DNA from: Cupriavidus oxalaticus
GTDB lineage: Bacteria; Pseudomonadota; Gammaproteobacteria; Burkholderiales; Burkholderiaceae
Assembly: GCF_004768545.1 (NCBI RefSeq)
Contig: NZ_CP038634.1
Span: 1,984,001-2,048,000, forward strand
Direction of reading: 5' to 3'
DNA length: 64,000 bases
Shown here in pieces: positions 1 to 64,000 of this stretch. Under the pieces are notes generated by a model. The model searched no databases. It had not been told where the DNA came from and saw nothing but the letters and a program-made list of their open reading frames with translations. Position 1 is the first letter of the stretch. Each line of letters opens with the position of its first letter. Position numbers and translations under genes: made by a program.

Positions 1-81
1 CAGCGTCAGCAGCACCATCGCCAGCAGCACGCCGCCGTTGATGGCCAGCAGCGACTGGTTCTCGAGAAAGAGGGTGAACAT
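1..81 (-). CDS. Partial membrane protein, start only (exopolysaccharide locus)
   Basis: Only the first 27 codons are in the window; the rest lies off the left edge. The peptide begins MFTLFLENQSLLAINGG and runs into a hydrophobic stretch rich in Leu, Val and Met, as in an N-terminal membrane segment. The start codon lies 2 bp beyond the stop of the upstream glycosidase-like gene, so the two are almost certainly in one operon. By context (HlyD-like adaptor plus exported glycosidase-like protein) it could be a polysaccharide polymerase or other membrane subunit of an export machine. The fragment is too short to name a family. Confidence 0.55.
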   Translation of the reverse strand, partial: MFTLFLENQSLLAINGGVLLAMVLLTL

Positions 82-83
82 CG

Positions 84-1445
84 TCAGTCCTTGCCGGGGG
101 CGTTGGTGTTGGTGGCGTTGGTGGTGCCGGTATTGGCCGCGGCGATGGCAGGCGGCGGGCACGACGGGTCCAGGCAGCCGCCGGGGCGGAACGGATTCCA
201 GCGCGCTGCCGCGAGCACGGCCCACGCGGTGGCGCCAAGATGCGGCAGGTGGAAGTAGTGGAAGTCTTCGGTGGTCGACGTGGGCCCGATCGACAGCCCC
301 GTGCTGATGCGCGCATCGGGCGTGGCGTAGAGCATGCCCGAGGGAGCGCGCTGCGACAGCAGCAGCGGCCACAACGGCTGCGCCTGTTGCGCGCGGCCAG
401 CGGCCTGCAGCACCAGCGCGGCCTGGCCGGTGCCTTCGGTCCAGATGCCGTCCGGGCTGGCCTTGAAGCCGTAACCCGCGCCGGCGCGATGGCGTGCATC
501 GACCCAGCCCAGCGCGCGGTACCAGTCCCGCGGCGTATCGGGCAGGGCGATCAGCGGCCACAGCACGGCATCGAGTGCGGACGGGCCGGCATTGAGGCCG
601 CGGCCGTCGTCCTTGGTGCCGATCACGAAGCGGCCCTCGCGCGGCTGCCACATGGCATTGACAAAGCCGCGCGACAGCGCCGCGCCGTCGCGCCAGCGCG
701 GGTCGTTGCGCAGGCTGGCGAGCCAGCTGAAGGCGGCATAGGTATCGACGTTGTGCTCGGTCGATTTCCAGCCCTGGCGGATCTGCCTGGGCTCGTGGCC
801 GAAGAAACCGCCGGTATAGGCCGCGGGCGCACCGGTATCGGGCACGCTCGCGTGGACCCAGCCCATCAGCGCAGCGGCGCCGTCCAGGTAGCGTGCGTCG
901 CGCGTGGCTTCGTGCACGGCGAGCAGCAGCAGGGCGGCCCAGGCGACGTTGCCGGTGGCGGTGCCGGCCTGGTAGGCGTCCTCGAACCAGCGCTTGCTGG
1001 GCTCGTCCCACCAGCCGGGCAACGGTGCCGGCCCTGCGGGCAGCGGGCCGGCGCGATAGGCGTTGCGCAGCCGTGCGTCGCGATAGTGGCGGTCCTGCCG
1101 GCTCGCCTGCAGCACGGCGTCGGCGATGCGGCGCGCTTCGGCGGGACGCTTGCACGCCACCAGCGCGATGCCGGCCAGCGCGTTGTCGTAGACGAAGGCG
1201 GCGTTGCGCAGCGCCGGCACCAGCGGCTCGCCGCCCGGTGCGGGCTCATAGCTGGCGAGGAAGACCGGGCCGTTGCCGGCTTCACGGCCGACACGCTCGG
1301 CCAGTACCTTGCAGCCTTCGGCCAGCAGGGTTTGCTGCGACGCCTGCGCATGCGCGGCGGCCGGGGCGAGTGCGAGCGCTGCCGGCAGCAACAGTGCAGC
1401 GGCTAGCCGGCGCATGCGCGGTGGAGGCAACGGTGGTCGGATCAT
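84..1445 (-). CDS. Exported six-hairpin glycosidase-like protein
   Basis: A 453-residue protein with a signal peptide ending near AAAHAQ (about residue 34), so it should act in the periplasm or outside. The body has repeated helical blocks rich in Trp and aromatic residues (GWWDEPSKRWFEDAYQAG, WKSTEHNVDTYAAF, GIWTEGTGQAALVLQ), which resemble the alpha/alpha-barrel of six-hairpin glycosidases and polysaccharide lyases. The C-terminus ends in a low-complexity Asn/Thr tail. The start has GGAG six bases upstream. It lies 44 bp after the HlyD-like gene and 2 bp before another membrane gene, so a role in trimming or exporting a polysaccharide is inferred. Substrate and catalytic residues are not assigned. 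Confidence 0.6.
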   Translation of the reverse strand: MIRPPLPPPRMRRLAAALLLPAALALAPAAAHAQASQQTLLAEGCKVLAERVGREAGNGPVFLASYEPAPGGEPLVPALRNAAFVYDNALAGIALVACKRPAEARRIADAVLQASRQDRHYRDARLRNAYRAGPLPAGPAPLPGWWDEPSKRWFEDAYQAGTATGNVAWAALLLLAVHEATRDARYLDGAAALMGWVHASVPDTGAPAAYTGGFFGHEPRQIRQGWKSTEHNVDTYAAFSWLASLRNDPRWRDGAALSRGFVNAMWQPREGRFVIGTKDDGRGLNAGPSALDAVLWPLIALPDTPRDWYRALGWVDARHRAGAGYGFKASPDGIWTEGTGQAALVLQAAGRAQQAQPLWPLLLSQRAPSGMLYATPDARISTGLSIGPTSTTEDFHYFHLPHLGATAWAVLAAARWNPFRPGGCLDPSCPPPAIAAANTGTTNATNTNAPGKD

Positions 1446-1489
1446 GCTCGTCTCCGTGGTGTCCGTTCAGGCCCGTTCAGGTCGGTGGC

Positions 1490-2893
1490 TCAAGTCAGCG
1501 ATGCCCGCAGCTGCCCCAGCCAGCTTTGATCAAGCGTCACGCGTGCCCAGCGGCCCATGCCGCAGTGGCCCGAGGTCGCCGGTGCGGTACCGCCCGCGCT
1601 GGCCGTGGTCGCCGATGCGGCCGCATTCGGCTTGTCCGGCAGCTTGCCCAGCGGCCGGTCGAGCTTGGCGATGACGTAGATCTCGTTCTTCTCGATCGGC
1701 GGGAACGGCACGAAGTAGCGCGCCTGGTCGCCGTCGGGCGCGCGCGGCAGGACCTCCGCCACCGATGCCGGCAGCGCCGCCGGCAGTCCGTCGACATGCA
1801 CGTTCAGGCGCGCCCCCGGCAACAGGTTGTCGCTGAGGCTGCGCGGGAATACCGCCACCACGCGCGTCTGCGCGCAGTTGCTGGCGCGTGCCAGCGTGGC
1901 GCCCGCTGCCACGCGCATGCCGGGTTGCGCGATCAGGTCTTCGATGGTGCCGGCCTCGGTCGAGCGGATCTCAAGGTTGGACAGCCGGTCGATGCGCTGC
2001 TGCTCGGTGGCGAGCAGCTCGTCGACTGACTTGCCGTACGCCTCGAGTTGCTCCAGTTCGGCGGTCAGCTGCGCGGATTCGGCGCTCAGCGCCTGGCGCC
2101 GCTGCGACAGAGAAGCGCTGGGGCCGTCCGCCGACGAGGCATAGACCTTGTTGCGCGACGCTTCGCTTTCGCCGACGGCGCTGTCCAGTTCGGCTTTCAC
2201 CGCGGCCTTGGCGTTGGTAAGCATCGACAACTGGTAGCGCGATGCATTGGTGTAGGCCTCGCTCACCGCGCCTGCCCACTGCATGTTCTGGTTGCGGTTG
2301 ACGACCTCCTGCTGCTGGTCCTCCTGCGCGGTGGCCGACGCCAGCCGCGCCTGCAGCGCACGCACGCGCGTCGCATGCTCGCGCTGCGCGGCGCTGTTGT
2401 AGCGCTGCAGGTCCTGCTCGGTGGCGCCCATCAGCCGGCGGTTCGATTCCAGCCGCGCCCGCGCGGAATCGTAGCGCTGCTGCGTATCGAGCTTCTTGCC
2501 GGTCAGCTCGACCAGCAGCGAGCGGTCGATGTTCGGGTTCTGCACCACCATCAGCGGCTGGTTGGCGGTGAAGCTCTGGCCCGCTGCCACCTTCTGCTGC
2601 ATGACGATGCCTTCGACCGGCGAGGTCACCAGGCTGACGGGACTATTGATCACGGCACGCTCCGACGAACGCGTAAACACATTCGGAAACATAATCGTCA
2701 GCACCGCCCACACAATGAACAGCACCACGCCATAGCCGGCCATGCGCGGCACGATATGCCACAGCGGTATGGCGACCGGCTGCTGGCGCTGGACCACCCC
2801 GTCACCGTGCGGCTGGCGCTGCGATGCGGGGGCCAGCGTGTTACGCGGCGGGTGTGTGGAAGGCGGAGGTGGGTTGTTGCGCTGGTCGGCCAT
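1490..2893 (-). CDS. HlyD/Alg44-type membrane fusion protein
   Basis: A 467-residue protein with a Pro-rich cytoplasmic N-terminus (about residues 1-45), one membrane segment (VVLFIVWAVLTIMF, about 55-70), a split biotinyl-lipoyl-like domain (SPVEGIVMQQKVAAGQ and STEAGTIEDLIAQPGMRV) and between them a long Gln/Glu/Ala-rich coiled coil (about 125-300). This is the layout of periplasmic adaptor proteins such as HlyD and the alginate protein Alg44. No PilZ domain is visible at the N-terminus, unlike Alg44. The start has GGAG seven bases upstream. It is the first gene of the leftward operon, so it probably links an inner-membrane polymerase or exporter to the envelope. The exported polymer is unknown. 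Confidence 0.75.
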   Translation of the reverse strand: MADQRNNPPPPSTHPPRNTLAPASQRQPHGDGVVQRQQPVAIPLWHIVPRMAGYGVVLFIVWAVLTIMFPNVFTRSSERAVINSPVSLVTSPVEGIVMQQKVAAGQSFTANQPLMVVQNPNIDRSLLVELTGKKLDTQQRYDSARARLESNRRLMGATEQDLQRYNSAAQREHATRVRALQARLASATAQEDQQQEVVNRNQNMQWAGAVSEAYTNASRYQLSMLTNAKAAVKAELDSAVGESEASRNKVYASSADGPSASLSQRRQALSAESAQLTAELEQLEAYGKSVDELLATEQQRIDRLSNLEIRSTEAGTIEDLIAQPGMRVAAGATLARASNCAQTRVVAVFPRSLSDNLLPGARLNVHVDGLPAALPASVAEVLPRAPDGDQARYFVPFPPIEKNEIYVIAKLDRPLGKLPDKPNAAASATTASAGGTAPATSGHCGMGRWARVTLDQSWLGQLRASLT

Positions 2894-3423
2894 GGTCGTT
2901 GTTCTCCGGCAAGCAAGTCAAAAGCGTCCCTTCCGGCTGCACGCAACGCATGCCGGACGAGCAAATTCGCAGGCAAGCGCGTGGCGTCGCGCAAGAGCTG
3001 TCGCGCGATGCCCGGGCCTGCTAGTCCCCAATTCAGCTTGTTGTCTGCAGCACGCGCGCTGAGGCAGTCAGCCGCTGCGGCGCACTTTGCATCGGACCTC
3101 GGTCCGGTCCGTGGATTTGCCCGGTCTGTTTCGGGCAGCGTTGAACAATGGCCGATCGCTGCTGCGAGCAGCAAGGCGATGGCCACGAGGTGGCAGCCTG
3201 TTGACGCTAAGATTCATGCACTCAGGCCGCCGCGCGTGAGTTAAGGCTAGTCAGTTGCCCCTTGGCTTGCTGTAAGAATGTGTAAGGGGAGGTCCTAGTC
3301 CTGCTTAATACGGCCTTCATAATGGCAGTTGCGACAGCAAGACGCGACGGGCGCGCGCAGGGGCCGGGAACGTTGTCTGGCGCGGGCTGCAGACTTTCGG
3401 ACAGGCGCTGACTAAGCACTGGC
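2894..3423. other. 530-bp non-coding gap upstream of the exopolysaccharide-type operon
   Basis: No convincing gene: the overlapping open frames have no ribosome site or recognisable protein. The gap lies between the HlyD-like gene, which starts at its left edge, and the 3' end of the MFS gene, so it should carry the leftward promoter. The only structured element I found is the 10-bp-period direct repeat at 3271-3286. No clear sigma-70 hexamer pair was found. Confidence 0.5.
3271..3286 (-). promoter_or_regulatory. Direct repeat, possible OmpR-class response-regulator site
   Basis: TGTAAG occurs at 3271-3276 and again at 3281-3286, exactly one helical turn apart; on the minus strand this reads CTTACA-N4-CTTACA. 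Tandem half sites with 10-11 bp periodicity are typical for OmpR/PhoB/PmrA-family regulators, and CTTA-type half sites recall PmrA/QseB boxes. It lies about 380 bp upstream of the HlyD-like gene. No cognate two-component system is in the window, so the role is a guess. Confidence 0.3.
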
Positions 3424-4914
3424 TTACCGTTGCGGGTGATCATCCGCAGCAAGCGGCGGCGCGACTTGTTCCAGCGGACGCCGTTCGGCATCGATGCCAT
3501 AACGCAACGCCAACAGGCCAGCGATGGTGACGAGTGCCGCACCGAGGCCATAGCCCGCTGCCACCGCCTCGCGGCTGCCGCTCTCGATCAACGCACCCAG
3601 CAACAATGGCGCGATAAAGCCACCGGTGCCCGTGCCGAGGGCGTAGAACACCGAGATCGCGAGGGCACGCATTTCCAGCGGGAACACTTCGCTGGCGGTG
3701 AGATAGGCGGAACTCGCTGCCGCCGAAGCCAGGAAGAACACGGCCGACCAGCACAACGCCTGCGCGCGCGCATCGAGCCAGCCTTCGACAAAGGCCCAGC
3801 CGGTCAGCGCCAGCCCGATGCCGGCAAGCACATAGGTCGCGGCAATCATGCGCCGGCGTCCGATATGGTCGAACAGGGGGCCCAGCAGGAAGGGCCCGGC
3901 GGCATTGCCCAGCGCGAACGGGAAGATGTAGAGCGCCACACTCGCTTCCGGCACGTGGTAGAAGCGCGTCAGCACCAGCGCATAGGTAAAGAAGATGGCG
4001 TTGTAGAAGAACGCCTGCGCCACCATCAGCGCCAGCGTGATCGTGCTGCGCTGGCGATAGCGCCGCAGCAGCAGGCGCAAGACCTCGCCCACGCCGGGGG
4101 CAGCGCGCGGGCGCATCGCGACCGCGGCGCAATCGGAAGCAACCGGCGGCAGCGGCCCATGGCTCGCGCGCACCTCGGCTTCGATCGTGGCGACCACGCG
4201 CTCGGCTTCCTCCAGACGTCCGTGCGTGGCCAGCCAGCGCGGACTCTCGGGCACGTGCCGGCGCACCAGCACGATCGCCACTGCCAGCAGCGCGCCCAGC
4301 GCAAAGCAAGCGCGCCAGCCCCATACCGGCCCAAGCACGCGCGCATCGAGCAGCAGCAGGCTCAGGCCCGCGCCCAATGCCGCGCCGAGCCAGAAGCTGC
4401 CGTTGATCGCCAGGTTGACGCGCCCGCGCACGCGCGCGGGGATCAGTTCGTCGATGGCGGAATTGATTGCCGCGTATTCGCCGCCTATGCCCAGCCCGGT
4501 CAGGAAGCGGCAAGCGGCAAAGAAGGCAAAGCCCGGCGCGAACGCGGTGGCCAGCGTCGCAAGCATATAGACCGCCAGCGTGGCCAGGAACAGCCGCTTG
4601 CGCCCGAGCCGGTCGGCCATGCGGCCGAAGACCAGCGCGCCGATGACCGCGCCGAGGATGTAGAGCGAGCCGGTCCAGCCGACCTGCGTCGCGCTTAGCC
4701 CCAGCGTGTCCGGACGCTCCAGCACGGCGCCGACCGAACCCACCAGCGTGACTTCGAGCCCGTCGAGCACCCAGGCAATGCCCAGCGCCATGGTGACGCG
4801 CCAGTGCCAGCGCGACCAAGGCAGGCGGTCCAGCCGCCCGGGGATGTCGGTGCGGAATGCGGTATCGAGCGGAAGGGTGGCGAGCGCGCTATCGGCTGGC
4901 GTTGCGTTCGGCAT
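3424..4914 (-). CDS. MFS transporter (metabolite:H+ symporter type)
   Basis: About 496 residues with twelve predicted membrane helices. The N-terminal half carries the MFS signature between helices 2 and 3 (FGRMADRLGRKRLF) and the family motif RFLTGLGIGGEYAAINSAIDELIP; the second half has the matching DHIGRRRMI loop. This pattern fits the sugar-porter/aromatic-acid symporter branch. A basic hydrophilic loop of about 60 residues follows helix 6. ATG at 4914 is preferred over a TTG two codons upstream; the ribosome site is weak. No neighbour on either side suggests a substrate. It is transcribed with, but 37 bp from, the TRAP genes. Confidence 0.8.
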   Translation of the reverse strand: MPNATPADSALATLPLDTAFRTDIPGRLDRLPWSRWHWRVTMALGIAWVLDGLEVTLVGSVGAVLERPDTLGLSATQVGWTGSLYILGAVIGALVFGRMADRLGRKRLFLATLAVYMLATLATAFAPGFAFFAACRFLTGLGIGGEYAAINSAIDELIPARVRGRVNLAINGSFWLGAALGAGLSLLLLDARVLGPVWGWRACFALGALLAVAIVLVRRHVPESPRWLATHGRLEEAERVVATIEAEVRASHGPLPPVASDCAAVAMRPRAAPGVGEVLRLLLRRYRQRSTITLALMVAQAFFYNAIFFTYALVLTRFYHVPEASVALYIFPFALGNAAGPFLLGPLFDHIGRRRMIAATYVLAGIGLALTGWAFVEGWLDARAQALCWSAVFFLASAAASSAYLTASEVFPLEMRALAISVFYALGTGTGGFIAPLLLGALIESGSREAVAAGYGLGAALVTIAGLLALRYGIDAERRPLEQVAPPLAADDHPQR

Positions 4915-4951
4915 TGCCAACCAGTATAGGCGCCGCGGCGCCCCCCCGGCT

Positions 4952-6868
4952 TCAGCGGTACAGCACCGTGGGCAGCCAGAGGCCGATGCCGGGGAAGACG
5001 TACAGCATTGCCAGCGCGATCAGCTGGATGCCCATGAATGGCAGCATGCCGAGGAAGATCTGGTTCAGCGTCACGTGCGGCGGCGCCACGCCCTTCAGGT
5101 AGAACGCGGCCATTGCCACCGGCGGCGACAGGAACGCGGTCTGCAGGTTCAGCGCCACCAGCAGGCCGAAGAACAGCGGATCGATGCCGAAGTTATCCAG
5201 CAGCGGGATGAAGATCGGCATGAAGATGATGATGATCTCGGTCCATTCCAGCGGCCACCCGAGCAGGAAGATGATGATCTGGGCCAGGATCATGAACTGC
5301 ACCGGCGACAGGTTCAGCGACAGCACCCATTGCTCGACCAGCGCCTGCCCCCCCAGCAGCGCGAACGCCGCCGAGAAGATCGACGAGCCCACGAACAGCC
5401 AGCACACCATGGCGCTGGTCTTGGCCGTCAGAAGTACCGATTCCTTGACCACGCGGAAATTGAGCTGGCGATAGGCGGCTGCCAGCAACGCGCCGCCCAG
5501 CGATCCCACCGCGGCCGCTTCTGTCGGCGTGGCCAGCCCGAAAACGATCGAGCCCAGCACCGCCAGGATCAGCAGCGCCAGCGGGAAGAACGACGACAGC
5601 AGCATCTTGAAGATCTCCAGCCGGGCAAAGCTGAAGCGCCAGTAGAAATAGACCATCAGCACCACGACCACACCTAGCGTGACCCAGAACCAGCGCGGCG
5701 CGGGTGATGCCGCGGCCGCTGCGGGCGCCGGCTGTACATCCTGCGGCGCGGAAGCCGCGGCGGCGGTCGTATCCGCCGCCGGTGCCGGCACGGTCCCCGG
5801 TGGGATCGGAGTTTCCTCCGGCGGCGCCTGCAGCTCATCGAGCGGCGCGCTGCTTTCCTCGGCACCGCCCAGCGCCAGCGGCGCTTCGGCGGCGACGCTG
5901 GCGGCGGGCGCGGTGATGGCCTCGTACAACGTGCCCATGATCACTGCCACGGCCAGCGCGGGCAGCAAGACGATGCCCAATTGGCGCGCGAACGCCGCGG
6001 TGGATACGTCTGCATTGCGCGGGCCCTTGAGTGCGCGCAGCATGCCGGCGCCGAAGGCGGGCAGTGCGCGCACCGCGCCGCCAGCCTGCAGCGTGCCGGC
6101 CAGTGCCGGCAGCGGCACCGCACGTTCGTCTTCGGGCAGCGGCGGCGCCATTTGCGGCCTGAGCTTGGCGATGAGCAGGATGTACAGGATGTAGAGGCCG
6201 GTCAGCATCAGCCCCGGGAAGAACGCGCCGGCATAGAGCTGCACCACCGAGACGCCCGCCGTGGCGCCATACACGATCAGCAGCACCGACGGCGGGATCA
6301 GGATGCCCAGGCATCCGCCGGCAGTGACCGCGCCGGCCGACAGCGCCGTGCTGTAGCCGGCGCGCAGCATCGCGGGAAATGCCAGCAGGCCCATCAGCGT
6401 GACCACCGCGCCGACAATGCCGGTGGCGGTCGCGAAGATCGCGCACGTCACCAGCGTGGCCACCGCCAGCGAGCCGGGAATCCAGGCCAGCGCCAGGTGC
6501 AGGCTGCGGAAGAGCTTCTCGATCAGGTTGGAGCGCTCGACCAGGTAGCCCATGAAGACAAAGAGCGGGATCGAGATCAGCACGTCATTGGTCATGACGG
6601 CATAGGCCCGCTGCACCATCAGGTCCAGCGTCTGCTGCACCGCGATCTCGGGGTTGGCGTGGCGATAGGCCAGCCATGAGAACAGCACGCCCATGCCCAT
6701 CAGCGTGAACGCGGTGGGAAAGCCCAGCATGATCGCCACCACGATCAGCGCCAGCATCAGCAGGCCGAGATGCCCGTTGGTCCAGTCGCCGGGCGCGGGC
6801 ATGAACCAGATCACGGCGCCGACAATCAGCGCCATCAGCGTCACGCCGAACCAGAGTTCCTTTCTCAT
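4952..6868 (-). CDS. TRAP transporter large permease (DctM type), with long insertion
   Basis: Large membrane subunit of a TRAP importer, which moves a receptor-delivered substrate using an ion gradient. At 638 residues it is about 200 longer than a typical DctM. The N-terminal half (about 1-240) and C-terminal half (about 440-638, including VLGSIVFGLATPTEAAAVGSLGGALLAA) match the family. Between them lies an insertion with extra hydrophobic segments (IVLLPALAVAVIMGTLY and WFWVTLGVVVVLMVYFYW) around a linker very rich in Ala, Pro and Glu (about 325-395). The start overlaps the DctQ stop as ATGA, so the two subunits are translationally coupled. The substrate is not visible here. Confidence 0.85.
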   Translation of the reverse strand: MRKELWFGVTLMALIVGAVIWFMPAPGDWTNGHLGLLMLALIVVAIMLGFPTAFTLMGMGVLFSWLAYRHANPEIAVQQTLDLMVQRAYAVMTNDVLISIPLFVFMGYLVERSNLIEKLFRSLHLALAWIPGSLAVATLVTCAIFATATGIVGAVVTLMGLLAFPAMLRAGYSTALSAGAVTAGGCLGILIPPSVLLIVYGATAGVSVVQLYAGAFFPGLMLTGLYILYILLIAKLRPQMAPPLPEDERAVPLPALAGTLQAGGAVRALPAFGAGMLRALKGPRNADVSTAAFARQLGIVLLPALAVAVIMGTLYEAITAPAASVAAEAPLALGGAEESSAPLDELQAPPEETPIPPGTVPAPAADTTAAAASAPQDVQPAPAAAAASPAPRWFWVTLGVVVVLMVYFYWRFSFARLEIFKMLLSSFFPLALLILAVLGSIVFGLATPTEAAAVGSLGGALLAAAYRQLNFRVVKESVLLTAKTSAMVCWLFVGSSIFSAAFALLGGQALVEQWVLSLNLSPVQFMILAQIIIFLLGWPLEWTEIIIIFMPIFIPLLDNFGIDPLFFGLLVALNLQTAFLSPPVAMAAFYLKGVAPPHVTLNQIFLGMLPFMGIQLIALAMLYVFPGIGLWLPTVLYR

Positions 6869-7491
6869 CGCGCGGCGTCCTCGCGGTGGGGTGGCGGGGG
6901 CGTGTCAACCAGCTCGGCGGTCGGCGTGCCTTGCACCATTTCCTTAAGCTTGTCGACGTCCACTTCCTCGACATCGCCTTCGCGCGGCGGCCATTGCCCG
7001 CGCCGCAGGCACAGGATGCAGCGGATAGTCTCGGCCACTCCCTGCAACAGCAACAGCGCGCCGGCAATCGGGATGACTGCCTTGAACGGGTAGATCGGCG
7101 GGCCGTCGGCGGCGATCGATGAGTGTTCGTTCTGCGCCAGCGAGACCTCGAAGAAGTCGATGCCGGCCCAGGCCAGCGCGATCACACCGGGAAAGAAGAA
7201 GGCCAGGTACAGCACCAGGTCGATCGCCGCCTGCATGCGCGGCGACAGGAAGCCATACAGGATATCGCCGCGCACGTGCCCGCGCTTGGCCAGCGTGTAG
7301 GCGCCGGCCAGCATGAACAGTGTGCCGTACATCATGTTGCTGGCATCGAACACCCACGCGTGCGGAGCGCCGAGCGCGTAGCGCGAGAACACCTCGTAGC
7401 TGATCATCAGCGTAAGCGCGATGATCAGCCACGAGCCGGCCTGGCCGACGAAGGTGCTGACCCGGTCGATGCCGAACAGCAGGCGTTGCAC
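6865..7491 (-). CDS. TRAP transporter small permease (DctQ type)
   Basis: A 208-residue protein with four predicted membrane segments (for example SWLIIALTLMISYEVFSRYA and IDLVLYLAFFFPGVIALAW), the DctQ architecture, followed by an acidic/Pro-rich cytoplasmic tail longer than usual. It pairs with the large permease. The start is GTG; no strong ribosome site is visible, so it may begin slightly elsewhere. It overlaps the large permease gene by 4 bp and follows the receptor gene by 19 bp, giving the receptor-DctQ-DctM operon order. Confidence 0.85.
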   Translation of the reverse strand: MQRLLFGIDRVSTFVGQAGSWLIIALTLMISYEVFSRYALGAPHAWVFDASNMMYGTLFMLAGAYTLAKRGHVRGDILYGFLSPRMQAAIDLVLYLAFFFPGVIALAWAGIDFFEVSLAQNEHSSIAADGPPIYPFKAVIPIAGALLLLQGVAETIRCILCLRRGQWPPREGDVEEVDVDKLKEMVQGTPTAELVDTPPPPHREDAAR

Positions 7492-7510
7492 GATGGTGCC
7501 CCGGCGCCGC

Positions 7511-8677
7511 TCAGCTGCGCTTGGAAAAGTAGTGGCTTGTCGCCAGCCGGAAGTCGACGTTGGTGTCGTTCTGCCAGCGGGTGGCGCGTTGCGCGAAGGC
7601 CTTCATCGAGTCGTTGACCTTCTTGAACATCGGGTTTTCCTTTTCCTTGCGCGCCACGATCTCGTCCCAGACCTTGAGCTGTGCCTGCAGCACCGAGTTG
7701 GGCGTGGCGTAGAACTTCACGCCTTGCGCCTGCAGCGCCTGGTAGTCCTTGGAATAGCGGTCGATCGCCTTCATCGACATATCCGCCGAGGCCGCTTCCA
7801 CCGCGTTGGCGATCAGCGCCTTCATCTTGGCGGGCAGCGCGTCATAGCGCTTCCTGTTGAACAGGATTTCGAACTGCTCCGAGGCCTGGTGGAAGCTGCG
7901 CAGCATGCAGACCTTGGACACGTCCTGGAAGCCCAGCGCGCGGTCGGAGCTGGCATTGTTGAATTCGGCGGCGTCGAGCAGGCCGCGGTCCATGGCCGGC
8001 ACGATCTCGGCGCCGGGCAGCGCGTTCACGGCGGCGCCCAGCCCGGTGAAGATATCGATCGACAGACCGACCGTGCGGAACTTCAGTCCCTTGAAATCCT
8101 CCGGCTTGGTGATTGGCTTCTTGAACCAGCCCAGCGGCTGCGTCGGCATCGGCCCGTACAGGAACGAGACCACGTCGAGGTTCAGGCTGCGGTAGATCTC
8201 TTCCTGCAGCTGCTTGCCGCCGCCGTACTTGTGCCAGGCCAGCAGCATGTTCGGATCCATGCCCCAGGCGGGGCCGGAGCCCCACAGCGCCAGGGCGGAG
8301 TTCTTGCCGTACCAGTACGCGATCACGCCGTGGCCGCCGTCGAGGGTGCCCTTGCTGACGGCATCGATCAGGTCGAACGCCTTGACCACCGCGCCGGCGG
8401 GCAGCAGTTCGATCTTCAGGTCGCCGCCCGACATATTGTTCACCTTGGCGACGAAATCGCCGGCAAACTCGTGGAAGATGTCCTTGGTCGGCCATGTGCT
8501 CTGCCAGCGCATGGTGATCGGGCCCTGTGCCTTGACGACCGCGGGGAATCCCATTGCCGCAGCGCCGGCAGCTGCCCCGGCGGCGCCGCCGAGAAAGCCG
8601 CGCCGCGAGACGCCACCCCCGCCGCCAGTCTCCGCAGCAGCCTGCTTCGCCTGCGTTTTCCTCGTCCTGGATGCCAT
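7511..8677 (-). CDS. TRAP transporter periplasmic receptor (DctP/TakP-like)
   Basis: A 388-residue solute receptor. The N-terminus has a twin-arginine signal (VSRRGFLGGAAGAA, about residues 22-36) with cleavage near VVKAQ, so it is probably exported folded. The mature part has the DctP fold signatures (ITMRWQSTWPTKDIFHEF, GLKFRTVGLSIDIFTGLGA, EFNNASSDRALGFQDV) and resembles the alpha-keto-acid receptor TakP group and related carboxylate receptors. ATG at 8677 is chosen over the one 25 codons upstream because it has GGAGG five bases away. First gene of the three-gene TRAP operon. The ligand is unknown; an organic acid is likely from the family. Confidence 0.85.
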   Translation of the reverse strand: MASRTRKTQAKQAAAETGGGGGVSRRGFLGGAAGAAAGAAAMGFPAVVKAQGPITMRWQSTWPTKDIFHEFAGDFVAKVNNMSGGDLKIELLPAGAVVKAFDLIDAVSKGTLDGGHGVIAYWYGKNSALALWGSGPAWGMDPNMLLAWHKYGGGKQLQEEIYRSLNLDVVSFLYGPMPTQPLGWFKKPITKPEDFKGLKFRTVGLSIDIFTGLGAAVNALPGAEIVPAMDRGLLDAAEFNNASSDRALGFQDVSKVCMLRSFHQASEQFEILFNRKRYDALPAKMKALIANAVEAASADMSMKAIDRYSKDYQALQAQGVKFYATPNSVLQAQLKVWDEIVARKEKENPMFKKVNDSMKAFAQRATRWQNDTNVDFRLATSHYFSKRS

Positions 8678-8939
8678 GATTGCCTCCATGTGTGGGTGGA
8701 TGACCGCGAGCGCCGGCCATGGGCCGAGGCAGCTCGCCACTGTCTTGAACACCGGAAAAGTCGGGAAAATCGGGAAAGCGCTGGACCAGGAGGCTGCGCT
8801 CGCGCTGCGCAGGGTGGCCCTTGATTCCCTTCATGGTAGGAAATGGACAGAGAACCACAATGTAGGGATTACCCGGGCGGTGAGGGCTGGCTCACTTTGG
8901 CGTTGCAGCGCGGACGCCGATGCGGCATTGCCGCAAGAT

Positions 8940-9632
8940 TCAGGCGCGCACAATCCCTATCGTGAACTCCCCCTCGAGCGCGCCGCCGGCTTCCCCGGGC
9001 TGGTTCACGCGCACAGTGCTGGGTCTGCTGCCGGCAATCGGATCCCCTGTGGTTGGGCGCGTCGGCACGCCATGCGCGCGGTAGGCAGGGTGGCTGCCTA
9101 GCACCTGGCGGCTGAGCGCATCGTCGAAATACAGCTGGCTGGTCAGGACTTCCGCGTGCGCCAGCAGCACCTTGAAGTGGATATGGATGGCGCGCGACGG
9201 ATACCAGCCGGGATAGATCGTGGTGAACGTCGCCACGCCGTCGGCGCCGGTGGGCTGCACGCCGCGCAGGTAGCGGGTTTGGCGATTGGTGGCGCTCTCG
9301 CCGCTGTAGCTGCCACTGGCGTCGCAGTGCCACACGCTGACCAGCGCGCCCTGGACGGGCGCGCAGCCGCGCCGTGCCTCGACCACGCGCAGCCGCAGCC
9401 GCAGCGGCTGGCCGGGGCGGCCGTCGCGGATGTCGGCGCGCAGCAGCGCGTCGTCAAGGTAAAAGGGTCCTTCGGTTGCCTCGGGGGTGAGCAGGCACGC
9501 TGCCGGCGCCTGCGCTCCTGCGGTGCCGGCGCCGACGAGCGCGAGCAGGCCCGCAAGTTCTTGCAGGAAGCGGCGGCGCGCGGTGTCGGAATGGGCTGTC
9601 CCGACAATACCGGCGGCAGGGCGCACGTCCAT
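8940..9632 (-). CDS. Intradiol ring-cleavage dioxygenase family protein, exported
   Basis: A 230-residue protein with the intradiol dioxygenase core of protocatechuate 3,4-dioxygenase and catechol 1,2-dioxygenase. The four non-haem Fe(III) ligands are in place: Tyr in VWHCDASGSYSG, Tyr in GWYPSR, and two His in AIHIHF. An N-terminal twin-arginine-like segment (ARRRFLQELAGLLALVGAG) followed by AQAPAA suggests Tat export, as in the exported single-subunit 'dioxygenase-like' group, not the cytosolic PcaGH pair. No beta-ketoadipate pathway genes are nearby, so the substrate is open. The ribosome site is weak. It is separated from the TRAP receptor gene by about 260 bp. Confidence 0.75.
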   Translation of the reverse strand: MDVRPAAGIVGTAHSDTARRRFLQELAGLLALVGAGTAGAQAPAACLLTPEATEGPFYLDDALLRADIRDGRPGQPLRLRLRVVEARRGCAPVQGALVSVWHCDASGSYSGESATNRQTRYLRGVQPTGADGVATFTTIYPGWYPSRAIHIHFKVLLAHAEVLTSQLYFDDALSRQVLGSHPAYRAHGVPTRPTTGDPIAGSRPSTVRVNQPGEAGGALEGEFTIGIVRA

Positions 9633-9666
9633 GTGGGTCAGCCGGTTGGGTGATGGGCGGGACGCC

Positions 9667-9882
9667 TCAGCGTCCCATGGCTTTCAGCATCGAATAGCCG
9701 TGGCTGGTGATGCGCGGTTCCTGCCGGCAACCGTGCAGGACTTCCAGCTGGACCAATTGTTTTTCGACCAGGGCCTTCAGGTCGGTGGGATCTATCTGGC
9801 GGGAATCGCTCGAATCGAGGGAGTCGGGGCCGTCACTCAATAGCAATAGCGTGGCAAATTCATGCGGGCTCAGCACGTTCAT
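9667..9882 (-). CDS. Small unknown protein
   Basis: A 71-residue protein beginning MNVLSPHEFATLLLLSDGPD. It has a short acidic middle (DSLDSSDSRQIDPTDL), a helix (KALVEKQLVQLEVL) and a C-terminus with SHGYSMLKAMGR that resembles a winged-helix end. Similar short proteins with a SPHEFATLML-like N-terminus are, to my memory, common in Cupriavidus and Ralstonia and have no known function. AAGGAG directly abuts this ATG; a GTG two codons downstream would have better spacing, so the true start may be there. It lies 34 bp upstream of the dioxygenase gene on the same strand. Confidence 0.5.
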   Translation of the reverse strand: MNVLSPHEFATLLLLSDGPDSLDSSDSRQIDPTDLKALVEKQLVQLEVLHGCRQEPRITSHGYSMLKAMGR

Positions 9883-10348
9883 CTCCTTGGCTAGAGGGGG
9901 CGTTTGCTGGGAGTCTGCAGGGCGCACGCGGCGCCCGCGCGAAGAAGCGCGCCGTGGAGACCCTGGCATGTGCGGCCGTGCGTGCTGCGTTGCGGCACGA
10001 ATGCTGCAGCGCGGTGCCCGGTGGCATGTCCGGTCTCAAGCGGCTAGCTTGTTTGACGGCACCGGTGGCGCACGGTTCCTTGCCAGTACTTGCCGTTACA
10101 AGTTGCCTCGCGGGCACCGGTGTCGGAGCCATTATCGGCCAGCGACGATGACAGTGTGATGGCCATGCCGGTGGCGTGGGCTTGGCCAGTGACACACGCG
10201 GCCAGCCATTCGCTTTGGCACTGGATCCCATTCAGAACCTTAACTTCCGGCGCGCGGTGCCGGCGTGACAGAATGCGCGGCCAGGCCGCTCCTGCTGCGC
10301 GACCATGGCCGCTATCGTCTCCTTCTCATTTCGCACGGAGTTCCTTGC
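9883..10348. other. 466-bp gap without a supported gene
   Basis: Divergent region between the small unknown gene (minus) and the ankyrin gene (plus). Open frames on both strands exist but have no ribosome site and a composition typical of shadow frames. I found no clear sigma-70 hexamers, repeats or hairpins. Confidence 0.4.
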
Positions 10349-11020
10349 ATGCTGGCCGCGCGCCTGCTCCTCTGCCTTGCCTTTGTCATTGCCATGCTGA
10401 CCCACGTTTCCTCCGCGGCCGGCGCTTTGCCGGCCACCGAACTCCATGCCGCCGCTGCCAGCGGCGACGCCGCACGCGTGCGCGCGCTGCTTGCCAGCGG
10501 CGCTACCATCGACGCCCGCGACGCGCAGGGACGTACCGCGCTGCTGGTCGCCACGCATCACAACCAGGTGCAGGCGGCAAAGGCGTTGATCGAGGCCGGC
10601 GCCGACGTCAATGCCAAGGATGCGATCCAGGACAGCCCCTACCTCTACGCCGGCGCGCGCGGCCACAACGAGATCCTGCGCATGGCGCTGGCCCACGGCG
10701 CAGACCTGCGCAGCACCAACCGCTACGGCGGCACCGCGCTGATTCCCGCCGCCGAGCGCGGGCATGTCGAGACCGTGCGCATGCTGATCGCGGCGGGCGT
10801 GGACGTCGACCATGTCAACCGGCTGAAATGGACGGCGCTGCTCGAGGCCATCATCCTCGGCAACGGCGGCGCCGCGCATACCGAGATCGTACGCCTGCTG
10901 GTGCAGGCGCGCGCCAATGTGAATCTCGCCGACGGCGAGGGCGTCACCCCGCTGCAGCATGCGCGCCAGCGCGGCCATGCGCAGATCGAGCGCATTCTCA
11001 GCGCCGCTGGCGCGCGCTGA
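10349..11020 (+). CDS. Exported ankyrin-repeat protein
   Basis: A 223-residue protein with a signal peptide (MLAARLLLCLAFVIAMLTHV, cleavage near SSAAGA) and then about five ankyrin repeats from residue 30 to the end. The repeats carry the usual hallmarks: ELHAAAASGDAARVRALLA, GRTALLVATHHNQVQAAKAL, and GVTPLQHARQRGHAQIERIL. Exported ankyrin proteins in proteobacteria are sometimes linked to oxidative-stress protection (AnkB next to catalase) or polymer interactions, but no partner gene is adjacent here. ATG at 10349 is chosen because GGAG sits about nine bases upstream and it directly begins the signal peptide; the open frame continues 28 codons further upstream. Confidence 0.75.
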   Translation: MLAARLLLCLAFVIAMLTHVSSAAGALPATELHAAAASGDAARVRALLASGATIDARDAQGRTALLVATHHNQVQAAKALIEAGADVNAKDAIQDSPYLYAGARGHNEILRMALAHGADLRSTNRYGGTALIPAAERGHVETVRMLIAAGVDVDHVNRLKWTALLEAIILGNGGAAHTEIVRLLVQARANVNLADGEGVTPLQHARQRGHAQIERILSAAGAR

Positions 11021-11096
11021 GGCGCCGGCGCTTCGGGCCATCCACGCGACGCGCTGTTGGCCCGTTCAGGGCGAGTCGTCTCCACCGTGCCTCATA

Positions 11097-11115
11097 TATA
11101 CTGTCAGTGTGCATA
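11097..11115 (+). promoter_or_regulatory. Promoter -10 and degenerate TCAG-N4 operator before marR
   Basis: A likely -10 element TATACT is at 11097-11102; no convincing -35 is seen. Immediately after it, TCAGTGTGCATA at 11104-11115 matches the left arm of the 12-bp palindrome found before the other operons of this island, but the right arm is degenerate (CATA instead of CTGA). The site would overlap the transcription start, which fits autorepression by the MarR protein. The half-conserved arm could mean weaker binding. Confidence 0.45.
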
Positions 11116-11119
11116 CAAA

Positions 11120-11662
11120 ATGGTGAAGGCGATGTCTCCGAGAGCAAAGCGCAGCGCAACGAGTGAAAACGGCAGTACGGCAACTGCGGTGCCGGAAGCG
11201 GATCCCGCCAAGGAGTTGCTCTGGGCACGTCCCGGGTTTCTTGTGCGGCGGCTTCATCAGATCCACGTGGCGATGTTCTTCGAGGAGTGCAAGGCGCCCA
11301 ATATCACGCCGGTGCAGTACGCCATCCTGACCGTGTTGTCGGTGCTGCCGGGACTGGACCAGACTTCGCTTGGACAGGAAGTGGGACTGGACCGGACCAC
11401 GACGATGGACGTGGTACGCCGGCTGGAAGACCGCGGCCTGGTCGAGCGCCGCGAGAACCCCGCGGACCGGCGCACGCGCCATGTCCACCTGACGCGCGAA
11501 GGCAAGAGCGTGGTCACGTCGCTGCGCGCCGACATGGCGCGCGCGCAGGAACGCATGCTGGCTCCATTGAAGCCGGCGCAGCGGGAGGTGTTCATGGAAT
11601 TGCTGGCGACGCTGGTGGAAGCCAACAACCAGTACAGCCGCACGGTGCTGCGGAGCATGTAA
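11120..11662 (+). CDS. picR: MarR-family regulator, probable repressor of the picolinate island
   Basis: About 180 residues with a winged helix-turn-helix of the MarR family: helices around NITPVQYAILTVL and TSLGQEVGLDRTTTMDVVRRLEDRGL, and the wing RRENPADRRTRHVHLT. MarR proteins act as dimers on palindromic operators and release DNA on binding an aromatic ligand. It is the only regulator inside the 11-31 kb island, and a 12-bp palindrome recurs before every operon there. In Alcaligenes faecalis a MarR repressor, PicR, controls the picolinate genes, so the name is given by context. ATG at 11120 or at 11132 (MSPRAK) are both possible; neither has ideal ribosome-site spacing. Confidence 0.75.
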   Translation: MVKAMSPRAKRSATSENGSTATAVPEADPAKELLWARPGFLVRRLHQIHVAMFFEECKAPNITPVQYAILTVLSVLPGLDQTSLGQEVGLDRTTTMDVVRRLEDRGLVERRENPADRRTRHVHLTREGKSVVTSLRADMARAQERMLAPLKPAQREVFMELLATLVEANNQYSRTVLRSM

Positions 11663-11694
11663 TGAAGTAAGCAACAACGGCGGGCGTCGGTTTG

Positions 11695-11724
11695 CTCCCC
11701 TCTCCCGCTTGCGGCAGAGGGGAG
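11695..11724. terminator. Hairpin between convergent genes
   Basis: CTCCCCTCT at 11695-11703 pairs with AGAGGGGAG at 11716-11724 (9-bp perfect stem, 12-base loop). It lies between the end of the marR gene (plus) and the end of the Rieske oxygenase operon (minus), where a bidirectional terminator is expected. There is no strong T-run on either side, so it may act only partly. Confidence 0.5.
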
Positions 11725-11756
11725 ACCATCATCGCCGGTTTGACCTGTCAGCTGCC

Positions 11757-12281
11757 TCAGACCGGATAGACCAGGTCGTTCGCAATGATGGTGGTGTCGT
11801 ACACCACCTGGCGCTCGCGCAGCAGCAGCCTGCCGCCCTGGCGGCGGAAGCGGTCGTGATAGGTGCCAGCGAGATGGATCGTGGTGGGCCCCTCCACCAG
11901 CGTCTGCAACAGCATGAAGTTGGCCTGCGCCACGATGTCGCCGTCGGCGGTTTCATCGCTGACCCGCGTATTGGTCACCAGGTGCAGGTTGTAGCGCGGC
12001 GCGAACATCTGCGTACTGGCGATCGCCGCGGCGCGGTCGCGCATCATGCCGATGCCTTCGGCATAGACCAGCCCGACGGGCAGGTTGCGTTCGGCGTTCT
12101 CGCGCGCGGTGATGCGGTAAAGCGCATCGTCGGTGAAGAAGCCCGGCCAGCGCTCGACCACGCCGGCGTCCAGTGCCGCGCAATAGTCCGCGTGGAAGGC
12201 ATCGATCTCCAGCCGCAGTTCGATCGCGCGCGCGGTGCCGAGGGTGCTCTCGCGATAGAGGGAGTAGTTCATTGGTTTCAT
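11757..12281 (-). CDS. Rieske oxygenase small (beta) subunit, predicted 6-hydroxypicolinate hydroxylase
   Basis: A 174-residue NTF2/SnoaL-like subunit of aromatic-ring-hydroxylating oxygenases (for example IEAFHADY-like helix, WPGFFTDDALYRITARENAERNLPV, and DTTIIANDLVYPV at the end). Beta subunits stabilise the alpha3-beta3 hexamer and carry no metal. It is the last gene of the four-component operon ferredoxin-reductase-alpha-beta. In the A. faecalis pic cluster a four-component oxygenase (PicB) hydroxylates 6-hydroxypicolinate at C3; this operon has the same composition and sits in the matching context. Alternative: a salicylate- or anthranilate-type oxygenase. Start codon ATG at 12281 or at 12272. 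Confidence 0.8.
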   Translation of the reverse strand: MKPMNYSLYRESTLGTARAIELRLEIDAFHADYCAALDAGVVERWPGFFTDDALYRITARENAERNLPVGLVYAEGIGMMRDRAAAIASTQMFAPRYNLHLVTNTRVSDETADGDIVAQANFMLLQTLVEGPTTIHLAGTYHDRFRRQGGRLLLRERQVVYDTTIIANDLVYPV

Positions 12282-12309
12282 ATGCTTTTGGATTCCCGTC
12301 AGGCCGCCC

Positions 12310-13599
12310 TCAGAACCCCATCACGCCGCGGTAGTACTGGTACATCGCGCGGATCGCGGATTCGGAGATCAGGGAACTGGACGTGCCGACCTGCTGCGCG
12401 TCAAGCTTGAGCACGTTGAGGTCGCTGCTGGAGCGGCGCACGCCTTCCTGCACGAACTTCATCGCCTCGTTGTCCTCCAGACCGAGGAAGCCGGCGGGGC
12501 CCATCAGGTTGCCCTGGCGCAGCCGGTGCTGCGTCATTTCGTCGGTATCGTCCTCGTAGCCGAACATGGTCCACAGCATCAGCATGCTGTCGGGGCCATT
12601 GGGAACGATCTGGCGCACGCCCAGCGTGTTCATCTCGCGCTGCACGATCAGGTTCGGCCAGATCGTCTGCATCGTTACCGACCACGGCGAGTCGAACTCG
12701 CGCACGTACTCCAGGAAGCGCTCGTCCTCCAGGCGCATGCCTTCGTGGTACGAGCGCATCTCCTTCTTGTTCTCGTCGCTGACGGCCGCGTACTTGTCCT
12801 CCTTCTTGGCCGATGCCATGGTGCCGTGGCGGCCGTGCACGGGGTCGGCGATCATTGCCGACTCGTTGCCCGCCACCAGCAGGCCGAACACCACCAGGAA
12901 GGAGTGCAGCAGCGTGGCGTGGTAAGGGTCCTTCAGGTTCTCGTGGTACATCTTCCAGTTGCACGGCAGTTCGTTCTTGTAGTAGCCGAGCACCTTGAGC
13001 GGCTTGCCGTTGAAGACCACGTCGAAATCCTTCAGGATTTCCGGCGTCATGTAGTCTTCCAGGCTTTCCATGTCAGCTGCGTAGGAGGCGAAGATCACGC
13101 CGTTGCGCGTCGCCACGTGCAGCTTTACCAGCCCGTGGTCTTCGTTGCGGAAATCCCGGGGCATGCCGCCGGCGCGGTTGACGCCGCGCTTGAACGGAAC
13201 GCCCTGCAGGTTGCCCTTGAGATCGTAGGACCACTGGTGGTAAGGGCAGACGAATTCCTTGGCATTGCCCTGGCTGTGGCGGCAGAACTCCGCGCCGCGG
13301 TGCGCGCACCGGTTCTCGAAGACATGGATCGAGCCGTCCTCGGCGCGCGACACGACCACCGGCGTCGCGCCGACATACGAGCGCTTGAAGTCGCCGGCGT
13401 TCGGGATCTCGGCTTCTAGCGCGACATAGTTCCATGAGCGGCCGCGGAAGATCTTCTGCAGCTCCAGGTCATGGACGGCCTGGCTGGTGTAGACCCAGTC
13501 CGGGATGTAGTGCAGTCCGTCCTCGGGCCATCGGCATTCATCCAGTCCCGGGTTCTTCTTGCCCAGCGTGTGCTGGATCACCGCTTGTGTCTGGTACAT
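12310..13599 (-). CDS. Rieske oxygenase large (alpha) subunit, predicted 6-hydroxypicolinate hydroxylase
   Basis: A 429-residue catalytic subunit. The Rieske [2Fe-2S] ligands are C-x-H in ENRCAHRGAEF and C-x2-H in VCPYHQW (about residues 95-120). The mononuclear iron site appears as Asp-His-His in NLKDPYHATLLH (about 215-226). Overall it resembles the salicylate 5-hydroxylase (NagG) and anthranilate dioxygenase (AndAc) group by length and motif order. It is 12 bp downstream of the reductase gene. Context (MarR operators, downstream 2,5-dihydroxypyridine genes, picolinate-type Mo hydroxylase) favours hydroxylation of 6-hydroxypicolinate to 3,6-dihydroxypicolinate. The family is certain, the substrate inferred. 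Confidence 0.85.
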   Translation of the reverse strand: MYQTQAVIQHTLGKKNPGLDECRWPEDGLHYIPDWVYTSQAVHDLELQKIFRGRSWNYVALEAEIPNAGDFKRSYVGATPVVVSRAEDGSIHVFENRCAHRGAEFCRHSQGNAKEFVCPYHQWSYDLKGNLQGVPFKRGVNRAGGMPRDFRNEDHGLVKLHVATRNGVIFASYAADMESLEDYMTPEILKDFDVVFNGKPLKVLGYYKNELPCNWKMYHENLKDPYHATLLHSFLVVFGLLVAGNESAMIADPVHGRHGTMASAKKEDKYAAVSDENKKEMRSYHEGMRLEDERFLEYVREFDSPWSVTMQTIWPNLIVQREMNTLGVRQIVPNGPDSMLMLWTMFGYEDDTDEMTQHRLRQGNLMGPAGFLGLEDNEAMKFVQEGVRRSSSDLNVLKLDAQQVGTSSSLISESAIRAMYQYYRGVMGF

Positions 13600-13611
13600 G
13601 TGGGAGTCCTC

Positions 13612-14892
13612 TCAGAGTGTGATGGAGCTGTCTGCTTCCGCCTGCCGTTCGCGGACGACCTGCCGCAGCGGCAATGTGTCGTCGCACAGGCGTGCCAGAT
13701 GCGCCGAGACGTCGTGTCCGACCAGTGCGCGCAGCTGGCGCAGGTCGCCGCCGGCATTCACGGCAATGGCATGGCGCAGGCGGCCGTGGCGGGTGCCGAG
13801 CAGCATGAACTTCGGGGCGGCGGCATCGTGGGCCGCGATACCGCGCCAGGCATAGCGGATATCCGGATGCGCGGCGCCGAGCATCTGCACGTTGCATCCG
13901 AACTGGTCGGTCCAGAACCACGGTAGCGCCGCGGGCTCCGCCGCCACGCCCAGCATCGCCGCCGCCGCGATGCGCGCCTGTTCATTGGCGCTTTGCCAGG
14001 ACTCGAGCCGCATCTCGGCGCCGAACAGCGGCTGGTACTGGCTGCAGCAGTCGCCAGCGGCATAGATTGACGGCGCGCTGGTGCGGCACTGTTCGTCGAC
14101 CTGGATGCCGCCATTCTGCGGATGCAGCGCCAGGCCAGCGCCGGCGGCGAGCGCCACTTCCGGTATCAGGCCAATCGCGACCACCACCAGCGGAGCGGGC
14201 AGCGCGGAGCCGTCGTCGAACCGCATTTGCACGCCATCGCCCTGGACATCGCAGTGAGCGATGCCGCAACCAAGACGCAGGGTCACGGCTTGCGCCCGCA
14301 CCCGATCCGCCAGCCATGCGCCAAGCTCCGGCGGCAGCGCGCGACCCAGCAGGCGGTCCGCGCTCTCGACCAGCGTGACCTTCAGGCCCATGCCTGCAGC
14401 GGTCGAAGCGGTCTCCAGGCCAAGGAAACCGCCGCCGATCACCACCAACTCGCCAACGCGCTGCATGGCGTCGCGCAGGCGCGCCGCGTCGTCCAGCGAG
14501 CGCAGGTAATGCACATGGGGCGTGCCGGGCGGCAGCGCGGGCAGCGCGCGGGCATTGCCGCCGGTGGCGAGCAGGCAGGCGCCATAGCCGATGGCGCTGC
14601 CGTCGGCAAGGTGCGCGACTTGCCGCGCGGCATCGAGCGCGGTGACGCAGGTGCCGAGCCGCAGCTCGATGCCCTGGTCGGCATAGAAGCTGGCGGGGTG
14701 CACGCCGATCTTGCCGTCCTGTCCGGCGTCGGCGAGCACGGACTTGGACAGCGGCGGGCGCTCGTACGGCGCGTGCCGTTCGCCGCCTGCCATGACGATG
14801 CGGCCGCCATAGCCAAGGCCGCGCAGCGCGGCGGCGGCCATGGCCCCGGCCTGGCCGGCGCCGACGATCAGGATGGGCGTGTGCTGTGTCAT
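13612..14892 (-). CDS. Ferredoxin reductase component of the Rieske oxygenase
   Basis: A 426-residue FAD-dependent NAD(P)H:ferredoxin oxidoreductase of the BphA4/AndAa type. The FAD-binding motif is ILIVGAGQAGAMAAAALRG at the N-terminus, the NAD-binding motif is LVVIGGGFLGLETASTA near residue 150, and the second FAD motif is PSIYAAGDC near 280. A C-terminal reductase domain follows. ATG at 14892 is chosen because it directly begins the FAD motif; the open frame extends 45 codons upstream into the ferredoxin gene. It passes electrons to the Rieske ferredoxin encoded 11 bp upstream. Confidence 0.85.
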   Translation of the reverse strand: MTQHTPILIVGAGQAGAMAAAALRGLGYGGRIVMAGGERHAPYERPPLSKSVLADAGQDGKIGVHPASFYADQGIELRLGTCVTALDAARQVAHLADGSAIGYGACLLATGGNARALPALPPGTPHVHYLRSLDDAARLRDAMQRVGELVVIGGGFLGLETASTAAGMGLKVTLVESADRLLGRALPPELGAWLADRVRAQAVTLRLGCGIAHCDVQGDGVQMRFDDGSALPAPLVVVAIGLIPEVALAAGAGLALHPQNGGIQVDEQCRTSAPSIYAAGDCCSQYQPLFGAEMRLESWQSANEQARIAAAAMLGVAAEPAALPWFWTDQFGCNVQMLGAAHPDIRYAWRGIAAHDAAAPKFMLLGTRHGRLRHAIAVNAGGDLRQLRALVGHDVSAHLARLCDDTLPLRQVVRERQAEADSSITL

Positions 14893-14903
14893 GACCGGCT
14901 CCC

Positions 14904-15209
14904 TTACAGCTCGACCCACACCCGGCTGTCTTCGATCTTGACCGGGTAGGTGCGGATATCGCCGGTGGCGGGCGCGCACATCGCCTTGCCGGTGCGGATG
15001 TCGAAGCGGGCCTGGTGCAGCGGGCATTCGATGCAGCCGTCTTCCAGGTAGCCGTCCGACAGCAGCGCGTACTGGTGCGTGCAGACGTTGTCGGTGACAA
15101 AGTACGCGTCATCGCTGCGATAGACGGCAAGCTGGCGATCGCCCAGCGTCAGCGGCATCACCTCGTCGTTCTGCAGCGTGTCGGCCGCATCGATGTGAAT
15201 CCATGCCAT
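14904..15209 (-). CDS. Rieske-type ferredoxin component of the oxygenase
   Basis: A 101-residue [2Fe-2S] ferredoxin of the BphA3/AndAb type. The Rieske ligands are C-x-H in VCTHQYALL and C-x2-H in ECPLHQARFD (about residues 42-65). It shuttles electrons from the reductase to the oxygenase alpha subunit. First gene of the operon, directly behind the paired operator at 15234-15267. The second ATG (15209, MAWIHIDAAD) is chosen since GGAG sits six bases upstream, whereas the ATG two codons earlier abuts the ribosome site. Confidence 0.85.
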   Translation of the reverse strand: MAWIHIDAADTLQNDEVMPLTLGDRQLAVYRSDDAYFVTDNVCTHQYALLSDGYLEDGCIECPLHQARFDIRTGKAMCAPATGDIRTYPVKIEDSRVWVEL

Positions 15210-15233
15210 GGTCATCTCCGTGAATCTAATTTG

Positions 15234-15267
15234 TCAGTATGCTGAATATATGAGATCAGTGTACTGA
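15234..15267 (-). promoter_or_regulatory. Promoter with two TCAG-N4-CTGA operators for the oxygenase operon
   Basis: Two perfect 12-bp sites, TCAGTATGCTGA (15234-15245) and TCAGTGTACTGA (15256-15267), start 22 bp apart, so they lie on the same face of the helix. On the minus strand a -10-like TATATT (15245-15250) lies between them, abutting the proximal site. The distal site would then fall between -35 and -10 and the proximal one over the transcription start, the usual layout for repression. The -35 hexamer is poor. Confidence 0.75.
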
Positions 15268-15291
15268 TGTTTTGGGCGCGAAATATCCTCG

Positions 15292-16335
15292 TTAACCCTG
15301 GCTGGTGCGTGCCGTCCCTGGCGTAGCCGCGGCATTGTGCTGCAGCGTCGGACGTGCCTGCGACCGCGCCAGGATCTCGCCCATGATGCCGCGGCGGAAT
15401 GTCAGCACACAGACCACAAAGATCAGCCCTGTCACCATGCTCACCGACTCGCCCAACGTATCGAACCAGCCGATCCCGGTCATCGCCGCCAGCGCGTTGC
15501 CCGCATCCCCCAGCTTGTTCTCCAGCGCGACGATGACCAGCGCGCCGACCAGCGGGCCGGACAGGGTGCCCATGCCGCCGACCAGGGTCATCAGGATCAC
15601 GGAGCCCGACATCATCCAGTGGACATCGGTCAGCGTGGCGAAGCCCAGCACCAGCGTCTTGAGCGCCCCCGCCAGCCCCGCCAGCGCCGAGGACAGCACG
15701 AACGCCAGCAGCTTGAACCGGTCCGCGTCATAGCCCAGCGAGACCGCGCGCGGCTCGTTCTCCTTGATCGCCCGCAGGATCTGCCCGAAGGGCGAGTTGA
15801 CGATGCGCATGATCCCGAGGAAGGCAGCCACGGTGATCGCCAGCACGACGTAGTACATGGTGTGGTCGGACGCCAGCGGCAACACGCCGAACAGCTCGCC
15901 GCGCGGCACCGCCTGCATGCCGTCTTCGCCGCCGGTGACCGGTGCCTGCAGGCAGAAGAAGTAGAACATCTGCGCCAGCGCCAGCGTGATCATGGCGAAG
16001 TAGATGCCCTGGCGGCGGATCGCCAGCGCGCCGAACACGAGCCCCAGCAGGGCGCCGAAGGCGGTGCCGCCCAGCAGCGCCAGTTCCGGCGTGAGCTGCA
16101 GCGACTTCATCGCGTAGCCGCAGGCGTAGGCCGCGCCGCCGAAGAAGGCGGCATGGCCGAACGACACCAGCCCGGTATAGCCCAGCAGCAGGTTGAAGGC
16201 GCAGGCGAACAGCGCGAAGCACAGCAGCTTCATCACCAGCACCGGGTAGGCGCCCAGCCAGGGCGCGAGCAGCAGTGCTGCCAGCACCAGTCCGTACGCG
16301 AGCAGCGGCCGCGTTGCGTAAGTGGGGCTTGCCAT
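15292..16335 (-). CDS. Liv-type ABC transporter permease (LivM family)
   Basis: A 347-residue permease with about ten membrane segments. The family motifs are present: GYTGLVSFGHAAFFGGAAYACGYA near residue 50 and the EAA-like cytoplasmic loop SPFGQILRAIKENEPRAVSLGYD near 190. It forms the inner-membrane channel with the LivH-type permease. The first ATG overlaps the LivH stop; the second (16335) has the better ribosome-site spacing (AGGAG five bases away). Last gene of the five-gene transporter operon. Uptake of picolinate or a hydroxylated derivative is inferred from the shared operator upstream of the first gene. Confidence 0.85.
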   Translation of the reverse strand: MASPTYATRPLLAYGLVLAALLLAPWLGAYPVLVMKLLCFALFACAFNLLLGYTGLVSFGHAAFFGGAAYACGYAMKSLQLTPELALLGGTAFGALLGLVFGALAIRRQGIYFAMITLALAQMFYFFCLQAPVTGGEDGMQAVPRGELFGVLPLASDHTMYYVVLAITVAAFLGIMRIVNSPFGQILRAIKENEPRAVSLGYDADRFKLLAFVLSSALAGLAGALKTLVLGFATLTDVHWMMSGSVILMTLVGGMGTLSGPLVGALVIVALENKLGDAGNALAAMTGIGWFDTLGESVSMVTGLIFVVCVLTFRRGIMGEILARSQARPTLQHNAAATPGTARTSQG

Positions 16336-17219
16336 CATTTCTCCTTTCCAAACAAACCGGCCGGCCGCACCAGCAGCACGCAGACCATGGCGACGAAGAC
16401 AACGGTCGCGGAAGCTTCGGGGTAGTAGACCTTGGTAATGCCTTCGAACACACCCAGCCCCAGGCCGGTAAAGATCGAGCCGAGGATCGAGCCCATGCCG
16501 CCGATCACCACCACCGCGAACACCGTGATGATCAGGTTCTGCCCCATCAGCGGCGACACCTGCATCACCGGGGCGGCGAGCACGCCGGCGAGCGCCGCCA
16601 GGCCCACGCCGAAGGCATAGGTCAGCGTCACCAGCAGCGGCACGTTGACGCCAAAGGCCTCGACCATGCGCGGATTCTCGGTGCCGGCGCGCAGGTACGC
16701 GCCCAGCCGGGTCTTCTCGATCATGTACCAGGTGGCAAAGCACACTGCCAGCGAAGCCACCACGACCCAGGCACGGTAGTTGGGCAGCACCATGAAACCG
16801 AGCTGGCTGACACCGGTCAGCGCTTGCGGCGTAGGGTAGGGCAGGCCGGAAACTCCGTAGACCGAGCGCAGCAAGCCTTCGATCAGCAGGCAGATGCCTA
16901 GCGTCAGCAGCAGCCCATACAGGTGGTCGAAGCGGTACAGGTGGCGCAGCATGGTGCGCTCCAGAACCACGCCGAGCGCGCCGGCCACCAGCGGCGCCAG
17001 CAGCAGCATCACCCAGTAGTTGATGCCGAGGTAGTTCAGTCCCATCCAGGCCAGCACAGCGCCGAGCATGAACAACGCGCCATGCGCGAAGTTGATGACG
17101 TTGAGCAGGCCGAAGATCACTGCCAGCCCCAGGCTCAGGATCGCGTAGAACGATCCGTTGACCAGCCCCAGCAGCAGCTGGCTCAGCAGCGCGGGCAGGG
17201 GCACTCCAAACAATTCCAT
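16335..17219 (-). CDS. Liv-type ABC transporter permease (LivH family)
   Basis: A 294-residue permease with about eight membrane segments. The N-terminal motif LVNGSFYAILSLGLAVIFGL and the following VINFAHGALFMLGA are hallmarks of LivH. The loop TRLGAYLRAGTENPRMVEAFGVN is the EAA-type coupling loop that contacts the ATPases. It overlaps the LivM gene and is 12 bp downstream of the LivF-type ATPase gene. Operon order is receptor-LivG-LivF-LivH-LivM. Confidence 0.85.
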   Translation of the reverse strand: MELFGVPLPALLSQLLLGLVNGSFYAILSLGLAVIFGLLNVINFAHGALFMLGAVLAWMGLNYLGINYWVMLLLAPLVAGALGVVLERTMLRHLYRFDHLYGLLLTLGICLLIEGLLRSVYGVSGLPYPTPQALTGVSQLGFMVLPNYRAWVVVASLAVCFATWYMIEKTRLGAYLRAGTENPRMVEAFGVNVPLLVTLTYAFGVGLAALAGVLAAPVMQVSPLMGQNLIITVFAVVVIGGMGSILGSIFTGLGLGVFEGITKVYYPEASATVVFVAMVCVLLVRPAGLFGKEK

Positions 17220-17231
17220 GACAAGGTCTCC

Positions 17232-17965
<734 letters not shown>

Positions 17966-17969
<4 letters not shown>

Positions 17970-18739
17970 GCGGCCTCCTGCTGGTCTTCCGTGGTTCCCA
18001 TATAGGCTTCCTTCACCTGCGGATTGCGCGAGATCTCGTCATACGTGCCCTCGGCCAGCACGGCGCCGCGCTGCAGCACCGTGATGCGATCGACGATCGA
18101 CGACACCACGCTCATGTTGTGCTCCACCATCAGCACGGTCCGTCCCGCCGACACGCGCTTGATCAGCGCGGTCACCGTCTCGACGTCCTCATGGCCCATG
18201 CCCTGCGTGGGCTCGTCCAGCAGCATCAGCTCGGGATCCGTGGCAAGCGTGGTGGCCAGCTCCAGCGCGCGCTTGCGGCCGTAGGCCAGTTCGGCCGTGC
18301 CCAGGTGCGCGAAGCCGGCCAGGCCCACGTCGTCCAGCAGCTCCATGGCGCGCGCATCCAGCTGCGACAGCGAGCGCCTGCCGCGCCAGAAATGCCACGA
18401 CGTGCCCAGCTTGCGCTGCAGCGCGATGCGCACGTTCTCCAGCACGGTCAGCTGCGGGAACACCGCGGAAATCTGGAACGAACGGATCACGCCCATGCGG
18501 GCGATCTGCGCCGGGCGCAGCGCGGTGATGTCGGCACCGTTGAAATGGATGGAGCCCGACGAGGGATCGTGGAACTTGGTCAGCAGGTTGAAGCAGGTGG
18601 TCTTCCCGGCGCCATTGGGCCCGATCAGCGCATGGATCGAGCCCCGCCGCACCGACAGGCTGACATGGCTGACGGCGGTAAAGCCCTTGAACGCCTTGGT
18701 CAGCCCCTGCGTGCGCAGGATCACGTCTTGCTCAGGCAT
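17966..18739 (-). CDS. Liv-type ABC transporter ATPase (LivG family)
   Basis: A 257-residue ATP-binding subunit with intact Walker A (GPNGAGKTTCFNLLTK), a signature region reading AYGRKRALELATTLA in place of a canonical LSGGQ, Walker B (LMLLDEPTQGMGHED) and switch His in VLMVEHNMSVV. The modified signature is common in LivG proteins, which often have GxxR in this position. ATG at 18739 (MPEQDVILRTQGLTKAF) is chosen; the open frame continues into the receptor gene. It starts 8 bp after the receptor stop and overlaps LivF by 4 bp. Confidence 0.85.
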
Positions 18740-18747
18740 TGGCGCGC

Positions 18748-19965
18748 TCACTTCTTGACCAGCGGGCATTCGCTGGCGGAGAGGGGGCGGAAGGCCTCGT
18801 CGCCGGGGATCGTGCCGATGTACTTGACCAGGTCCCACGGGCCTTTCGATTCCGCCGGCGTCTTGGCCTGGGCCAGGTACATGTCGTGCACCATGCGGCC
18901 ATCGATCCGGACCTTGCCATTGCGCACGAAGGCGTCGTTGACGGGCAGCGCGCGCATCTTGTCCGCCACCGCGGGGCCCTCGACGGTCTTGGCGGCTTCC
19001 ACGGCCTTCAGGTAGTGCAGCACGCCGGAATAGACGCCGATCTGGCCGTGCGTGGGATACGCCTTGTGGCGCTTGTAGTAGCGCTCGACGAAGTCCTTCG
19101 ACTTCGCGTCGAGGTCGAGCCTGAACGGATCGACATAGGTCAGGCCCTGCGCGGCGGGCAGGCCCAGGCTCTTGATATCGGTGATGAAGGTGGACGGCGT
19201 GATGACCGTCTGGCCCGCCTTGATCAGGCCGAACTCGCCGGCGGCCTTGACGCCGTTGATCATGTCATTGCCGGCATTGGCCAGCACCACTACCTTGGCC
19301 CTGGACGCCGAGGCCGCGACCACCGGGCTGCTGAAGTCGCTGGCATTGAGCGGATGGCGCGTGCTGCCCACGTTCTTGCCGCCGCCGGCATCCACCGCCT
19401 TGCGGAAATCGGCTTCCAGCGACTGGCCAAAGGCGTAGTCCACCGTGATGTAGTACCAGCTGTTGCGGCCCTGGTCGATCAGGCGCCGGACCAGCGGATA
19501 CGACACCGAGTAAGTGTCCCAGGCCCAGTGGAACCCCGTGGGCGAGCAGTTCTGGTTGGTCAGCGCCATGGCGCCGCCGGTGGAGACGATGTCGATCTTC
19601 TGCTTCTGGCGCGCGACTTCCTGCACCGCCAGCGCCGTCGATGAGTTGGGGAAGTCGATCACCATGTCGACGCCGTCGGTATCGAACCATCGACGCGCCA
19701 GCGACGAGGCGATATCGGCCTTGTTCTGGTGATCGGCGGACAGCACCGTGACGGGCTTGCCCAGCGCCTTGCCGCCGAACTCCTCGACGGCCATCTGGGC
19801 GGCGACGACCGAGCCCTTGCCGGACAGGTCGGCATAGGAGCCGGACATATCGGTGATGACGCCGATCTTCACGCCGCTGGCGTCGGCCAGGGCGGGCGTG
19901 GCCTGCGCCAGGCCGAGCAGGGCGGATGACGCGGCAAGGGTGCGGAGGATGCGAGAGGTGGACAT
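18748..19965 (-). CDS. Liv-type ABC transporter periplasmic receptor
   Basis: A 405-residue type-I periplasmic binding protein with a signal peptide (MSTSRILRTLAASSALLG, cleavage after PALA). Family features are VKIGVITDMSGSYADLSGKGSVVAAQMAVEEFGG and a Leu/Ile/Val-receptor fold throughout. This subgroup is often used for aromatic carboxylates. ATG at 19965 has GGAG five to six bases upstream. First gene of the operon, behind the operator at 20061-20072. Ligand prediction (picolinate, 6-hydroxypicolinate or a related pyridine carboxylate) rests on context only. Confidence 0.85.
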   Translation of the reverse strand: MSTSRILRTLAASSALLGLAQATPALADASGVKIGVITDMSGSYADLSGKGSVVAAQMAVEEFGGKALGKPVTVLSADHQNKADIASSLARRWFDTDGVDMVIDFPNSSTALAVQEVARQKQKIDIVSTGGAMALTNQNCSPTGFHWAWDTYSVSYPLVRRLIDQGRNSWYYITVDYAFGQSLEADFRKAVDAGGGKNVGSTRHPLNASDFSSPVVAASASRAKVVVLANAGNDMINGVKAAGEFGLIKAGQTVITPSTFITDIKSLGLPAAQGLTYVDPFRLDLDAKSKDFVERYYKRHKAYPTHGQIGVYSGVLHYLKAVEAAKTVEGPAVADKMRALPVNDAFVRNGKVRIDGRMVHDMYLAQAKTPAESKGPWDLVKYIGTIPGDEAFRPLSASECPLVKK

Positions 19966-20060
19966 GGGGGCTCCAGGTTGTCTGCGCGAAGGGATGGAAG
20001 TTGGCGACGGCTGCATTCGCCCGACGCGGGCGCCATCGCCATGCTCGCTCGGGAAACAAG

Positions 20061-20077
20061 TCAGCATGCTGAATATG
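20061..20077 (-). promoter_or_regulatory. Operator and -10 element for the ABC transporter operon
   Basis: TCAGCATGCTGA (20061-20072) is a perfect palindrome of the island-wide type. On the minus strand the -10-like CATATT (20072-20077) abuts it, the same geometry as before the oxygenase operon. The -35 would fall at about 20095-20100, inside the terminator hairpin of the MFS gene, and is weak. Only one box is present here. The receptor gene starts 96 bp downstream. Confidence 0.65.
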
Positions 20078-20085
20078 TGCCGATG

Positions 20086-20108
20086 AAAAGGGCGGATTTC
20101 TCCGCCCT
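20086..20108 (-). terminator. Intrinsic terminator of the MHS symporter gene
   Basis: AGGGCGGA (20089-20096) and TCCGCCCT (20101-20108) form an 8-bp GC-rich stem with a 4-base loop. On the minus strand the stem is followed by a short T-run (rc of 20086-20088). It lies 21 bp past the stop of the symporter gene. It overlaps the expected -35 region of the next operon. Confidence 0.65.
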
Positions 20109-20129
20109 GCAATTGCGCCGGGAAGCAGC

Positions 20130-21746
20130 TCAGGTGGACAGGTCACGGCCTCGCGTCTCTGGCACGAACACCATGCCGATGACGAAGGCGAGTCCGGCGA
20201 TGACCACCGGATACCACAGGCCAAAGTACACGTCGCCGCTGGACACGTTCATCGCCGTGACCACGAACGACAGCATGCCGCCGACCCAGCCCGCACCAAG
20301 GTGGAAGGGCAGCGACAGCGAGGTGTAGCGCACCCTGGCCGGGAACAGCTCGACCATGAAGGCGGCCATCGGACCATAGACCATGGCCAGGAACAGGATC
20401 GGCACCAGCAGCAGCATGAACACCATCGGCGTATTCATGCTGGCGGGATCGGCGCGCTCCGGCCAGCCGGCCTCGATCAGCGCGCCCTTGATGCCGGCGC
20501 GGTCGAAGCCCTGCAGCGTGCGCTCGCCGATCCGCACTTCCGCCTGTGCCGGATCGCTGGCAGGCACGAAGGTGTAGCCCACGCCCAGGTCGGTCAGGTA
20601 GCCGCGGATCTTGTCGCAGGCCGACACCGGCTCGCCGAACAGGCGCGCCTTGCAGTCGCCGGCGGTCACCTGCACCGTGCCTTGCCGCTGGAACTGCTCC
20701 AGCGCCGGATTGGCGTAGTGAGTCAGTCCCTTGAACACCGGCTGGGTGCACAGCGCAGCCAGCAGGCATGCCGCCATCATGATGTACTTGCGGCCGATGC
20801 GGTCCGACAGCCAGCCGAAGAACAGGTAGCAGGGCGTGGCCACCACCAGTGCGATCGCGATCAGCTTGTGCACGGTTTCGATGGGCACGTGCAGCGTCTT
20901 GTTGAGGAAGAACATGCTGTAGAAGTGGCCGGTGCCGAAGATCGCGCCGAGCCCGGCGGCTACCACGAACAGCAGCAGCACCGACTTCAGGTTCTGCCAC
21001 TGTGTGAAACTTTCGCGGATCGGTGACTTCGAGGTGGCGTTGCCCGCCTTCATGCGCGCGAACACAGGCGATTCATGCAGCTTGCCGCGGATATAGACCG
21101 AGATCACCAGCATCACCAGCGACACGATAAACGGGATACGCCAGCCCCATGCGCGGAACTCCGCCTCGGTCAGGAAGGTCTTGAGCAGGTAGACCACGAA
21201 AAGCGAGGACAGCAGCCCCAGCGTGGCGGTGGTCTGCAGCGAGCTGGTGTAGAGGCCCCGCTTGCTTGTTGGCGAGTGCTCGGCGACGTAGGTGACCGCT
21301 CCGCCCACTTCCCCGCCAAGCGCCAGGCCCTGCAGCAAGCGCAGCAGTACCAGCAGCACCGTGGCAGTGATGCCGATCTGCCCGTACGTCGGCAGCACGC
21401 CCACGCCCACCGTGGCCACGCCCATCAGCAGGATGGTGACCAGGAAGGTGTACTTGCGGCCGATCAGGTCGCCCAGGCGGCCGAACAGCAGCGCCCCCAC
21501 CGGCCGGATCAGGAAGCCGGCGCCGAAGGTGGCCAGGCTGGCCAGGAAGGCGGCCGTTTCATTGCCCGGCGGAAAGAACAGTGCGCCGAAGTACACCGCC
21601 AGCGCCGCGTAGATGTAAAAGTCGTACCACTCCATCAGGGCGCCGAAGGATGAGGCAAGGATGACCTTGCGTTCTTCGGCGGTCATGCCGGAGGCGGGGG
21701 CGCGCGTTTCGGCGCGTGTTTTGGCGCGGGTCAGGCTGATCGTCAT
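20130..21746 (-). CDS. MFS transporter, MHS family, with extra periplasmic loop
   Basis: A 538-residue metabolite:H+ symporter of the ShiA/ProP/KgtP type. Typical motifs are SSFGALMEWYDFYIYAALAVYFG at the N-terminus, FGRLGDLIGRKYTFLVT, LLQGLALGGEVGGAVTYVAEH and FPARVRYTSLSLPFHLGAGWVGG. Between the eighth and ninth helices lies an extra hydrophilic segment of about 90 residues (about 345-435, with two Cys), which should face the periplasm. Family members of about 440 residues lack it. AAGGAG lies eight to nine bases before the start. Upstream are island-type operators, so it is a likely second importer for the pathway. Confidence 0.85.
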   Translation of the reverse strand: MTISLTRAKTRAETRAPASGMTAEERKVILASSFGALMEWYDFYIYAALAVYFGALFFPPGNETAAFLASLATFGAGFLIRPVGALLFGRLGDLIGRKYTFLVTILLMGVATVGVGVLPTYGQIGITATVLLVLLRLLQGLALGGEVGGAVTYVAEHSPTSKRGLYTSSLQTTATLGLLSSLFVVYLLKTFLTEAEFRAWGWRIPFIVSLVMLVISVYIRGKLHESPVFARMKAGNATSKSPIRESFTQWQNLKSVLLLFVVAAGLGAIFGTGHFYSMFFLNKTLHVPIETVHKLIAIALVVATPCYLFFGWLSDRIGRKYIMMAACLLAALCTQPVFKGLTHYANPALEQFQRQGTVQVTAGDCKARLFGEPVSACDKIRGYLTDLGVGYTFVPASDPAQAEVRIGERTLQGFDRAGIKGALIEAGWPERADPASMNTPMVFMLLLVPILFLAMVYGPMAAFMVELFPARVRYTSLSLPFHLGAGWVGGMLSFVVTAMNVSSGDVYFGLWYPVVIAGLAFVIGMVFVPETRGRDLST

Positions 21747-21871
21747 GGCGGGGGCTCCTTGGTCAGGCCGTTGTCTCTATTGTTTGTTTGCTTCCCGGAG
21801 GTGCCGGCGCCGGTGGTGAGGGTCATCCATGACCCGCCAATGTGCAGCGCCGCATCCTGCCGGTGCATCAG

Positions 21872-21903
21872 TCAGTATGCTGATGAGATACGCAGTATGC
21901 TGA
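21872..21903 (-). promoter_or_regulatory. Paired TCAG-N4-CTGA operators before the MHS symporter gene
   Basis: TCAGTATGCTGA (21872-21883) is perfect; GCAGTATGCTGA (21892-21903) has one mismatch. Their starts are 20 bp apart. They lie 126-157 bp upstream of the symporter gene on its coding side. A weak -10-like TATCTC lies between them on the minus strand. They are the boxes nearest to the symporter and probably control it. Confidence 0.6.
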
Positions 21904-21978
21904 GCAAAATGCGGGCCAACACCGGCGCCGCGTGGTGTCTAGCGAAGGCGCCGGAAAGCCCGAATTAAATGGCTATTT

Positions 21979-22019
21979 CATATTGTCAGCATACTGAGCA
22001 TCTGGAATCAGTGTACTGA
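21979..22019 (+). promoter_or_regulatory. Possible promoter with two TCAG-N4-CTGA operators in the divergent region
   Basis: TCAGCATACTGA (21986-21997) and TCAGTGTACTGA (22008-22019) are perfect and start 22 bp apart, as in the oxygenase promoter. A -10-like CATATT at 21979-21984 lies one base before the first box on the plus strand, again the same geometry. This suggests a second rightward promoter for the decarboxylase operon, or a repression loop partner for the boxes at 21872 and 22104. Direction is uncertain. Confidence 0.55.
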
Positions 22020-22064
22020 GCGCCCCCGGCCATCGTTATAGGTGTTAACCCTCCGCGCGGCGTC

Positions 22065-22115
22065 TGGACTTTTGAAAATCCGCTGACTAGAATCCGAAAC
22101 TAATCAGTGTACTGA
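22065..22115 (+). promoter_or_regulatory. Promoter and operator of the lower-pathway operon
   Basis: TGGACT (22065-22070) and TAGAAT (22088-22093) are a -35/-10 pair with 17-bp spacing. The palindrome TCAGTGTACTGA (22104-22115) lies just after the predicted transcription start at about 22100. A repressor bound here would block initiation or clearance. The leader to the first gene is about 97 bases. Confidence 0.65.
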
Positions 22116-22196
22116 GCAATTAACGAAGCAACGCGTTTGCGCACGCGGGACAAGCTCGGCACGCAGCGATTCCACTCATCAGGAGCCCCCACCAGC

Positions 22197-23159
22197 ATGA
22201 CCAACGTGAAGAAGATCGCCCTGGAAGAGCATTTCATGACCCCCGGCTTCCAGGCTTATTCCAAAGGGTTCACACAGCATATCGATCCGGCGGTGTTCGC
22301 CGGGCTTGGCCGCCGCCTTGCCGATTTCGACGAGGAGCGGCTTGCCGAGATGGACCGGTGCGGCATCGACATCACCGTGCTGTCGCAAACCGGACCCGGC
22401 GTGCAGGGCGAAGCCGATACCGGACTGGCGCTGGCACGGGCGCGCGAAAGCAATGACTTCCTGGCGGCGCAGATCGCCCGCCATCCGACGCGCTATGCCG
22501 GCTTTGCCGCGCTGCCGATGCAGGATCCCGGACAGGCAGCGGCCGAGCTGGAGCGCGCCGTGCTGCAGCTCGGCTTCAAGGGCTCGCTGGTGAACGGCCA
22601 TACGCATGGCCGCTATTACGACGACCCGGCGTATGACGCGTTCTGGGAACGCATGCAGGCGCTGGACGTGCCGATGTACCTGCATCCGACCGATGCCTTC
22701 GTGTCGCCGCAAGTGCTCGCCGGCCATCCGGAGCTGGCCGGGGCCGCGTGGGGGTGGGGTGTGGAAACCGCCTCGCACGCGCTGCGGCTGTTGTTCAGCG
22801 GCGTGTTCGACCGGTTCCCGCGCCTCAAGCTGATCCTCGGCCATATGGGCGAGGGCCTGCCTTACCAGCGCTGGCGTTTCGACAGCCGCTTCGCGGTCTA
22901 TTCACACGGCGTCAAGCTGGAGCGCGCGCCGTCCGAGTACATCGGCCGCAATATCGTCATCACCACCTCGGGTGTGTGCTCGCACGGCGCGCTGATGGGC
23001 GCCATCGCCGAACTGGGACCCGAGGCGGTGATGTTCTCGGTCGACTATCCCTATGAATCCACCGAAGTGGCTGCGCGGTTCATCGACAGCGCGCCGCTCG
23101 ACGGCACCACGCGCGCACTGGTCTGCCACGGCAACGCGCAACGCCTGCTCAAGCTCTGA
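22197..23159 (+). CDS. picC: Amidohydrolase-2 family decarboxylase, predicted 3,6-dihydroxypicolinate decarboxylase
   Basis: A 320-residue metal-dependent TIM-barrel protein of the amidohydrolase-2/ACMSD family that includes gamma-resorcylate and 2,3-dihydroxybenzoate decarboxylases. Visible metal or catalytic positions are the N-terminal E-x-H in ALEEHFMTPG, His in MYLHPTDAF, His in LILGHMGEGLPY, and Asp in MFSVDYPYES. These enzymes remove CO2 without an oxidant. First gene of the operon leading to the 2,5-dihydroxypyridine genes, so decarboxylation of 3,6-dihydroxypicolinate to 2,5-dihydroxypyridine is the natural role, as for PicC of A. faecalis. AGGAG lies 11 bases upstream of ATG 22197; the open frame extends 20 codons further. 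Confidence 0.8.
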   Translation: MTNVKKIALEEHFMTPGFQAYSKGFTQHIDPAVFAGLGRRLADFDEERLAEMDRCGIDITVLSQTGPGVQGEADTGLALARARESNDFLAAQIARHPTRYAGFAALPMQDPGQAAAELERAVLQLGFKGSLVNGHTHGRYYDDPAYDAFWERMQALDVPMYLHPTDAFVSPQVLAGHPELAGAAWGWGVETASHALRLLFSGVFDRFPRLKLILGHMGEGLPYQRWRFDSRFAVYSHGVKLERAPSEYIGRNIVITTSGVCSHGALMGAIAELGPEAVMFSVDYPYESTEVAARFIDSAPLDGTTRALVCHGNAQRLLKL

Positions 23160-23179
23160 TCGCACAACCTGGAAACCCC

Positions 23180-23932
23180 ATGCAAAAAGTCTTTCGTATC
23201 GGCCAGATCGTCCCCAGCTCGAACACGACGATGGAAGCCGAAATCCCCGCCATGCTGATGGCGCGCCAGCAGATCCGCCCGGAACGCTTCACCTTCCATT
23301 CAAGCCGCATGCGGATGAAGAAGGTGGTCAAGGAAGAACTGGCGGCAATGGATGCCGAATCCGACCGCTGCGCGGTGGAACTGAGCGATGCCCGCGTTGA
23401 CGTGCTCGGCTACGCCTGCCTGGTCGCGATCATGGCGATGGGCCGTGGCTACCACCGGCAATCCGAACAGCGACTGAAGGCACATACCACCGCGAACGGC
23501 GGCGACGCGCCAGTCATCACCAGTGCCGGCGCGCTGGTGGATGCGCTGAAGGTGATGGGCGCGAAGCGCATTGCGGTGGTCGCGCCCTACATGAAGCCGC
23601 TGACCGAACTGGTCGTGGACTACATCCGCAACGAGGGTTATGAAGTCGTGGACTATCGCGCGCTGGAAATCCCCGACAACCTGGAAGTCGCCCGGCACGA
23701 TCCCGCGCGGCTGCCGGGCATCGTCGCGCAGATGAACGCGCGGGATGCCGACGTGATCGTGCTGTCTGCCTGCGTGCAGATGCCGTCGCTGCCGGCCGTG
23801 GCGAAGGTCGAGGCGATGACCGGCAAGCCGGTGCTGACCGCCGCCATTGCCACCACCTACGCGATGCTGCGTGCGCTCGACCTCGAGCCGGTCGTGCCGG
23901 GCGCGGGTGCGCTGCTGTCCGGCGCATACTGA
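23180..23932 (+). CDS. nicE: Maleate cis-trans isomerase
   Basis: A 250-residue Asp/Glu-racemase superfamily enzyme that turns maleate into fumarate, the last step before the TCA cycle. The family signature is IVPSSNTTMEAEIPAM near the N-terminus. The two catalytic cysteines are Cys80 in GYACLVAI and Cys198 in LSACVQMPS. Length equals that of Pseudomonas putida NicE. It is 20 bp after the decarboxylase gene. Here it lies inside the pathway operon ahead of nicD. Confidence 0.88.
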   Translation: MQKVFRIGQIVPSSNTTMEAEIPAMLMARQQIRPERFTFHSSRMRMKKVVKEELAAMDAESDRCAVELSDARVDVLGYACLVAIMAMGRGYHRQSEQRLKAHTTANGGDAPVITSAGALVDALKVMGAKRIAVVAPYMKPLTELVVDYIRNEGYEVVDYRALEIPDNLEVARHDPARLPGIVAQMNARDADVIVLSACVQMPSLPAVAKVEAMTGKPVLTAAIATTYAMLRALDLEPVVPGAGALLSGAY

Positions 23933-23941
23933 GGAGCGGCC

Positions 23942-24796
23942 ATGAGTACCTTCCAGTACGGAGGCCAGGTTCATGCCAATGGCATCCGCCAGCATTACCT
24001 GCGCTACGGCGGCAATGAGGGCGGGCGTGCCGAGCACGACGCGGTCGTTATCGTGCCGGGGATCACCAGCCCCGCGATCACGTGGGGCTTTGTCGGCGAG
24101 CAGTTCGGCACGCGCTTTGACACCTACATCCTCGACGTGCGCGGCCGCGGGCTGTCGTCGGCGGAGCCGGGGCTCGACTATGGCCTCGATGCGCAGGCGC
24201 GCGACGTCGTCGCCTTTGCCGAAGCGCTGGGCCTGCGACGCTACAGCGTGGTCGGCCATTCGATGGGCGCTCGGATCGGCCTGCGTGCCGCGGCGGGAAA
24301 GCCGCACGGGCTGGCGCGGCTGGTGATGGTCGACCCGCCTGTCTCGGGCCCCGGGCGTCGCCCATATCCTTCGCAACTGCCGTGGTACGTCGATTCGATC
24401 CGGCTGTCCCGGGAAGGCACCGATCTGGAAGGCATGCGCCGCTTCTGCCCGACCTGGACCGACGCGCAACTGCGCCTGCGCGCCGAATGGCTGCACACCT
24501 GCAACGCAGACGCGGTGGTGCGCAGCTTCGAGGACTTCCACCGTGACGACATCCACGCCGACATGCCGCGGGTCGGGGTGCCCACGCTGTTGATGACCGC
24601 GGGCCGTGGCGACGTGGTGCGGCCCGAAGACGTCGCGGAAATCCGCACCCTGCTGCCCGGCGTGCTGGTGAGCCACGTCGCCAATGCCGGCCACATGATC
24701 CCGTGGGACGACGAAGCGGGCTTTTACGCGGCGCTAGATGATTTTCTCGGCGCGCCGCTGGCGCAATCAGCGAGCAAGGAGCCGACATGCCGGTAA
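23942..24796 (+). CDS. nicD: N-formylmaleamate deformylase (alpha/beta hydrolase)
   Basis: A 284-residue alpha/beta hydrolase. The nucleophile elbow is VVGHSMGARIG (Ser about residue 104), the oxyanion region is IVPGITSPAITWGF, and the catalytic His is in ANAGHMIPWDDE near the C-terminus. It is placed directly before nicX, with a 10-bp overlap, and hydrolyses N-formylmaleamate to maleamate and formate in the nicotinate pathway. The family alone would allow other ester or amide substrates; context makes NicD very likely. GAGGAG precedes the start. Confidence 0.85.
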   Translation: MSTFQYGGQVHANGIRQHYLRYGGNEGGRAEHDAVVIVPGITSPAITWGFVGEQFGTRFDTYILDVRGRGLSSAEPGLDYGLDAQARDVVAFAEALGLRRYSVVGHSMGARIGLRAAAGKPHGLARLVMVDPPVSGPGRRPYPSQLPWYVDSIRLSREGTDLEGMRRFCPTWTDAQLRLRAEWLHTCNADAVVRSFEDFHRDDIHADMPRVGVPTLLMTAGRGDVVRPEDVAEIRTLLPGVLVSHVANAGHMIPWDDEAGFYAALDDFLGAPLAQSASKEPTCR

Positions 24797-25845
24797 GTGA
24801 CCACCAGATGATCGAGGCCTGGCGCAAGGTGCTGCGGCTGTCCCGGCTGGAGCCGGGACAGACCGTCACCATCCTGACCAGCGCCGCCACCTACCCGCAG
24901 ACGCTGTCCACGGCGCTTACCGCCACGCAGTCGATGGGCGCCATCGTCAACCGGCTTGACTTGCCGCCCGTCAACGGCGAAAAGGCGCTGAGCCGCGATG
25001 CGCTCGCCTACCTCGGCACCACGCCTTTGACCGGCAACCCGGCCGCCATCGCCGCGCTGAAGGCGAGCGACCTGGTGCTGGACCTGATGACGCTGCTGTT
25101 CTCGCCCGAGCAGCACGAGATCCTGCAGGGCGGCACCAAAATCCTGCTGGCCGTCGAGCCGCCCGAGGTGCTGGCCCGCATGGTGCCCTGCGAGGCCGAT
25201 CGCGAACGGGTGAAGGCGGCCTCGCAGCGGCTGGCAAGCGCGCAGGAAATGCACGTCGTCTCGCCCGCCGGCACCGACCTGCGCTGCCCGCTGGGTGAAT
25301 TCCCTGCCATCAGCGAGTACGGCTTTGTCGACGAGCCCGGACGCTGGGACCATTGGCCCAGCGGCTTCGCGCTCACCTGGCCGAACGAAGGCGCCGCCCA
25401 CGGCACCATCGTGCTGGACAAAGGCGACATCCTGCTGCCGCAGAAGACCTACGTCACCGAACCGATCCGCCTGACGGTCGAAGCGGGCTTTGCGACGCGC
25501 ATCGAAGGCGGGCTCCATGCCGAGCTGCTGAGCGAGTACATGGCGTCGTTCAATGACCCGGAAGCGTACGCGATCTCGCATATCGGCTGGGGGCTGCAGC
25601 CGCGCGCGCACTGGTCGACGCTGGGCCTCTACGACCGCGAGGCCACCATCGGCATGGATGCGCGCGCGTTCGAGGGCAACTTCCTGTTCTCGCTCGGCCC
25701 GAACAACGAGGCCGGCGGCCATCGCACCACGGCCTGCCATATCGACATCCCGGTGCGGCGCTGCACCGTGCGCCTGGACGGCGTCGACGTGGTGACGGCG
25801 GGCAAGGTGACCGACGGTTTCCGCTACCCGGAGGACAAGTCGTGA
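24787..25845 (+). CDS. nicX: 2,5-dihydroxypyridine 5,6-dioxygenase
   Basis: A 352-residue non-haem Fe(II) ring-cleavage dioxygenase that converts 2,5-dihydroxypyridine plus O2 to N-formylmaleamate. It has the aminopeptidase-like fold of NicX, not a cupin or vicinal-oxygen-chelate fold. His318 and Asp320 (in ACHIDIPVR) match the iron ligands that I recall for P. putida NicX, and HGTIVLDKGDILLP and HIGWGLQPRAHW are family blocks. This gene is the clearest marker that the island passes through 2,5-dihydroxypyridine. It overlaps nicD and its stop overlaps the start of nicF. Confidence 0.88.
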   Translation: MPVSDHQMIEAWRKVLRLSRLEPGQTVTILTSAATYPQTLSTALTATQSMGAIVNRLDLPPVNGEKALSRDALAYLGTTPLTGNPAAIAALKASDLVLDLMTLLFSPEQHEILQGGTKILLAVEPPEVLARMVPCEADRERVKAASQRLASAQEMHVVSPAGTDLRCPLGEFPAISEYGFVDEPGRWDHWPSGFALTWPNEGAAHGTIVLDKGDILLPQKTYVTEPIRLTVEAGFATRIEGGLHAELLSEYMASFNDPEAYAISHIGWGLQPRAHWSTLGLYDREATIGMDARAFEGNFLFSLGPNNEAGGHRTTACHIDIPVRRCTVRLDGVDVVTAGKVTDGFRYPEDKS

Positions 25846-26471
25846 TGCACAAGGAAATCGGCGCGTACCAGCGCCAGGGCTTCGGCAATGCGCTGGAGAT
25901 GGATGGGCCCTTCGGGCTGCTGATCGTGGACTTCGTCAATGGCTTTGCCGATCCGGCGGTCTTCGGCGGCGGCAATATCCGCGACGCCATCGCCAGCACC
26001 GTGCCGCTGCTCGCGGTGGCGCGGCGCGAAGGCTGGCCGGTCGCGCACAGCCGCATCGTCTATGCCGACGATGGTGCCGACCACAACGTCTTCTCGATGA
26101 AGGTGCCGAACATGCTGACGCTGAAGGAGCGTGCCTTCAACAGCGCCATCGTGGCGGAACTGGCGCCGCAGCCGGGCGAACTGGTGGTGCGCAAGACTGT
26201 GCCGTCGGCGTTCTTCGGCACGTCGCTGGCGGCGTGGCTGACGCAGCGCGGCGTGCGCACGCTGGTGGTGGCCGGCGCCGTGACCAGCGGGTGCGTGCGC
26301 GCCAGCGTGGTCGATGCGATGCAGTACGGCTTCCGCCCGCTCGTGCTGTCCGACTGCGTGGGCGACCGCGCGCTGGGGCCGCATGAGGCCAACCTGTTCG
26401 ACATGGCGCAGAAGTACGCAACCGTCGCCACGCGTGCCGAGGGGCTTGCCGCCATCGGCGTGCGGGAATAG
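25845..26471 (+). CDS. nicF: Maleamate amidohydrolase (isochorismatase family)
   Basis: A 208-residue cysteine hydrolase of the isochorismatase-like family that releases ammonia from maleamate to give maleate. The catalytic triad is visible as Asp in LLIVDFVNGF, Lys in VVRKTVPSAFFGT, and Cys in VTSGCVRASVVDAM; the cis-peptide before Cys is conserved. The gene overlaps the nicX stop (TGATG). GTG at 25842 has GGAGG at a better distance, so translation may start one codon earlier. Last gene of the picC-nicE-nicD-nicX-nicF operon. Confidence 0.87.
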   Translation: MHKEIGAYQRQGFGNALEMDGPFGLLIVDFVNGFADPAVFGGGNIRDAIASTVPLLAVARREGWPVAHSRIVYADDGADHNVFSMKVPNMLTLKERAFNSAIVAELAPQPGELVVRKTVPSAFFGTSLAAWLTQRGVRTLVVAGAVTSGCVRASVVDAMQYGFRPLVLSDCVGDRALGPHEANLFDMAQKYATVATRAEGLAAIGVRE

Positions 26472-26518
26472 CCGCCTGAATGGCGCTGGGCGGCCGCCGG
26501 GATGCGGTAAAGCCGCAA

Positions 26519-26565
26519 TTGACAGGGCCGCCCGCATTTCCATAGGATTTTGGTCAGTATGCTGA
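26519..26565 (+). promoter_or_regulatory. Strong promoter with operator before the molybdenum hydroxylase genes
   Basis: TTGACA (26519-26524) is a perfect -35; TAGGAT (26543-26548) is a -10 at 18-bp spacing. The palindrome TCAGTATGCTGA (26554-26565) covers the predicted transcription start. A repressor on this site would keep the first step of the pathway off until the inducer appears. The hydroxylase operon starts 35 bp after the operator. Confidence 0.75.
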
Positions 26566-26599
26566 ATAAACCACGCTTATCATCGGAACGGACAGGGCA

Positions 26600-28999
26600 A
26601 TGACATCGTCGATGGAACCGGATTACCCGGAAAGCCCGCGCGGCCAGGGGGTCGGCGCCCGCGTGGCGCGCAAGGAGGACGCGCGGCACCTGCACGGCAA
26701 GGGCCGCTTCGTCGCGGATATCGCCATGCCGGACCTGCAGGAAGTGGCGTTCCTGCGCAGCCCGGTGGCGCACGCCCGGCTGCTGTCGGTGACCAAGCCG
26801 TCCAATCACGCCGCCGCGGTGATCGTGCGTGAAGACATGGCGGCGGCCAGCGACATCGTTGCCGACTCGGCCTTTCCGTCCTACCAGCCCTCGGCGCAGC
26901 CACCGCTGGCCAGCGGCAAGGTGCGCTTCGTCGGCGAGCCGGTGGCGATGGCGTTCGCACCTACGCGCGCCGAGGCCGAAGACATTGCCGAGCAGGTTGC
27001 CGTGTCGTTCGACGAACTGCCCGCGCTGGCCGACGTGACCCAGGCGCGCCAGCTCGCCGGCGAGGTGCGCGTGCACGAGCACTGGCGCGACAACACCTTC
27101 CTGACGCTGACCGCCGACAAGAACTTCGAGGCGCGCCAGCACGAGGCCACGGTCGTGGTGCGCCGCAAGATCGACCTGGCGCGCCAGTGCATGGTGCCGA
27201 TGGAAGGCAAGGCGGTGCTGGCCTACTGGGACCACCAGTTCGACCAGTTGGTGGTCTATAGCGCGACGCAGGTGCCGCACATGATCCGCACGATCCTGGC
27301 GCATTGCCTGGGACTGGAGCAGGAGCGCGTGCGGGTGATCTCGCCCGACGTGGGCGGCGCCTTCGGCTACAAGTGCGTGCTGCAGCAGGAAGAGCTGTGC
27401 GTCGCGTGGCTGGCGCTGACGTACAAGCGCCCGTTCCGCTTTATCGAGGACCGGCGCGAGCACCTGACCGCCGGCGCGAACTCGCGCGAGCATCACTACG
27501 ACCTGACCGCGTATGCCGATGCGCGCGGCCGCCTGCTGGCCCTCGATGCGAAGATCGTGATCGATGGCGGCGCCTATTCGGTGTGGCCGTTCACCATCGG
27601 GCTGGAGCCCGGGCAGGCGATTGGCAACCTGCCGGGACCGTACGCCTTTGACGGCTACCGTTGCGAGACCACTTGCGTGGCGACGAACAAGCCGGGCTTC
27701 GTGCCCTATCGCGGCGTGGCGCGCACCGGCGTCTGCTTTGCGATGGAACTGATGATCGACGCCATCGCCCGCGAAGTGGGACGCGAACCGTGGGAGGTGC
27801 GCTGCGAAAACCTGGTGCCGCCCGAAGCGATGCCTTATGTCAACGTCACCAACAAGCATTTCGACGGCGGCGATTACCCGGCCAACGTACGCAAGGCCAT
27901 GGAGATGATCGGCCTGACCGCGATCCGCGCGCGCCAGCAGGCGGGGCCGCGGGGCAGCACCTATGTCGGCGTGGGTTTCGGCACCTACACCGAGCAATCG
28001 GCGCACGGCACCTCGGTGTTTGCCGCGTGGGGCACGCCGGTGATCCCGGGCTTCGATTCGGCGACGGTACGCATCACGCCGGACGGCGGGCTGGAGGTGC
28101 GCGTGGGCGTGCATTCGCACGGGCAGGGCATGGAGACCACCTTCGCGCAGATCGCCAACGAGATCCTTGGCATCGATATCGCGCGGATCAAGGTGGTGCA
28201 CGGCGATACCGGCCTGACGCCATTCTCGACGGGCACATATGCGTCGCGCTCGCTGGTGATGTCGGGCGGTGCGGTGTCGCGCGCATGCAAGGCGCTGCTG
28301 CCCCGCCTGCTGAAGATCGGCGCGCACATGCTCGGCCAGCCGCAGGATGCCGTGGCGTTCCGTGATGGCGCCGTGGCGTCCGGGAACGCGGGCACCGCAG
28401 CCGATATCGCGCGCATCGCCAACGCCTGGTACATCAACCCGCATTTGCTGCCGCCGGACGTCGACGCACAAGGTCTTGAAGTGACGATGGGCTTCAAGCC
28501 GGCCGTCGACACCGGCAGCTTCACCTACGCCACGCATGCCGTGGCAGTGGAAGTCGATATTGATTCCGGCCATGTCGGGATCCTCGACTACGTCGTGGTG
28601 GAGGACTGCGGCACCATGATCAACCCGATGGTGGTGGAAGGGCAGACCTACGGCGGCGTGGCGCAGGGCATCGGCACCGCGATGTTCGAAGCCATGCACT
28701 ACGACGGCAACGGCCAGCCGCTGGCATCGACGCTGGCCGACTACATGCTGCCGGGGCCGACCGAGATTCCGTCGATCCGCATCCATCATTTCGAGACGCC
28801 GTCGCCGCATACGGAGTTCGGCGCCAAGGGCATGGGCGAGGGCGGGGCGATCGCGCCGCCGGCGGCCATCTTCAATGCCGTCAACGACGCGCTGCGCGAT
28901 TTCGGCGTTGAACTGAAGGAGACGCCGCTGACGCCGCGCAAGATCCTGGAAGCGCTGGAAGCGGCCGAGGCCGATGCGCATAACCGGAAGGCAGCCTGA
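26600..28999 (+). CDS. Molybdenum hydroxylase large subunit, predicted picolinate 6-hydroxylase
   Basis: A 799-residue molybdopterin subunit of the xanthine dehydrogenase/CO dehydrogenase family. Family blocks include GRFVADIAMPDLQEVAFLRS at the N-terminus, DVGGAFGYKCVLQQEE, FVPYRGVARTGVCFAMELM, SHGQGMETTFAQIANEILG and the active-site Glu in GAKGMGEGGAIAPPA. These enzymes hydroxylate N-heteroaromatic rings with water at the carbon next to nitrogen. In A. faecalis the three-component PicA converts picolinate to 6-hydroxypicolinate; the position and operator here support the same role. Start ATG at 26600 or at 26612. Four bases separate it from the FAD subunit gene. Confidence 0.85.
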   Translation: MTSSMEPDYPESPRGQGVGARVARKEDARHLHGKGRFVADIAMPDLQEVAFLRSPVAHARLLSVTKPSNHAAAVIVREDMAAASDIVADSAFPSYQPSAQPPLASGKVRFVGEPVAMAFAPTRAEAEDIAEQVAVSFDELPALADVTQARQLAGEVRVHEHWRDNTFLTLTADKNFEARQHEATVVVRRKIDLARQCMVPMEGKAVLAYWDHQFDQLVVYSATQVPHMIRTILAHCLGLEQERVRVISPDVGGAFGYKCVLQQEELCVAWLALTYKRPFRFIEDRREHLTAGANSREHHYDLTAYADARGRLLALDAKIVIDGGAYSVWPFTIGLEPGQAIGNLPGPYAFDGYRCETTCVATNKPGFVPYRGVARTGVCFAMELMIDAIAREVGREPWEVRCENLVPPEAMPYVNVTNKHFDGGDYPANVRKAMEMIGLTAIRARQQAGPRGSTYVGVGFGTYTEQSAHGTSVFAAWGTPVIPGFDSATVRITPDGGLEVRVGVHSHGQGMETTFAQIANEILGIDIARIKVVHGDTGLTPFSTGTYASRSLVMSGGAVSRACKALLPRLLKIGAHMLGQPQDAVAFRDGAVASGNAGTAADIARIANAWYINPHLLPPDVDAQGLEVTMGFKPAVDTGSFTYATHAVAVEVDIDSGHVGILDYVVVEDCGTMINPMVVEGQTYGGVAQGIGTAMFEAMHYDGNGQPLASTLADYMLPGPTEIPSIRIHHFETPSPHTEFGAKGMGEGGAIAPPAAIFNAVNDALRDFGVELKETPLTPRKILEALEAAEADAHNRKAA

Positions 29000-29002
29000 C
29001 CG

Positions 29003-29830
29003 ATGAAAGCCGTTGCATTCTCCTACCACGCACCCGGCTCGCTGCCGGAGGCGCTGTCCCGGCTGCGCGCGGGCACCGATGTATCCAAGGCCATGGGCGG
29101 CGGGCAATCGCTCGGGCCGATGCTGAACCTGCGCCTGACCCGGCCCGATACGGTGGTCGACGTGTCGGCGCTGCGCGAACTCCGCGACGTGACCGCAACC
29201 GCCGACGGCATCCGCATCGGCGCCTGCGTGACCCACGCGCAGATCGAGGACGGCGTGTTCGAGCCGCTGCGCGGCACCATGCTGCAGGCCGTTGCCGGCG
29301 GCATCGCCTATCGGGCGATCCGCAACCGCGGCACCGTTGGCGGCAGCCTCGCGCATGCGGACCCTGCGGCCGACTGGGTCGTGGCCATGACCGCGCTGGG
29401 CGCTCATATCGAGATCGCGTCCGCCGCCGGCACGCGCGCAGTGCCGATGGAGTCGTTCATGCTCGGCGCCTACACCACGGTGCTGGCCGACGGCGAACTG
29501 ATCGCCGCGGTGCGGGTGCCGCCGAAGACCGCGCACACCCGCTGGGGCTACCAGAAGCTGTGCCGCAAGACCGGCGAATTCGCCGAGGCCAGCTGCGCCG
29601 CGTACTTCGACGCCAGCCGCCGCTTTGCCCGCGTCGTGCTCGGCGCGCTGGACGGCCCGCCCATGGTGCTGCCCGGCCTGACGCGCGCCGTTGCGGCGCA
29701 GGGCGCGGCCGCCCTGACGGCTGACGCCGTGGCCGAAGCCGTCGCGCAAGCCGCGCCGGGCAAGGACGCCATCGACCGCAAGCTGTACCGAACCGTCGTG
29801 ACGCGCTGCGTCGCGCAACTGCTGAACTGA
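29003..29830 (+). CDS. Molybdenum hydroxylase FAD subunit
   Basis: A 275-residue CoxM/XdhB-type flavoprotein subunit. The two FAD-contact motifs are AMGGGQSLGPMLNLRL (about residues 30-45) and NRGTVGGSLAHADPAAD (about 108-124). It takes electrons from the [2Fe-2S] subunit and hands them to an acceptor. It is the middle gene of the large-FAD-FeS operon. Confidence 0.85.
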   Translation: MKAVAFSYHAPGSLPEALSRLRAGTDVSKAMGGGQSLGPMLNLRLTRPDTVVDVSALRELRDVTATADGIRIGACVTHAQIEDGVFEPLRGTMLQAVAGGIAYRAIRNRGTVGGSLAHADPAADWVVAMTALGAHIEIASAAGTRAVPMESFMLGAYTTVLADGELIAAVRVPPKTAHTRWGYQKLCRKTGEFAEASCAAYFDASRRFARVVLGALDGPPMVLPGLTRAVAAQGAAALTADAVAEAVAQAAPGKDAIDRKLYRTVVTRCVAQLLN

Positions 29831-29840
29831 GGAGCACCCC

Positions 29841-31007
29841 GTGCAGACCATCGAATTCACCGTCAACGGCCGCCGGGTGTCCGGCGCGTGCGCGGACCGG
29901 ACGCACCTGGGCGACTACCTGCGCGACACGCATCGTCTGACCGGCACGCACCTTGGCTGCGAGCATGGCGTGTGCGGCGCCTGCACCGTGCTGGTGGATG
30001 GCAAGCCGGTGCGCTCGTGCATCACCTTTGCCGCCGCCTGCCAGGGCGCCGACATCGTCACGGTGGAGGGCTACGAGGACGACGCGGTCATGGCCGACCT
30101 GCGCGCCGCCTTCAACCGGCACCACGCCCTGCAATGCGGCTACTGCACGCCCGGCATGCTGGCCACCGCACGCGATATCGTGCTGCGCCTGCCCGATGCC
30201 GACGAAGCCACCATCCGGCATGAGTTGTCGGGCAACCTGTGCCGCTGCACCGGCTATATGGGCATCGTCGCCGCGATCCGTTCGGTGCTGGACGCGCGCC
30301 GCGCGGCCGCCGGCGTGATCGCGCGGCATGCCGGCGCGGCCGCCGCACCGCTGGCGTTTGCGGGCTTCACGGTCGCGGACGAGGCGCTCGGCACGCAGCC
30401 GCACCTGGCTGCGGCGGGCAGCGCCGAGCCCGAGCGCTCGGCCGACCGCAAGGGCTGGTCGCGCATCGAAGGCGGCTTTAACGTGCCCTATGCGCTGGAC
30501 GAGGTATGGACCTTCATGGCGGATTTGCCGGCCGTGGCCGGCTGCCTGCCCGGCGCGGTGCTGACGGAAGTGGCCGGGGAGAAGGTAAGGGGCCATATCG
30601 CGATCAAGTTCGGCCCTATGTCGGCAAGGTTCGAGGGGGCCGCGCGCCTGCAGCGCGATGATGCGAACAAGCGCGGCGTGCTGAAGGGTGCGGGACAGGA
30701 CTCGCTCAGCAATTCCAAGGCCGCGGGCGATATCGCTTACCAGCTCAGGGCCTTGTCCGCCGGCGGGACCGAAGTCGCGGTCGATCTGCAGTATTCGCTG
30801 CAAGGGCCGCTGGCCCAGTTCTCGCGCTCGGGGCTGGTGCGGGACTTCGTGCGGCGGATGATCGCCGACTTCGGCAAATCGGTATCGCGCAGGATGGACC
30901 CGACGCTCTCCGACGCCGAACGGAACCAGGCCGTGCGCCTGAATCCGGTGGCAGTGTTCTTCGGCGTACTGTGGGAGCGTGTGAAGCGCTTGTTCGGCGC
31001 CCGCTGA
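29841..31007 (+). CDS. Molybdenum hydroxylase [2Fe-2S] subunit fused to a CoxG/SRPBCC domain
   Basis: A 388-residue fusion. Residues 1-155 are a usual two-cluster subunit: a plant-type cluster with Cys in GCEHGVCGACTVL and the C-terminal cluster with Cys in CGYCTPGM and NLCRCTGYMG. After an Ala-rich linker (about 155-205), residues 210-360 form a CoxG-like SRPBCC domain (GGFNVPYALDEVWTFMADLP, GHIAIKFGPMSARFEGAARL), ending in a basic hydrophobic tail (VAVFFGVLWERVKRLFG). CoxG is a membrane-recruitment and quinone-delivery partner of CO dehydrogenase-like enzymes. The fusion therefore suggests that this hydroxylase docks at the membrane and feeds electrons to quinone. GAGGAG precedes the start. 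Confidence 0.85.
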   Translation: MQTIEFTVNGRRVSGACADRTHLGDYLRDTHRLTGTHLGCEHGVCGACTVLVDGKPVRSCITFAAACQGADIVTVEGYEDDAVMADLRAAFNRHHALQCGYCTPGMLATARDIVLRLPDADEATIRHELSGNLCRCTGYMGIVAAIRSVLDARRAAAGVIARHAGAAAAPLAFAGFTVADEALGTQPHLAAAGSAEPERSADRKGWSRIEGGFNVPYALDEVWTFMADLPAVAGCLPGAVLTEVAGEKVRGHIAIKFGPMSARFEGAARLQRDDANKRGVLKGAGQDSLSNSKAAGDIAYQLRALSAGGTEVAVDLQYSLQGPLAQFSRSGLVRDFVRRMIADFGKSVSRRMDPTLSDAERNQAVRLNPVAVFFGVLWERVKRLFGAR

Positions 31008-31059
31008 ACAACGCTGGCCGGGTTGGGGGAAGGTAGGGGCGTGGCCTCCCTTGCCCGCC

Positions 31060-31656
31060 TTACCCCGGATGCACTACAACCAGTAGTGCGGTGGCAGTGG
31101 TCTTGCCGCCATTGGAGATCGCATGTGCGACATCAGCCGCATAGCGCGCGGTCTCGCCGTGCCGCAGCTTCTTCTCGTCGGCGCCGGCGCGCACCGTCAT
31201 CGACCCGCCCAATACCGTCAGGTGTTCCTGCGTGCCGGCCTCGTGCGGCTCGGAGGCCAGCACGCCGCCGGCCTGGATGGTCAGTTCATACCACTCGAAG
31301 CGCCCGGCCAGTTCGATCGGGCCAAGGATGCGCAGGTCGCAGCGGGTATCGGGGCTTTTCAGCGACGGGATCGCGTGCGGCTGCAGCACGGTGATACCGG
31401 CGCCGGGACGCTCGGCGGCGCCGCCAGCGAGGAAGTCGGCCAGGCTCACGCCCAGCGCATTGGCCAGCCGCCACAGCACCGCAACGGTCGGGTTGGCCAG
31501 GTTGCGTTCGATCTGCGACAGCATCGACTTGGATACGCCGGCGCGGCGGGACAGTTCGTCGAGCGACAGCCGCTGCTGCTGGCGCAATGCCTGCAGCGCC
31601 AGGCCGACTGCCGGCGGGCCTTCGGCTTGCGGAGTCTGGACCGGGGCTTGCGTCAT
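31060..31656 (-). CDS. XRE-family regulator with C-terminal cupin (PuuR/SutR type)
   Basis: A 198-residue protein with an N-terminal helix-turn-helix ([27 protein letters not shown], about residues 24-50) and a C-terminal cupin (about 115-195, with [14 protein letters not shown]). The cupin would sense a small molecule. It is divergent from kbl-tdh with a 113-bp gap holding repeated TGTTCGATATA-like motifs, so it probably controls threonine/glycine interconversion and itself. The ribosome site is weak. Confidence 0.8.
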
Positions 31657-31663
31657 GGATGAA

Positions 31664-31713
31664 TGTTCGTTATATTGCGCAAAATGTTCGATATACAGAA
31701 CACGTTCGATTTA
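31664..31713. promoter_or_regulatory. Three TGTTCG-type repeats, probable operator of the XRE regulator
   Basis: TGTTCGTTATAT (31664-31675), TGTTCGATATAC (31684-31695) and CGTTCGATTTAT (31702-31713) are direct repeats spaced 20 and 18 bp. The middle copy is also the left arm of an inverted repeat, TGTTC-N8-GAACA (31684-31701). They lie in the divergent gap between the regulator and kbl and begin 8 bp upstream of the regulator's start codon. Their position suggests autoregulation and control of kbl-tdh. Confidence 0.55.
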
Positions 31714-31769
31714 TCGATCGAATCGTAGCATATCCCCAGCACACCACTGCACCTCACCGGGAGCCAGCC

Positions 31770-32969
31770 ATGTCGAATGCCGAGGCATTCTACGCATCCA
31801 TCCGCACCGAACTCGACGCGATCCGCGAGGCCGGGCTGTTCAAGCAGGAGCGCGTGATCGCCACGCCGCAGGGCGCGCGGGTGCGCACCACCGACGGCCG
31901 CGAGGTGATCAATTTGTGCGCCAACAACTACCTTGGGTTGTCGTCGCACCCTCGCGTGATCGAGGCCGCGCACGAGGCGCTGCGCACGCATGGCTTCGGG
32001 CTGAGTTCGGTGCGCTTTATCTGCGGCACGCAAGACCTGCACAAGACGCTGGAAGCGCGGCTGTCGGCGTTCCTGGGCACCGAGGACACCATCCTTTATG
32101 GTTCGGCGTTCGATGCCAACGGCGGGCTGTTCGAGACGCTGCTGGGAGCCGAGGATGCAGTCATCAGCGATGCGCTCAACCATGCCTCGATCATCGACGG
32201 CATCCGCCTGAGCAAGGCGCGCCGCTACCGCTACCAGCACAACGACCTCGACGACCTGCGCGTGCAGCTGGCGCAGGCGCGCGCGGACGGCGCGCGCTTC
32301 GTGCTGGTATTTACCGACGGCGCGTTTTCGATGGACGGCACCATCGCGCGGCTGGACGAGATGCGCGCGATCTGCGACGAGCATGGCGCGCTGCTTGGCA
32401 TCGACGAATGCCACGCCACTGGCTTCCTGGGCGCGCGCGGGCGCGGCACGCATGAGTTGCGCGGCGTGTTCGGCAAGATCGACATCATCACCGGCACGCT
32501 GGGCAAGGCGCTGGGCGGCGCGTCCGGCGGCTTTACCAGCGCGCGCCAGGAAGTGGTGGCGCTGCTGCGCCAGCGCTCGCGGCCGTACCTGTTCTCCAAT
32601 ACCGTGGCGCCGGCCATCGTCGGGGCATCGATCGCGGTGCTCGATATCCTGGAAGGCAGCACCGAGCTGCGCGACCGGCTGGAGCGCAACACGAAGTTCT
32701 TCCGCGCGGGGCTGGACAAGCTGGGCTTCGACGTCAAGGCGGGCGAGCATCCCATCATTCCGATCATGGTCTACGACGCGGAGAAGGCGCAGCAGCTCGC
32801 GCAGCGGCTGCTGGAACTGGGCGTGTACGTGGTGGGCTTCTTCTACCCCGTGGTGCCCAAGGGCCAGGCCCGCATCCGCGTGCAGATGAGCGCGCTGCAT
32901 GACGAGGCCGCGCTGCAGGCGGCGCTGGATGCGTTCGGCGCGGCCGGCCGCGAACTGGGGCTGATCTGA
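31770..32969 (+). CDS. kbl: 2-amino-3-ketobutyrate CoA ligase (glycine C-acetyltransferase)
   Basis: A 399-residue PLP enzyme of the alpha-oxoamine synthase family that splits 2-amino-3-oxobutyrate with CoA into glycine and acetyl-CoA. Motifs are [30 protein letters not shown], the substrate His in [21 protein letters not shown], and the PLP-binding Lys in [16 protein letters not shown] at 31770 follows GGGAG. Its stop overlaps the start of tdh, which makes the pathway's first product. Confidence 0.92.
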
Positions 32970-33925
32970 TGGCCGACAGCACTCCCAGGATCCTGATCGT
33001 CGGCGCCAACGGCCAGATCGGCTCCGAGCTGGCACTGGCGCTGGCCGAGCGCTACGGCCGTACCAGCGTCATCACCTCCGACGTAGTGCCGACCGGCCGC
33101 CACGTGCACATCACGCACGAGATGCTCAACGCCACCGACCGCGGCGAACTCGCGACCGTGGTCGAGCGCCATGGCATCACGCAGGTCTACCTGCTGGCGG
33201 CGGCGCTGTCGGCCACCGGCGAAAAGGCGCCGCAGTGGGCATGGAACCTGAACATGACGAGCCTGCTCAACGTGCTGGAGCTGGCGCGGCAGACCGGGCT
33301 GGAGCGCGTGTTCTGGCCCAGCTCGATCGCTGCGTTCGGACCGACCACGCCAGCCGTGGATACGCCGCAGAAGACCGTGATGGAGCCGACCACCGTCTAT
33401 GGCATTTCCAAGCAGGCGGGCGAGGGCTGGTGCCGCTGGTACCACGCCAACCACGGCGTCGACGTGCGCAGCGTGCGCTATCCGGGACTGATCTCGCACA
33501 AGACGCCGCCGGGCGGCGGCACCACGGACTATGCGGTCGACATCTTCCATGCAGCCGTGAAGGGCGAGCCCTACACGTGCTTCCTGAAGGAAGACGAGGC
33601 CCTGCCGATGATGTACATGCCCGACGCGCTGCGCGCGACCATCGAACTAATGGAGGCGCCGGCGGAACGGCTGGGCGAGCGCGGCAGCTACAACATCGCC
33701 GGCACCACCTTCACGCCCGCGCAGATCGCCGCGGCGATCCGCAAGCATGTGCCGGACTTCGAGATCCGCTACGAACCCGACTACCGCCAGGCGATCGCGC
33801 AAGGCTGGCCGGATTCGATCGACGATTCGGTGGCGCGCGCTGACTGGGGGTGGAAGGCGCAGTACGGCCTGGAGGAAATGGTCGCGGACATGCTGGCCAA
33901 CCTGAGGACGGCGCTGGCCGCCTGA
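32969..33925 (+). CDS. tdh: L-threonine 3-dehydrogenase, short-chain (epimerase-like) type
   Basis: A 318-residue NAD-dependent dehydrogenase of the extended short-chain family: NAD motif ILIVGANGQIGSELA, catalytic Tyr and Lys in TVYGISKQAG, and Ser in FWPSSIAAFGP. It oxidises threonine to 2-amino-3-oxobutyrate, the substrate of Kbl. This is the SDR-type enzyme known from Cupriavidus and Flavobacterium, not the zinc-dependent MDR type of E. coli. The start overlaps the kbl stop (TGATG), so the pair is translationally coupled. Confidence 0.9.
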   Translation: MADSTPRILIVGANGQIGSELALALAERYGRTSVITSDVVPTGRHVHITHEMLNATDRGELATVVERHGITQVYLLAAALSATGEKAPQWAWNLNMTSLLNVLELARQTGLERVFWPSSIAAFGPTTPAVDTPQKTVMEPTTVYGISKQAGEGWCRWYHANHGVDVRSVRYPGLISHKTPPGGGTTDYAVDIFHAAVKGEPYTCFLKEDEALPMMYMPDALRATIELMEAPAERLGERGSYNIAGTTFTPAQIAAAIRKHVPDFEIRYEPDYRQAIAQGWPDSIDDSVARADWGWKAQYGLEEMVADMLANLRTALAA

Positions 33926-33928
33926 GCG

Positions 33929-35128
33929 CTATGGCACGGCGGCGTCGATGGCGATCCGCACGCCTTCGCTGCCGACTGCCAGCGGACCGCTGCGCCCGAC
34001 CAGGTCGCCCGACTGCGGCATGGCATTCCCGCTCGCGGAAATGCGCGCCTCCACCACCACCTGCGTGTGTGCCGACAGCTTGCGGTCGGGCCGCATTGCC
34101 ATCGCGTCGTCCAGCGTGAACGTCAGCGGCAGGTCGCGCGCCTGCCGGCGCAGCACCGCCAGAGGCTTGCGCGAGCCGTCGGCGGGCAGGGCGTAGACGA
34201 ACAGGGTGTCGCCCGGCTGCGGCGTGCGCCCGGCCTTTTCGCTGAGCGTGACCATGCCGGTAATCTGCGCCGGCTGCGCGGCGGACGTGCCACGCGCCGC
34301 GGCGAGGTTGGCGGCCACGCGCGCCGCGGTCTGCGAGTCCGGGGGCAGCAGCCGGTGCAGGTGTTCCCAGTAGCCGATCGCCGCCTGCTTGTCGCCGCGC
34401 TCCACCGCAGCGCTGGCCGCGAGCGCCAGGGCCTTGGGGTCATCCGGATCCAGCGCCAGTGCCCGGCTGATCTCCGCCATGGGCGCGCCTTGCAGCGAGC
34501 CGTTGTTGAGGCTGGCCAGCACGTCGGCGTAATCGGCGCGCAGCGATGCCACCTCGGGCGCCAGCTCGACTGCGCGGGCGTAGGCCGCGGCCGCGTCGGC
34601 ATACCGCTCCAGCACGCTGTAGGAGCGCGCCAGCATGGCCCAGCCTGCGGGATCGGCCGGCGCTTCGCGAAGCCGCTGCGCCAGCTGGTTGACCATGCCT
34701 TCTACCTGCGCGCCGCTGAGCTGGTGCTGGCTGCCGCCGGCCTCAGGCATGTCGCCGGCGCGCCAGAGAGCGACGGGGTTGCCCAGGTGCAGGTAGAGCA
34801 GGATGGCGGCACTCGGCAACGCCGCCAGCAACGCCGCGGCGAGCAGTGCAGACGTGCTCGCGCGGGGTGTGCCGGTGGCGGTGTCCGCGGCTTCATCCAG
34901 CAGCCGGCGGCCGAGTTCGTCGCGGGCCTCGGCATGCCGGGCCGCGCTCAGCGTGCCGGTGCGCAGGTCGGCGTCGAGTTCGCGCAACTGGTCGCGGTAC
35001 AGGTCGACCAGCAGCGTGCGCTCCGGTGTGCCAGGGTCGGTAATGGCGTGGCGGCGCAGCAGCGGCCACAGCAGTCCGGCCATGGCGGCGGCGATCAGCG
35101 CGGCGGCGAGCAGCCAGAAGGTCGTCAT
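33929..35128 (-). CDS. ccmI: Cytochrome c maturation protein CcmI (CycH), TPR protein
   Basis: A 399-residue protein with an N-terminal membrane helix (FWLLAAALIAAAMAGLLWPLL), a Leu/Arg-rich coiled-coil segment (LLVDLYRDQLRELDADL), a second helix near residue 100 and a TPR region (about 150-285). CcmI delivers apocytochrome c to the CcmF/CcmH haem lyase. It is the last gene of the nap-ccm run. It overlaps ccmH by 4 bp. Confidence 0.88.
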   Translation of the reverse strand: MTTFWLLAAALIAAAMAGLLWPLLRRHAITDPGTPERTLLVDLYRDQLRELDADLRTGTLSAARHAEARDELGRRLLDEAADTATGTPRASTSALLAAALLAALPSAAILLYLHLGNPVALWRAGDMPEAGGSQHQLSGAQVEGMVNQLAQRLREAPADPAGWAMLARSYSVLERYADAAAAYARAVELAPEVASLRADYADVLASLNNGSLQGAPMAEISRALALDPDDPKALALAASAAVERGDKQAAIGYWEHLHRLLPPDSQTAARVAANLAAARGTSAAQPAQITGMVTLSEKAGRTPQPGDTLFVYALPADGSRKPLAVLRRQARDLPLTFTLDDAMAMRPDRKLSAHTQVVVEARISASGNAMPQSGDLVGRSGPLAVGSEGVRIAIDAAVP

Positions 35129-35592
35129 GGTTGTCTGGGGCGGGCAGGATCGGCGGAGGCGTTGAGCAGGCTTTCGAGGTCGCGCCGCGCGCTGTCGTCA
35201 AGTGCAGCGCCCGTGCCGCAGTGACGCGCGCGAGCCCGCACGATTGCCCATGCGACGCCGGCAACCAGCAGCAGCGGACCAAACCACAACAGCCACGTCA
35301 GCGGCCGCAGCGGCGGCTTGTACAGCACGAAGTCGCCATAGCGCTGCACCAGGTAGTCCTTGACCGCCTGGTCGCTGGCGCCGCCGCGCAGCTGCTCGCG
35401 GATCTGGCGGCGCAGGTCGACGGCCAGGTCGGCGTTGGAATCGGCCAGCGTCTGGTTCTGGCACACCAGGCAGCGCAGTTCATTGGACAGCGCATGCACG
35501 CGCGCATCGAGCTCGGCCTCGGTCGGCGCGGCAGCCGCCAGCAGCGGCAGGCAGCATAGCCACAGGGCAAGCGCAGCGCGCAGCCTACGCAT
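35125..35592 (-). CDS. ccmH: Cytochrome c maturation protein CcmH (CcmL/CycL)
   Basis: A 155-residue periplasmic thiol-oxidoreductase with a signal peptide, the LRCLVCQN motif (reactive Cys pair, about residues 40-45) and a C-terminal membrane anchor (LLWFGPLLLVAGVAWAIV). It keeps the apocytochrome CxxCH cysteines reduced, together with the CcmG protein encoded just upstream. Overlaps both neighbours. Confidence 0.9.
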   Translation of the reverse strand: MRRLRAALALWLCCLPLLAAAAPTEAELDARVHALSNELRCLVCQNQTLADSNADLAVDLRRQIREQLRGGASDQAVKDYLVQRYGDFVLYKPPLRPLTWLLWFGPLLLVAGVAWAIVRARARHCGTGAALDDSARRDLESLLNASADPARPRQP

Positions 35593-36127
35593 GGCCGCCT
35601 CCCTGGCGCTGCAGCCGCTCGATCAGCGGGATCAGCTTCTGCTCCAGCACCTCGCGGGTGACCGGGCCGACCTGGCGGTAGCGCACCACGCCCTGCTGGT
35701 CGATGACAAAGGTCTCGGGCACGCCATAGACGCCGTAGTCGATGCCCACGCGCCCGTCGGCGTCGACCAGCGATGCGGTGTAGGGGTTGCCGAGCCGCTG
35801 CAGCCAGTCGCGTGCGGCGCCGGCCTCGTCCTTGTAGTTCAGGCCGTACAGCGGCACCGGCGCGTGCGCGGCGAAGTCGATCAGCACCGGATGTTCGGTG
35901 CGGCAGGCCGCGCACCACGAGGCCCACACGTTCAGCAGCCACACCCTGCCGCGCATGTCGGCGGACGCCAGCGTGCGGCCTTCCGGTTCCAGCAGCGGCA
36001 GCGTGAAGGCCGGCGCGGCCTTGCCTACCAGCGGCGAGGGCAGCTCGCGCGGATCGTGGCGCAGCCCCGCCGCCAGCGCAACGGCGAGCGCGAGGAAGGC
36101 GGCGAGCGGCAGCAGGAAGCGGGTCAT
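35585..36127 (-). CDS. dsbE: Thiol:disulfide interchange protein DsbE/CcmG
   Basis: A 180-residue membrane-anchored thioredoxin-like protein (anchor FLLPLAAFLALAVALAAGL). The active site is WASWCAACRTEHP and the cis-Pro region is GVPETFVIDQQG. The conserved CcmG acidic segment NYKDEAGAARDWL is present. It reduces the CcmH/apocytochrome disulfide in the periplasm. Overlaps ccmF by 4 bp and ccmH by 8 bp. Confidence 0.92.
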   Translation of the reverse strand: MTRFLLPLAAFLALAVALAAGLRHDPRELPSPLVGKAAPAFTLPLLEPEGRTLASADMRGRVWLLNVWASWCAACRTEHPVLIDFAAHAPVPLYGLNYKDEAGAARDWLQRLGNPYTASLVDADGRVGIDYGVYGVPETFVIDQQGVVRYRQVGPVTREVLEQKLIPLIERLQRQGGGHA

Positions 36128-38160
36128 GCCGGCGTCTCCTCGCGCGTGGAGGCCAGCGCGGGCGCGGCAGGTTCAGTCACCGGTGCGGGCGCGGCTTCGG
36201 CCGCGACGCGGCGGCGCAGCCGGTAGCGCTTGTCGCACGCGGCCACCAATCCGCCCAGCGCCATCAGCACGCAGCCGGCCCAGATCCAGTCGACAAAGGG
36301 CTTGACGTGGATGCGCACGGCCCAGGCGCTGCCATCGACGCTGTTGGCCACGTTCTCGCCCAGCGCCACATACAGGTCGCGCGTCAGGCCGCTGTCGATC
36401 GCGGCCTCGGTGGTCGGCATGTCCTGGCTGCGGTAGATGCGGCGCTCGGGATGGAGCACCGCCACGCGCTTGCCGTCGCGCGATGCGGACAGCGTGCCGC
36501 GCAGCGCGTCGTAGTTGGGACCGGCGACCTGCCTCACGCCGGCGAAGCGGAAGTCGTAGCCGCCGACGCTGACGGTATCGCCCGCGCGCATCGGCAGTTC
36601 GCGCAGGCTTTCCTGCCCGGTGACCAGCGTCACGCCCGCGATGAAGATGCCGACGCCGGCATGCGCCAGCAGCATGCCCCAGTAGCTGGGCGCGAGCTGG
36701 CGCAGCGCGCTGAACCTGCGCCCCTGCTGGTGGCGCAGCCGGGCCGCCAGGCTCGCCACCGCGCTCAGCACGCACCATGCCGCCAGCAGCAGCCCCAGCC
36801 CGGTCATGGCGGAGGCGTTGCGCAGCACCAGCAGCAGCCCCAGGCCGATGGCCACGCTGGCGATGCCGGCCCAGCGCAGCCGCCGTGCCATGTCGGGCAG
36901 GCTGCCATGGCGCCAGCGCGCCAGCGGCGCCGCGCCCATCAGCAGCACCGCCGGAGCCATCAGCGGCACGAACACCTGTTCGAAGTAGGCAGGGCCGACC
37001 GAGATCTTGCCCAGTCCCAGCACATCGACCAGCAACGGGTAGAGCGTGCCGAGCAGCACCGTCGCCGCCGCCACCGCCAGCAGCACGTTGTTGGCCAGCA
37101 GCAGCGATTCGCGCGAGACCGCGGCAAACTCGGCCCGCCGCGACACGCACGACAAGCGCGGGGCGCGCCATGCGTACAGCGCCAGCGCGATGCCGGTGAG
37201 CAGGCCGAGCAGCGCCAGGATGAAGATGCCGCGCCTGGGATCGACCGCGAACGCATGCACCGAGGTCAGCACGCCGGAGCGGACCAGGAAGGTGCCGAGC
37301 AGGCTCAGCGAGAACGTGAAGATGGCGAGCAGCACGGTCCACGCGCGGAACGCGCCGCGCTTCTCCGTGACCGCCAGCGAATGCATCAGTGCGGTCCCCG
37401 CCAGCCATGGCACGAACGAGGCGTTCTCGACCGGATCCCAGAACCACCAGCCGCCCCAGCCCAGCTCGTAATATGCCCACGCGCTGCCCAGCATGATGCC
37501 CAGCGTCAGGAACGCCCACGCCACCGTGGTCCACGGCCGCGACCAGCGCGCCCAGGCGGCGTCGACGCGCCCGGCCAGCAGCGCCGCCACGGCAAAGGCA
37601 AAGGTCACCGAGAAACCGACATAGCCCATGTAGAGCAGCGGCGGGTGGAAGACCATGCCGGGATCCTGCAGCAATGGATTGAGGTCGCGCCCCGCCATCG
37701 CCGGCGGCAGCAACCGTATGAAGGGGTTGGAGGCAAACAGCAGGAACAGCAGGAAGCCCGCGCTGATCGCCCCCATCACGCCCAGCACGCGCGCCACCGC
37801 CGCAAGTGGCAGTTGCCGGCTGTAGCGCGCCACCGCCAGCGACCACAGCGCCAGCATCAGCGTCCACAGCAGCATCGAGCCTTCATGCCCGCCCCATACC
37901 GCTGCAATGCGGTAGGCAAGCGGCAGGGCGCTGTTGGAGTTGGCGGCGACATAGCGCACGCTGAAGTCGCTGGCGGCGAAGCTCCATGCCAGCGCCGCGA
38001 ACGACAATGCCACCAGCACGCATTGCACGCGCGCCGCCGGCCGCGCCACCGCCATCCACGCCAGCCTGCCGCTTGCCGCGCCGGCCAGCGGCACTGCCGC
38101 CTGCACCAGTGCGACCAGCAGCGCGACGATCAGCGCGAAGTGCCCCAGTTCGGCGATCAT
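36124..38160 (-). CDS. ccmF: Haem lyase subunit CcmF
   Basis: A 678-residue, multi-helix membrane protein. The tryptophan-rich periplasmic loop, [19 protein letters not shown], is the WWD haem-handling domain, and [13 protein letters not shown] is the conserved loop with a His ligand. CcmF attaches haem from holo-CcmE to apocytochrome c. The length is within the family range. Overlaps ccmE and dsbE by 4 bp each. Confidence 0.93.
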
Positions 38161-38627
38161 TGACGCGCTCCCTGCGTCGGCGCACCGGCCATGCGGCGGT
38201 TCACCTGTTCAGCCTGCCTGAGAGCATCGGCGGCTTCGGGCGGCATGTAGTTCTCGTCGTGCTTGGCCAGCACCTCGCTGGCGACGAAGGTGCCGTCGGC
38301 TTCCAGCTTGCCGCGCGCGACCACGCCCTTGCCCTCGCGGAACAGGTCGGGCAGCAGGCCGCGGTAGCGCACCGGCACCTGCCGCGCGGTGTCGGTGACG
38401 ACGAAGCGCACGGTCATGCCGTCGCCTTCGCGCCGGATCGAGCCGGGTTCGACCAGTCCGCCAAGCCGGAAGCTGCGCGCCACCGGCGCTTCCTGCGCGG
38501 CCACCTGGCTGGGGCTGAAGAAGAACACCAGGTTGGAGCGGAAGGCATTGAGCACCAGCGCCAGCGCGATGCCGCCGCAGGCCAGGGCCGCGGCGAGCAT
38601 GCCGAAGCGGCGCTGGCGCGGCGTCAT
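38157..38627 (-). CDS. ccmE: Haem chaperone CcmE
   Basis: A 156-residue membrane-tethered periplasmic haem chaperone. N-terminal anchor [22 protein letters not shown]-fold body; the haem-binding His is in [14 protein letters not shown] near residue 128. It carries haem from CcmC to CcmF. It overlaps ccmD by 4 bp. Confidence 0.93.
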
Positions 38628-38782
38628 TGGCGCGTGCTGGCCTGTCGCGCGCTGGCGCGGCAGCGGCGCGCCAGCAGCACCAGTTCCAGCGCCAGCAGCA
38701 GCGCGCTCATGCCGAACGCGCCGGCGATGAAAAGGCCATGGTGCCCGTATGGCAGCACCTGCGGGAGCAGCGAATGGGTCAT
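38624..38782 (-). CDS. ccmD: Haem exporter subunit CcmD
   Basis: A 52-residue protein with one membrane helix ([22 protein letters not shown]) and a basic C-terminus, the form of CcmD, which helps release holo-CcmE from CcmABC. It is small and was found by reading the frame between ccmC and ccmE; its start has GGAG seven bases upstream. Overlaps both neighbours by 4 bp. Confidence 0.88.
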
Positions 38783-39549
38783 GATGTCTCTCCGGTAACC
38801 GGCACTTCGCCGCGCTCGCGCAGGATGCAGCGCACGCGCACCAGCGCCACGGCGATGGTGTACATCCAGCACGCCAGCGTCATCAGCAGCATGCCCGCCA
38901 GCATGGTGGCCGCCATCGACGGCGCCGCCGTCAGGCTGACCGAAGCGCCCTGGTGCAGCGTGTTCCACCACTGCACCGAGAAGTAGATCACCGGGATATT
39001 GGCCACGCCCACCAGCGCCAGCACCGCGCAGGCGCGCTCGGCGCGGCGCGGCTCGTCGATGGCAGATTCCAGTGCGATAAAGCCGAGGTACAGGAACAGC
39101 AGGATCAGCTCGGAGGTCAGCCGCGCATCCCAGACCCACCACGTGCCCCAGGTCGGCTGGCCCCACAGCGCACCGGTCCAGAGCGCCAGCGCCGTGAACA
39201 GCGCGCCGGTGGGCGCCAGCGCCGAGGCCATCATCGACGACAGCCGTGTGCGCAGCACCAGCGCCAGCGCGCAGTAGCCGGCCATGACCAGGTAGATGAA
39301 CATCGACATCCATGCCGCCGGCACGTGGATGAAGATGATGCGGTAGACCTCGCCCTGCTGCGCGTCGGTGGGCGCCAGGGCAAAGCCGACATACAAGCCG
39401 GCGAGGGCGAACACCGCCGCCGCGGCGAAGAACCACGGCGCCATGCGTCCGGCCAGCGGATAGAACCGTACTGGCGCCGCGTATGCCGTCCAGGCAAAAC
39501 GCGCCCGCGGCGCCCCGGCAGTGGGCAGCGATGGCAGCGGCTGGCTCAT
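38779..39549 (-). CDS. ccmC: Haem export protein CcmC
   Basis: A 256-residue membrane protein with six helices and the WWD motif [21 protein letters not shown]. It loads haem onto CcmE with CcmD. Conserved His residues occur in [12 protein letters not shown] and [16 protein letters not shown] at 39549 ([12 protein letters not shown]) is chosen; the open frame continues upstream through ccmB. It overlaps ccmB by 4 bp. Confidence 0.93.
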
Positions 39550-40223
39550 GCCGGTGTCTCCATGGCGATGCGTAGCCCCGCGGCAGTGGCCAGCGGGCAC
39601 AGGAACAGCGACAGCGCCAGGCACGCGCCCAGCAACGAGAACTGCGGCACCACGTCGAGCCCGGCGTCGGCCGCGGCCGCGGCGCTGGCGCCGAACACCA
39701 GCACCGGCACGCACAGCGGCAGCACCAGGATGCACAGCAGCACCGCGCCGCCGCGCACGCCCAGCGTCAGCGCGGCGCCCACCGCGCCGATCAGGGAGAG
39801 CGCCGGCGTGCCAACCAGCAGCGAGGCCGACAGCAGCAGCGATGCACCCCATGGCAGCCCGTACTGCTGCGCCAGCAACGGTGTCAGCAGCAACAGCGGC
39901 AGCCCGCTGGTCAGCCAGTGCGCCGCGATCTTCGCCAGCACCAGCAGCGCCAGCGGATGCGGCGACAGCAGCAGCTGGTCGAGGCTGCCATCGGCGTGCT
40001 CCTGCGCGAACAGCCGCGACAGCGACAGCATCGACGCCAGCAGCGCCGTGACCCACAGGATCCCGGGCGCCAGCGCGCGCAGCTGCTGCGGCTCGGGACC
40101 GATCGCCAGCGGGAACAGGCTCGCCGCGATGACAAAGAACACCACGCTGCCGAACAGGCTGGCGCGCCGGCGCCAGGACAGCGACACGTCGTGCGCGACG
40201 ATGGCGGCCAGGGTGCGGGTCAT
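39546..40223 (-). CDS. ccmB: Haem exporter permease CcmB
   Basis: A 225-residue permease with six membrane segments. Family features are DVSLSWRRRASLFGSVVFFVIAA-type N-terminus and AQEHADGSLDQLLLSPHPL. It pairs with the CcmA ATPase to recycle CcmE. ATG at 40223 is chosen from the overlap with the ccmA stop. Confidence 0.92.
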   Translation of the reverse strand: MTRTLAAIVAHDVSLSWRRRASLFGSVVFFVIAASLFPLAIGPEPQQLRALAPGILWVTALLASMLSLSRLFAQEHADGSLDQLLLSPHPLALLVLAKIAAHWLTSGLPLLLLTPLLAQQYGLPWGASLLLSASLLVGTPALSLIGAVGAALTLGVRGGAVLLCILVLPLCVPVLVFGASAAAAADAGLDVVPQFSLLGACLALSLFLCPLATAAGLRIAMETPA

Positions 40224-40870
40224 GCCATCGCCTCCAGCCGCAGCACCGTGCCGCCGGCGCGCAGCAGCTGGTGGGTGGCGATCACGGCCATGCCGCCCGC
40301 TGCCAGGTGCGCGTCGAGCTGCGCGTCGAAGCGCGCGCAGGCGTCGGCATCCAGCGCTGCCACCGGTTCGTCGAGCAGCCACAGCGCGCGCCGCGCCAGC
40401 GACAGGCGCGCCAGCGCCACGCGCCGCCGCTGCCCTTGCGACAGCGCGCGCACCGGCGTGTGCGCGACACGCTCCAGCGCCTGCGCGGCCAGGGCACTCG
40501 CGACCGTGCCGGCCGCGTCGGTGCCGGCCATGCGCGCGGCAAAGCGCAGGTTTTCAGCCGGGCTCAGGTCCGGGTCGATGCCATTGGCATGGCCGACATA
40601 GGCCAGCGCCTGCAGGTAGGCAGGATCGCCGGCGCGCAGCGGCCGGCCGTGCCAGTGCAGCGTGCCTTGGTCCGGCACGGCGAGGCCGCACAGCACGCGC
40701 AGCAGGCTGGTCTTGCCGCTGCCATTGGCGCCCAGTACCTGCAGCAGGCAGCCGGGCGACAGCGCCAGGTCGATGCCGCGCAGCACCGGGCGGCCGGCGC
40801 GCGACAGCCCGAGCCCTTCACCGCTCAGCGCGGGAGGGATCGAACCGGGCCGGGCGGCGGGTGGCAGCAC
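40220..40870 (-). CDS. ccmA: Haem exporter ATPase CcmA
   Basis: A 216-residue ABC ATPase: Walker A VLGANGSGKTSLLRVL, signature ALSQGQRRRVALARL, Walker B LWLLDEPVAALDA, and H-loop AVIATHQ. It drives release of holo-CcmE from CcmCD. It is the first ccm gene, 3 bp after the napC stop, so cytochrome maturation is in the same transcript as the nitrate reductase that needs it. Confidence 0.92.
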   Translation of the reverse strand: MLPPAARPGSIPPALSGEGLGLSRAGRPVLRGIDLALSPGCLLQVLGANGSGKTSLLRVLCGLAVPDQGTLHWHGRPLRAGDPAYLQALAYVGHANGIDPDLSPAENLRFAARMAGTDAAGTVASALAAQALERVAHTPVRALSQGQRRRVALARLSLARRALWLLDEPVAALDADACARFDAQLDAHLAAGGMAVIATHQLLRAGGTVLRLEAMA

Positions 40871-40873
40871 GCG

Positions 40874-41470
40874 TCATTTCTCCTCGGCCTTGGATACGTC
40901 CGGCAGGTGGTGCGCGATCCCCTTGTGGCAGTCGATGCAGGTCTTTTCCTTGTTGGCCAGGTAGGTCGAGTGCATGGCTTGCGCGCGCGGGCTCTGCCGC
41001 GTGAAATCCATCGACTGGTAGTCATGGCAGTTGCGGCATTCCAGCGAATCGTTGGCCTTGAAGCGGGCCCATTCGTGCTGCGCCAGCGTGAGACGGTGCG
41101 CCTGGAACTTCTCGCGCGTGTCGACGGTGCCGAAGATCTTGGCCCAGACCTCCTTGGACGCCTGCATCTTGCGCGCCATCTTGTCGGTCCAGTTGTGCGG
41201 CACGTGGCAGTCCGAGCATTTGGCGCGCACGCCGCTGCGGTTGGTGAAGTGGATGGTGCCCTGCAGCTCCTGGTAGACGTTATCGCGCATCTCGTGGCAG
41301 CCGGTGCAGAACTGCTCGGTGTTGGTCAGTTCCAGCGCGGTATTGAACGCGCCCCAGAACACCAGGCCGGCAATAAAGCCGCCCAGCGTCAGGAAGCCCA
41401 GGCTGAAATACGCGCTGGGCCGGTTGATGGTCCGCCAGTAGCGCTTGAGCAGGTCGAGCATGGCGCGCAT
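40874..41470 (-). CDS. napC: Tetrahaem quinol dehydrogenase NapC
   Basis: A 198-residue NapC/NirT-family cytochrome with one N-terminal anchor ([18 protein letters not shown]) and four CxxCH haem sites: [24 protein letters not shown] and TCIDCHKG. It passes electrons from quinol to NapB/NapA in the periplasm. The start could be ATG 41470 or 41461 (MLDLLKRYW); neither has a clear ribosome site. Confidence 0.92.
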
Positions 41471-41519
41471 CCGCAATGAGGTTGAGGTCGGGGCCGGGCG
41501 CTGCTATCTGGTTGCTCCC

Positions 41520-42050
41520 TTATTTGGCCGCTCCCTTGGTGTCGGCTGCTCCTTTGGCGCCGGGCTTGCGCTTGAGCATCTGCTCGACATCGATGAAGCT
41601 ATTGCCCACCAGCGGCTTGGCGTCCGCCTGCGGCACGTGGCACTGCGTGCAGAAATAGCGGCGTGGCGACACCTCGGCCAGCACGTTGTTGTCGCGGTCC
41701 ATGTAGTGCGTGATGCTGACCGGGATCGCCTGGGTTTCTTCGGTGCGGGTGCGCGCGTGGCAGAACATGCAGCGGTTGAAGTCCTTGTCGAGCTGGTAGC
41801 CGTCGATCTTGTGCGGGATCGTCGGCGGCTGCATGGTGTAGTTGCGGTTGCGGCGGATGTCCTTGTTCTCGGTCGGGTACAGGATCGGCGCCTTGCTTTC
41901 GTTGGCGATGGGGGTGGGCCCGCGCATGGCATCGACCACCCCCTGCTGCTGTTGCTGCTGCGCGCGCGCCGGCAGCGGCAACGCCGCCAGCACCGCCAGC
42001 AGCAGCGTGAGCAAGGCCAGCAGTGGCAGCCAGGATCGACTCGGTTTCAT
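41520..42050 (-). CDS. napB: Dihaem cytochrome subunit NapB
   Basis: A 176-residue periplasmic cytochrome with a signal peptide (LLALLTLLLAVLAALPLPARA, then a Gln run) and two CxxCH sites, RCMFCHAR and FCTQCHVP. It is the small subunit that receives electrons from NapC and passes them to NapA. ATG at 42050 has GGGAG five bases upstream. The Lys/Ala-rich C-terminus (RKPGAKGAADTKGAAK) is typical of this group. Confidence 0.92.
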   Translation of the reverse strand: MKPSRSWLPLLALLTLLLAVLAALPLPARAQQQQQQGVVDAMRGPTPIANESKAPILYPTENKDIRRNRNYTMQPPTIPHKIDGYQLDKDFNRCMFCHARTRTEETQAIPVSITHYMDRDNNVLAEVSPRRYFCTQCHVPQADAKPLVGNSFIDVEQMLKRKPGAKGAADTKGAAK

Positions 42051-42076
42051 GGCGTCTCCCTGTGGTATCGGCCGCG

Positions 42077-44572
42077 CTAGACCTTGACGATCTTGACCGC
42101 GCACTTCTTGAAGTCGGTCTGCAGCGAGATCGGACAGGTCGCATCCAGCGTTACCTTGTTGATCAGCTGGCTGGCGTCGAACCACGGCACGAACACCAGC
42201 CCGCGCGGCGGCGCGTCGCGCCCGCGGGTCTCCAGGCGCGAGCGCATGCGCCCGCGCCGCGACACCACTTCCACTTCCACGCCGCGGCGCAGGCCCATGG
42301 CCTTGGCGTCCTCGGGATGCATGAACACCACCGCGTTGGGGAAGGCGCGATACAGCTCGGGCACGCGGCGCGTCATCGAGCCGGAATGCCAGTGCTCCAG
42401 CACGCGCCCCGTGACCAGCCAGTACGGATACTCCTGATCGGGCGATTCGGCGGGCGGCTCGTAGGGCAGGGCGAAGATCACCGCCTTGCCGTCGGGGTTG
42501 CCATAGAACTGGTAGCCGGTGCCGGCCTTCACGTAGGGATCGCTGCCTTCGCGGTAGCGCCAGCGCGTTTCCTTGCCGTTGACCACCGGCCAGCGCAGGC
42601 CGCGCGCCTCATGGTAGGCGTCGAACGGCGCCAGGTCGTGGCCGTGGCCGCGGCCAAAGGTGGCGTATTCCTCGAACAGCCCCTTCTGCACGTAGAAGCC
42701 GAAGGCCTTGGCCTCGGCGTTGTGGTACTCGGTGCTGACTTCCTTGAGCGGGAACTTGTCGACCTGCCCGTTGCGGTAGAGCACGTCGAACAGGGTCTTG
42801 CCACGGTATTCCGGCTTCTTCGCGATCAGGTCGGCGGGCCAGACGTCCTCCACCTTGAAGCGCTTGGAAAACTCCATCAGCTGCCACAGGTCGGAGCGCG
42901 CCTCGCCCGGCGCATCGACCAGCTGGTGCCAGAACTGCGTGCGGCGTTCGGCATTGCCGTAGGCGCCTTCCTTCTCGACCCACATCGCGCTGGGCAGGAT
43001 CAGGTCCGCCGCCAGCGCGGTGACGGTGGGATAGGCGTCAGACACCACGATGAAGTTGGCGGGATTGCGGTAGCCCGGCAAGCCCTCTTCCATCAGGTTT
43101 GCCGCCGCCTGCATGTTGTTGTTGACCTGCACCCAGTACGCATTGAGCTTGCCGTCCTTGAGCATGCGGTTCTGCAGCACGGCGTGGTAGCCCGGCTTGT
43201 CGGGAATGGTGCCCGCCGGCAGCTTCCAGATGCGCTCGGCTTCTTCGCGGTGCTTGGGATTGGTCACCACCATGTCCGCCGGCAGCCGGTGCGAGAAGGT
43301 GCCCACCTCGCGCGCGGTGCCGCACGCGGACGGCTGTCCGGTCAGCGAGAACGGGCTGTTGCCCGGCGTGGCGATCTTGCCGGTCAGCAGGTGCAGGTTG
43401 TAGACCATGTTGTTGGCCCAGCTGCCGCGCGTATGCTGGTTGAAGCCCATGGTCCACAGCGACATCACCTTGATGTTGGGATCGGCATAGAGCTCGGCCA
43501 GCTGGTCGAGCTTGGCCTTGGGCACGCCCGACAGCTTGCTGACGGTATCGGCGTCGTACTTGGCCACGAAGCGCGCGAAGTCGTCGAACGTGATCGGGCG
43601 CGAGGCGCCGGGATCGGCCGCGTTCTTGGCCGCCTTCTGCAGCGGATGCTCGGGACGCAGCCCATAGCCGATGTTGGTCACGCCTTCCTTGAACACCGTG
43701 TGCTTGTTGACGAAGTCCTTGTTGACCTTGTTGTTCTTGATGATGTAGTGGGCGATGTAGTTCATCATCGCCAGGTCGGTCTGAGGCTTGAAGATGACCG
43801 GGATGTCGGCCAGGTCGAACGAACGGTGGGTGAAGGTCGACAGTACCGCCACGCGGGTCTTGGGATGGCTCAGGCGCCGGTCGGTGATGCGGGTCCACAG
43901 GATGGGATGCATCTCGGCCATGTTCGAGCCCCACAGCACGAAGGCATCGGCCGCCTCGAAATCGTCATAGCAGCCCATCGGCTCGTCCATGCCGAAGGTG
44001 CGCATGAAGCCCTGCACCGCAGATGCCATGCAGTGGCGTGCATTGGGATCGATATTGTTGGAGCGGAAGCCGGCCTTGTACAGCTTGGACGCAGCATAGC
44101 CTTCCCATACGGTCCACTGGCCCGAGCCGAACATGCCCACCGCGGTCGGGCCTTTCTCTTTCAGCACGCGCTTGAACTGGCGCTCCATCTCGTCGAAGGC
44201 GCGTTCCCAAGTGACCGGCGCGAATTCGCCGTTCTTGTCGTACTGGCCGTTCTTCATGCGCAGCAGCGGCCTGGTCAGCCGGTCCTGGCCGTACATGATC
44301 TTCGACAGGAAATAGCCCTTGACGCAGTTCAGCCCCTTGTTGACCTCGGCCTGCGGGTCGCCGTTCGTGGCAACCACCTTGTTGTCCTTGACCGCCACCG
44401 TGACCCCGCAGCCGGTGCCGCAGAAGCGGCACGGCGCCTTGGACCATTTCAGCTTTGTCACCTCGCTGTCCGTGACAAAGTTGGCGGCTCCGGCCGGCAG
44501 CGTGACGCCGGCCACCGATGCCGTTGCGGCGACGGCGGTCTGCCTGATGAAATCGCGGCGGGAGATGTTCAT
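42077..44572 (-). CDS. napA: Periplasmic nitrate reductase catalytic subunit NapA
   Basis: An 831-residue Mo-bis-MGD enzyme, the same length as NapA of Cupriavidus necator. N-terminal Tat signal [19 protein letters not shown]; the [4Fe-4S] site is [10 protein letters not shown] plus the Cys in GLNCVKGYF; the Mo-coordinating Cys is in ARHCMASAV. It reduces nitrate to nitrite in the periplasm. Its start overlaps the napD stop, fitting the role of NapD as chaperone of the NapA signal. ATG at 44572 begins the Tat signal. Confidence 0.95.
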
Positions 44573-44895
44573 CTGGCGCCCTCCTCGTAGATGGTCTCGC
44601 TCATGGCATCGGCGTCTTCGTTGTGCTGGTAGACAAGCGCGGCCGACAGCACGCCGGGGAGCTGGTGGAGGTAGGTGAGGTGCGCGGCAATGGCGCGCGA
44701 AGTGGGCGCTTCGATGGTGACCACGAGCTTGCCGGCATCGCTGGCGGCGTGGACCTCTGCGCCGGTGAGGGATTCGATGGCGCTGCGCACTTGCGCCACG
44801 CTGGCCGGATGCGCATGCACGACGATACCGGCAATATGCCACTCGTCGCTGGCTGGCAGCGGCTGGATGGGGATCGCACATCTGGCTGCGGGCAT
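44569..44895 (-). CDS. napD: NapA signal-peptide chaperone NapD
   Basis: A 108-residue NapD-family protein ([38 protein letters not shown]). It binds the NapA Tat signal until cofactor insertion is done. ATG at 44895 has GGAG eight bases upstream; the frame continues to a TTG six codons earlier. Overlaps napA by 4 bp. Confidence 0.9.
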
Positions 44896-44981
44896 GCGGA
44901 AGCTCCGGTTCAATGCCGTTTCAGTCTGTGCTGCAGCTTGTTCTTATCTAACATCAATGGCGCCAAAGGCGCGCCACGCGT

Positions 44982-45149
44982 TCAGTGCGTTGGGGGGCCG
45001 CTGACCAGCTGGGTCATCCAGACAATGAACCCATAGCCTGCCACGACGATGACGGAAAGCACCGGCACCATCACGGCGGTCAGGAACAGGAAGCTGCGCA
45101 GTTCTTCTTTCTTGCGCTGCGGATCGTGGACTTCCCCGGTTTCCATCAT
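44982..45149 (-). CDS. napE: Small membrane protein NapE
   Basis: A 55-residue protein with a charged N-terminus (DPQRKKEELRSFLFL) and one membrane helix (VLSVIVVAGYGFIVWM). The RKKEE..FLF pattern and first position in the nap operon identify NapE, whose function is unknown. ATG at 45149 is preferred over a TTG 11 codons upstream. The gap to napD is 86 bp. Confidence 0.85.
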   Translation of the reverse strand: MMETGEVHDPQRKKEELRSFLFLTAVMVPVLSVIVVAGYGFIVWMTQLVSGPPTH

Positions 45150-45202
45150 GACTTGAAGTAATCGGTGAAAGTGGTCAGGCAATGCACCTGATGCGTAACA
45201 CC

Positions 45203-45231
45203 ATTAAAGGAAGCGCGGTCGAAGGTGTCAA
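45203..45231 (-). promoter_or_regulatory. Sigma-70 promoter of the nap-ccm operon
   Basis: On the minus strand TTGACA (rc of 45226-45231) and TTTAAT (rc of 45203-45208) are separated by exactly 17 bp, a near-consensus promoter. Transcription would start near 45196 and give a leader of about 47 bases before napE. I see no FNR-type TTGAT-N4-ATCAA box here. Confidence 0.75.
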
Positions 45232-45283
45232 GACTGCACTCGTGCGGCGTTCTGGCGGCTTTTGCAAGATTTGGTGCGATGGC

Positions 45284-48035
45284 TCACGCAAGCAGCCCGC
45301 GCGCCCGCGCCAGCGCGACGGCCTCGGTGCGGCTCTGCGCGCCCAGCTTGGCATGGATGCGGCGCAGATGCGACTTGACCGTCAGTTCCGAGACAAACAG
45401 TTTCTGCGCGATAACCCGATTGCGGTATCCGGCCGACAGCATATGCAGGACTTCGAGTTCGCGCGCGGTCAGCGGATCGGCCGATCCAGCCCTGGCCGTG
45501 GGCGATTCAACCGCGGGCGGGCTTGCCTGCGTGCCGGCATCACGGCCTTGCTGCAGCCGTGCCAGCAGCCCGGCCACGAACGGCGCCGCCACACCCAGCG
45601 CCGCAGCCTGCGGCAGGTGCGTGGCAGCCCAGCCGCATAGCAGCGCGGCCACGCGCTCGCCTTCGTCCAGGAAGCTGCGCACAAAGCCTTCATGGCTCGC
45701 CAGCCGCAATGCCTCGGTGATATCCTGCAGTGCCGCATCGCGCTGGCCCAGGCCGTCGAGCGCGGCGGCGCGCAGCAGGCGCAGGCGGATCAGGCGCCAG
45801 TAGCGCTGGTGTGCCAGCGCGGTGGCGATGGCAGGTTCGAGCAGGTCGCGAGCGTGGGCGAATTCGCCTTGCGCGATGGCGAGGCGGCAACGCGCCACGC
45901 TCGGCCGCTCGATATCGTTGGCGTGGCCGGCGGCGTCGCCGGCTTCCCAGGCGCCGTACAGCTGCGCGGCGCGCACGGCTTGGGCGGCGGCTTCGAGCCG
46001 GCCTTCCAGCGTGGCGACGCGCGCGCGCTCCAGCCACGCCGAGCACACCGCGCGCGCGGCACCGGCCTGCTGGCCGAGCTGCTCGAGTTCGGCAAGGCGC
46101 TGCAGCCACTGGCCGCGGTCGCCGCGCAACAGCGCCACGCGGGCGCTCAGCACGTGGCAGGCGATCAGTGCGTCGGGCGGGCCATTGCCCTTGCTGTAGG
46201 GCAGCGCGCCGGCGAGAAGCCGCTCGGCATGGTCGATGGCATCGTGCTCGTACAGTGCCTGCGCCCAGCAGATGTCGCTGGAAGGCTTGCCGCCGGTGAC
46301 TTCGCCGGGCGTCGCGCTCCAGCCGCCCCAGCTGCCGCCGGAGGCCGCGCGGAAGCGTGCCAGCGCATTGCCGAGCCGGCCCTGTACCAGATCGATCACG
46401 CCTTCCAGGCTGTCGGTGATGCCGCGCATCGGCAGCGGGCGCGGCGCGCGCTGCATGGCGCGCGACAGCACGCTGCGGGCCTCGTCGTAGCTGGTGCGTG
46501 CAGATCAGCGCATAGGCCAGCGAATTGGCGAGGATGCAGTACTGGAAGCTGTCGTCCGGCGCGAGCCGGTGCAGGTGGGCCGTGGCGGCGTCGCGGCAGG
46601 CCTGGACCCGGTCGGCCATGGCCAGCACCACGCAGTGCAGCGTCTGCGCCTCCACGGCCACGCTGGTGTCGGCAACCGCTGCCTGCGCCAGGAAGGGCTC
46701 GACCGCGGCCATGGCCTCGCCGTGGCGGCGGTTGAGCAGCAGCGCCCAGGCGCGCGTCAGCGCAAGCGTGGGCAACCGGCCCAGCGCCGCCGGTGCAACC
46801 TGGTCGAACCAGCGCAGCAGCAGCCGCACGCGGCCGGTGGCCAGCAGCGCGCCCGATTCGCTGGCGATTGCGGCCAGCGCTTCGTCGTGGCGGCCTGCCT
46901 GCAGCAGGTGGTCAACAGCCGGTACCGGGTAGCCGTTGGCCAGGTACCAGCGCGCGGCGGCAAGATGCAGCTGCGGCGCGCGGCCCGGTGCCTGCGCGGC
47001 CAGCCGGTGCTGCAGGAAGCTGGCGAAGAGGCGGTGGTAGCGGAACCAGTTGCGCTCGGCGTCGAGCGGGAACAGCAGCAGGTTGGCGCGCTCGAGGTGG
47101 TCGAGCATCTGGCGCGCGTCGTCGCGGCCGGTGAGGGCATCGCACAGCGGTGCGCTGAGCTGGCCGAGCACGCTGGTGTCTAGCAGGAAGGCGCGGCAGG
47201 CGTCGGACTGCCGCGCGAGGATGTCTTCGGCAAGGAACTCGCCCAGTTCCAGGTGTGTGCCGGAGAACGACGCGACAAAGGCCGCGTGGTCGCTGCGCTG
47301 CTGCAGCGACAGCGCCGCGAGGTAGATCGCCGTGGCCCAGCCCTCGGTGCCGCGGTGCAGCGTGGCGATGTCGGGGTCGCGCAGCGGCAGGGCGCAGCGG
47401 CCGCGCAGCAGCTCGGAGGTCTCCTGCAGAGAAAAGCGCAGCGCCGCCGGCGCGATCTCCAGCAGCTGGCCGCGCGCGCGCAGGCGCCCCAGGCCCAGTT
47501 CCGGCGTGGCCCTGGACCCGGCCACCAGCGTGCCGCACTGTGGCAGAGCCGCGATCAGCTGCTGCAGGAAGTCGAGCGCTGGTGCGCCATGCAGCGTTTC
47601 GAGATCGTCCAGCACGATCGCGAACGGCTGTGACGCGCTGCCCACCCGCTCGAGCAGGGCGTGCGCCAGCCGCGGGCCGCTGTCACCTGTCTCGGCCGAC
47701 GCCCCACGTTTGCCGCGCAATGGCGCCAGGCCCGCTTCCAGGTGCACCAGCAGGCGCTCCAGGTCGTTGTCGCCGGCGTCCAGGCGCAGCCAGGCGACCG
47801 CATGGTGCTGCGCCAGGCAATGCGCGGCGTATTGCTGCATCAGCGTGGTCTTGCCGAAGCCGGCGGCGGCGCGCAGCACGATCACGCGTGCCGCGCGCGC
47901 TTCGGCCATCTGCGCCACCAGGTGCGGGCGGTGCAACATGGCCGCATGCGCCACCGGCGGGGCGAGCTTGGAGGCAAGGACGGCGGGCCGGGGCCGGACG
48001 GCCCCGGCGGTGGCGTGAAGGGCAGGCGGGTGCAA
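45284..48035 (-). pseudogene. MalT/LAL-type LuxR transcriptional regulator, frameshifted
   Basis: A large regulator split into two frames. The N-terminal frame has an ATPase with Walker A VLRAAAGFGKTTLMQQY and Walker B FAIVLDDLETLHG, followed by helical repeats (AAARWYLANGYPVPAVDHLLQAGR). Near 46494 the reading shifts: the N-terminal frame ends its homology at NSLAYALICT, and the other frame resumes at SYDEARSVLSRAMQRAPRPL and runs to the C-terminal LuxR helix-turn-helix (LTARELEVLHMLSAGYRNRVIAQKLF). Together they make about 915 residues, normal for the family. A one-base indel, real or from sequencing, explains it. The start is uncertain: TTG 48035 with AGGA upstream, or ATG 47941. It reads toward nap. 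Confidence 0.8.
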
Positions 48036-48347
48036 GACGTTCCTGGGGCGCCATGGCGCGGGCGGGGCTTGAGTGCGGCCGATTCTTCCACGTGCCTCAG
48101 GGTTGCGTCCTAGTTCGTTTGGACGATTTTGGCGGCCGGTGGGATTTTGCTCCTTTCGATGGACGACACCGCCGCGTGCCGCGCCTAAAGTGGCCCGCAC
48201 GCGCCGCTGGGCGCGCAGCAGGGAGCCATACCGGCACCTGCCCGGAACGGCACGCAGAGGCCGGCCGGCAGCGTGGCGCAGTACAGGCCGGCACGGGCGC
48301 TGCCCGGATGCCACCGGCCCCATGACAGGAAACCAAGGAGACAAGCA
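48036..48347. other. 312-bp divergent gap, no gene
   Basis: This region separates the LAL regulator (minus) from a Bug receptor gene (plus) and should hold both promoters. I find no convincing hexamer pair. A short TCGT-N4-ACGA inverted repeat (in TTCGTTTGGACGA near 48116) is too weak to call. The long open frames that cross it on both strands are shadows. Confidence 0.4.
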
Positions 48348-49343
48348 ATGCAGCAAGGCAGGCGCAGGGTACTGCGGCAACTGGGTCTTGGCGCCGCGGG
48401 CGCGGCCCTGGCGGGCACCGGCTGGACGGCACGAGCGCAAGGCGCGGCCTATCCGGCACGCACGGTGCGCATCGTGATGCCGTACGCGGCGGGCGGCACC
48501 GGCGACGTGGTCGCGCGCGCCATCGCCGACGGCCTGGCCAAGGCCTGGGGCAAGGCCGTGGTGGTCGACAACCGGCCCGGCGCCGGCGGCATGATCGGTG
48601 CCGACATGGTGGCCAAGGCCGAGCCCGACGGCTATACGCTGCTGTTCGCGCTGACCGGGCTGGTGCAGGCGCCCAGCCTCTATACCAAGGCGACCTTCAA
48701 CCCGGTGCGGGACTTTGCGCCGATCTCCGAACTGGCAACGTCGCACCTCGCGCTGGTGGTGCAGCCCGACGTGCCCGCCGCCAGCATCAGGCAGCTGGTC
48801 GACTACATTCGCAAGCTCGGCAAGCCGCTGCCGTACGGTTCGTACGGGCTGGGCTCGAGCGGACACCTTTACATGGAGATCTTCGGCCGCAACGCGGGCG
48901 TGCCGCTGACCCACGTGCCGTACAAGGGCGAGGGCCCGATGCTCAATGACCTGCTCGGCGGCCAGCTGCCTGCCGCCATGGTGGCCGCGGTGTCGGCGCG
49001 CCAGCATGCGCGTACCGGCAAGCTCAAGGTGATCGCCGTTGCCGGGCAGGCACGCTCGCCGCTGCTGCCCGACGTGCCGACGTTCCAGGAGGGCGGCGTG
49101 CCGGGATTGGAGCGGCAGGGATGGATCGGCCTGTTCGCGCCAACGGGAACGCCACGCGCCATCGTCGACAAGGTGTCGGTCGACGTCAATCGCGTGCTGA
49201 CCAACGCCGACCTGCGCGCGCGCATGGTTGACCTCGGCATCTTGCTGAAGGGTTCATCGCCGGCGGCGTTCACCGACGTAGTGAAGCAGGAGCAGGCCTA
49301 TTGGGCCGAGGCGATCCGCGCCTCGGATATCCGGCTCGATTGA
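48348..49343 (+). CDS. Bug/TctC-family periplasmic receptor
   Basis: A 331-residue tripartite tricarboxylate transporter receptor. It has an Arg-rich signal peptide with Tat-like features (RRRVLRQLGLGAAGAALAG) and the family blocks IVMPYAAGGTGDVVARAIAD, VVDNRPGAGGMIGADMVAKA and THVPYKGEGPMLNDLLGGQ. Bug proteins bind carboxylates through water-bridged contacts. No TctA/TctB permease is nearby, which is usual for the many orphan Bug proteins of Cupriavidus and Bordetella. AAGGAG lies eight bases upstream. It is divergent from the LAL regulator, so that regulator might control it. Confidence 0.88.
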   Translation: MQQGRRRVLRQLGLGAAGAALAGTGWTARAQGAAYPARTVRIVMPYAAGGTGDVVARAIADGLAKAWGKAVVVDNRPGAGGMIGADMVAKAEPDGYTLLFALTGLVQAPSLYTKATFNPVRDFAPISELATSHLALVVQPDVPAASIRQLVDYIRKLGKPLPYGSYGLGSSGHLYMEIFGRNAGVPLTHVPYKGEGPMLNDLLGGQLPAAMVAAVSARQHARTGKLKVIAVAGQARSPLLPDVPTFQEGGVPGLERQGWIGLFAPTGTPRAIVDKVSVDVNRVLTNADLRARMVDLGILLKGSSPAAFTDVVKQEQAYWAEAIRASDIRLD

Positions 49344-49350
49344 ACGAAAG

Positions 49351-49373
49351 CACGGGCGGCCGCGCCGCCCGTG
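49351..49373. terminator. Strong hairpin between convergent genes
   Basis: CACGGGCGGC (49351-49360) pairs with GCCGCCCGTG (49364-49373): a 10-bp perfect GC-rich stem with a 3-base loop. It lies between the Bug gene (plus) and an unknown gene (minus). There is no T-run, so termination would rely on the stem alone. Confidence 0.55.
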
Positions 49374-49381
49374 TGCCACGC

Positions 49382-49741
49382 CTACTGGTAAGTCACTACC
49401 ATCATGTGGCCGTCCGGCCTGCCGCGCCGCCCGCCGAGCAGGCTGCGGAACACCGGCTCCACGCGCATCGTCGCCGTGGCGACACGCGCGTGCGCGCCGG
49501 CGCGCACCGGCGGCATCGGCACTGGTGCCGAGACCGTCCGTCCCGTAGCATCGACGCAGCGCGCGTGCACTTGTACCGCCGTGGGCGTGAAGCCGCATGA
49601 CGGATTGACGATGGCCCCGCGAAACGTGATCGTGCCCGTTTGCGCCACCGCGATGCCGGCCAGGGCCAGCGCCAGGACTCCACCCACTATCAGCTGCCCG
49701 GTGATGCCGGGAACTGCCCCGCTTCGTTTCATTGATCTCAT
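49382..49741 (-). CDS. Exported small protein with fimbrial-like N-terminus
   Basis: A 119-residue protein with an N-terminal signal/anchor (GQLIVGGVLALALAGIAVAQ) then GTITFRGAIVNPSCGFTPTAV. The GxIxFxGxIVxPSC pattern resembles the start of chaperone-usher fimbrial subunits and spore-coat U domains, where the Cys forms a conserved disulfide; a second Cys is in VHARCVDATG. The rest is short and lacks the usual C-terminal strand, so it may be a truncated or divergent member. No usher or chaperone is adjacent. GGAG lies seven bases before ATG 49741. Confidence 0.5.
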   Translation of the reverse strand: MRSMKRSGAVPGITGQLIVGGVLALALAGIAVAQTGTITFRGAIVNPSCGFTPTAVQVHARCVDATGRTVSAPVPMPPVRAGAHARVATATMRVEPVFRSLLGGRRGRPDGHMMVVTYQ

Positions 49742-49929
49742 GTCATCACTCCGCTGTCGGTGTGGTGCGGATGCAAGCCCCGAGCGATGCGGTGCTGCCA
49801 CTGCGCGAACGGTAGGGGCAGAACATGCGCCACTTGATGATAGTGGCCGCAATAGTGATTTCTTGGGACTTGGAACAATGCTGTGACCATTGCTCCGGCA
49901 AGCGGGGCGCAGGGCGCCCTGCAACAGCA

Positions 49930-51153
49930 TCAGCCAGCCTGGCCAGTGCCTTCCCGCAGGATCAGGCGCGAGCGCGCGAAACCGGCGTGCGTGCGCAGCG
50001 CCTGCATCAGCTGGTCCGACGGCACGCGGTCGAGATCGGTCACCACATAACCGGTGGTGCCGCGCGTCTGCAGGTGCTGGCCGGTGATGTTGACCCCTTC
50101 CTGCGCCAGCAGCGTATTGAGCGCGGCCAGCGCACCCGGCGCGTTGCCATGCACGTTGAGCAACCGCGCCGGTGCCTGCAGGGGACCTGGATCGACCTCG
50201 GGAAAGTTCACCGCGCCGATGGTGCCGCCGGTCGCCAGGAAGTGCGCCAGCTTGGCCGCGACCTCGGCGCCGATATTCTCCTGCGCCTCTTCGGTGCTGC
50301 CGCCGACGTGCGGGGTCAGCAGCACGTTGGACAGGTTCTGCAGTTCGCTGACGAACGGATCGTTGTTGGTCTTGGGCTCTTGCGGGAACACGTCGATGGC
50401 GGCGCCGCCCAGGCGCTTTTCGCGCAGCGCCGCGGCCAGCGCGCCAATGTCGACCACGCTGCCGCGCGAGGCATTGATCAGGATCGCGCCAGGCTTGAAC
50501 GCGGCCAGCACGCTCGCATCGATCATGTTCCTGGTGCGCGGCGTGGCCGGGACATGCAGCGTCACCACCTCGGCCTGCGACACCGCTTCTTCGAGCGAGC
50601 CCGCGGCACGCGCCGAGCCGTGCGACAGCCGCGCCAGCACGTCGTAGTAGACCACGCGCATGCCCATCGATTCAGCCAGCACGCCGACCTGCGAGCCGAT
50701 ATTGCCGTAGCCGACGATGGCGATGGTCTTGCCGCGCGCCTCGAAGGCGCCGCTGGCCCCCTTGGCCCACTTGCCGGCATGCGCGAGCGTGTTTTTCTCG
50801 GGGATCCGGCGCAGCAGCATCACCGCTTCGGACACGACCAGTTCGGCCACCGAGCGCGTGTTGGAAAAGGGCGCGTTGAATACCGGAATGCCCGCATGCG
50901 TGGCGGCCTCCAGGTCGACCTGCGAGGTGCCGATGCAAAAGCAGCCGATCGACAGCAGCCCCGGGGCGCTGCGGATATCGTCGCCGCGCAGGTGCGTGGC
51001 CGAGCGGATGCCGACTATGTCATGGCTGGCCAGTACTTCGCGCAATTCAGGACCGGCCAGTGCACCGGTCCGGCGTTCGACCTGCAAGCCGGCTTCGGCC
51101 AGCCGTGCGGTGGCGCTCTGGTGAATGTTCTCGAGCAGGATCGCAGTGGTCAC
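49930..51153 (-). CDS. serA: D-3-phosphoglycerate dehydrogenase
   Basis: A 407-residue 2-hydroxyacid dehydrogenase with a C-terminal ACT domain. NAD motif IVGYGNIGSQVGVLAESMG; catalytic Arg in NASRGSVVDIG, Glu in DVFPQEPK, His in LLTPHVGGSTEEAQ. The ACT domain (about residues 335-407) suggests feedback by serine. It makes the serine precursor 3-phosphohydroxypyruvate. The substrate is inferred from the ACT domain and overall likeness to short SerA proteins. The start is GTG at 51153 with GGAAA upstream. Confidence 0.85.
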   Translation of the reverse strand: MTTAILLENIHQSATARLAEAGLQVERRTGALAGPELREVLASHDIVGIRSATHLRGDDIRSAPGLLSIGCFCIGTSQVDLEAATHAGIPVFNAPFSNTRSVAELVVSEAVMLLRRIPEKNTLAHAGKWAKGASGAFEARGKTIAIVGYGNIGSQVGVLAESMGMRVVYYDVLARLSHGSARAAGSLEEAVSQAEVVTLHVPATPRTRNMIDASVLAAFKPGAILINASRGSVVDIGALAAALREKRLGGAAIDVFPQEPKTNNDPFVSELQNLSNVLLTPHVGGSTEEAQENIGAEVAAKLAHFLATGGTIGAVNFPEVDPGPLQAPARLLNVHGNAPGALAALNTLLAQEGVNITGQHLQTRGTTGYVVTDLDRVPSDQLMQALRTHAGFARSRLILREGTGQAG

Positions 51154-51289
51154 GTTCGTTTTCCGCGTGGAGGGATGGGTCTACCCTCCATTCTGCGCGC
51201 AAAACGGCACGGGACCCCGGGAGTCCCTGCTGCCGGCAATGACACCGGCATGCCTGGGACAACGCGCCCGTGCGTTGCCCCGTGCCGGT

Positions 51290-51823
51290 TCAGCGCGAGC
51301 GGCGCGAGTCGCCGCCGAGCGGGTCGACGATGATCATGGTCTGGCGCAGCACTCCGCCGTCATCGAAGTAAGCGCTGAAATGCGCGCTCTGCAGGCCGTC
51401 CTTGTACATCCGCCACGACCACGCCTCGCGCTTCATCAGGGGATAGTACTGGATGGGTTCGCGGGGCAGGCCGAAATGCTCCTGCATGTCTTTCTTGGTC
51501 CAGACATTGACCTGGGCACGATAGACCTCCATTTCGGTCAGCATCTGGCGGTAGCTGGTGAGCCTGCCGCCGGCATCGAAATCGGCGGCGTAGACCTCAT
51601 GGCCGAAGGGCTGGCGCGACCACAGCCAGCGCGTGGTGCCGTCAGCCAGGCGGAAAGTCTCGGTGGGTGGCCCGAAGGTCTGGCGCACGGCACTTTCCGG
51701 GCTGCCGATCAACTTCTGTCCGGTCTGTACGGGCTGCAGCGTGGCGCAGCCCCCGAGCGTGCCGGCCAGCCATGCGGCCGCGCACAGGCGGCCGGCGAGC
51801 CGAAGTTGCATGCGAAGCTGCAT
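51290..51823 (-). CDS. Lipoprotein, SmpA/BamE-like
   Basis: A 177-residue protein with a lipobox (AGTLGGCATLQ; lipidated Cys about residue 26). The body has the small BamE/OmlA-like beta-lactamase-inhibitor-type fold pattern: IGSPESAVRQTFGPPTETFRLADGTTRWLW, then KKDMQEHFGLPREPIQYY, the second copy of the G-x-P motif. It would sit in the outer membrane facing the periplasm. Function unknown. AGGAG lies six bases upstream. Confidence 0.65.
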   Translation of the reverse strand: MQLRMQLRLAGRLCAAAWLAGTLGGCATLQPVQTGQKLIGSPESAVRQTFGPPTETFRLADGTTRWLWSRQPFGHEVYAADFDAGGRLTSYRQMLTEMEVYRAQVNVWTKKDMQEHFGLPREPIQYYPLMKREAWSWRMYKDGLQSAHFSAYFDDGGVLRQTMIIVDPLGGDSRRSR

Positions 51824-51930
51824 GGCGTTCTCCTGCGGGCGTCATGCCCGCATCCGCCATTCTCTGACCAGTGCGATGCCCGGCGCAACAGGTGCCCGAC
51901 GTGCCGGGGCGCCGGGCGCCGCCGGGACGA

Positions 51931-52125
51931 TCAGCAGCGGCCCTTCTTGGCCTGGCCCGGCGGACAGAAGGATTCGTTGCCGTACGGGTCGACGCGGCAA
52001 TTGCCCTTCTTGGCCTGGCCCGGGGGGCAGCCGGGACCCCCGCCGCCATACGTGTCATACGGGGCAACCACGCAGCCGCCGAGCAGGGCGCTACACGCAA
52101 CGAGCAATGCCAGGACGGATTTCAT
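51931..52125 (-). CDS. Small Cys-rich lipoprotein with two CPPGQAKKG repeats
   Basis: A 64-residue protein: signal peptide MKSVLALLVACSALLGGC with lipobox LGGC, then a Gly/Tyr/Pro linker and two repeats, CPPGQAKKGNC and CPPGQAKKGRC, ending at the second Cys. The AAGGAG-type ribosome site is good. The repeat occurs, to my memory, in small proteins of Burkholderiales without known function. The four repeat Cys could form two disulfides or bind metal. Confidence 0.65.
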   Translation of the reverse strand: MKSVLALLVACSALLGGCVVAPYDTYGGGGPGCPPGQAKKGNCRVDPYGNESFCPPGQAKKGRC

Positions 52126-52271
52126 CGATTTCTCCTTGTTGTGGGGGATCCGAATGCGCAGCAGGATAGTGCGTCGGCCTGTCGTCAATTGTAAGGAATA
52201 GTGAATAGACGAGCCGCGCCCGGCGCCGGGGATGGCGCCCGGATGCGTGCTGGAATATTCGAGCCGCGACG

Positions 52272-52553
52272 TTACGGCAGGTGCCGGCCGGGCAGCCGGG
52301 ATGCCGGCGCGCCGGTGGGGCGGGCGGCCTGGCCCGCGGTGCCTTGCCGGCGTGCCGGGCCGGCCTTGGCCTGCCCGGTACCGCGAGGCGCCGTCAGCCG
52401 GCGGTCGCCGTCGATGCGCTCCGCCGGCGCGGAAAATGCCCCGATCCTGACGGGCTCGCCCATGCCGCCGGTAACGTGCTGCGCATGGGCGATGCCGGAA
52501 GCCGCGGCCAGCAGCGCGGCGGCAACAAGGGGGAGGGCAGGAAGTCGAGGCAT
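52272..52553 (-). CDS. Small exported unknown protein
   Basis: A 93-residue protein with a signal peptide (LPALPLVAAALLAAASGIAHAQ) and a Pro/Arg/Gly-rich mature part without a recognisable domain. A weak GGAA ribosome site lies upstream. The composition of the mature part is close to that of shadow frames, so only the signal peptide argues for a real gene. Confidence 0.4.
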   Translation of the reverse strand: MPRLPALPLVAAALLAAASGIAHAQHVTGGMGEPVRIGAFSAPAERIDGDRRLTAPRGTGQAKAGPARRQGTAGQAARPTGAPASRLPGRHLP

Positions 52554-52904
52554 GGAAGGTTCCGGTCGTCGGTGCCGTACGGCACGTGGCAGACGGATGT
52601 GTCGCGGCTTCGTGCGGGCGACGGGAGCATAGCCGAGCTTGCTAGCCGTGGGTGTAATAGATTGTTACTCGGTCGCCACCTAGCCATCATCAGTCATCAT
52701 ATAACATTGAGCAATTCGACGCCTTGGCGGATTCTGGCGGACTCAAAGTTTTAAACCGGTGGAATTTGCAACTTTATAGGCCAATATACGGCACATTGTT
52801 CCGACTGAAGTACCAAGTATACCGGGTAATCCCCAGCACAATCTTTGTCGTATCCTCATAAAATGTTGTACGACAACGTATTACGAATGCCAAGGGAGAC
52901 CCAG
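52554..52904. other. 351-bp AT-rich promoter region before the aldarate operon
   Basis: No gene. About 52640-52880 is clearly richer in A and T than the rest of the window (for example ATCATATAACATTGAGC and AAGTTTTAAACC), which points to a regulatory region or a remnant of foreign DNA. The inverted repeat at 52845-52877 lies at its right end. Confidence 0.5.
52845..52877 (+). promoter_or_regulatory. Inverted repeat and -10 element before the aldarate operon
   Basis: TTGTCGTA (52845-52852) and TACGACAA (52869-52876) are perfect 8-bp arms with a 16-bp spacer. Nested in the right arm is a second palindrome, GTTGT-ACG-ACAAC (52865-52877). A -10-like TAAAAT (52859-52864) lies between the arms. 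The symmetry fits a GntR-type (FadR/FCD) operator. No GntR gene is in the window; the nearest regulator is the Crp/Fnr protein 4 kb away. Confidence 0.55.
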
Positions 52905-53711
52905 ATGCGCGAGAACCGGATCCGGAAGATGTGGGCGGCGGGCCAGGCCGTGGTGAATGGCTGGCTGTCCATCCCCAGCGCCTTTGCCGCCGAGACCATG
53001 GCCCACCAGGGCTGGGACTCGCTCACGATCGACCTGCAGCATGGCGCGCTTGACTACGCCGATGCACTGGCGCTGCTGACAGCGATCTCGACCACGGACA
53101 CCGTGCCGGTCGTGCGCGTGCCGTGGAACGAGCCCGGCATCCTGATGAAGGTGCTCGATGCCGGCGCGAATGGCGTGATCTGCCCGATGGTCAATACCCG
53201 CGCCGACGCCGAGCGCCTGGTGGCCGCCACGCGCTATCCGCCGCTGGGCGCGCGCAGCTTCGGTCCGATCCGCGGGCTGCTGTACGGCGGCGCCGACTAC
53301 GCCCAGCACGCCAACGACACCGTGGTGGTGCTGGCGATGATCGAGACCCGGCAAGGGCTGGAGAACCTGGACGAGATCCTGTCGGTCGACGGGCTCGACG
53401 GCGTCTATATCGGCCCGTCCGACCTGTCGCTCGCGCTGGGCTGCCGGCCGACCTTCGACGACGTCGACCCGCCCGTGGCACAGGCCATCGAGCACGTGGT
53501 TGCCCGAGCCAGGGCGCACGGGCGTCTCGCGGGCGTCCATAACGGCGCGCCGGCGGCCGCGTTGCGCCGCATCGGGCAAGGCTTCGGCTTCGTCACGGTC
53601 AGTTCCGATGCGCGGCTGATGGCTGCAGGCGCGCAGCAGGTCATGGCCGAGATGCGCGCCGGACAGCCACGGCAGACCGCGGCCCCGGCGCCCGGCAGCA
53701 GCGGCTACTAG
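52905..53711 (+). CDS. HpcH/HpaI-family aldolase (2-keto-3-deoxyglucarate aldolase type)
   Basis: A 268-residue class II pyruvate aldolase of the GarL/HpaI/RhmA family. Hallmarks are VVNGWLSIPSAFAAETMAHQGWDSLTIDLQHG, AGANGVICPMVNTRADAE, the Arg-Ser-Gly-Pro loop GARSFGPIRG, and the metal ligand region VLAMIETRQGLENLDEIL. It would split 5-keto-4-deoxyglucarate into pyruvate and tartronate semialdehyde. The next genes (tartronate semialdehyde reductase and an aldarate dehydratase) support that. ATG 52905 has GGGAG six bases upstream; the open frame extends 20 codons further. Confidence 0.82.
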   Translation: MRENRIRKMWAAGQAVVNGWLSIPSAFAAETMAHQGWDSLTIDLQHGALDYADALALLTAISTTDTVPVVRVPWNEPGILMKVLDAGANGVICPMVNTRADAERLVAATRYPPLGARSFGPIRGLLYGGADYAQHANDTVVVLAMIETRQGLENLDEILSVDGLDGVYIGPSDLSLALGCRPTFDDVDPPVAQAIEHVVARARAHGRLAGVHNGAPAAALRRIGQGFGFVTVSSDARLMAAGAQQVMAEMRAGQPRQTAAPAPGSSGY

Positions 53712-53765
53712 GCCCGCCTGGCCACAAACAACACCGAACCGTACCGAACGCAAGGAGAGCAAAAC

Positions 53766-54647
53766 GTGAAACTCGGATTCATTGGCCTTGGCATCATGGG
53801 CAGCCCGATGGCGCAGAACCTGATCGCCGGCGGGCATGAAGTCAGGCTGTCGAGCCGCAGCGGTGCGCCGCGGGCGCTGGTCGACCTGGGCGGCATCGCC
53901 TGCGCGTCGGGCCGCGAAGTGGCGCAGGGCGCCGACATCATCTTCCTGATGGTGCCCGACACCCCGCACGTCGAAGCGGCGCTGTTCGGTGAAGACGGCG
54001 TGGCCGCCGGCCTGAGCGAGGGCAAGATCGTGGTCGACATGAGCTCGATCTCGCCGATCGCCACCAAGGGCTTCGCCAGCCGCATCAACGCGCTGGGCTG
54101 CCGGTACCTCGATGCGCCGGTGTCCGGCGGCGAGGTCGGCGCGCGCAACGGCACGCTTTCGATCATGGTGGGCGGGCCCGAAGCAACCTTCGCGACCGTG
54201 CGGCCCCTGTTCGAGCTGATGGGCAAGAACATCACGCTGGTCGGCGACAACGGCGCCGGCCAGACCGCCAAGGTCGCCAACCAGATCATCGTCGCGCTGA
54301 ACATCGAGGCCGTGGCCGAGGCGCTGCTGTTCGCCGCCAAGGCCGGCGCCGACCCCGCGCGCGTGCGCCAGGCGCTGATGGGCGGCTTTGCCTCGTCCAA
54401 GGTGCTGGAGGTGCATGGCGAGCGCATGATCAAGCGCACCTTCGAGCCCGGCTTCCGCATCGGGCTGCACCAGAAAGACCTGAACCTCGCGCTGTCCAAC
54501 GCGCGCGAAATGGGCGTGTCGCTGCCCAACACGGCGACCTGCCAGGAGCTGTTCAACGCATGCGTGAGCCACGGCGGTGCTGGCTGGGACCATTCCGCGC
54601 TGGTGCGCGCGCTGGAGCTGCTGGCCAACCACGAAATCGGATCCTGA
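53766..54647 (+). CDS. garR: 2-hydroxy-3-oxopropionate (tartronate semialdehyde) reductase
   Basis: A 293-residue beta-hydroxyacid dehydrogenase: NAD motif LGFIGLGIMGSPMAQNLIA, substrate motif DAPVSGGEVGARNGTLSIMVGG, catalytic Lys in GQTAKVANQIIVALN, and the GarR-like C-terminus. It reduces tartronate semialdehyde, the aldolase product, to glycerate. It sits between the aldolase and the dehydratase in the same operon. Confidence 0.88.
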   Translation: MKLGFIGLGIMGSPMAQNLIAGGHEVRLSSRSGAPRALVDLGGIACASGREVAQGADIIFLMVPDTPHVEAALFGEDGVAAGLSEGKIVVDMSSISPIATKGFASRINALGCRYLDAPVSGGEVGARNGTLSIMVGGPEATFATVRPLFELMGKNITLVGDNGAGQTAKVANQIIVALNIEAVAEALLFAAKAGADPARVRQALMGGFASSKVLEVHGERMIKRTFEPGFRIGLHQKDLNLALSNAREMGVSLPNTATCQELFNACVSHGGAGWDHSALVRALELLANHEIGS

Positions 54648-54649
54648 AC

Positions 54650-55804
54650 ATGACTGCAACCACATCGTCCACCCAACCCGCCGACAGCATCGCCTGGATC
54701 CGGCTGTCTTCCAGCTACCTGCCGCTGGCCACGCCGATCAGCGACGCCAAGGTGCTGACCGGCCGGCAGAAGCCGATGACCGAGGTGGCGATCCTGTTTG
54801 CCGAGATCCGCACCGCCAACGGCCATGAGGGGCTGGGCTTCAGCTACAGCAAGCGCGCGGGCGGCCCCGGCCAATTCGCGCACGCGGCCGAGATCGCGCC
54901 GGCGCTGATCGGCGAAGACCCGAGCGATATCGCGCGCCTGTGGGACAAGCTGTGCTGGGCGGGCGCGTCGGTCGGCCGCAGCGGCCTGTCGACGCAGGCC
55001 ATCGGCGCCTTCGACGTGGCGCTGTGGGACCTCAAGGCCCGCCGCGCCGGCCTGTCGCTGGCCAAGCTGCTGGGCGCGCATCGCGACGCGGTGCGCTGCT
55101 ACAACACCTCGGGCGGCTTCCTGCATACGCCGCTGGACCAGCTGAAGGTCAATGCCGCGGCTTCGGTCGAGCGCGGCATCGGCGGCATCAAGCTCAAGGT
55201 GGGCCAGCCCGACGGCGCGCTCGACATCAAGCGCGTGGCCGCGGTGCGCGAGCACCTGGGCGACGCGGTGCCGATCATGGTCGACGCCAACCAGCAATGG
55301 GACCGCCCGACCGCGCAGCGCATGTGCCGCACCTTCGAGTCGTTCAACCTGGTGTGGATCGAAGAGCCGCTCGACGCCTACGATCACGAAGGCCACGCCG
55401 CGCTGGCGACGCAGTTCGACACCCCGATCGCCACCGGCGAAATGCTGACCAGCGCCGCCGAGCACTGGGACCTGATCCGCCACCGCGCCGCGGACTACCT
55501 GATGCCCGATGCGCCGCGCGTCGGTGGCATCACGCCTTTCCTCAAGGTGGCGGCACTGGCCGAGCATGCGGGGCTGATGCTCGCGCCGCATTTTGCGATG
55601 GAACTGCACGTGCACCTTGCCGCCGCGTATCCGCGCGAGCCGTGGGTCGAGCATTTCGACTGGCTCGAGCCACTCTTCAACGAGCGCCTGCAGATCCGCA
55701 ACGGCCGCATCCAGGTGCCGACCGCGCCGGGATTGGGCCTGAGCCTGAGCGAGCAGGCAAGGGCCTGGACGCGCCAGCAGGCGGAATTCGGCCAGCAGCC
55801 GTAA
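54650..55804 (+). CDS. Mandelate racemase/enolase-superfamily aldarate dehydratase
   Basis: A 384-residue enolase-superfamily protein close in pattern to L-talarate/galactarate dehydratase. Catalytic Lys pair in GGIKLKVGQPD, metal ligands in MVDANQQWD, IEEPLDAYD and PIATGEML, catalytic His in LAPHFAMELHVHL. It dehydrates a six-carbon aldarate to a keto-deoxy-glucarate for the aldolase. ATG 54650 lies 2 bp after the garR stop. The exact stereoisomer (galactarate, talarate or glucarate) cannot be told by reading. Confidence 0.8.
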   Translation: MTATTSSTQPADSIAWIRLSSSYLPLATPISDAKVLTGRQKPMTEVAILFAEIRTANGHEGLGFSYSKRAGGPGQFAHAAEIAPALIGEDPSDIARLWDKLCWAGASVGRSGLSTQAIGAFDVALWDLKARRAGLSLAKLLGAHRDAVRCYNTSGGFLHTPLDQLKVNAAASVERGIGGIKLKVGQPDGALDIKRVAAVREHLGDAVPIMVDANQQWDRPTAQRMCRTFESFNLVWIEEPLDAYDHEGHAALATQFDTPIATGEMLTSAAEHWDLIRHRAADYLMPDAPRVGGITPFLKVAALAEHAGLMLAPHFAMELHVHLAAAYPREPWVEHFDWLEPLFNERLQIRNGRIQVPTAPGLGLSLSEQARAWTRQQAEFGQQP

Positions 55805-55851
55805 CCCCGAACAACCCATATACAAGACACACAGCAAACAGGAGACAACCC

Positions 55852-56808
55852 ATGAAAAAGCTGATCGCATCCCTGCTGCTCGGCACAGCCATGGCCACCG
55901 CGCACGCCGCCTGGCCGGAAAAGCCCGTCACGCTGCTGGTGCCGTTCCCCGCGGGCGGCTCCAGCGACAACGTCGCCCGCATCCTGGGCGCCAAGATGCA
56001 GTCGCAGTTCGGCGGCAGCTTCGTGGTCGACAACAAGCCGGGCGCGGCCGGCATGATCGGCGCCGCCATGGTCAAGCGTGCGCCGGCCGACGGCTACACG
56101 GTGTTCGTGTCGTCGCTGGGCCCGTTCGTGATCGGGCCGCACCTGACCCGGAACGCCGGCTACGATCCTCTCAAGGACTTCGACTACATCAGCGTGGCGG
56201 TGCAGGCGCCCAATGTGCTGGCCGTTCCCGCTAACTCGCCGCACAAGAGCCTGCAGGACGTGATTGCCTACGAGAAGGCCCATCCCAGCAAGATGACCTT
56301 CGCCTCTGCCGGCAACGGCACCAGCGACCACCTGACCGCCGAGCTGTTCTGGCAGCAGACCGGCACCGCCGGCCTGCACGTGCCGTACAAGGGCGGCGCG
56401 CCCGCGCTGAACGATCTGCTGGGCGGGCAGGTTGATGCCACCTTCATGAACATCAACACCGCGATCCCGCATATCAAGGCGGGCAAGCTGCGCGCGCTGG
56501 CCATCACCAGCAGCAAGCGCTCGCCGATCCTGCCTGACGTGCCGACCATGGATGAAGCCGGGGTGAAGGGCGTGACGGTCTACTCGTGGCAGGCCGTGGC
56601 GGCGCCGAAGGGGCTGGCGCCGGAGATCAAGGCGAAGCTGCATTCGGCCGTGGTGGCGGCGCTCAACGATCCCGCGGTCAAGCCCAAGCTGCTCGACCTG
56701 GGCTTCGAGATCGTCGCCAATACGCCGGAGCAGTTCACGGCGTTCCAGGCGTCGGAGTATGCGCGCTGGAAGAAGGTGATCGAGGTGGGCAAGATCACGG
56801 CCGACTGA
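55852..56808 (+). CDS. Bug/TctC-family periplasmic receptor (aldarate operon)
   Basis: A 318-residue receptor with a Sec signal peptide (MKKLIASLLLGTAMATAHA) and the Bug blocks LLVPFPAGGSSDNVARILG, VVDNKPGAAGMIGAAMVKRA, HVPYKGGAPALNDLLGGQVD. It follows the dehydratase gene by 47 bp with AGGAG before the start. Operon context suggests an aldarate as ligand. No TctAB permease genes are here. Confidence 0.88.
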   Translation: MKKLIASLLLGTAMATAHAAWPEKPVTLLVPFPAGGSSDNVARILGAKMQSQFGGSFVVDNKPGAAGMIGAAMVKRAPADGYTVFVSSLGPFVIGPHLTRNAGYDPLKDFDYISVAVQAPNVLAVPANSPHKSLQDVIAYEKAHPSKMTFASAGNGTSDHLTAELFWQQTGTAGLHVPYKGGAPALNDLLGGQVDATFMNINTAIPHIKAGKLRALAITSSKRSPILPDVPTMDEAGVKGVTVYSWQAVAAPKGLAPEIKAKLHSAVVAALNDPAVKPKLLDLGFEIVANTPEQFTAFQASEYARWKKVIEVGKITAD

Positions 56809-56830
56809 GCTGAGCTATCCCGGGGCGTGC

Positions 56831-57535
56831 TCAGCGCCGCGCCAGCCGCTTGAGCGCGCCCGGCTCCAGCAATTCGATCTGCCGGTACTGGCGCCGGATC
56901 CAGCCGGCGTCTTCCCATGCCTGCAGGTACTTGGCTACCGTCTGGCGCGAGCGGTTGACCATGTCGCCCAGGTCTTCGGCGCTGATCTGCACGACATGGT
57001 CGGTGCGGTCGGCCAGTTCCAGCAGCCGCGCCGCCATGCGCGCATCGACCGGCGCCTGCGCCGCGCTCTCGGCGTGGTCGAAGGCCACGCGCAGCCGCGC
57101 GCAGATCTGCTGCACGATCAGGTGCATCCCCTCCGGATGCTGCGCCAGGATCCGGTCGAATGCGCGCCGGTCCAGCACCAGCAACTCGGTATTGCCGACC
57201 GCGAAGGCGTCATGCGTGCGCGGCTTGCCGTCGAGCAGCGAGATCTCGCCGAACCAGCGTCCGCGCCCGATCACCGAATACACCGACTCGCGCCCGCCGC
57301 TGCTGACGCGGCTCATGCGCACGCGCCCCGACACCACCATGCAGAAGTAAGTCGGCGGATCGCCGCGCGCGAACACCATCTCGCCATCGGCAAAGCGCAG
57401 CCGGCGTGCGGCGCCGGCCACGGCGTCGAGCACGCGGGGCGGCGCATTGCGCAGCCAGCCGCTGGCCAGCACGCTGCGCGGCAGCGCCCGCACGGGTTCG
57501 ATGCGCTTCACTTTGCTGGCCACCTGCTTTCTCAT
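56831..57535 (-). CDS. Crp/Fnr-family transcriptional regulator
   Basis: A 234-residue regulator with a cyclic-nucleotide-type beta-barrel (about residues 25-130, with FADGEMVFARGDPPTYFCMVVSGRVRM and WFGEISLLDGKPRTHDAFA) and a C-terminal winged helix (ISAEDLGDMVNRSRQTVAKYLQAWEDAGWI). FNR-type iron-sulphur cysteines at the N-terminus are absent. It is convergent with the Bug gene and divergent from the class II aldolase gene, and may control either unit. ATG 57535 is preferred to a TTG ten codons upstream. Confidence 0.82.
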   Translation of the reverse strand: MRKQVASKVKRIEPVRALPRSVLASGWLRNAPPRVLDAVAGAARRLRFADGEMVFARGDPPTYFCMVVSGRVRMSRVSSGGRESVYSVIGRGRWFGEISLLDGKPRTHDAFAVGNTELLVLDRRAFDRILAQHPEGMHLIVQQICARLRVAFDHAESAAQAPVDARMAARLLELADRTDHVVQISAEDLGDMVNRSRQTVAKYLQAWEDAGWIRRQYRQIELLEPGALKRLARR

Positions 57536-57638
57536 TGCCGTTCCGGTTGAGCCGAGATTGTCCAATACTTAACAGACTTTGGCACGGTGCGCCGCGACAA
57601 TGCCTGCGTCCAGTCACACACCTCACCCCCGGGAGACC

Positions 57639-58415
57639 ATGCAGATGGCGCAGATCCAGCTCGTCGATTCAGTAAGAGACCGCGTTTCCGACGCGGAATG
57701 GCAAATGCGCGTCGACCTTGCCGCGGCCTACCGGCTGGTGGCCCACTTCGGCTGGGACGACCTGATCTTCACGCATATCTCGGCGCGCGTGCCCGATGCG
57801 CCGGACCAGTTCCTGATCAATCCGTACGGCATGATGTTCGACGAGATCACGGCGTCGAGCCTGGTCAAGGTCGACCACGAGGGCCAGCCCGTGCTGGAGA
57901 CGCCGTACGACGTCAACCCGGCCGGCTTCATCATCCACAGCGCCGTTCACGAAGCACGCCCCGAGGTCGGCTGCGTGATGCACACGCATACCTCGCACGG
58001 CGTCGCCGTCTCGGCGCAGCAGGCGGGCCTGCTGCCGATCTCGCAGCAATCGATGTTCGCGCTGACCGGGCTGGCCTACCACGACTATGAAGGCGTGGCG
58101 CTGCGCGAGGACGAGAAGGCGCGGCTGGTGGCCGACCTCGGCCGCTGCAAGCAGATGATCCTGCGCAACCACGGACTGCTGACGTGCGGGCGCACCGTGT
58201 CCGATGCCTTCCTGACCATGTACACGCTGGAGTCGGCCTGCCGCATCCAGATCCTGGCGCAGAGCGGCGGCACGCCGCTGACCATGGTGCCCGAAGCCGC
58301 CAGCGCCAACATGGGCCAGCAGGCGCGCCAGGCGACCAAGGGCAAGGGCTCTAACCTGGCCTGGCCCGGCTTGCTGCGCCGCCTGGATCGCATCAACCCC
58401 GACTATCGCAACTGA
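57639..58415 (+). CDS. Class II aldolase/adducin family protein
   Basis: A 258-residue protein of the fuculose-aldolase/adducin fold. The zinc ligands are two His in MHTHTSHGVAVS and one in LRNHGLLTCGRT; the N-terminal FTHISARVPDAPDQFLINPYG is characteristic. Members cleave or decarboxylate sugar-acid phosphates and related hydroxy-keto acids. It begins the operon continued by a hydroxyacid dehydrogenase and may handle a branch of aldarate or hydroxypyruvate metabolism. Start ATG 57639 follows GGGAG closely; ATG 57645 has better spacing. Confidence 0.8.
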   Translation: MQMAQIQLVDSVRDRVSDAEWQMRVDLAAAYRLVAHFGWDDLIFTHISARVPDAPDQFLINPYGMMFDEITASSLVKVDHEGQPVLETPYDVNPAGFIIHSAVHEARPEVGCVMHTHTSHGVAVSAQQAGLLPISQQSMFALTGLAYHDYEGVALREDEKARLVADLGRCKQMILRNHGLLTCGRTVSDAFLTMYTLESACRIQILAQSGGTPLTMVPEAASANMGQQARQATKGKGSNLAWPGLLRRLDRINPDYRN

Positions 58416-58441
58416 GCCGGCAACTGAGCCGCAACTGAGCC
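58408..58441 (+). repeat. Three tandem copies of an 11-bp unit at the aldolase stop codon
   Basis: GCAACTGAGCC occurs at 58408-58418, 58420-58430 and 58431-58441. The first copy contains the stop codon of the class II aldolase gene, so the extra copies look like slippage duplications just past the stop, before the next start at 58452. Confidence 0.8.
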
Positions 58442-58451
58442 ACACCTGACC

Positions 58452-59381
58452 ATGGCCATTCTTGTTCACCTGCCGTCGTTCATGGCGGTCCCCATCACGG
58501 CCTTGCTGCGCGAGCAAGCGCCGGACATCACCATCTGGAACGGCCGCGAAGCCGCCGTGCCGGAAGAGGTCGAGGCCATCATCGCCTGGGGCCTGAAGCC
58601 GGGCGTGCTGCCCGCCTACCCGAAGCTGCGGCTGGTCTGCGCCGCCACCGCCGGCGTCGACAAGCTGCTGGCCGCGCCGGACCTGCCGCAGGACATGCCG
58701 GTCACGCGCATCGTCGATCCCGGCCAGCAGACCGGCATCGCCCACTTCGTGCTGGCCATGGCGCTGCGCCATACCCGCGAACTGGGGGTGTATGCCGAGC
58801 AGCGGGGCCGCGGCGAATGGAAACGCCATCGCGGGCGCGCGCTGTCGCGCTGCCGCGTGGGCGTGCTTGGGCTGGGCGAGATCGGCAGCGAGGTGGCGCG
58901 CATGTTCGCGGCCATCGGCTTCCCGGTGGCGGGCTGGAGCCGCAGCCCCAAGCACCTGCCCGGCGTGGCGGACTTTACCGGCGACGACGGGCTGGACGCC
59001 ATGCTGGCGCAGACCGATATCCTGGTCTGCACGCTGCCACTGACGCCGCAGACCAACGGCATGCTCGACCGCAAGACGCTGTCGCGGCTGCCGCAGGGCG
59101 CTTACTTCATCAACGTGGGGCGCGGCGAGCATGTGGTCGAAGCCGACCTGCTCGCGCTGATCGACGAAGGCCACCTTGCCGGCGCGGCGCTGGATGTGTT
59201 CGCCAAGGAGCCGCCGGCGGCCGACGACCCGATCTGGACCCACCCGCGCATCGAGGCGACGCCGCATATCGCCGCCGATCCGTCGTACGAGCTGGTCGCG
59301 CAGCAGTGCATCGAAAACCTGCGCCGCGCGCGCGACGGGCGGCCGCTGCTGAACCAGGTCGACCGGCGGGCCGGCTACTGA
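58452..59381 (+). CDS. D-2-hydroxyacid dehydrogenase (glyoxylate/hydroxypyruvate reductase A-like)
   Basis: A 309-residue NAD(P)-dependent dehydrogenase. Cofactor motif VGVLGLGEIGSEVARMFAA, then catalytic Arg in INVGRGEHVVE, Glu in DVFAKEPPA and His in ATPHIAADPSYE. The length and WSRSPKHLPGV loop fit the GhrA group. It may reduce hydroxypyruvate or glyoxylate made from glycerate or tartronate metabolism. It is 36 bp after the aldolase stop. Confidence 0.85.
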   Translation: MAILVHLPSFMAVPITALLREQAPDITIWNGREAAVPEEVEAIIAWGLKPGVLPAYPKLRLVCAATAGVDKLLAAPDLPQDMPVTRIVDPGQQTGIAHFVLAMALRHTRELGVYAEQRGRGEWKRHRGRALSRCRVGVLGLGEIGSEVARMFAAIGFPVAGWSRSPKHLPGVADFTGDDGLDAMLAQTDILVCTLPLTPQTNGMLDRKTLSRLPQGAYFINVGRGEHVVEADLLALIDEGHLAGAALDVFAKEPPAADDPIWTHPRIEATPHIAADPSYELVAQQCIENLRRARDGRPLLNQVDRRAGY

Positions 59382-59400
59382 GCGGAGCGCCCGCGTTGCA

Positions 59401-60024
59401 TTACAGCGGCGCGGGCTGGGGCGCTGCCGGCGCTGCAGGTGCAGCCGCAGCGGCCGCAGCGGCCGGCTTGCTGCCGGCACCGCTGTAGGAGAAGTACTTT
59501 GCCTTGGCGTTGCGGGCCCAGTAGGCCACGGTGAAGTGCTTGCCGTCACGGCCGTACAGCAGTTCCAGGCTGCCATTGGCCGCGGCCCACTCCGCATAGC
59601 CGTTCTCCGCCGAGGCTTCGGTCTTGCGCAGCGACGCGTAGCGCGCATCGAGCTTGCCCCGCACGTCTTCCAGCGCCGCACGGTCGAAGGTCATCGTGAT
59701 CAGCGCCACCGTATCCTGCGCGTCGCAGTTCAGCGTCACGCGTGTCAGGCCGGCGAGGTGGAAGCGCTCCAGGCGCTTGAGCTCAACCGTATCGCCGCCG
59801 GCCCATTCGGACTTGCCGGTGCGGGCATGGTTTTCCGCCGGGGCGAGCCGTGCGCATTTCGACTTGCCAAGCTCCAAGCCCAGTGGTGCCGCGGTATTGG
59901 AGGCGGCAGCGGTGGTGGTGACGGTAGTCGTGGGGGCGGTGGCCGCTGCCTGCGGGGCGGCATGCGCGGCCAATGCTGCAAACGCGGCCATCAGGGCGGC
60001 GCAGTGGGGGAAAGCTTTCTTCAT
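59401..60024 (-). CDS. Exported protein of unknown function
   Basis: A 207-residue protein with a signal peptide (MKKAFPHCAALMAAFAALAAHA), a Thr/Ala-rich linker, a central domain (GLELGKSKCARLAP through FTVAYWARNAKAKYFSYSG) and an Ala/Pro-rich C-terminal tail. The central part has a K/R-rich, Phe-rich pattern with one Cys pair (SKCARL and LNCDAQD). I do not recognise the family. It is convergent with the dehydrogenase gene. The ribosome site is weak. Confidence 0.6.
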   Translation of the reverse strand: MKKAFPHCAALMAAFAALAAHAAPQAAATAPTTTVTTTAAASNTAAPLGLELGKSKCARLAPAENHARTGKSEWAGGDTVELKRLERFHLAGLTRVTLNCDAQDTVALITMTFDRAALEDVRGKLDARYASLRKTEASAENGYAEWAAANGSLELLYGRDGKHFTVAYWARNAKAKYFSYSGAGSKPAAAAAAAAPAAPAAPQPAPL

Positions 60025-60226
60025 CTTCAGGGTGCTGGACGGATTTGCGTGGCGGGATCGATAGGTCACCGCGGATTCTACGGCTTTCCCGAGCGCGCCT
60101 GTAGGCCGGCGGCCTGCAATTAATAGCGCTGTGCGCCCGCCGGCTCGGGCCGCGACAGGCGATGGCGGTGACGGGTATCGATGTGAGGCCCTGGGCAAGC
60201 CGCCAGGGCAATCTTCACGCAGCCGC

Positions 60227-61183
60227 CTACCGCCGCTGCGCCAGCCAGATCCCCGCCCCGATCGCCGCCAGCCCCACCCCGTGATACCAGCGCGGCCAGT
60301 CGCCCAGCAGCAGCGTGGACAGCAGCGCCGCGAACACCGGTGTCAGCGTGATGAAAAACACCGGCAGTTGCGCGCCAGCCCGGGCAATGGCGCGGTCCCA
60401 GGCGAAGTAGGCGAGCAGCGAAGGAATCGTCGCCACGTAGAGCAGGATCGCGGCGACCTTGCCGTTCCAGGGCAGGGGCTGGTCCTGGGCCATCAGTTCC
60501 CATGCCGTCACCGGCGCGCTCGCCAGTACGCCGGCGACGATCTGGGCAAACAGCAGGACCGGCAGCGGTACGTCGGGCCGTTGCTTGCGCAGCAGCCAGG
60601 TATAGGCGCTCCAGGCAATGGTGGCGGCCAGCATGTAGAGGTCGCCGGGCACGAGGTCGAGCTGGGCCAACCGTGCCGGCTCGCCGCGCACCAGCACGAA
60701 GGACACGCCGACCAGGCACAGCAGCGCGCCCGCCACTTGCAGTGGCTTGACCCGCTCGCGGAAGCACAGGGCGCCAATCACGATCAGGAACAGCGGCGTG
60801 GACGCACCGATCAGCGTCACGTTGATCGGCGTCGACGTGGTCAGTGCCAGGTACTGCAGCGCGTTATAGCTGCCGATGGACAGCACGCCCATGGCCATGA
60901 TGACGCCGGCGTGCCGGCGCAGCGCCGCGCGATGCTCCAGCACACCGCGCCAGGCGAATGGCGCAAGCAGCAGGCCGGCCAGCACCCAGCGTACGGAATT
61001 CAGCGTGATCGGCGGCACCGTGCCCGCTGCAAGGCGGCCGACGATGGCGTTGCCCGCCCAGCTCAGCGGCGGGAAAGTCAGCAGGAACAGGGTGGTCCAG
61101 TCGATGCGTCCGGAGCCGGCGCGGCTTGCTTGCATGGCGAAGGCGGTGTTGGCGAATCGCGCATTATCCGCCAACACCGGCAT
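60227..61183 (-). CDS. EamA/DMT-superfamily exporter
   Basis: A 318-residue transporter with ten membrane segments in two EamA repeats (about residues 30-160 and 172-315). Family marks are PPLSWAGNAIVGRLAAG, YLALTTSTPINVTLIGASTPLF and, in the second repeat, RAGAQLPVFFITLTPVFAALLS. DMT proteins export amino acids or other small metabolites. The start may be ATG 61183 or 61135; neither has a good ribosome site. A 200-bp gap without a gene separates it from the exported unknown protein. Confidence 0.85.
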   Translation of the reverse strand: MPVLADNARFANTAFAMQASRAGSGRIDWTTLFLLTFPPLSWAGNAIVGRLAAGTVPPITLNSVRWVLAGLLLAPFAWRGVLEHRAALRRHAGVIMAMGVLSIGSYNALQYLALTTSTPINVTLIGASTPLFLIVIGALCFRERVKPLQVAGALLCLVGVSFVLVRGEPARLAQLDLVPGDLYMLAATIAWSAYTWLLRKQRPDVPLPVLLFAQIVAGVLASAPVTAWELMAQDQPLPWNGKVAAILLYVATIPSLLAYFAWDRAIARAGAQLPVFFITLTPVFAALLSTLLLGDWPRWYHGVGLAAIGAGIWLAQRR

Positions 61184-61207
61184 GGTCCGCAGCGGCGGGA
61201 CCGCAAA

Positions 61208-62215
61208 TCAGGCGTTGGTCTTGCGCCCCACGCTGCGGATCAGCTGCGTGACCCGCGTCATGTACTGGTCGAACGCCTGGTTCGCCTGCGCCTGGCTGTC
61301 GGTGGGCTTGGCGACGGTGCGACCTTCCGCCTCCAGCTTGCCCAGGATATCCGGCTTGACCAGCGCTTCGCCGATCGCCTTGCGCAGCACCGTGACGCGG
61401 TCCGCCGGCGTGCCGGCCTTGACGAAATAGCCGCCGCCGATGGTGTATTCGAAGTCGGGGATCTGCTTGCTTTGCGAAATCAGCGGGACGTGCTTCAGCG
61501 CCGGCGGCAGCGCCCTGGAGAAGCTGGTCAGGATCCGCAGCCGGCCCTGCTGCTGCATCGCGTCGAAGCTCGACTGGTAGGGCAGGATGGCGAAGTCGAC
61601 TTCGCCGCCCGCCAGGCCCTGCAGCGCCGGCGCGCCGCCCTTGTACGGCACGTGTAGCAGCGGTGCGCCGAGCCTGGCGGCCAGCGCGTCGCCCATCAGG
61701 TGATAGATCGAGTCGATGCCGACGGTCGCATAGGTCAGCGGCTTGGCCTTGCTCTGCTTCGCCAGGTCGAGGAACTTGTCCAGGCTGTCGGCGGCCAGGC
61801 CGTTCCTGGCCATCAGCACGATATTGGCATCGCTGATCGGCGCGACCAGCATGAAGTCCTGCGGCTTGTAGCGCGCGGCCGGGTTCAGCAGCGGGGCCAG
61901 GAACACTTCATTGATCGAACCGTGGAAGAAGGTGTAGCCATCGGCCGGTGCGGCCAGTACCCTGTTGGCGCCGATCAGGCCGGTGCCGCCGCCGTAGTTC
62001 TCGACCACGACCTGCTGTTTGACGCTCTTGCCGATCGATTCGCCGAAGATCCGGGCCGAGGTATCGCTGGCCCCGCCGGCCGGATACGGCACCACCAGCG
62101 CCAGCGGTCGGGCGGGAAAGCTTTCAGCGGCAAGCGCGGGTAGTGTGCCCAGTGCCGAGCTGCCGGCGGCACAGCCGGCCAGTTGCAGGAAGCGGCGGCG
62201 GTTCAGTGAATGCAT
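61208..62215 (-). CDS. Bug/TctC-family periplasmic receptor
   Basis: A 335-residue receptor with a Tat-type signal (NRRRFLQLAGCAAGSSALG) and Bug blocks ALVVPYPAGGASDTSARIFG, VVENYGGGTGLIGANRVLA and LHVPYKGGAPALQGLAGGE. It lies 24 bp after the M20 amidohydrolase gene and is probably co-transcribed with it, so the ligand could be an amide or acyl amino acid used by that enzyme. No permease genes are next to it. Confidence 0.88.
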   Translation of the reverse strand: MHSLNRRRFLQLAGCAAGSSALGTLPALAAESFPARPLALVVPYPAGGASDTSARIFGESIGKSVKQQVVVENYGGGTGLIGANRVLAAPADGYTFFHGSINEVFLAPLLNPAARYKPQDFMLVAPISDANIVLMARNGLAADSLDKFLDLAKQSKAKPLTYATVGIDSIYHLMGDALAARLGAPLLHVPYKGGAPALQGLAGGEVDFAILPYQSSFDAMQQQGRLRILTSFSRALPPALKHVPLISQSKQIPDFEYTIGGGYFVKAGTPADRVTVLRKAIGEALVKPDILGKLEAEGRTVAKPTDSQAQANQAFDQYMTRVTQLIRSVGRKTNA

Positions 62216-62239
62216 GAAGACTCCCGAAAATAGCGATGC

Positions 62240-63421
62240 TCAAACCAGGTAGCCCTGCGCCAGGTGCGCCCAGAATGCGGCGCCCACGGGCAGGGCCTTG
62301 TCATTGAAGTCGTACAGGGGGTTGTGAACCATGCAGCCGCCGTCCTCGCCCAGGCCGTTGCCGAGCCTGATATAGGCGCCGGGCCGCTGTTCCAGCATGT
62401 AGGCGAAGTCTTCGCTGCCCATGACCGGCGGGCGCTCGACCACGTTGTCAGCGCCCACCAGCCGGATGGCGGCCTCGCGCGCGTATTCAGTCTGCGCGGC
62501 ATGGTTGACCAGCACCGGGTACTTGCGTTCGTAGACCACATCGGACTGGAGCTGGTAGCTTTGCGCCTGGGTCGTGACGAATTCGCGGATGCGCGTTTCC
62601 ACCAGCGTGCGTACCTTGGGATCGAGCGTGCGCACGCCGATCTTGATCGTCGCGCTTTCCGGCACGACGTTGTAGGTGCTGCCGGCCTGGATCGAGCCCA
62701 CCGTGATGACCGCCGACTTCAGCGCATCGATCTCGCGGCTGACAATCGACTGCAGGCCCAGCACGATGCTGGCCGCGCATTGCATCGGGTCGATGCCGTG
62801 GTGCGGCATGGCGCCATGCGCGCCGCGGCCGCGCAGCGTGACCGTGGCGCGGTCGAACGATGCCATCGCCGGGCCGGCGATCACGCCGATCTGGCCGACC
62901 GGCATTCCCGGCGAGTTATGCAGCGCGTAGACCTCGTCGCACGGGAAGCGCTCGAACAGGCCATCCTCCAGCATGCGCAGCGCGCCGCCTTCGTTTTCCT
63001 CGGCCGGCTGGAAGATCAGGTTCAGCGTGCCGTTGAAATCGACCGACTCGGCCAGGTATTTCGCCGCGCACAGCAGGATCGCCGTATGCCCGTCATGGCC
63101 GCACGCGTGCATCTTGCCGGCGATGGTGCTGGCGTAGGCCAGGCCGGTCTGCTCCTGGATCGGCAGTGCGTCCATGTCGGCGCGGATGCCGATGGCCTTG
63201 CTGCCGTCGCCCTTGCGCAGGGTGCCGACCACCCCGGTCGTGCCCAGGCCCCGATGCACCGTGTAGCCCCACGCCGCCAGTTGTTCAGCGACCAGGTCGC
63301 TGGTGCGTCGCTCCTCGAAGGCGAGTTCGGGATGGGCGTGGATCTGGTGGCGGATCCGGACAAACTCGGGCGCGATGGCCTGGACGGCCTGCCGCAGGCT
63401 GGCGGTGGGGGACTGGGTCAT
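62240..63421 (-). CDS. M20-family amidohydrolase (hippurate hydrolase/N-acyl amino acid amidase type)
   Basis: A 393-residue metal-dependent amidohydrolase. Metal site residues are in IGIRADMDALPIQE, MHACGHDGHTAILL and IFQPAEENEGGA; the dimerisation domain follows (GRGAHGAMPHHGIDP), and MGSEDFAYML carries the distal part of the site. These enzymes hydrolyse N-acyl amino acids, hippurate or indole-acetyl conjugates. ATG 63421 is chosen at the start of conserved sequence; the open frame runs much further upstream without homology. It is divergent from a LysR gene, which probably controls it. Confidence 0.85.
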   Translation of the reverse strand: MTQSPTASLRQAVQAIAPEFVRIRHQIHAHPELAFEERRTSDLVAEQLAAWGYTVHRGLGTTGVVGTLRKGDGSKAIGIRADMDALPIQEQTGLAYASTIAGKMHACGHDGHTAILLCAAKYLAESVDFNGTLNLIFQPAEENEGGALRMLEDGLFERFPCDEVYALHNSPGMPVGQIGVIAGPAMASFDRATVTLRGRGAHGAMPHHGIDPMQCAASIVLGLQSIVSREIDALKSAVITVGSIQAGSTYNVVPESATIKIGVRTLDPKVRTLVETRIREFVTTQAQSYQLQSDVVYERKYPVLVNHAAQTEYAREAAIRLVGADNVVERPPVMGSEDFAYMLEQRPGAYIRLGNGLGEDGGCMVHNPLYDFNDKALPVGAAFWAHLAQGYLV

Positions 63422-63499
63422 GGTTGTCGGCGTACGTGGTCTTTGGCCTATTCTCTCCGCCCTTGGCCGCGGCATCCATGACAATGCTGTGGCAGAAAC

Positions 63500-63516
63500 G
63501 TTGTATAAATAGCAAC
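63500..63516. promoter_or_regulatory. Possible LysR-type operator
   Basis: GTTG-N9-CAAC (in GTTGTATAAATAGCAAC) is an AT-rich interrupted dyad in the 148-bp divergent gap between the M20 gene and the LysR gene. LysR proteins often bind T-N11-A sites with such dyads. Nothing else supports it. Confidence 0.35.
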
Positions 63517-63569
63517 AATCCAAAAACGGCCCGGCATGACCGGGCATGACCACGCAAAGGGGAGCAAAG

Positions 63570-64000
63570 ATGGATGACGTGCTGGACCGCAAGCGGGCGA
63601 TGTGCCTGCTGCAGATCATTGAAACCGGCACGGTGCGCGGCGCGGCCGAGGTCCTCGAGCTGGACCCCTCGGTGGTAAGCCGCGCCGTGGCCAAGCTGGA
63701 GCAGGACACCGGCCTGACGCTGCTGGAGCGGCGCGGGCGCGGCGTGGTCGCCACCGACGCGGGGCGCCTGCTGGCGCTGTTCGCGCGGCGCCAGCAGGAT
63801 CTGAACGATACCTTCCTGGCCGAGGTCAACAACCTGAAGAACGCCCAGCGCGGCCATGTCGAGCTGGTATTCGGCGAGGGCTTCGTGGACCTCGTGCTGG
63901 AGCCGGTGCTGCAAGGCTTCCTGAGCAAGCACCCGGACGTCACCTGCAGCATCCAGGTGGCTGGCACCGACGAAACCGTCCGCCATATTCTGGAAGACCT
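63570..64000 (+). CDS. LysR-family transcriptional regulator, partial at the right edge
   Basis: The first 143 residues are present. The N-terminal helix-turn-helix is clear: GTVRGAAEVLELDPSVVSRA then VAKLEQDTGLTLLERRGRG, and the start of the effector domain (RGHVELVFGEGFVDLVLEPVL) follows. ATG 63570 has GGGGAG upstream. The gene runs off the window. Divergent from the M20 amidohydrolase/Bug pair, which it likely controls. Confidence 0.85.
   Translation, partial: MDDVLDRKRAMCLLQIIETGTVRGAAEVLELDPSVVSRAVAKLEQDTGLTLLERRGRGVVATDAGRLLALFARRQQDLNDTFLAEVNNLKNAQRGHVELVFGEGFVDLVLEPVLQGFLSKHPDVTCSIQVAGTDETVRHILED

Follow-up and report, generated by a model that had tools for sequence, protein, structure and literature searches.

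We found in Cupriavidus oxalaticus a gene cluster that very probably represents a complete picolinate (pic) catabolic pathway, equipped with two candidate importers and probably regulated by PicR, at positions 11132-31007 of the window (the whole stretch of 64,000 nucleotides that was analysed). Picolinate and the vitamin niacin are isomers. The interval holds the full set of open pic genes, encoding PicA, PicB, PicC, PicG, PicE, PicD and PicF, each recognised by a family or structure match, and besides these enzymes it encodes a MarR regulator and two transport systems, namely an MHS symporter and a Liv-type ABC importer with all of its components. An earlier reading of the sequence alone had proposed a candidate for every step to fumarate, arranged in six units, and both the gene set and this organisation are confirmed; the MarR gene (11132-11662, + strand), which it had not named, lies within the interval as well. 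Starts were set at 22197 for PicC, 18739 for LivG (a hand count on the ORF translation), 19965 for LivK and 14892 for the reductase, replacing long mechanical ORF starts. The features are, by window position:

11104..11115, + strand: degenerate operator-like site before picR, two mismatches to TCAGTRTRCTGA; weak, chance possible
11132..11662, + strand: picR, MarR-family regulator, predicted pic repressor (PF01047, E 2.6e-14)
11757..12281, - strand: picB oxygenase beta subunit (PF00866, E 1.5e-12)
12310..13599, - strand: picB oxygenase alpha subunit (PF00355, PF00848; Rieske C-x-H...C-x2-H and D-x2-H-x4-H motifs)
13612..14892, - strand: picB ferredoxin reductase (PF07992, PF14759)
14904..15215, - strand: picB Rieske ferredoxin (PF00355, E 2.2e-20)
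15234..15267, unstranded: pair of operator-like sites with a spacing of 22 bp, ahead of the picB unit (pattern search)
15292..16338, - strand: LivM-type permease (profile match)
16335..17219, - strand: LivH-type permease (profile match)
17232..17969, - strand: LivF-type ATPase (profile match)
17966..18739, - strand: LivG-type ATPase (profile match)
18748..19965, - strand: LivK-type periplasmic binding protein (PF13458, E 1.7e-102; nearest solved structure 3i09)
20061..20072, unstranded: operator-like site with centre CATG before the liv operon (pattern search)
20130..21746, - strand: MHS-family (metabolite:H+) symporter (TIGR00883, E 4e-103, under that model's curated cut-off)
21872..22115, unstranded: four exact operator-like sites (21872, 21986, 22008, 22104) in the divergent MHS/picC promoter region
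21892, unstranded: one-mismatch operator-like site in the MHS/picC promoter region
22197..23159, + strand: picC, predicted 3,6-dihydroxypicolinate decarboxylase (PF04909, Amidohydro_2, E 1.7e-40)
23180..23932, + strand: picG, maleate cis-trans isomerase (4fq7, E 1e-111)
23942..24796, + strand: picE, N-formylmaleamate deformylase (4l0c, 'Deformylase', E 5.3e-84; G-H-S-M-G)
24787..25845, + strand: picD, 2,5-dihydroxypyridine 5,6-dioxygenase, NicX-type (7cn3, E 3e-126)
25842..26471, + strand: picF, maleamate amidohydrolase (3ot4/3uao, isochorismatase fold, E 2.5e-95; PF00857)
26554..26565, unstranded: operator-like site before the picA unit (pattern search)
26600..28999, + strand: picA large (molybdopterin) subunit (PF20256, PF02738, PF01315)
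29003..29830, + strand: picA medium (FAD) subunit (PF00941, E 9e-45)
29841..31007, + strand: picA small subunit, [2Fe-2S] and CoxG domains with a basic C-terminal tail (PF01799, PF06240)

In the pathway that we propose, picolinate would be taken up by the MHS symporter, the Liv-type ABC importer or both, and would be hydroxylated at C6 by PicA, yielding 6-hydroxypicolinate, and then at C3, para to the 6-hydroxyl, by the Rieske oxygenase PicB. PicC would remove the carboxylate to give 2,5-dihydroxypyridine, PicD is predicted to open the ring, and PicE, PicF and PicG may then lead to fumarate. PicD has H265, H318 and D320, all of which we take to be metal ligands, and the structure matched by PicF, named 'putative isochorismatase' in the PDB, is presumably NicF. 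The term 'island' had been applied to the cluster; its reading as a mobile element finds no support in composition or tRNA genes, as there is no composition shift (G+C 66.8% in the cluster, 67.8 and 68.7% in its flanks) and no tRNA gene was found within the window.

An operator-like palindrome, TCAG-YRYR-CTGA, precedes five of the six units. All eight copies of TCAGN4CTGA in the window fall inside the cluster, with 0.68 expected, and because this form is unspecific genome-wide (137 positions, versus 33 for the reversed control) we used the narrower YRTR and TRTR forms. The TRTR form has seven copies in the 7.97-Mb genome, every one of them in the cluster, while the YRTR form occurs 14 and 13 times on the two strands and has only CGTG or CATG centres outside the cluster; the CATG-centred form accounts for three further genome positions there. 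Across 80 PicC loci we counted 232 sites, against 17.5 expected, and 217 of these fall in the 450 bp preceding a pic or transport gene, as compared to 7.65% of background positions; since loci and genomes are related, such counts do not represent independent events. A site is found upstream of a pic gene in 63 of the 80 loci (53 of 70 outside Cupriavidus). Twelve loci lack an exact site altogether, and in five others no site stands ahead of a pic gene; these 17 include six of seven Bradyrhizobium and three of three Advenella loci.

Homologues of picR with at least 45% identity are present in 58 of the 80 PicC loci. PicR of Alcaligenes faecalis JQ135 reportedly binds TCAG-N4-type sites. We suggest that the MarR repressor PicR of C. 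oxalaticus acts through the palindrome copies that precede the units of picB, liv, MHS/picC and picA, and that it would be released, probably by a compound of the pathway. As the palindrome precedes five units, is enriched in the cluster and recurs upstream of pic genes in most loci, the two importers are probably members of the pic regulon. For autoregulation the indication is weak, because the match before picR, with its two mismatches, could be due to chance. A testable prediction is that the picolinate regulon, together with transporters whose substrate is putative, can be recognised by one simple operator.

A second testable prediction concerns the physical route of the PicA electrons. 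The small subunit of PicA consists of [2Fe-2S] domains (residues ~1-150), a CoxG domain (~209-352; by sequence comparison PF06240, E 1.6e-14, and the CoxG structure 8uds, E 4.9e-15) and the basic C-terminal tail, which is kept across an alignment of 30 sequences. By analogy with CoxG in other systems, the fused CoxG domain and the conserved tail together suggest that PicA is tethered to the membrane, where its electrons would leave, probably via the CoxG domain, so that the enzyme is perhaps coupled to quinone. Mo-CO dehydrogenase likewise combines a Mo enzyme of the xanthine oxidase family with CoxG, which is a separate protein in that system, whereas in PicA it is fused to the Fe-S subunit.

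The chance is not far short of even, however, that the CoxG domain is just an assembly or anchoring module and that PicA passes its electrons to a soluble acceptor. The CoxG partner of the Sulfolobus G3PDH is described as required for membrane location and not for quinone reduction (PMC11962113), coxG is among the mutants studied in a paper on the posttranslational assembly of CODH (PMC4240915), and the helical moment of the PicA tail is moderate (0.41) and exceeded elsewhere in the small subunit. On the other hand, the CoxG of CODH has been described as a quinone-binding membrane protein (PMC13240472, citing Kropp 2025), and a basic tail recurs in the 30 aligned sequences. We put forward only tentatively, and with clearly less than even confidence, the wider picture of PicA as a respiratory enzyme whose built-in CoxG domain might reach into the membrane for ubiquinone, combined with a PicR-controlled Liv importer that could provide dedicated high-affinity picolinate uptake beside the symporter. 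If this picture were true, electrons from picolinate would feed directly into respiration, and the nicotinate-type equivalent of PicA, encoded elsewhere in the genome, would rely on fused cytochrome c.

The assignment of the Liv-type importer to picolinate is strengthened by co-occurrence: LivK of the type found in the cluster (85-100% identity) and PicC (78-100%) occur in exactly the same 21 genomes among 60 from the genus, and on one contig in 20 of these 21. More distant LivK relatives (48-54%) were detected in nine further genomes of a 150-genome sample of the order, eight of them without PicC, and the C. oxalaticus genome itself has three additional ones at 49-52%. LivK homology by itself was dropped as evidence for picolinate uptake for this reason, and we confine the importer argument to operon position, operator and close co-occurrence. 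That the importer carries some other compound, an amino acid or a different aromatic acid for instance, and just happens to lie in the cluster appears rather unlikely to us, although the LivK family is broad, the full Liv set is missing in 71 of the 80 PicC loci within the stretch covered per locus, and the livK site of the window has the CATG form that also exists outside the cluster. An exact operator-like site precedes livK in eight of the nine Cupriavidus loci holding LivK, and the ninth shows one mismatch; moreover, in six Bradyrhizobium loci a LivK relative (57-61%) adjoins picC without other Liv genes. Searches of open-licence papers brought up none that deals with an ABC importer for picolinate.

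The picolinate pathway itself is supported by its recurrence, as PicC, the Rieske alpha subunit, PicD, PicE and PicF are found together in 61 of the 80 PicC loci, 51 of which add the PicA large subunit within 10-kb flanks. PicC, which is 68-76% identical to PicC of Bordetella other than RB50 among the matches listed, possesses both catalytic histidines, His163 and His216. In PicC of Bordetella bronchiseptica RB50, replacement of the equivalents of either residue is described to abolish activity, and that enzyme is reported as inactive on gentisate and 2,3-dihydroxybenzoate (PMC10142695). Among solved structures, the nearest to the PicB alpha subunit is salicylate 5-hydroxylase (7c8z, E 1.5e-122) and the nearest to the PicA large subunit quinoline 2-oxidoreductase (1t3q_B, E 1.6e-144), the very kinds of enzyme that the sequence-only reading had listed as signs of another pathway; PicC is closest to gamma-resorcylate decarboxylase. 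We do not take the picolinate assignment to be refuted by this, since no chain named for the picolinate pathway is present in these three lists, and the matches thus reveal merely which relatives have been solved. It is very improbable that the cluster degrades some other pyridine or aromatic carboxylate via the 2,5-dihydroxypyridine lower pathway, with picolinate as a side substrate: these structural neighbours, and the fact that family membership does not fix the substrate, would allow it, but the PicC histidines, the company of PicA, PicB and PicD-F, and a separate nicotinate-type cluster in the genome all speak for picolinate.

The genes of the nicotinate nic cluster are named NicA, NicB, NicC, NicX, NicD, NicF and NicE, and its four lower steps are common with pic. 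By profile and family matches, none of the pic cluster genes corresponds to NicA, NicB or NicC, as had been noted from the sequence; this absence applies to the cluster and not to the genome, which elsewhere, on contig C2, has nicotinate-type genes clustered with a second lower operon. A NicC-like gene lies at 8635-9822 of locus L105 on the strand opposite to +, with nothing of NicC on the + strand of 8587-9864. The nicotinate-type copy has a Mo protein with fused cytochrome c domains and a flavoprotein monooxygenase, in contrast to the CoxG-fused small subunit and Rieske oxygenase of pic.

Judged by published descriptions, the cluster is of the pic type published for A. faecalis JQ135 and B. 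bronchiseptica RB50. The pathway was already known from A. faecalis, as stated beforehand; what our analysis adds are operator sites that tie two importers to pic, the LivK-PicC co-occurrence, the CoxG fusion and the separate nicotinate-type cluster. It also places the published pathway in 22 of the 60 genomes sampled from the genus, roughly a third. According to PMC10142695, JQ135-type pic clusters are predicted to be widespread in alpha-, beta- and gammaproteobacteria. The same paper describes picolinate as a metabolite that derives from tryptophan and as a chelator with toxicity to microbes, which makes its uptake and removal ecologically interesting.

JQ135 pic is described with the same PicA to PicG reactions, a four-part PicB and a picT gene (PMC10142695), and its PicR is likewise a regulator of the MarR type, according to the title of Xu 2022. 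Its picG stands apart from the cluster, whereas it is inside picCGEDF in C. oxalaticus, and its picT is divergent from picB (PMC10142695), while in C. oxalaticus it is the MHS gene that diverges from picC. PMC10142695 makes no mention of an ABC importer for JQ135 pic, and the JQ135 primary papers could still report one. In RB50, as in C. oxalaticus, picG lies between picC and picE, picR does not immediately adjoin picC, and a second lower-pathway copy is situated within a nicotinate cluster (PMC10142695); the placement of picG (nicE) in the lower operon, highlighted by the sequence-only reading, is thus real and not new. The two lower-pathway copies of RB50 are given as ~100% identical in DNA (PMC10142695), whereas those of C. 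oxalaticus share 74-91% protein identity.

The predicted pic (picolinate catabolic) cluster is confirmed, and it belongs to a known system, to which it brings two testable additions. The pathway, its enzymes, a picR gene and a predicted wide distribution are already in print, as is the position of picG between picC and picE (PMC10142695). No report of a Liv-type importer in pic was found in the literature searched or in PMC10142695 (queried for transport and ABC), and none of a CoxG fusion in pic in the literature searched; the primary papers on Alcaligenes faecalis JQ135 lay outside this search, and we make no claim to a first description of either. The sequence-only reading of 11097..31007 as a complete picolinate cluster with two importers described the genes correctly and left the regulator picR unnamed in its reasoning; six units with 19 genes in all were found:

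11132-11662, +, picR, MarR regulator (family match)
11757-15215, -, picB unit: beta, alpha, ferredoxin reductase, Rieske ferredoxin (family matches)
15292-19965, -, livM-H-F-G-K (family matches)
20130-21746, -, MHS symporter (family match)
22197-26471, +, picC-G-E-D-F (family and solved-structure matches)
26600-31007, +, picA large, medium, small (family and solved-structure matches)

Gene spacing suggests co-transcription within each unit. The MHS symporter carries about 90 additional residues around positions 345-440, which interrupt its TIGR00883 and Sugar_tr matches.

PicD matches the solved 2,5-dihydroxypyridine 5,6-dioxygenase 7cn3 (E 3e-126), the sole distinct PDB sequence matched at E 0.001, while PicE and PicG match solved structures of deformylase and maleate isomerases, respectively, and PicF matches 3ot4/3uao, named putative isochorismatase in the PDB, which we take to be NicF. 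For the Rieske alpha subunit the closest solved chain is salicylate 5-hydroxylase, an enzyme that hydroxylates para to the ring hydroxyl, the same geometry that 3-hydroxylation of 6-hydroxypicolinate needs. An excerpt of PMC9060491, citing a JQ135 paper, places a picolinate oxygenase in one sequence cluster with NagG and terephthalate dioxygenase. PicC is an amidohydrolase-2 decarboxylase with gamma-resorcylate decarboxylase as its closest solved relative; its residues 163 and 216 are both histidines, and PicC of Bordetella bronchiseptica RB50 loses its activity when the counterpart of H163 or H216 is lost (PMC10142695). On contig C2, the same genome holds a nicotinate-type cluster. This includes another lower operon, which shares 74-91% identity with that of pic, together with genes for a flavin monooxygenase, an Fe-S subunit and a protein whose matches to Mo-cofactor domains are weak and which has cytochrome c domains fused to it. 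A third NicX-type gene, 40% identical, lies at about 2689.5 kb of C2 (locus L106).

In the PicA small subunit, the usual [2Fe-2S] domains are joined to a CoxG domain. The same fusion was present in all 120 relatives listed (best 120 of 7988, one probably the window's own protein), and a similar basic C-terminal tail around V-L-W-x-R-I/V-K-R was seen in 30 aligned sequences, the window's among them; the helical moment of the PicA tail is moderate (0.41) and not the protein's maximum. Excerpts of two papers describe CoxG as a membrane protein that binds quinone and serves CO dehydrogenase (PMC13240472), as a membrane anchor of Sulfolobus G3PDH that is dispensable for quinone reduction, and as the proposed anchor of a 3-hydroxypyridine dehydrogenase (both PMC11962113). 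By analogy with these roles, PicA is likely to be membrane-tethered and may be quinone-coupled.

The operator-like palindrome TCAGN4CTGA occurs eight times in the window, always within 15234-26565, against 0.68 copies expected and at most three in 100 shuffles:

Before picB: two exact sites, 22 bp apart
Before livK: one exact site
Divergent MHS/picC region: four exact sites and one with a mismatch
Before picA: one exact site

Only a two-mismatch version stands in front of picR. We infer that PicR is the protein binding these sites, and the 20-22 bp spacing of paired sites would put two dimers on the same side of the DNA helix. For PicR of JQ135, the motif is reportedly of the TCAG-N4 type. The form with a TRTR centre occurs seven times in the whole genome, each time in the pic cluster. 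At the livK site the centre reads CATG, a form that lies in the cluster at only one of its four genome positions, so that the window's livK site taken alone is weak. Left of the cluster, a TRAP transporter (DctM, DctQ, DctP) and an intradiol-dioxygenase-like gene (4952-9632, -) are without an exact site, and an ankyrin-repeat protein (10265-11020, +) lies between the intradiol gene and picR.

A PicC search of genome_contigs (described as covering 84,980 species) returned 290 relatives, of which the 80 closest to the window's PicC were analysed, with gene presence scored at ≥45% identity. Because 10 kb flanks and contig ends clip many loci, gene counts in these best 80 of 290 are lower bounds: PicC, Rieske alpha, PicD, PicE and PicF occur together in at least 61 loci and with PicA large in at least 51, PicR in at least 58, an MHS relative in at least 30, a LivK relative in at least 15 and the full Liv set in at least 9, all Cupriavidus. 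As the loci are related and not independent, their site counts show conservation more than separate origins: 232 sites were found versus 17.5 expected from ten first-order Markov simulations per locus. Of the 232, 217 lie no more than 450 bp ahead of a pic or transporter gene, in zones that make up 7.65% of positions, and 210 have a YRYR centre. At least one site occurs anywhere in 68 loci and upstream of such a gene in 63 (outside Cupriavidus, 53/70); the 17 loci without an upstream site include six of the seven Bradyrhizobium and all three Advenella loci. A LivK relative (57-61%) lies between picR and picC in six Bradyrhizobium loci (L061, L067, L076, L078, L079, L081), with no relatives of the remaining Liv genes within the retrieved stretch. 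Rieske PicB was not found within the retrieved stretch in two of the 80 loci (Pelagibacterium lacus and a Devosia MAG). Near picC and picR these two encode flavin monooxygenases (PF01494; L073:11000-12244, +; L069:12393-13670, -) that are 78% identical, with 2rgj/3c96 as closest solved chains and 6-hydroxynicotinate 3-monooxygenase lower in the list; it is possible that they replace PicB at the 3-hydroxylation step.

The case for picolinate as substrate of the ABC importer is one of context, because a sample of 150 genomes from the order contains 9 further genomes with LivK relatives of 48-54% identity, and 8 of these 9 lack PicC. Within Cupriavidus (60 genomes), PicC at 78-100% identity and LivK at 85-100% occur in an identical set of 21 genomes (a 22nd PicC match, in G178, reaches 53%), on one contig in all but G197, whose assembly is split into about 740 contigs, and in the nine LivK-bearing Cupriavidus loci livK is preceded by an exact site in eight and by one with a single mismatch in the ninth. 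This context makes it probable that the importer serves picolinate. The 21 genomes carry 5 to 10 copies of the TRTR form each, a few outside the cluster; 37 of the remaining 39 have at most three, G162 has five over five contigs and G201 six on one contig. In G201 the sites thus located a pic cluster (L107, contig C217) that protein searches at a strict cut-off did not list; most of its genes are split by frame changes, most simply explained by an error-rich assembly.
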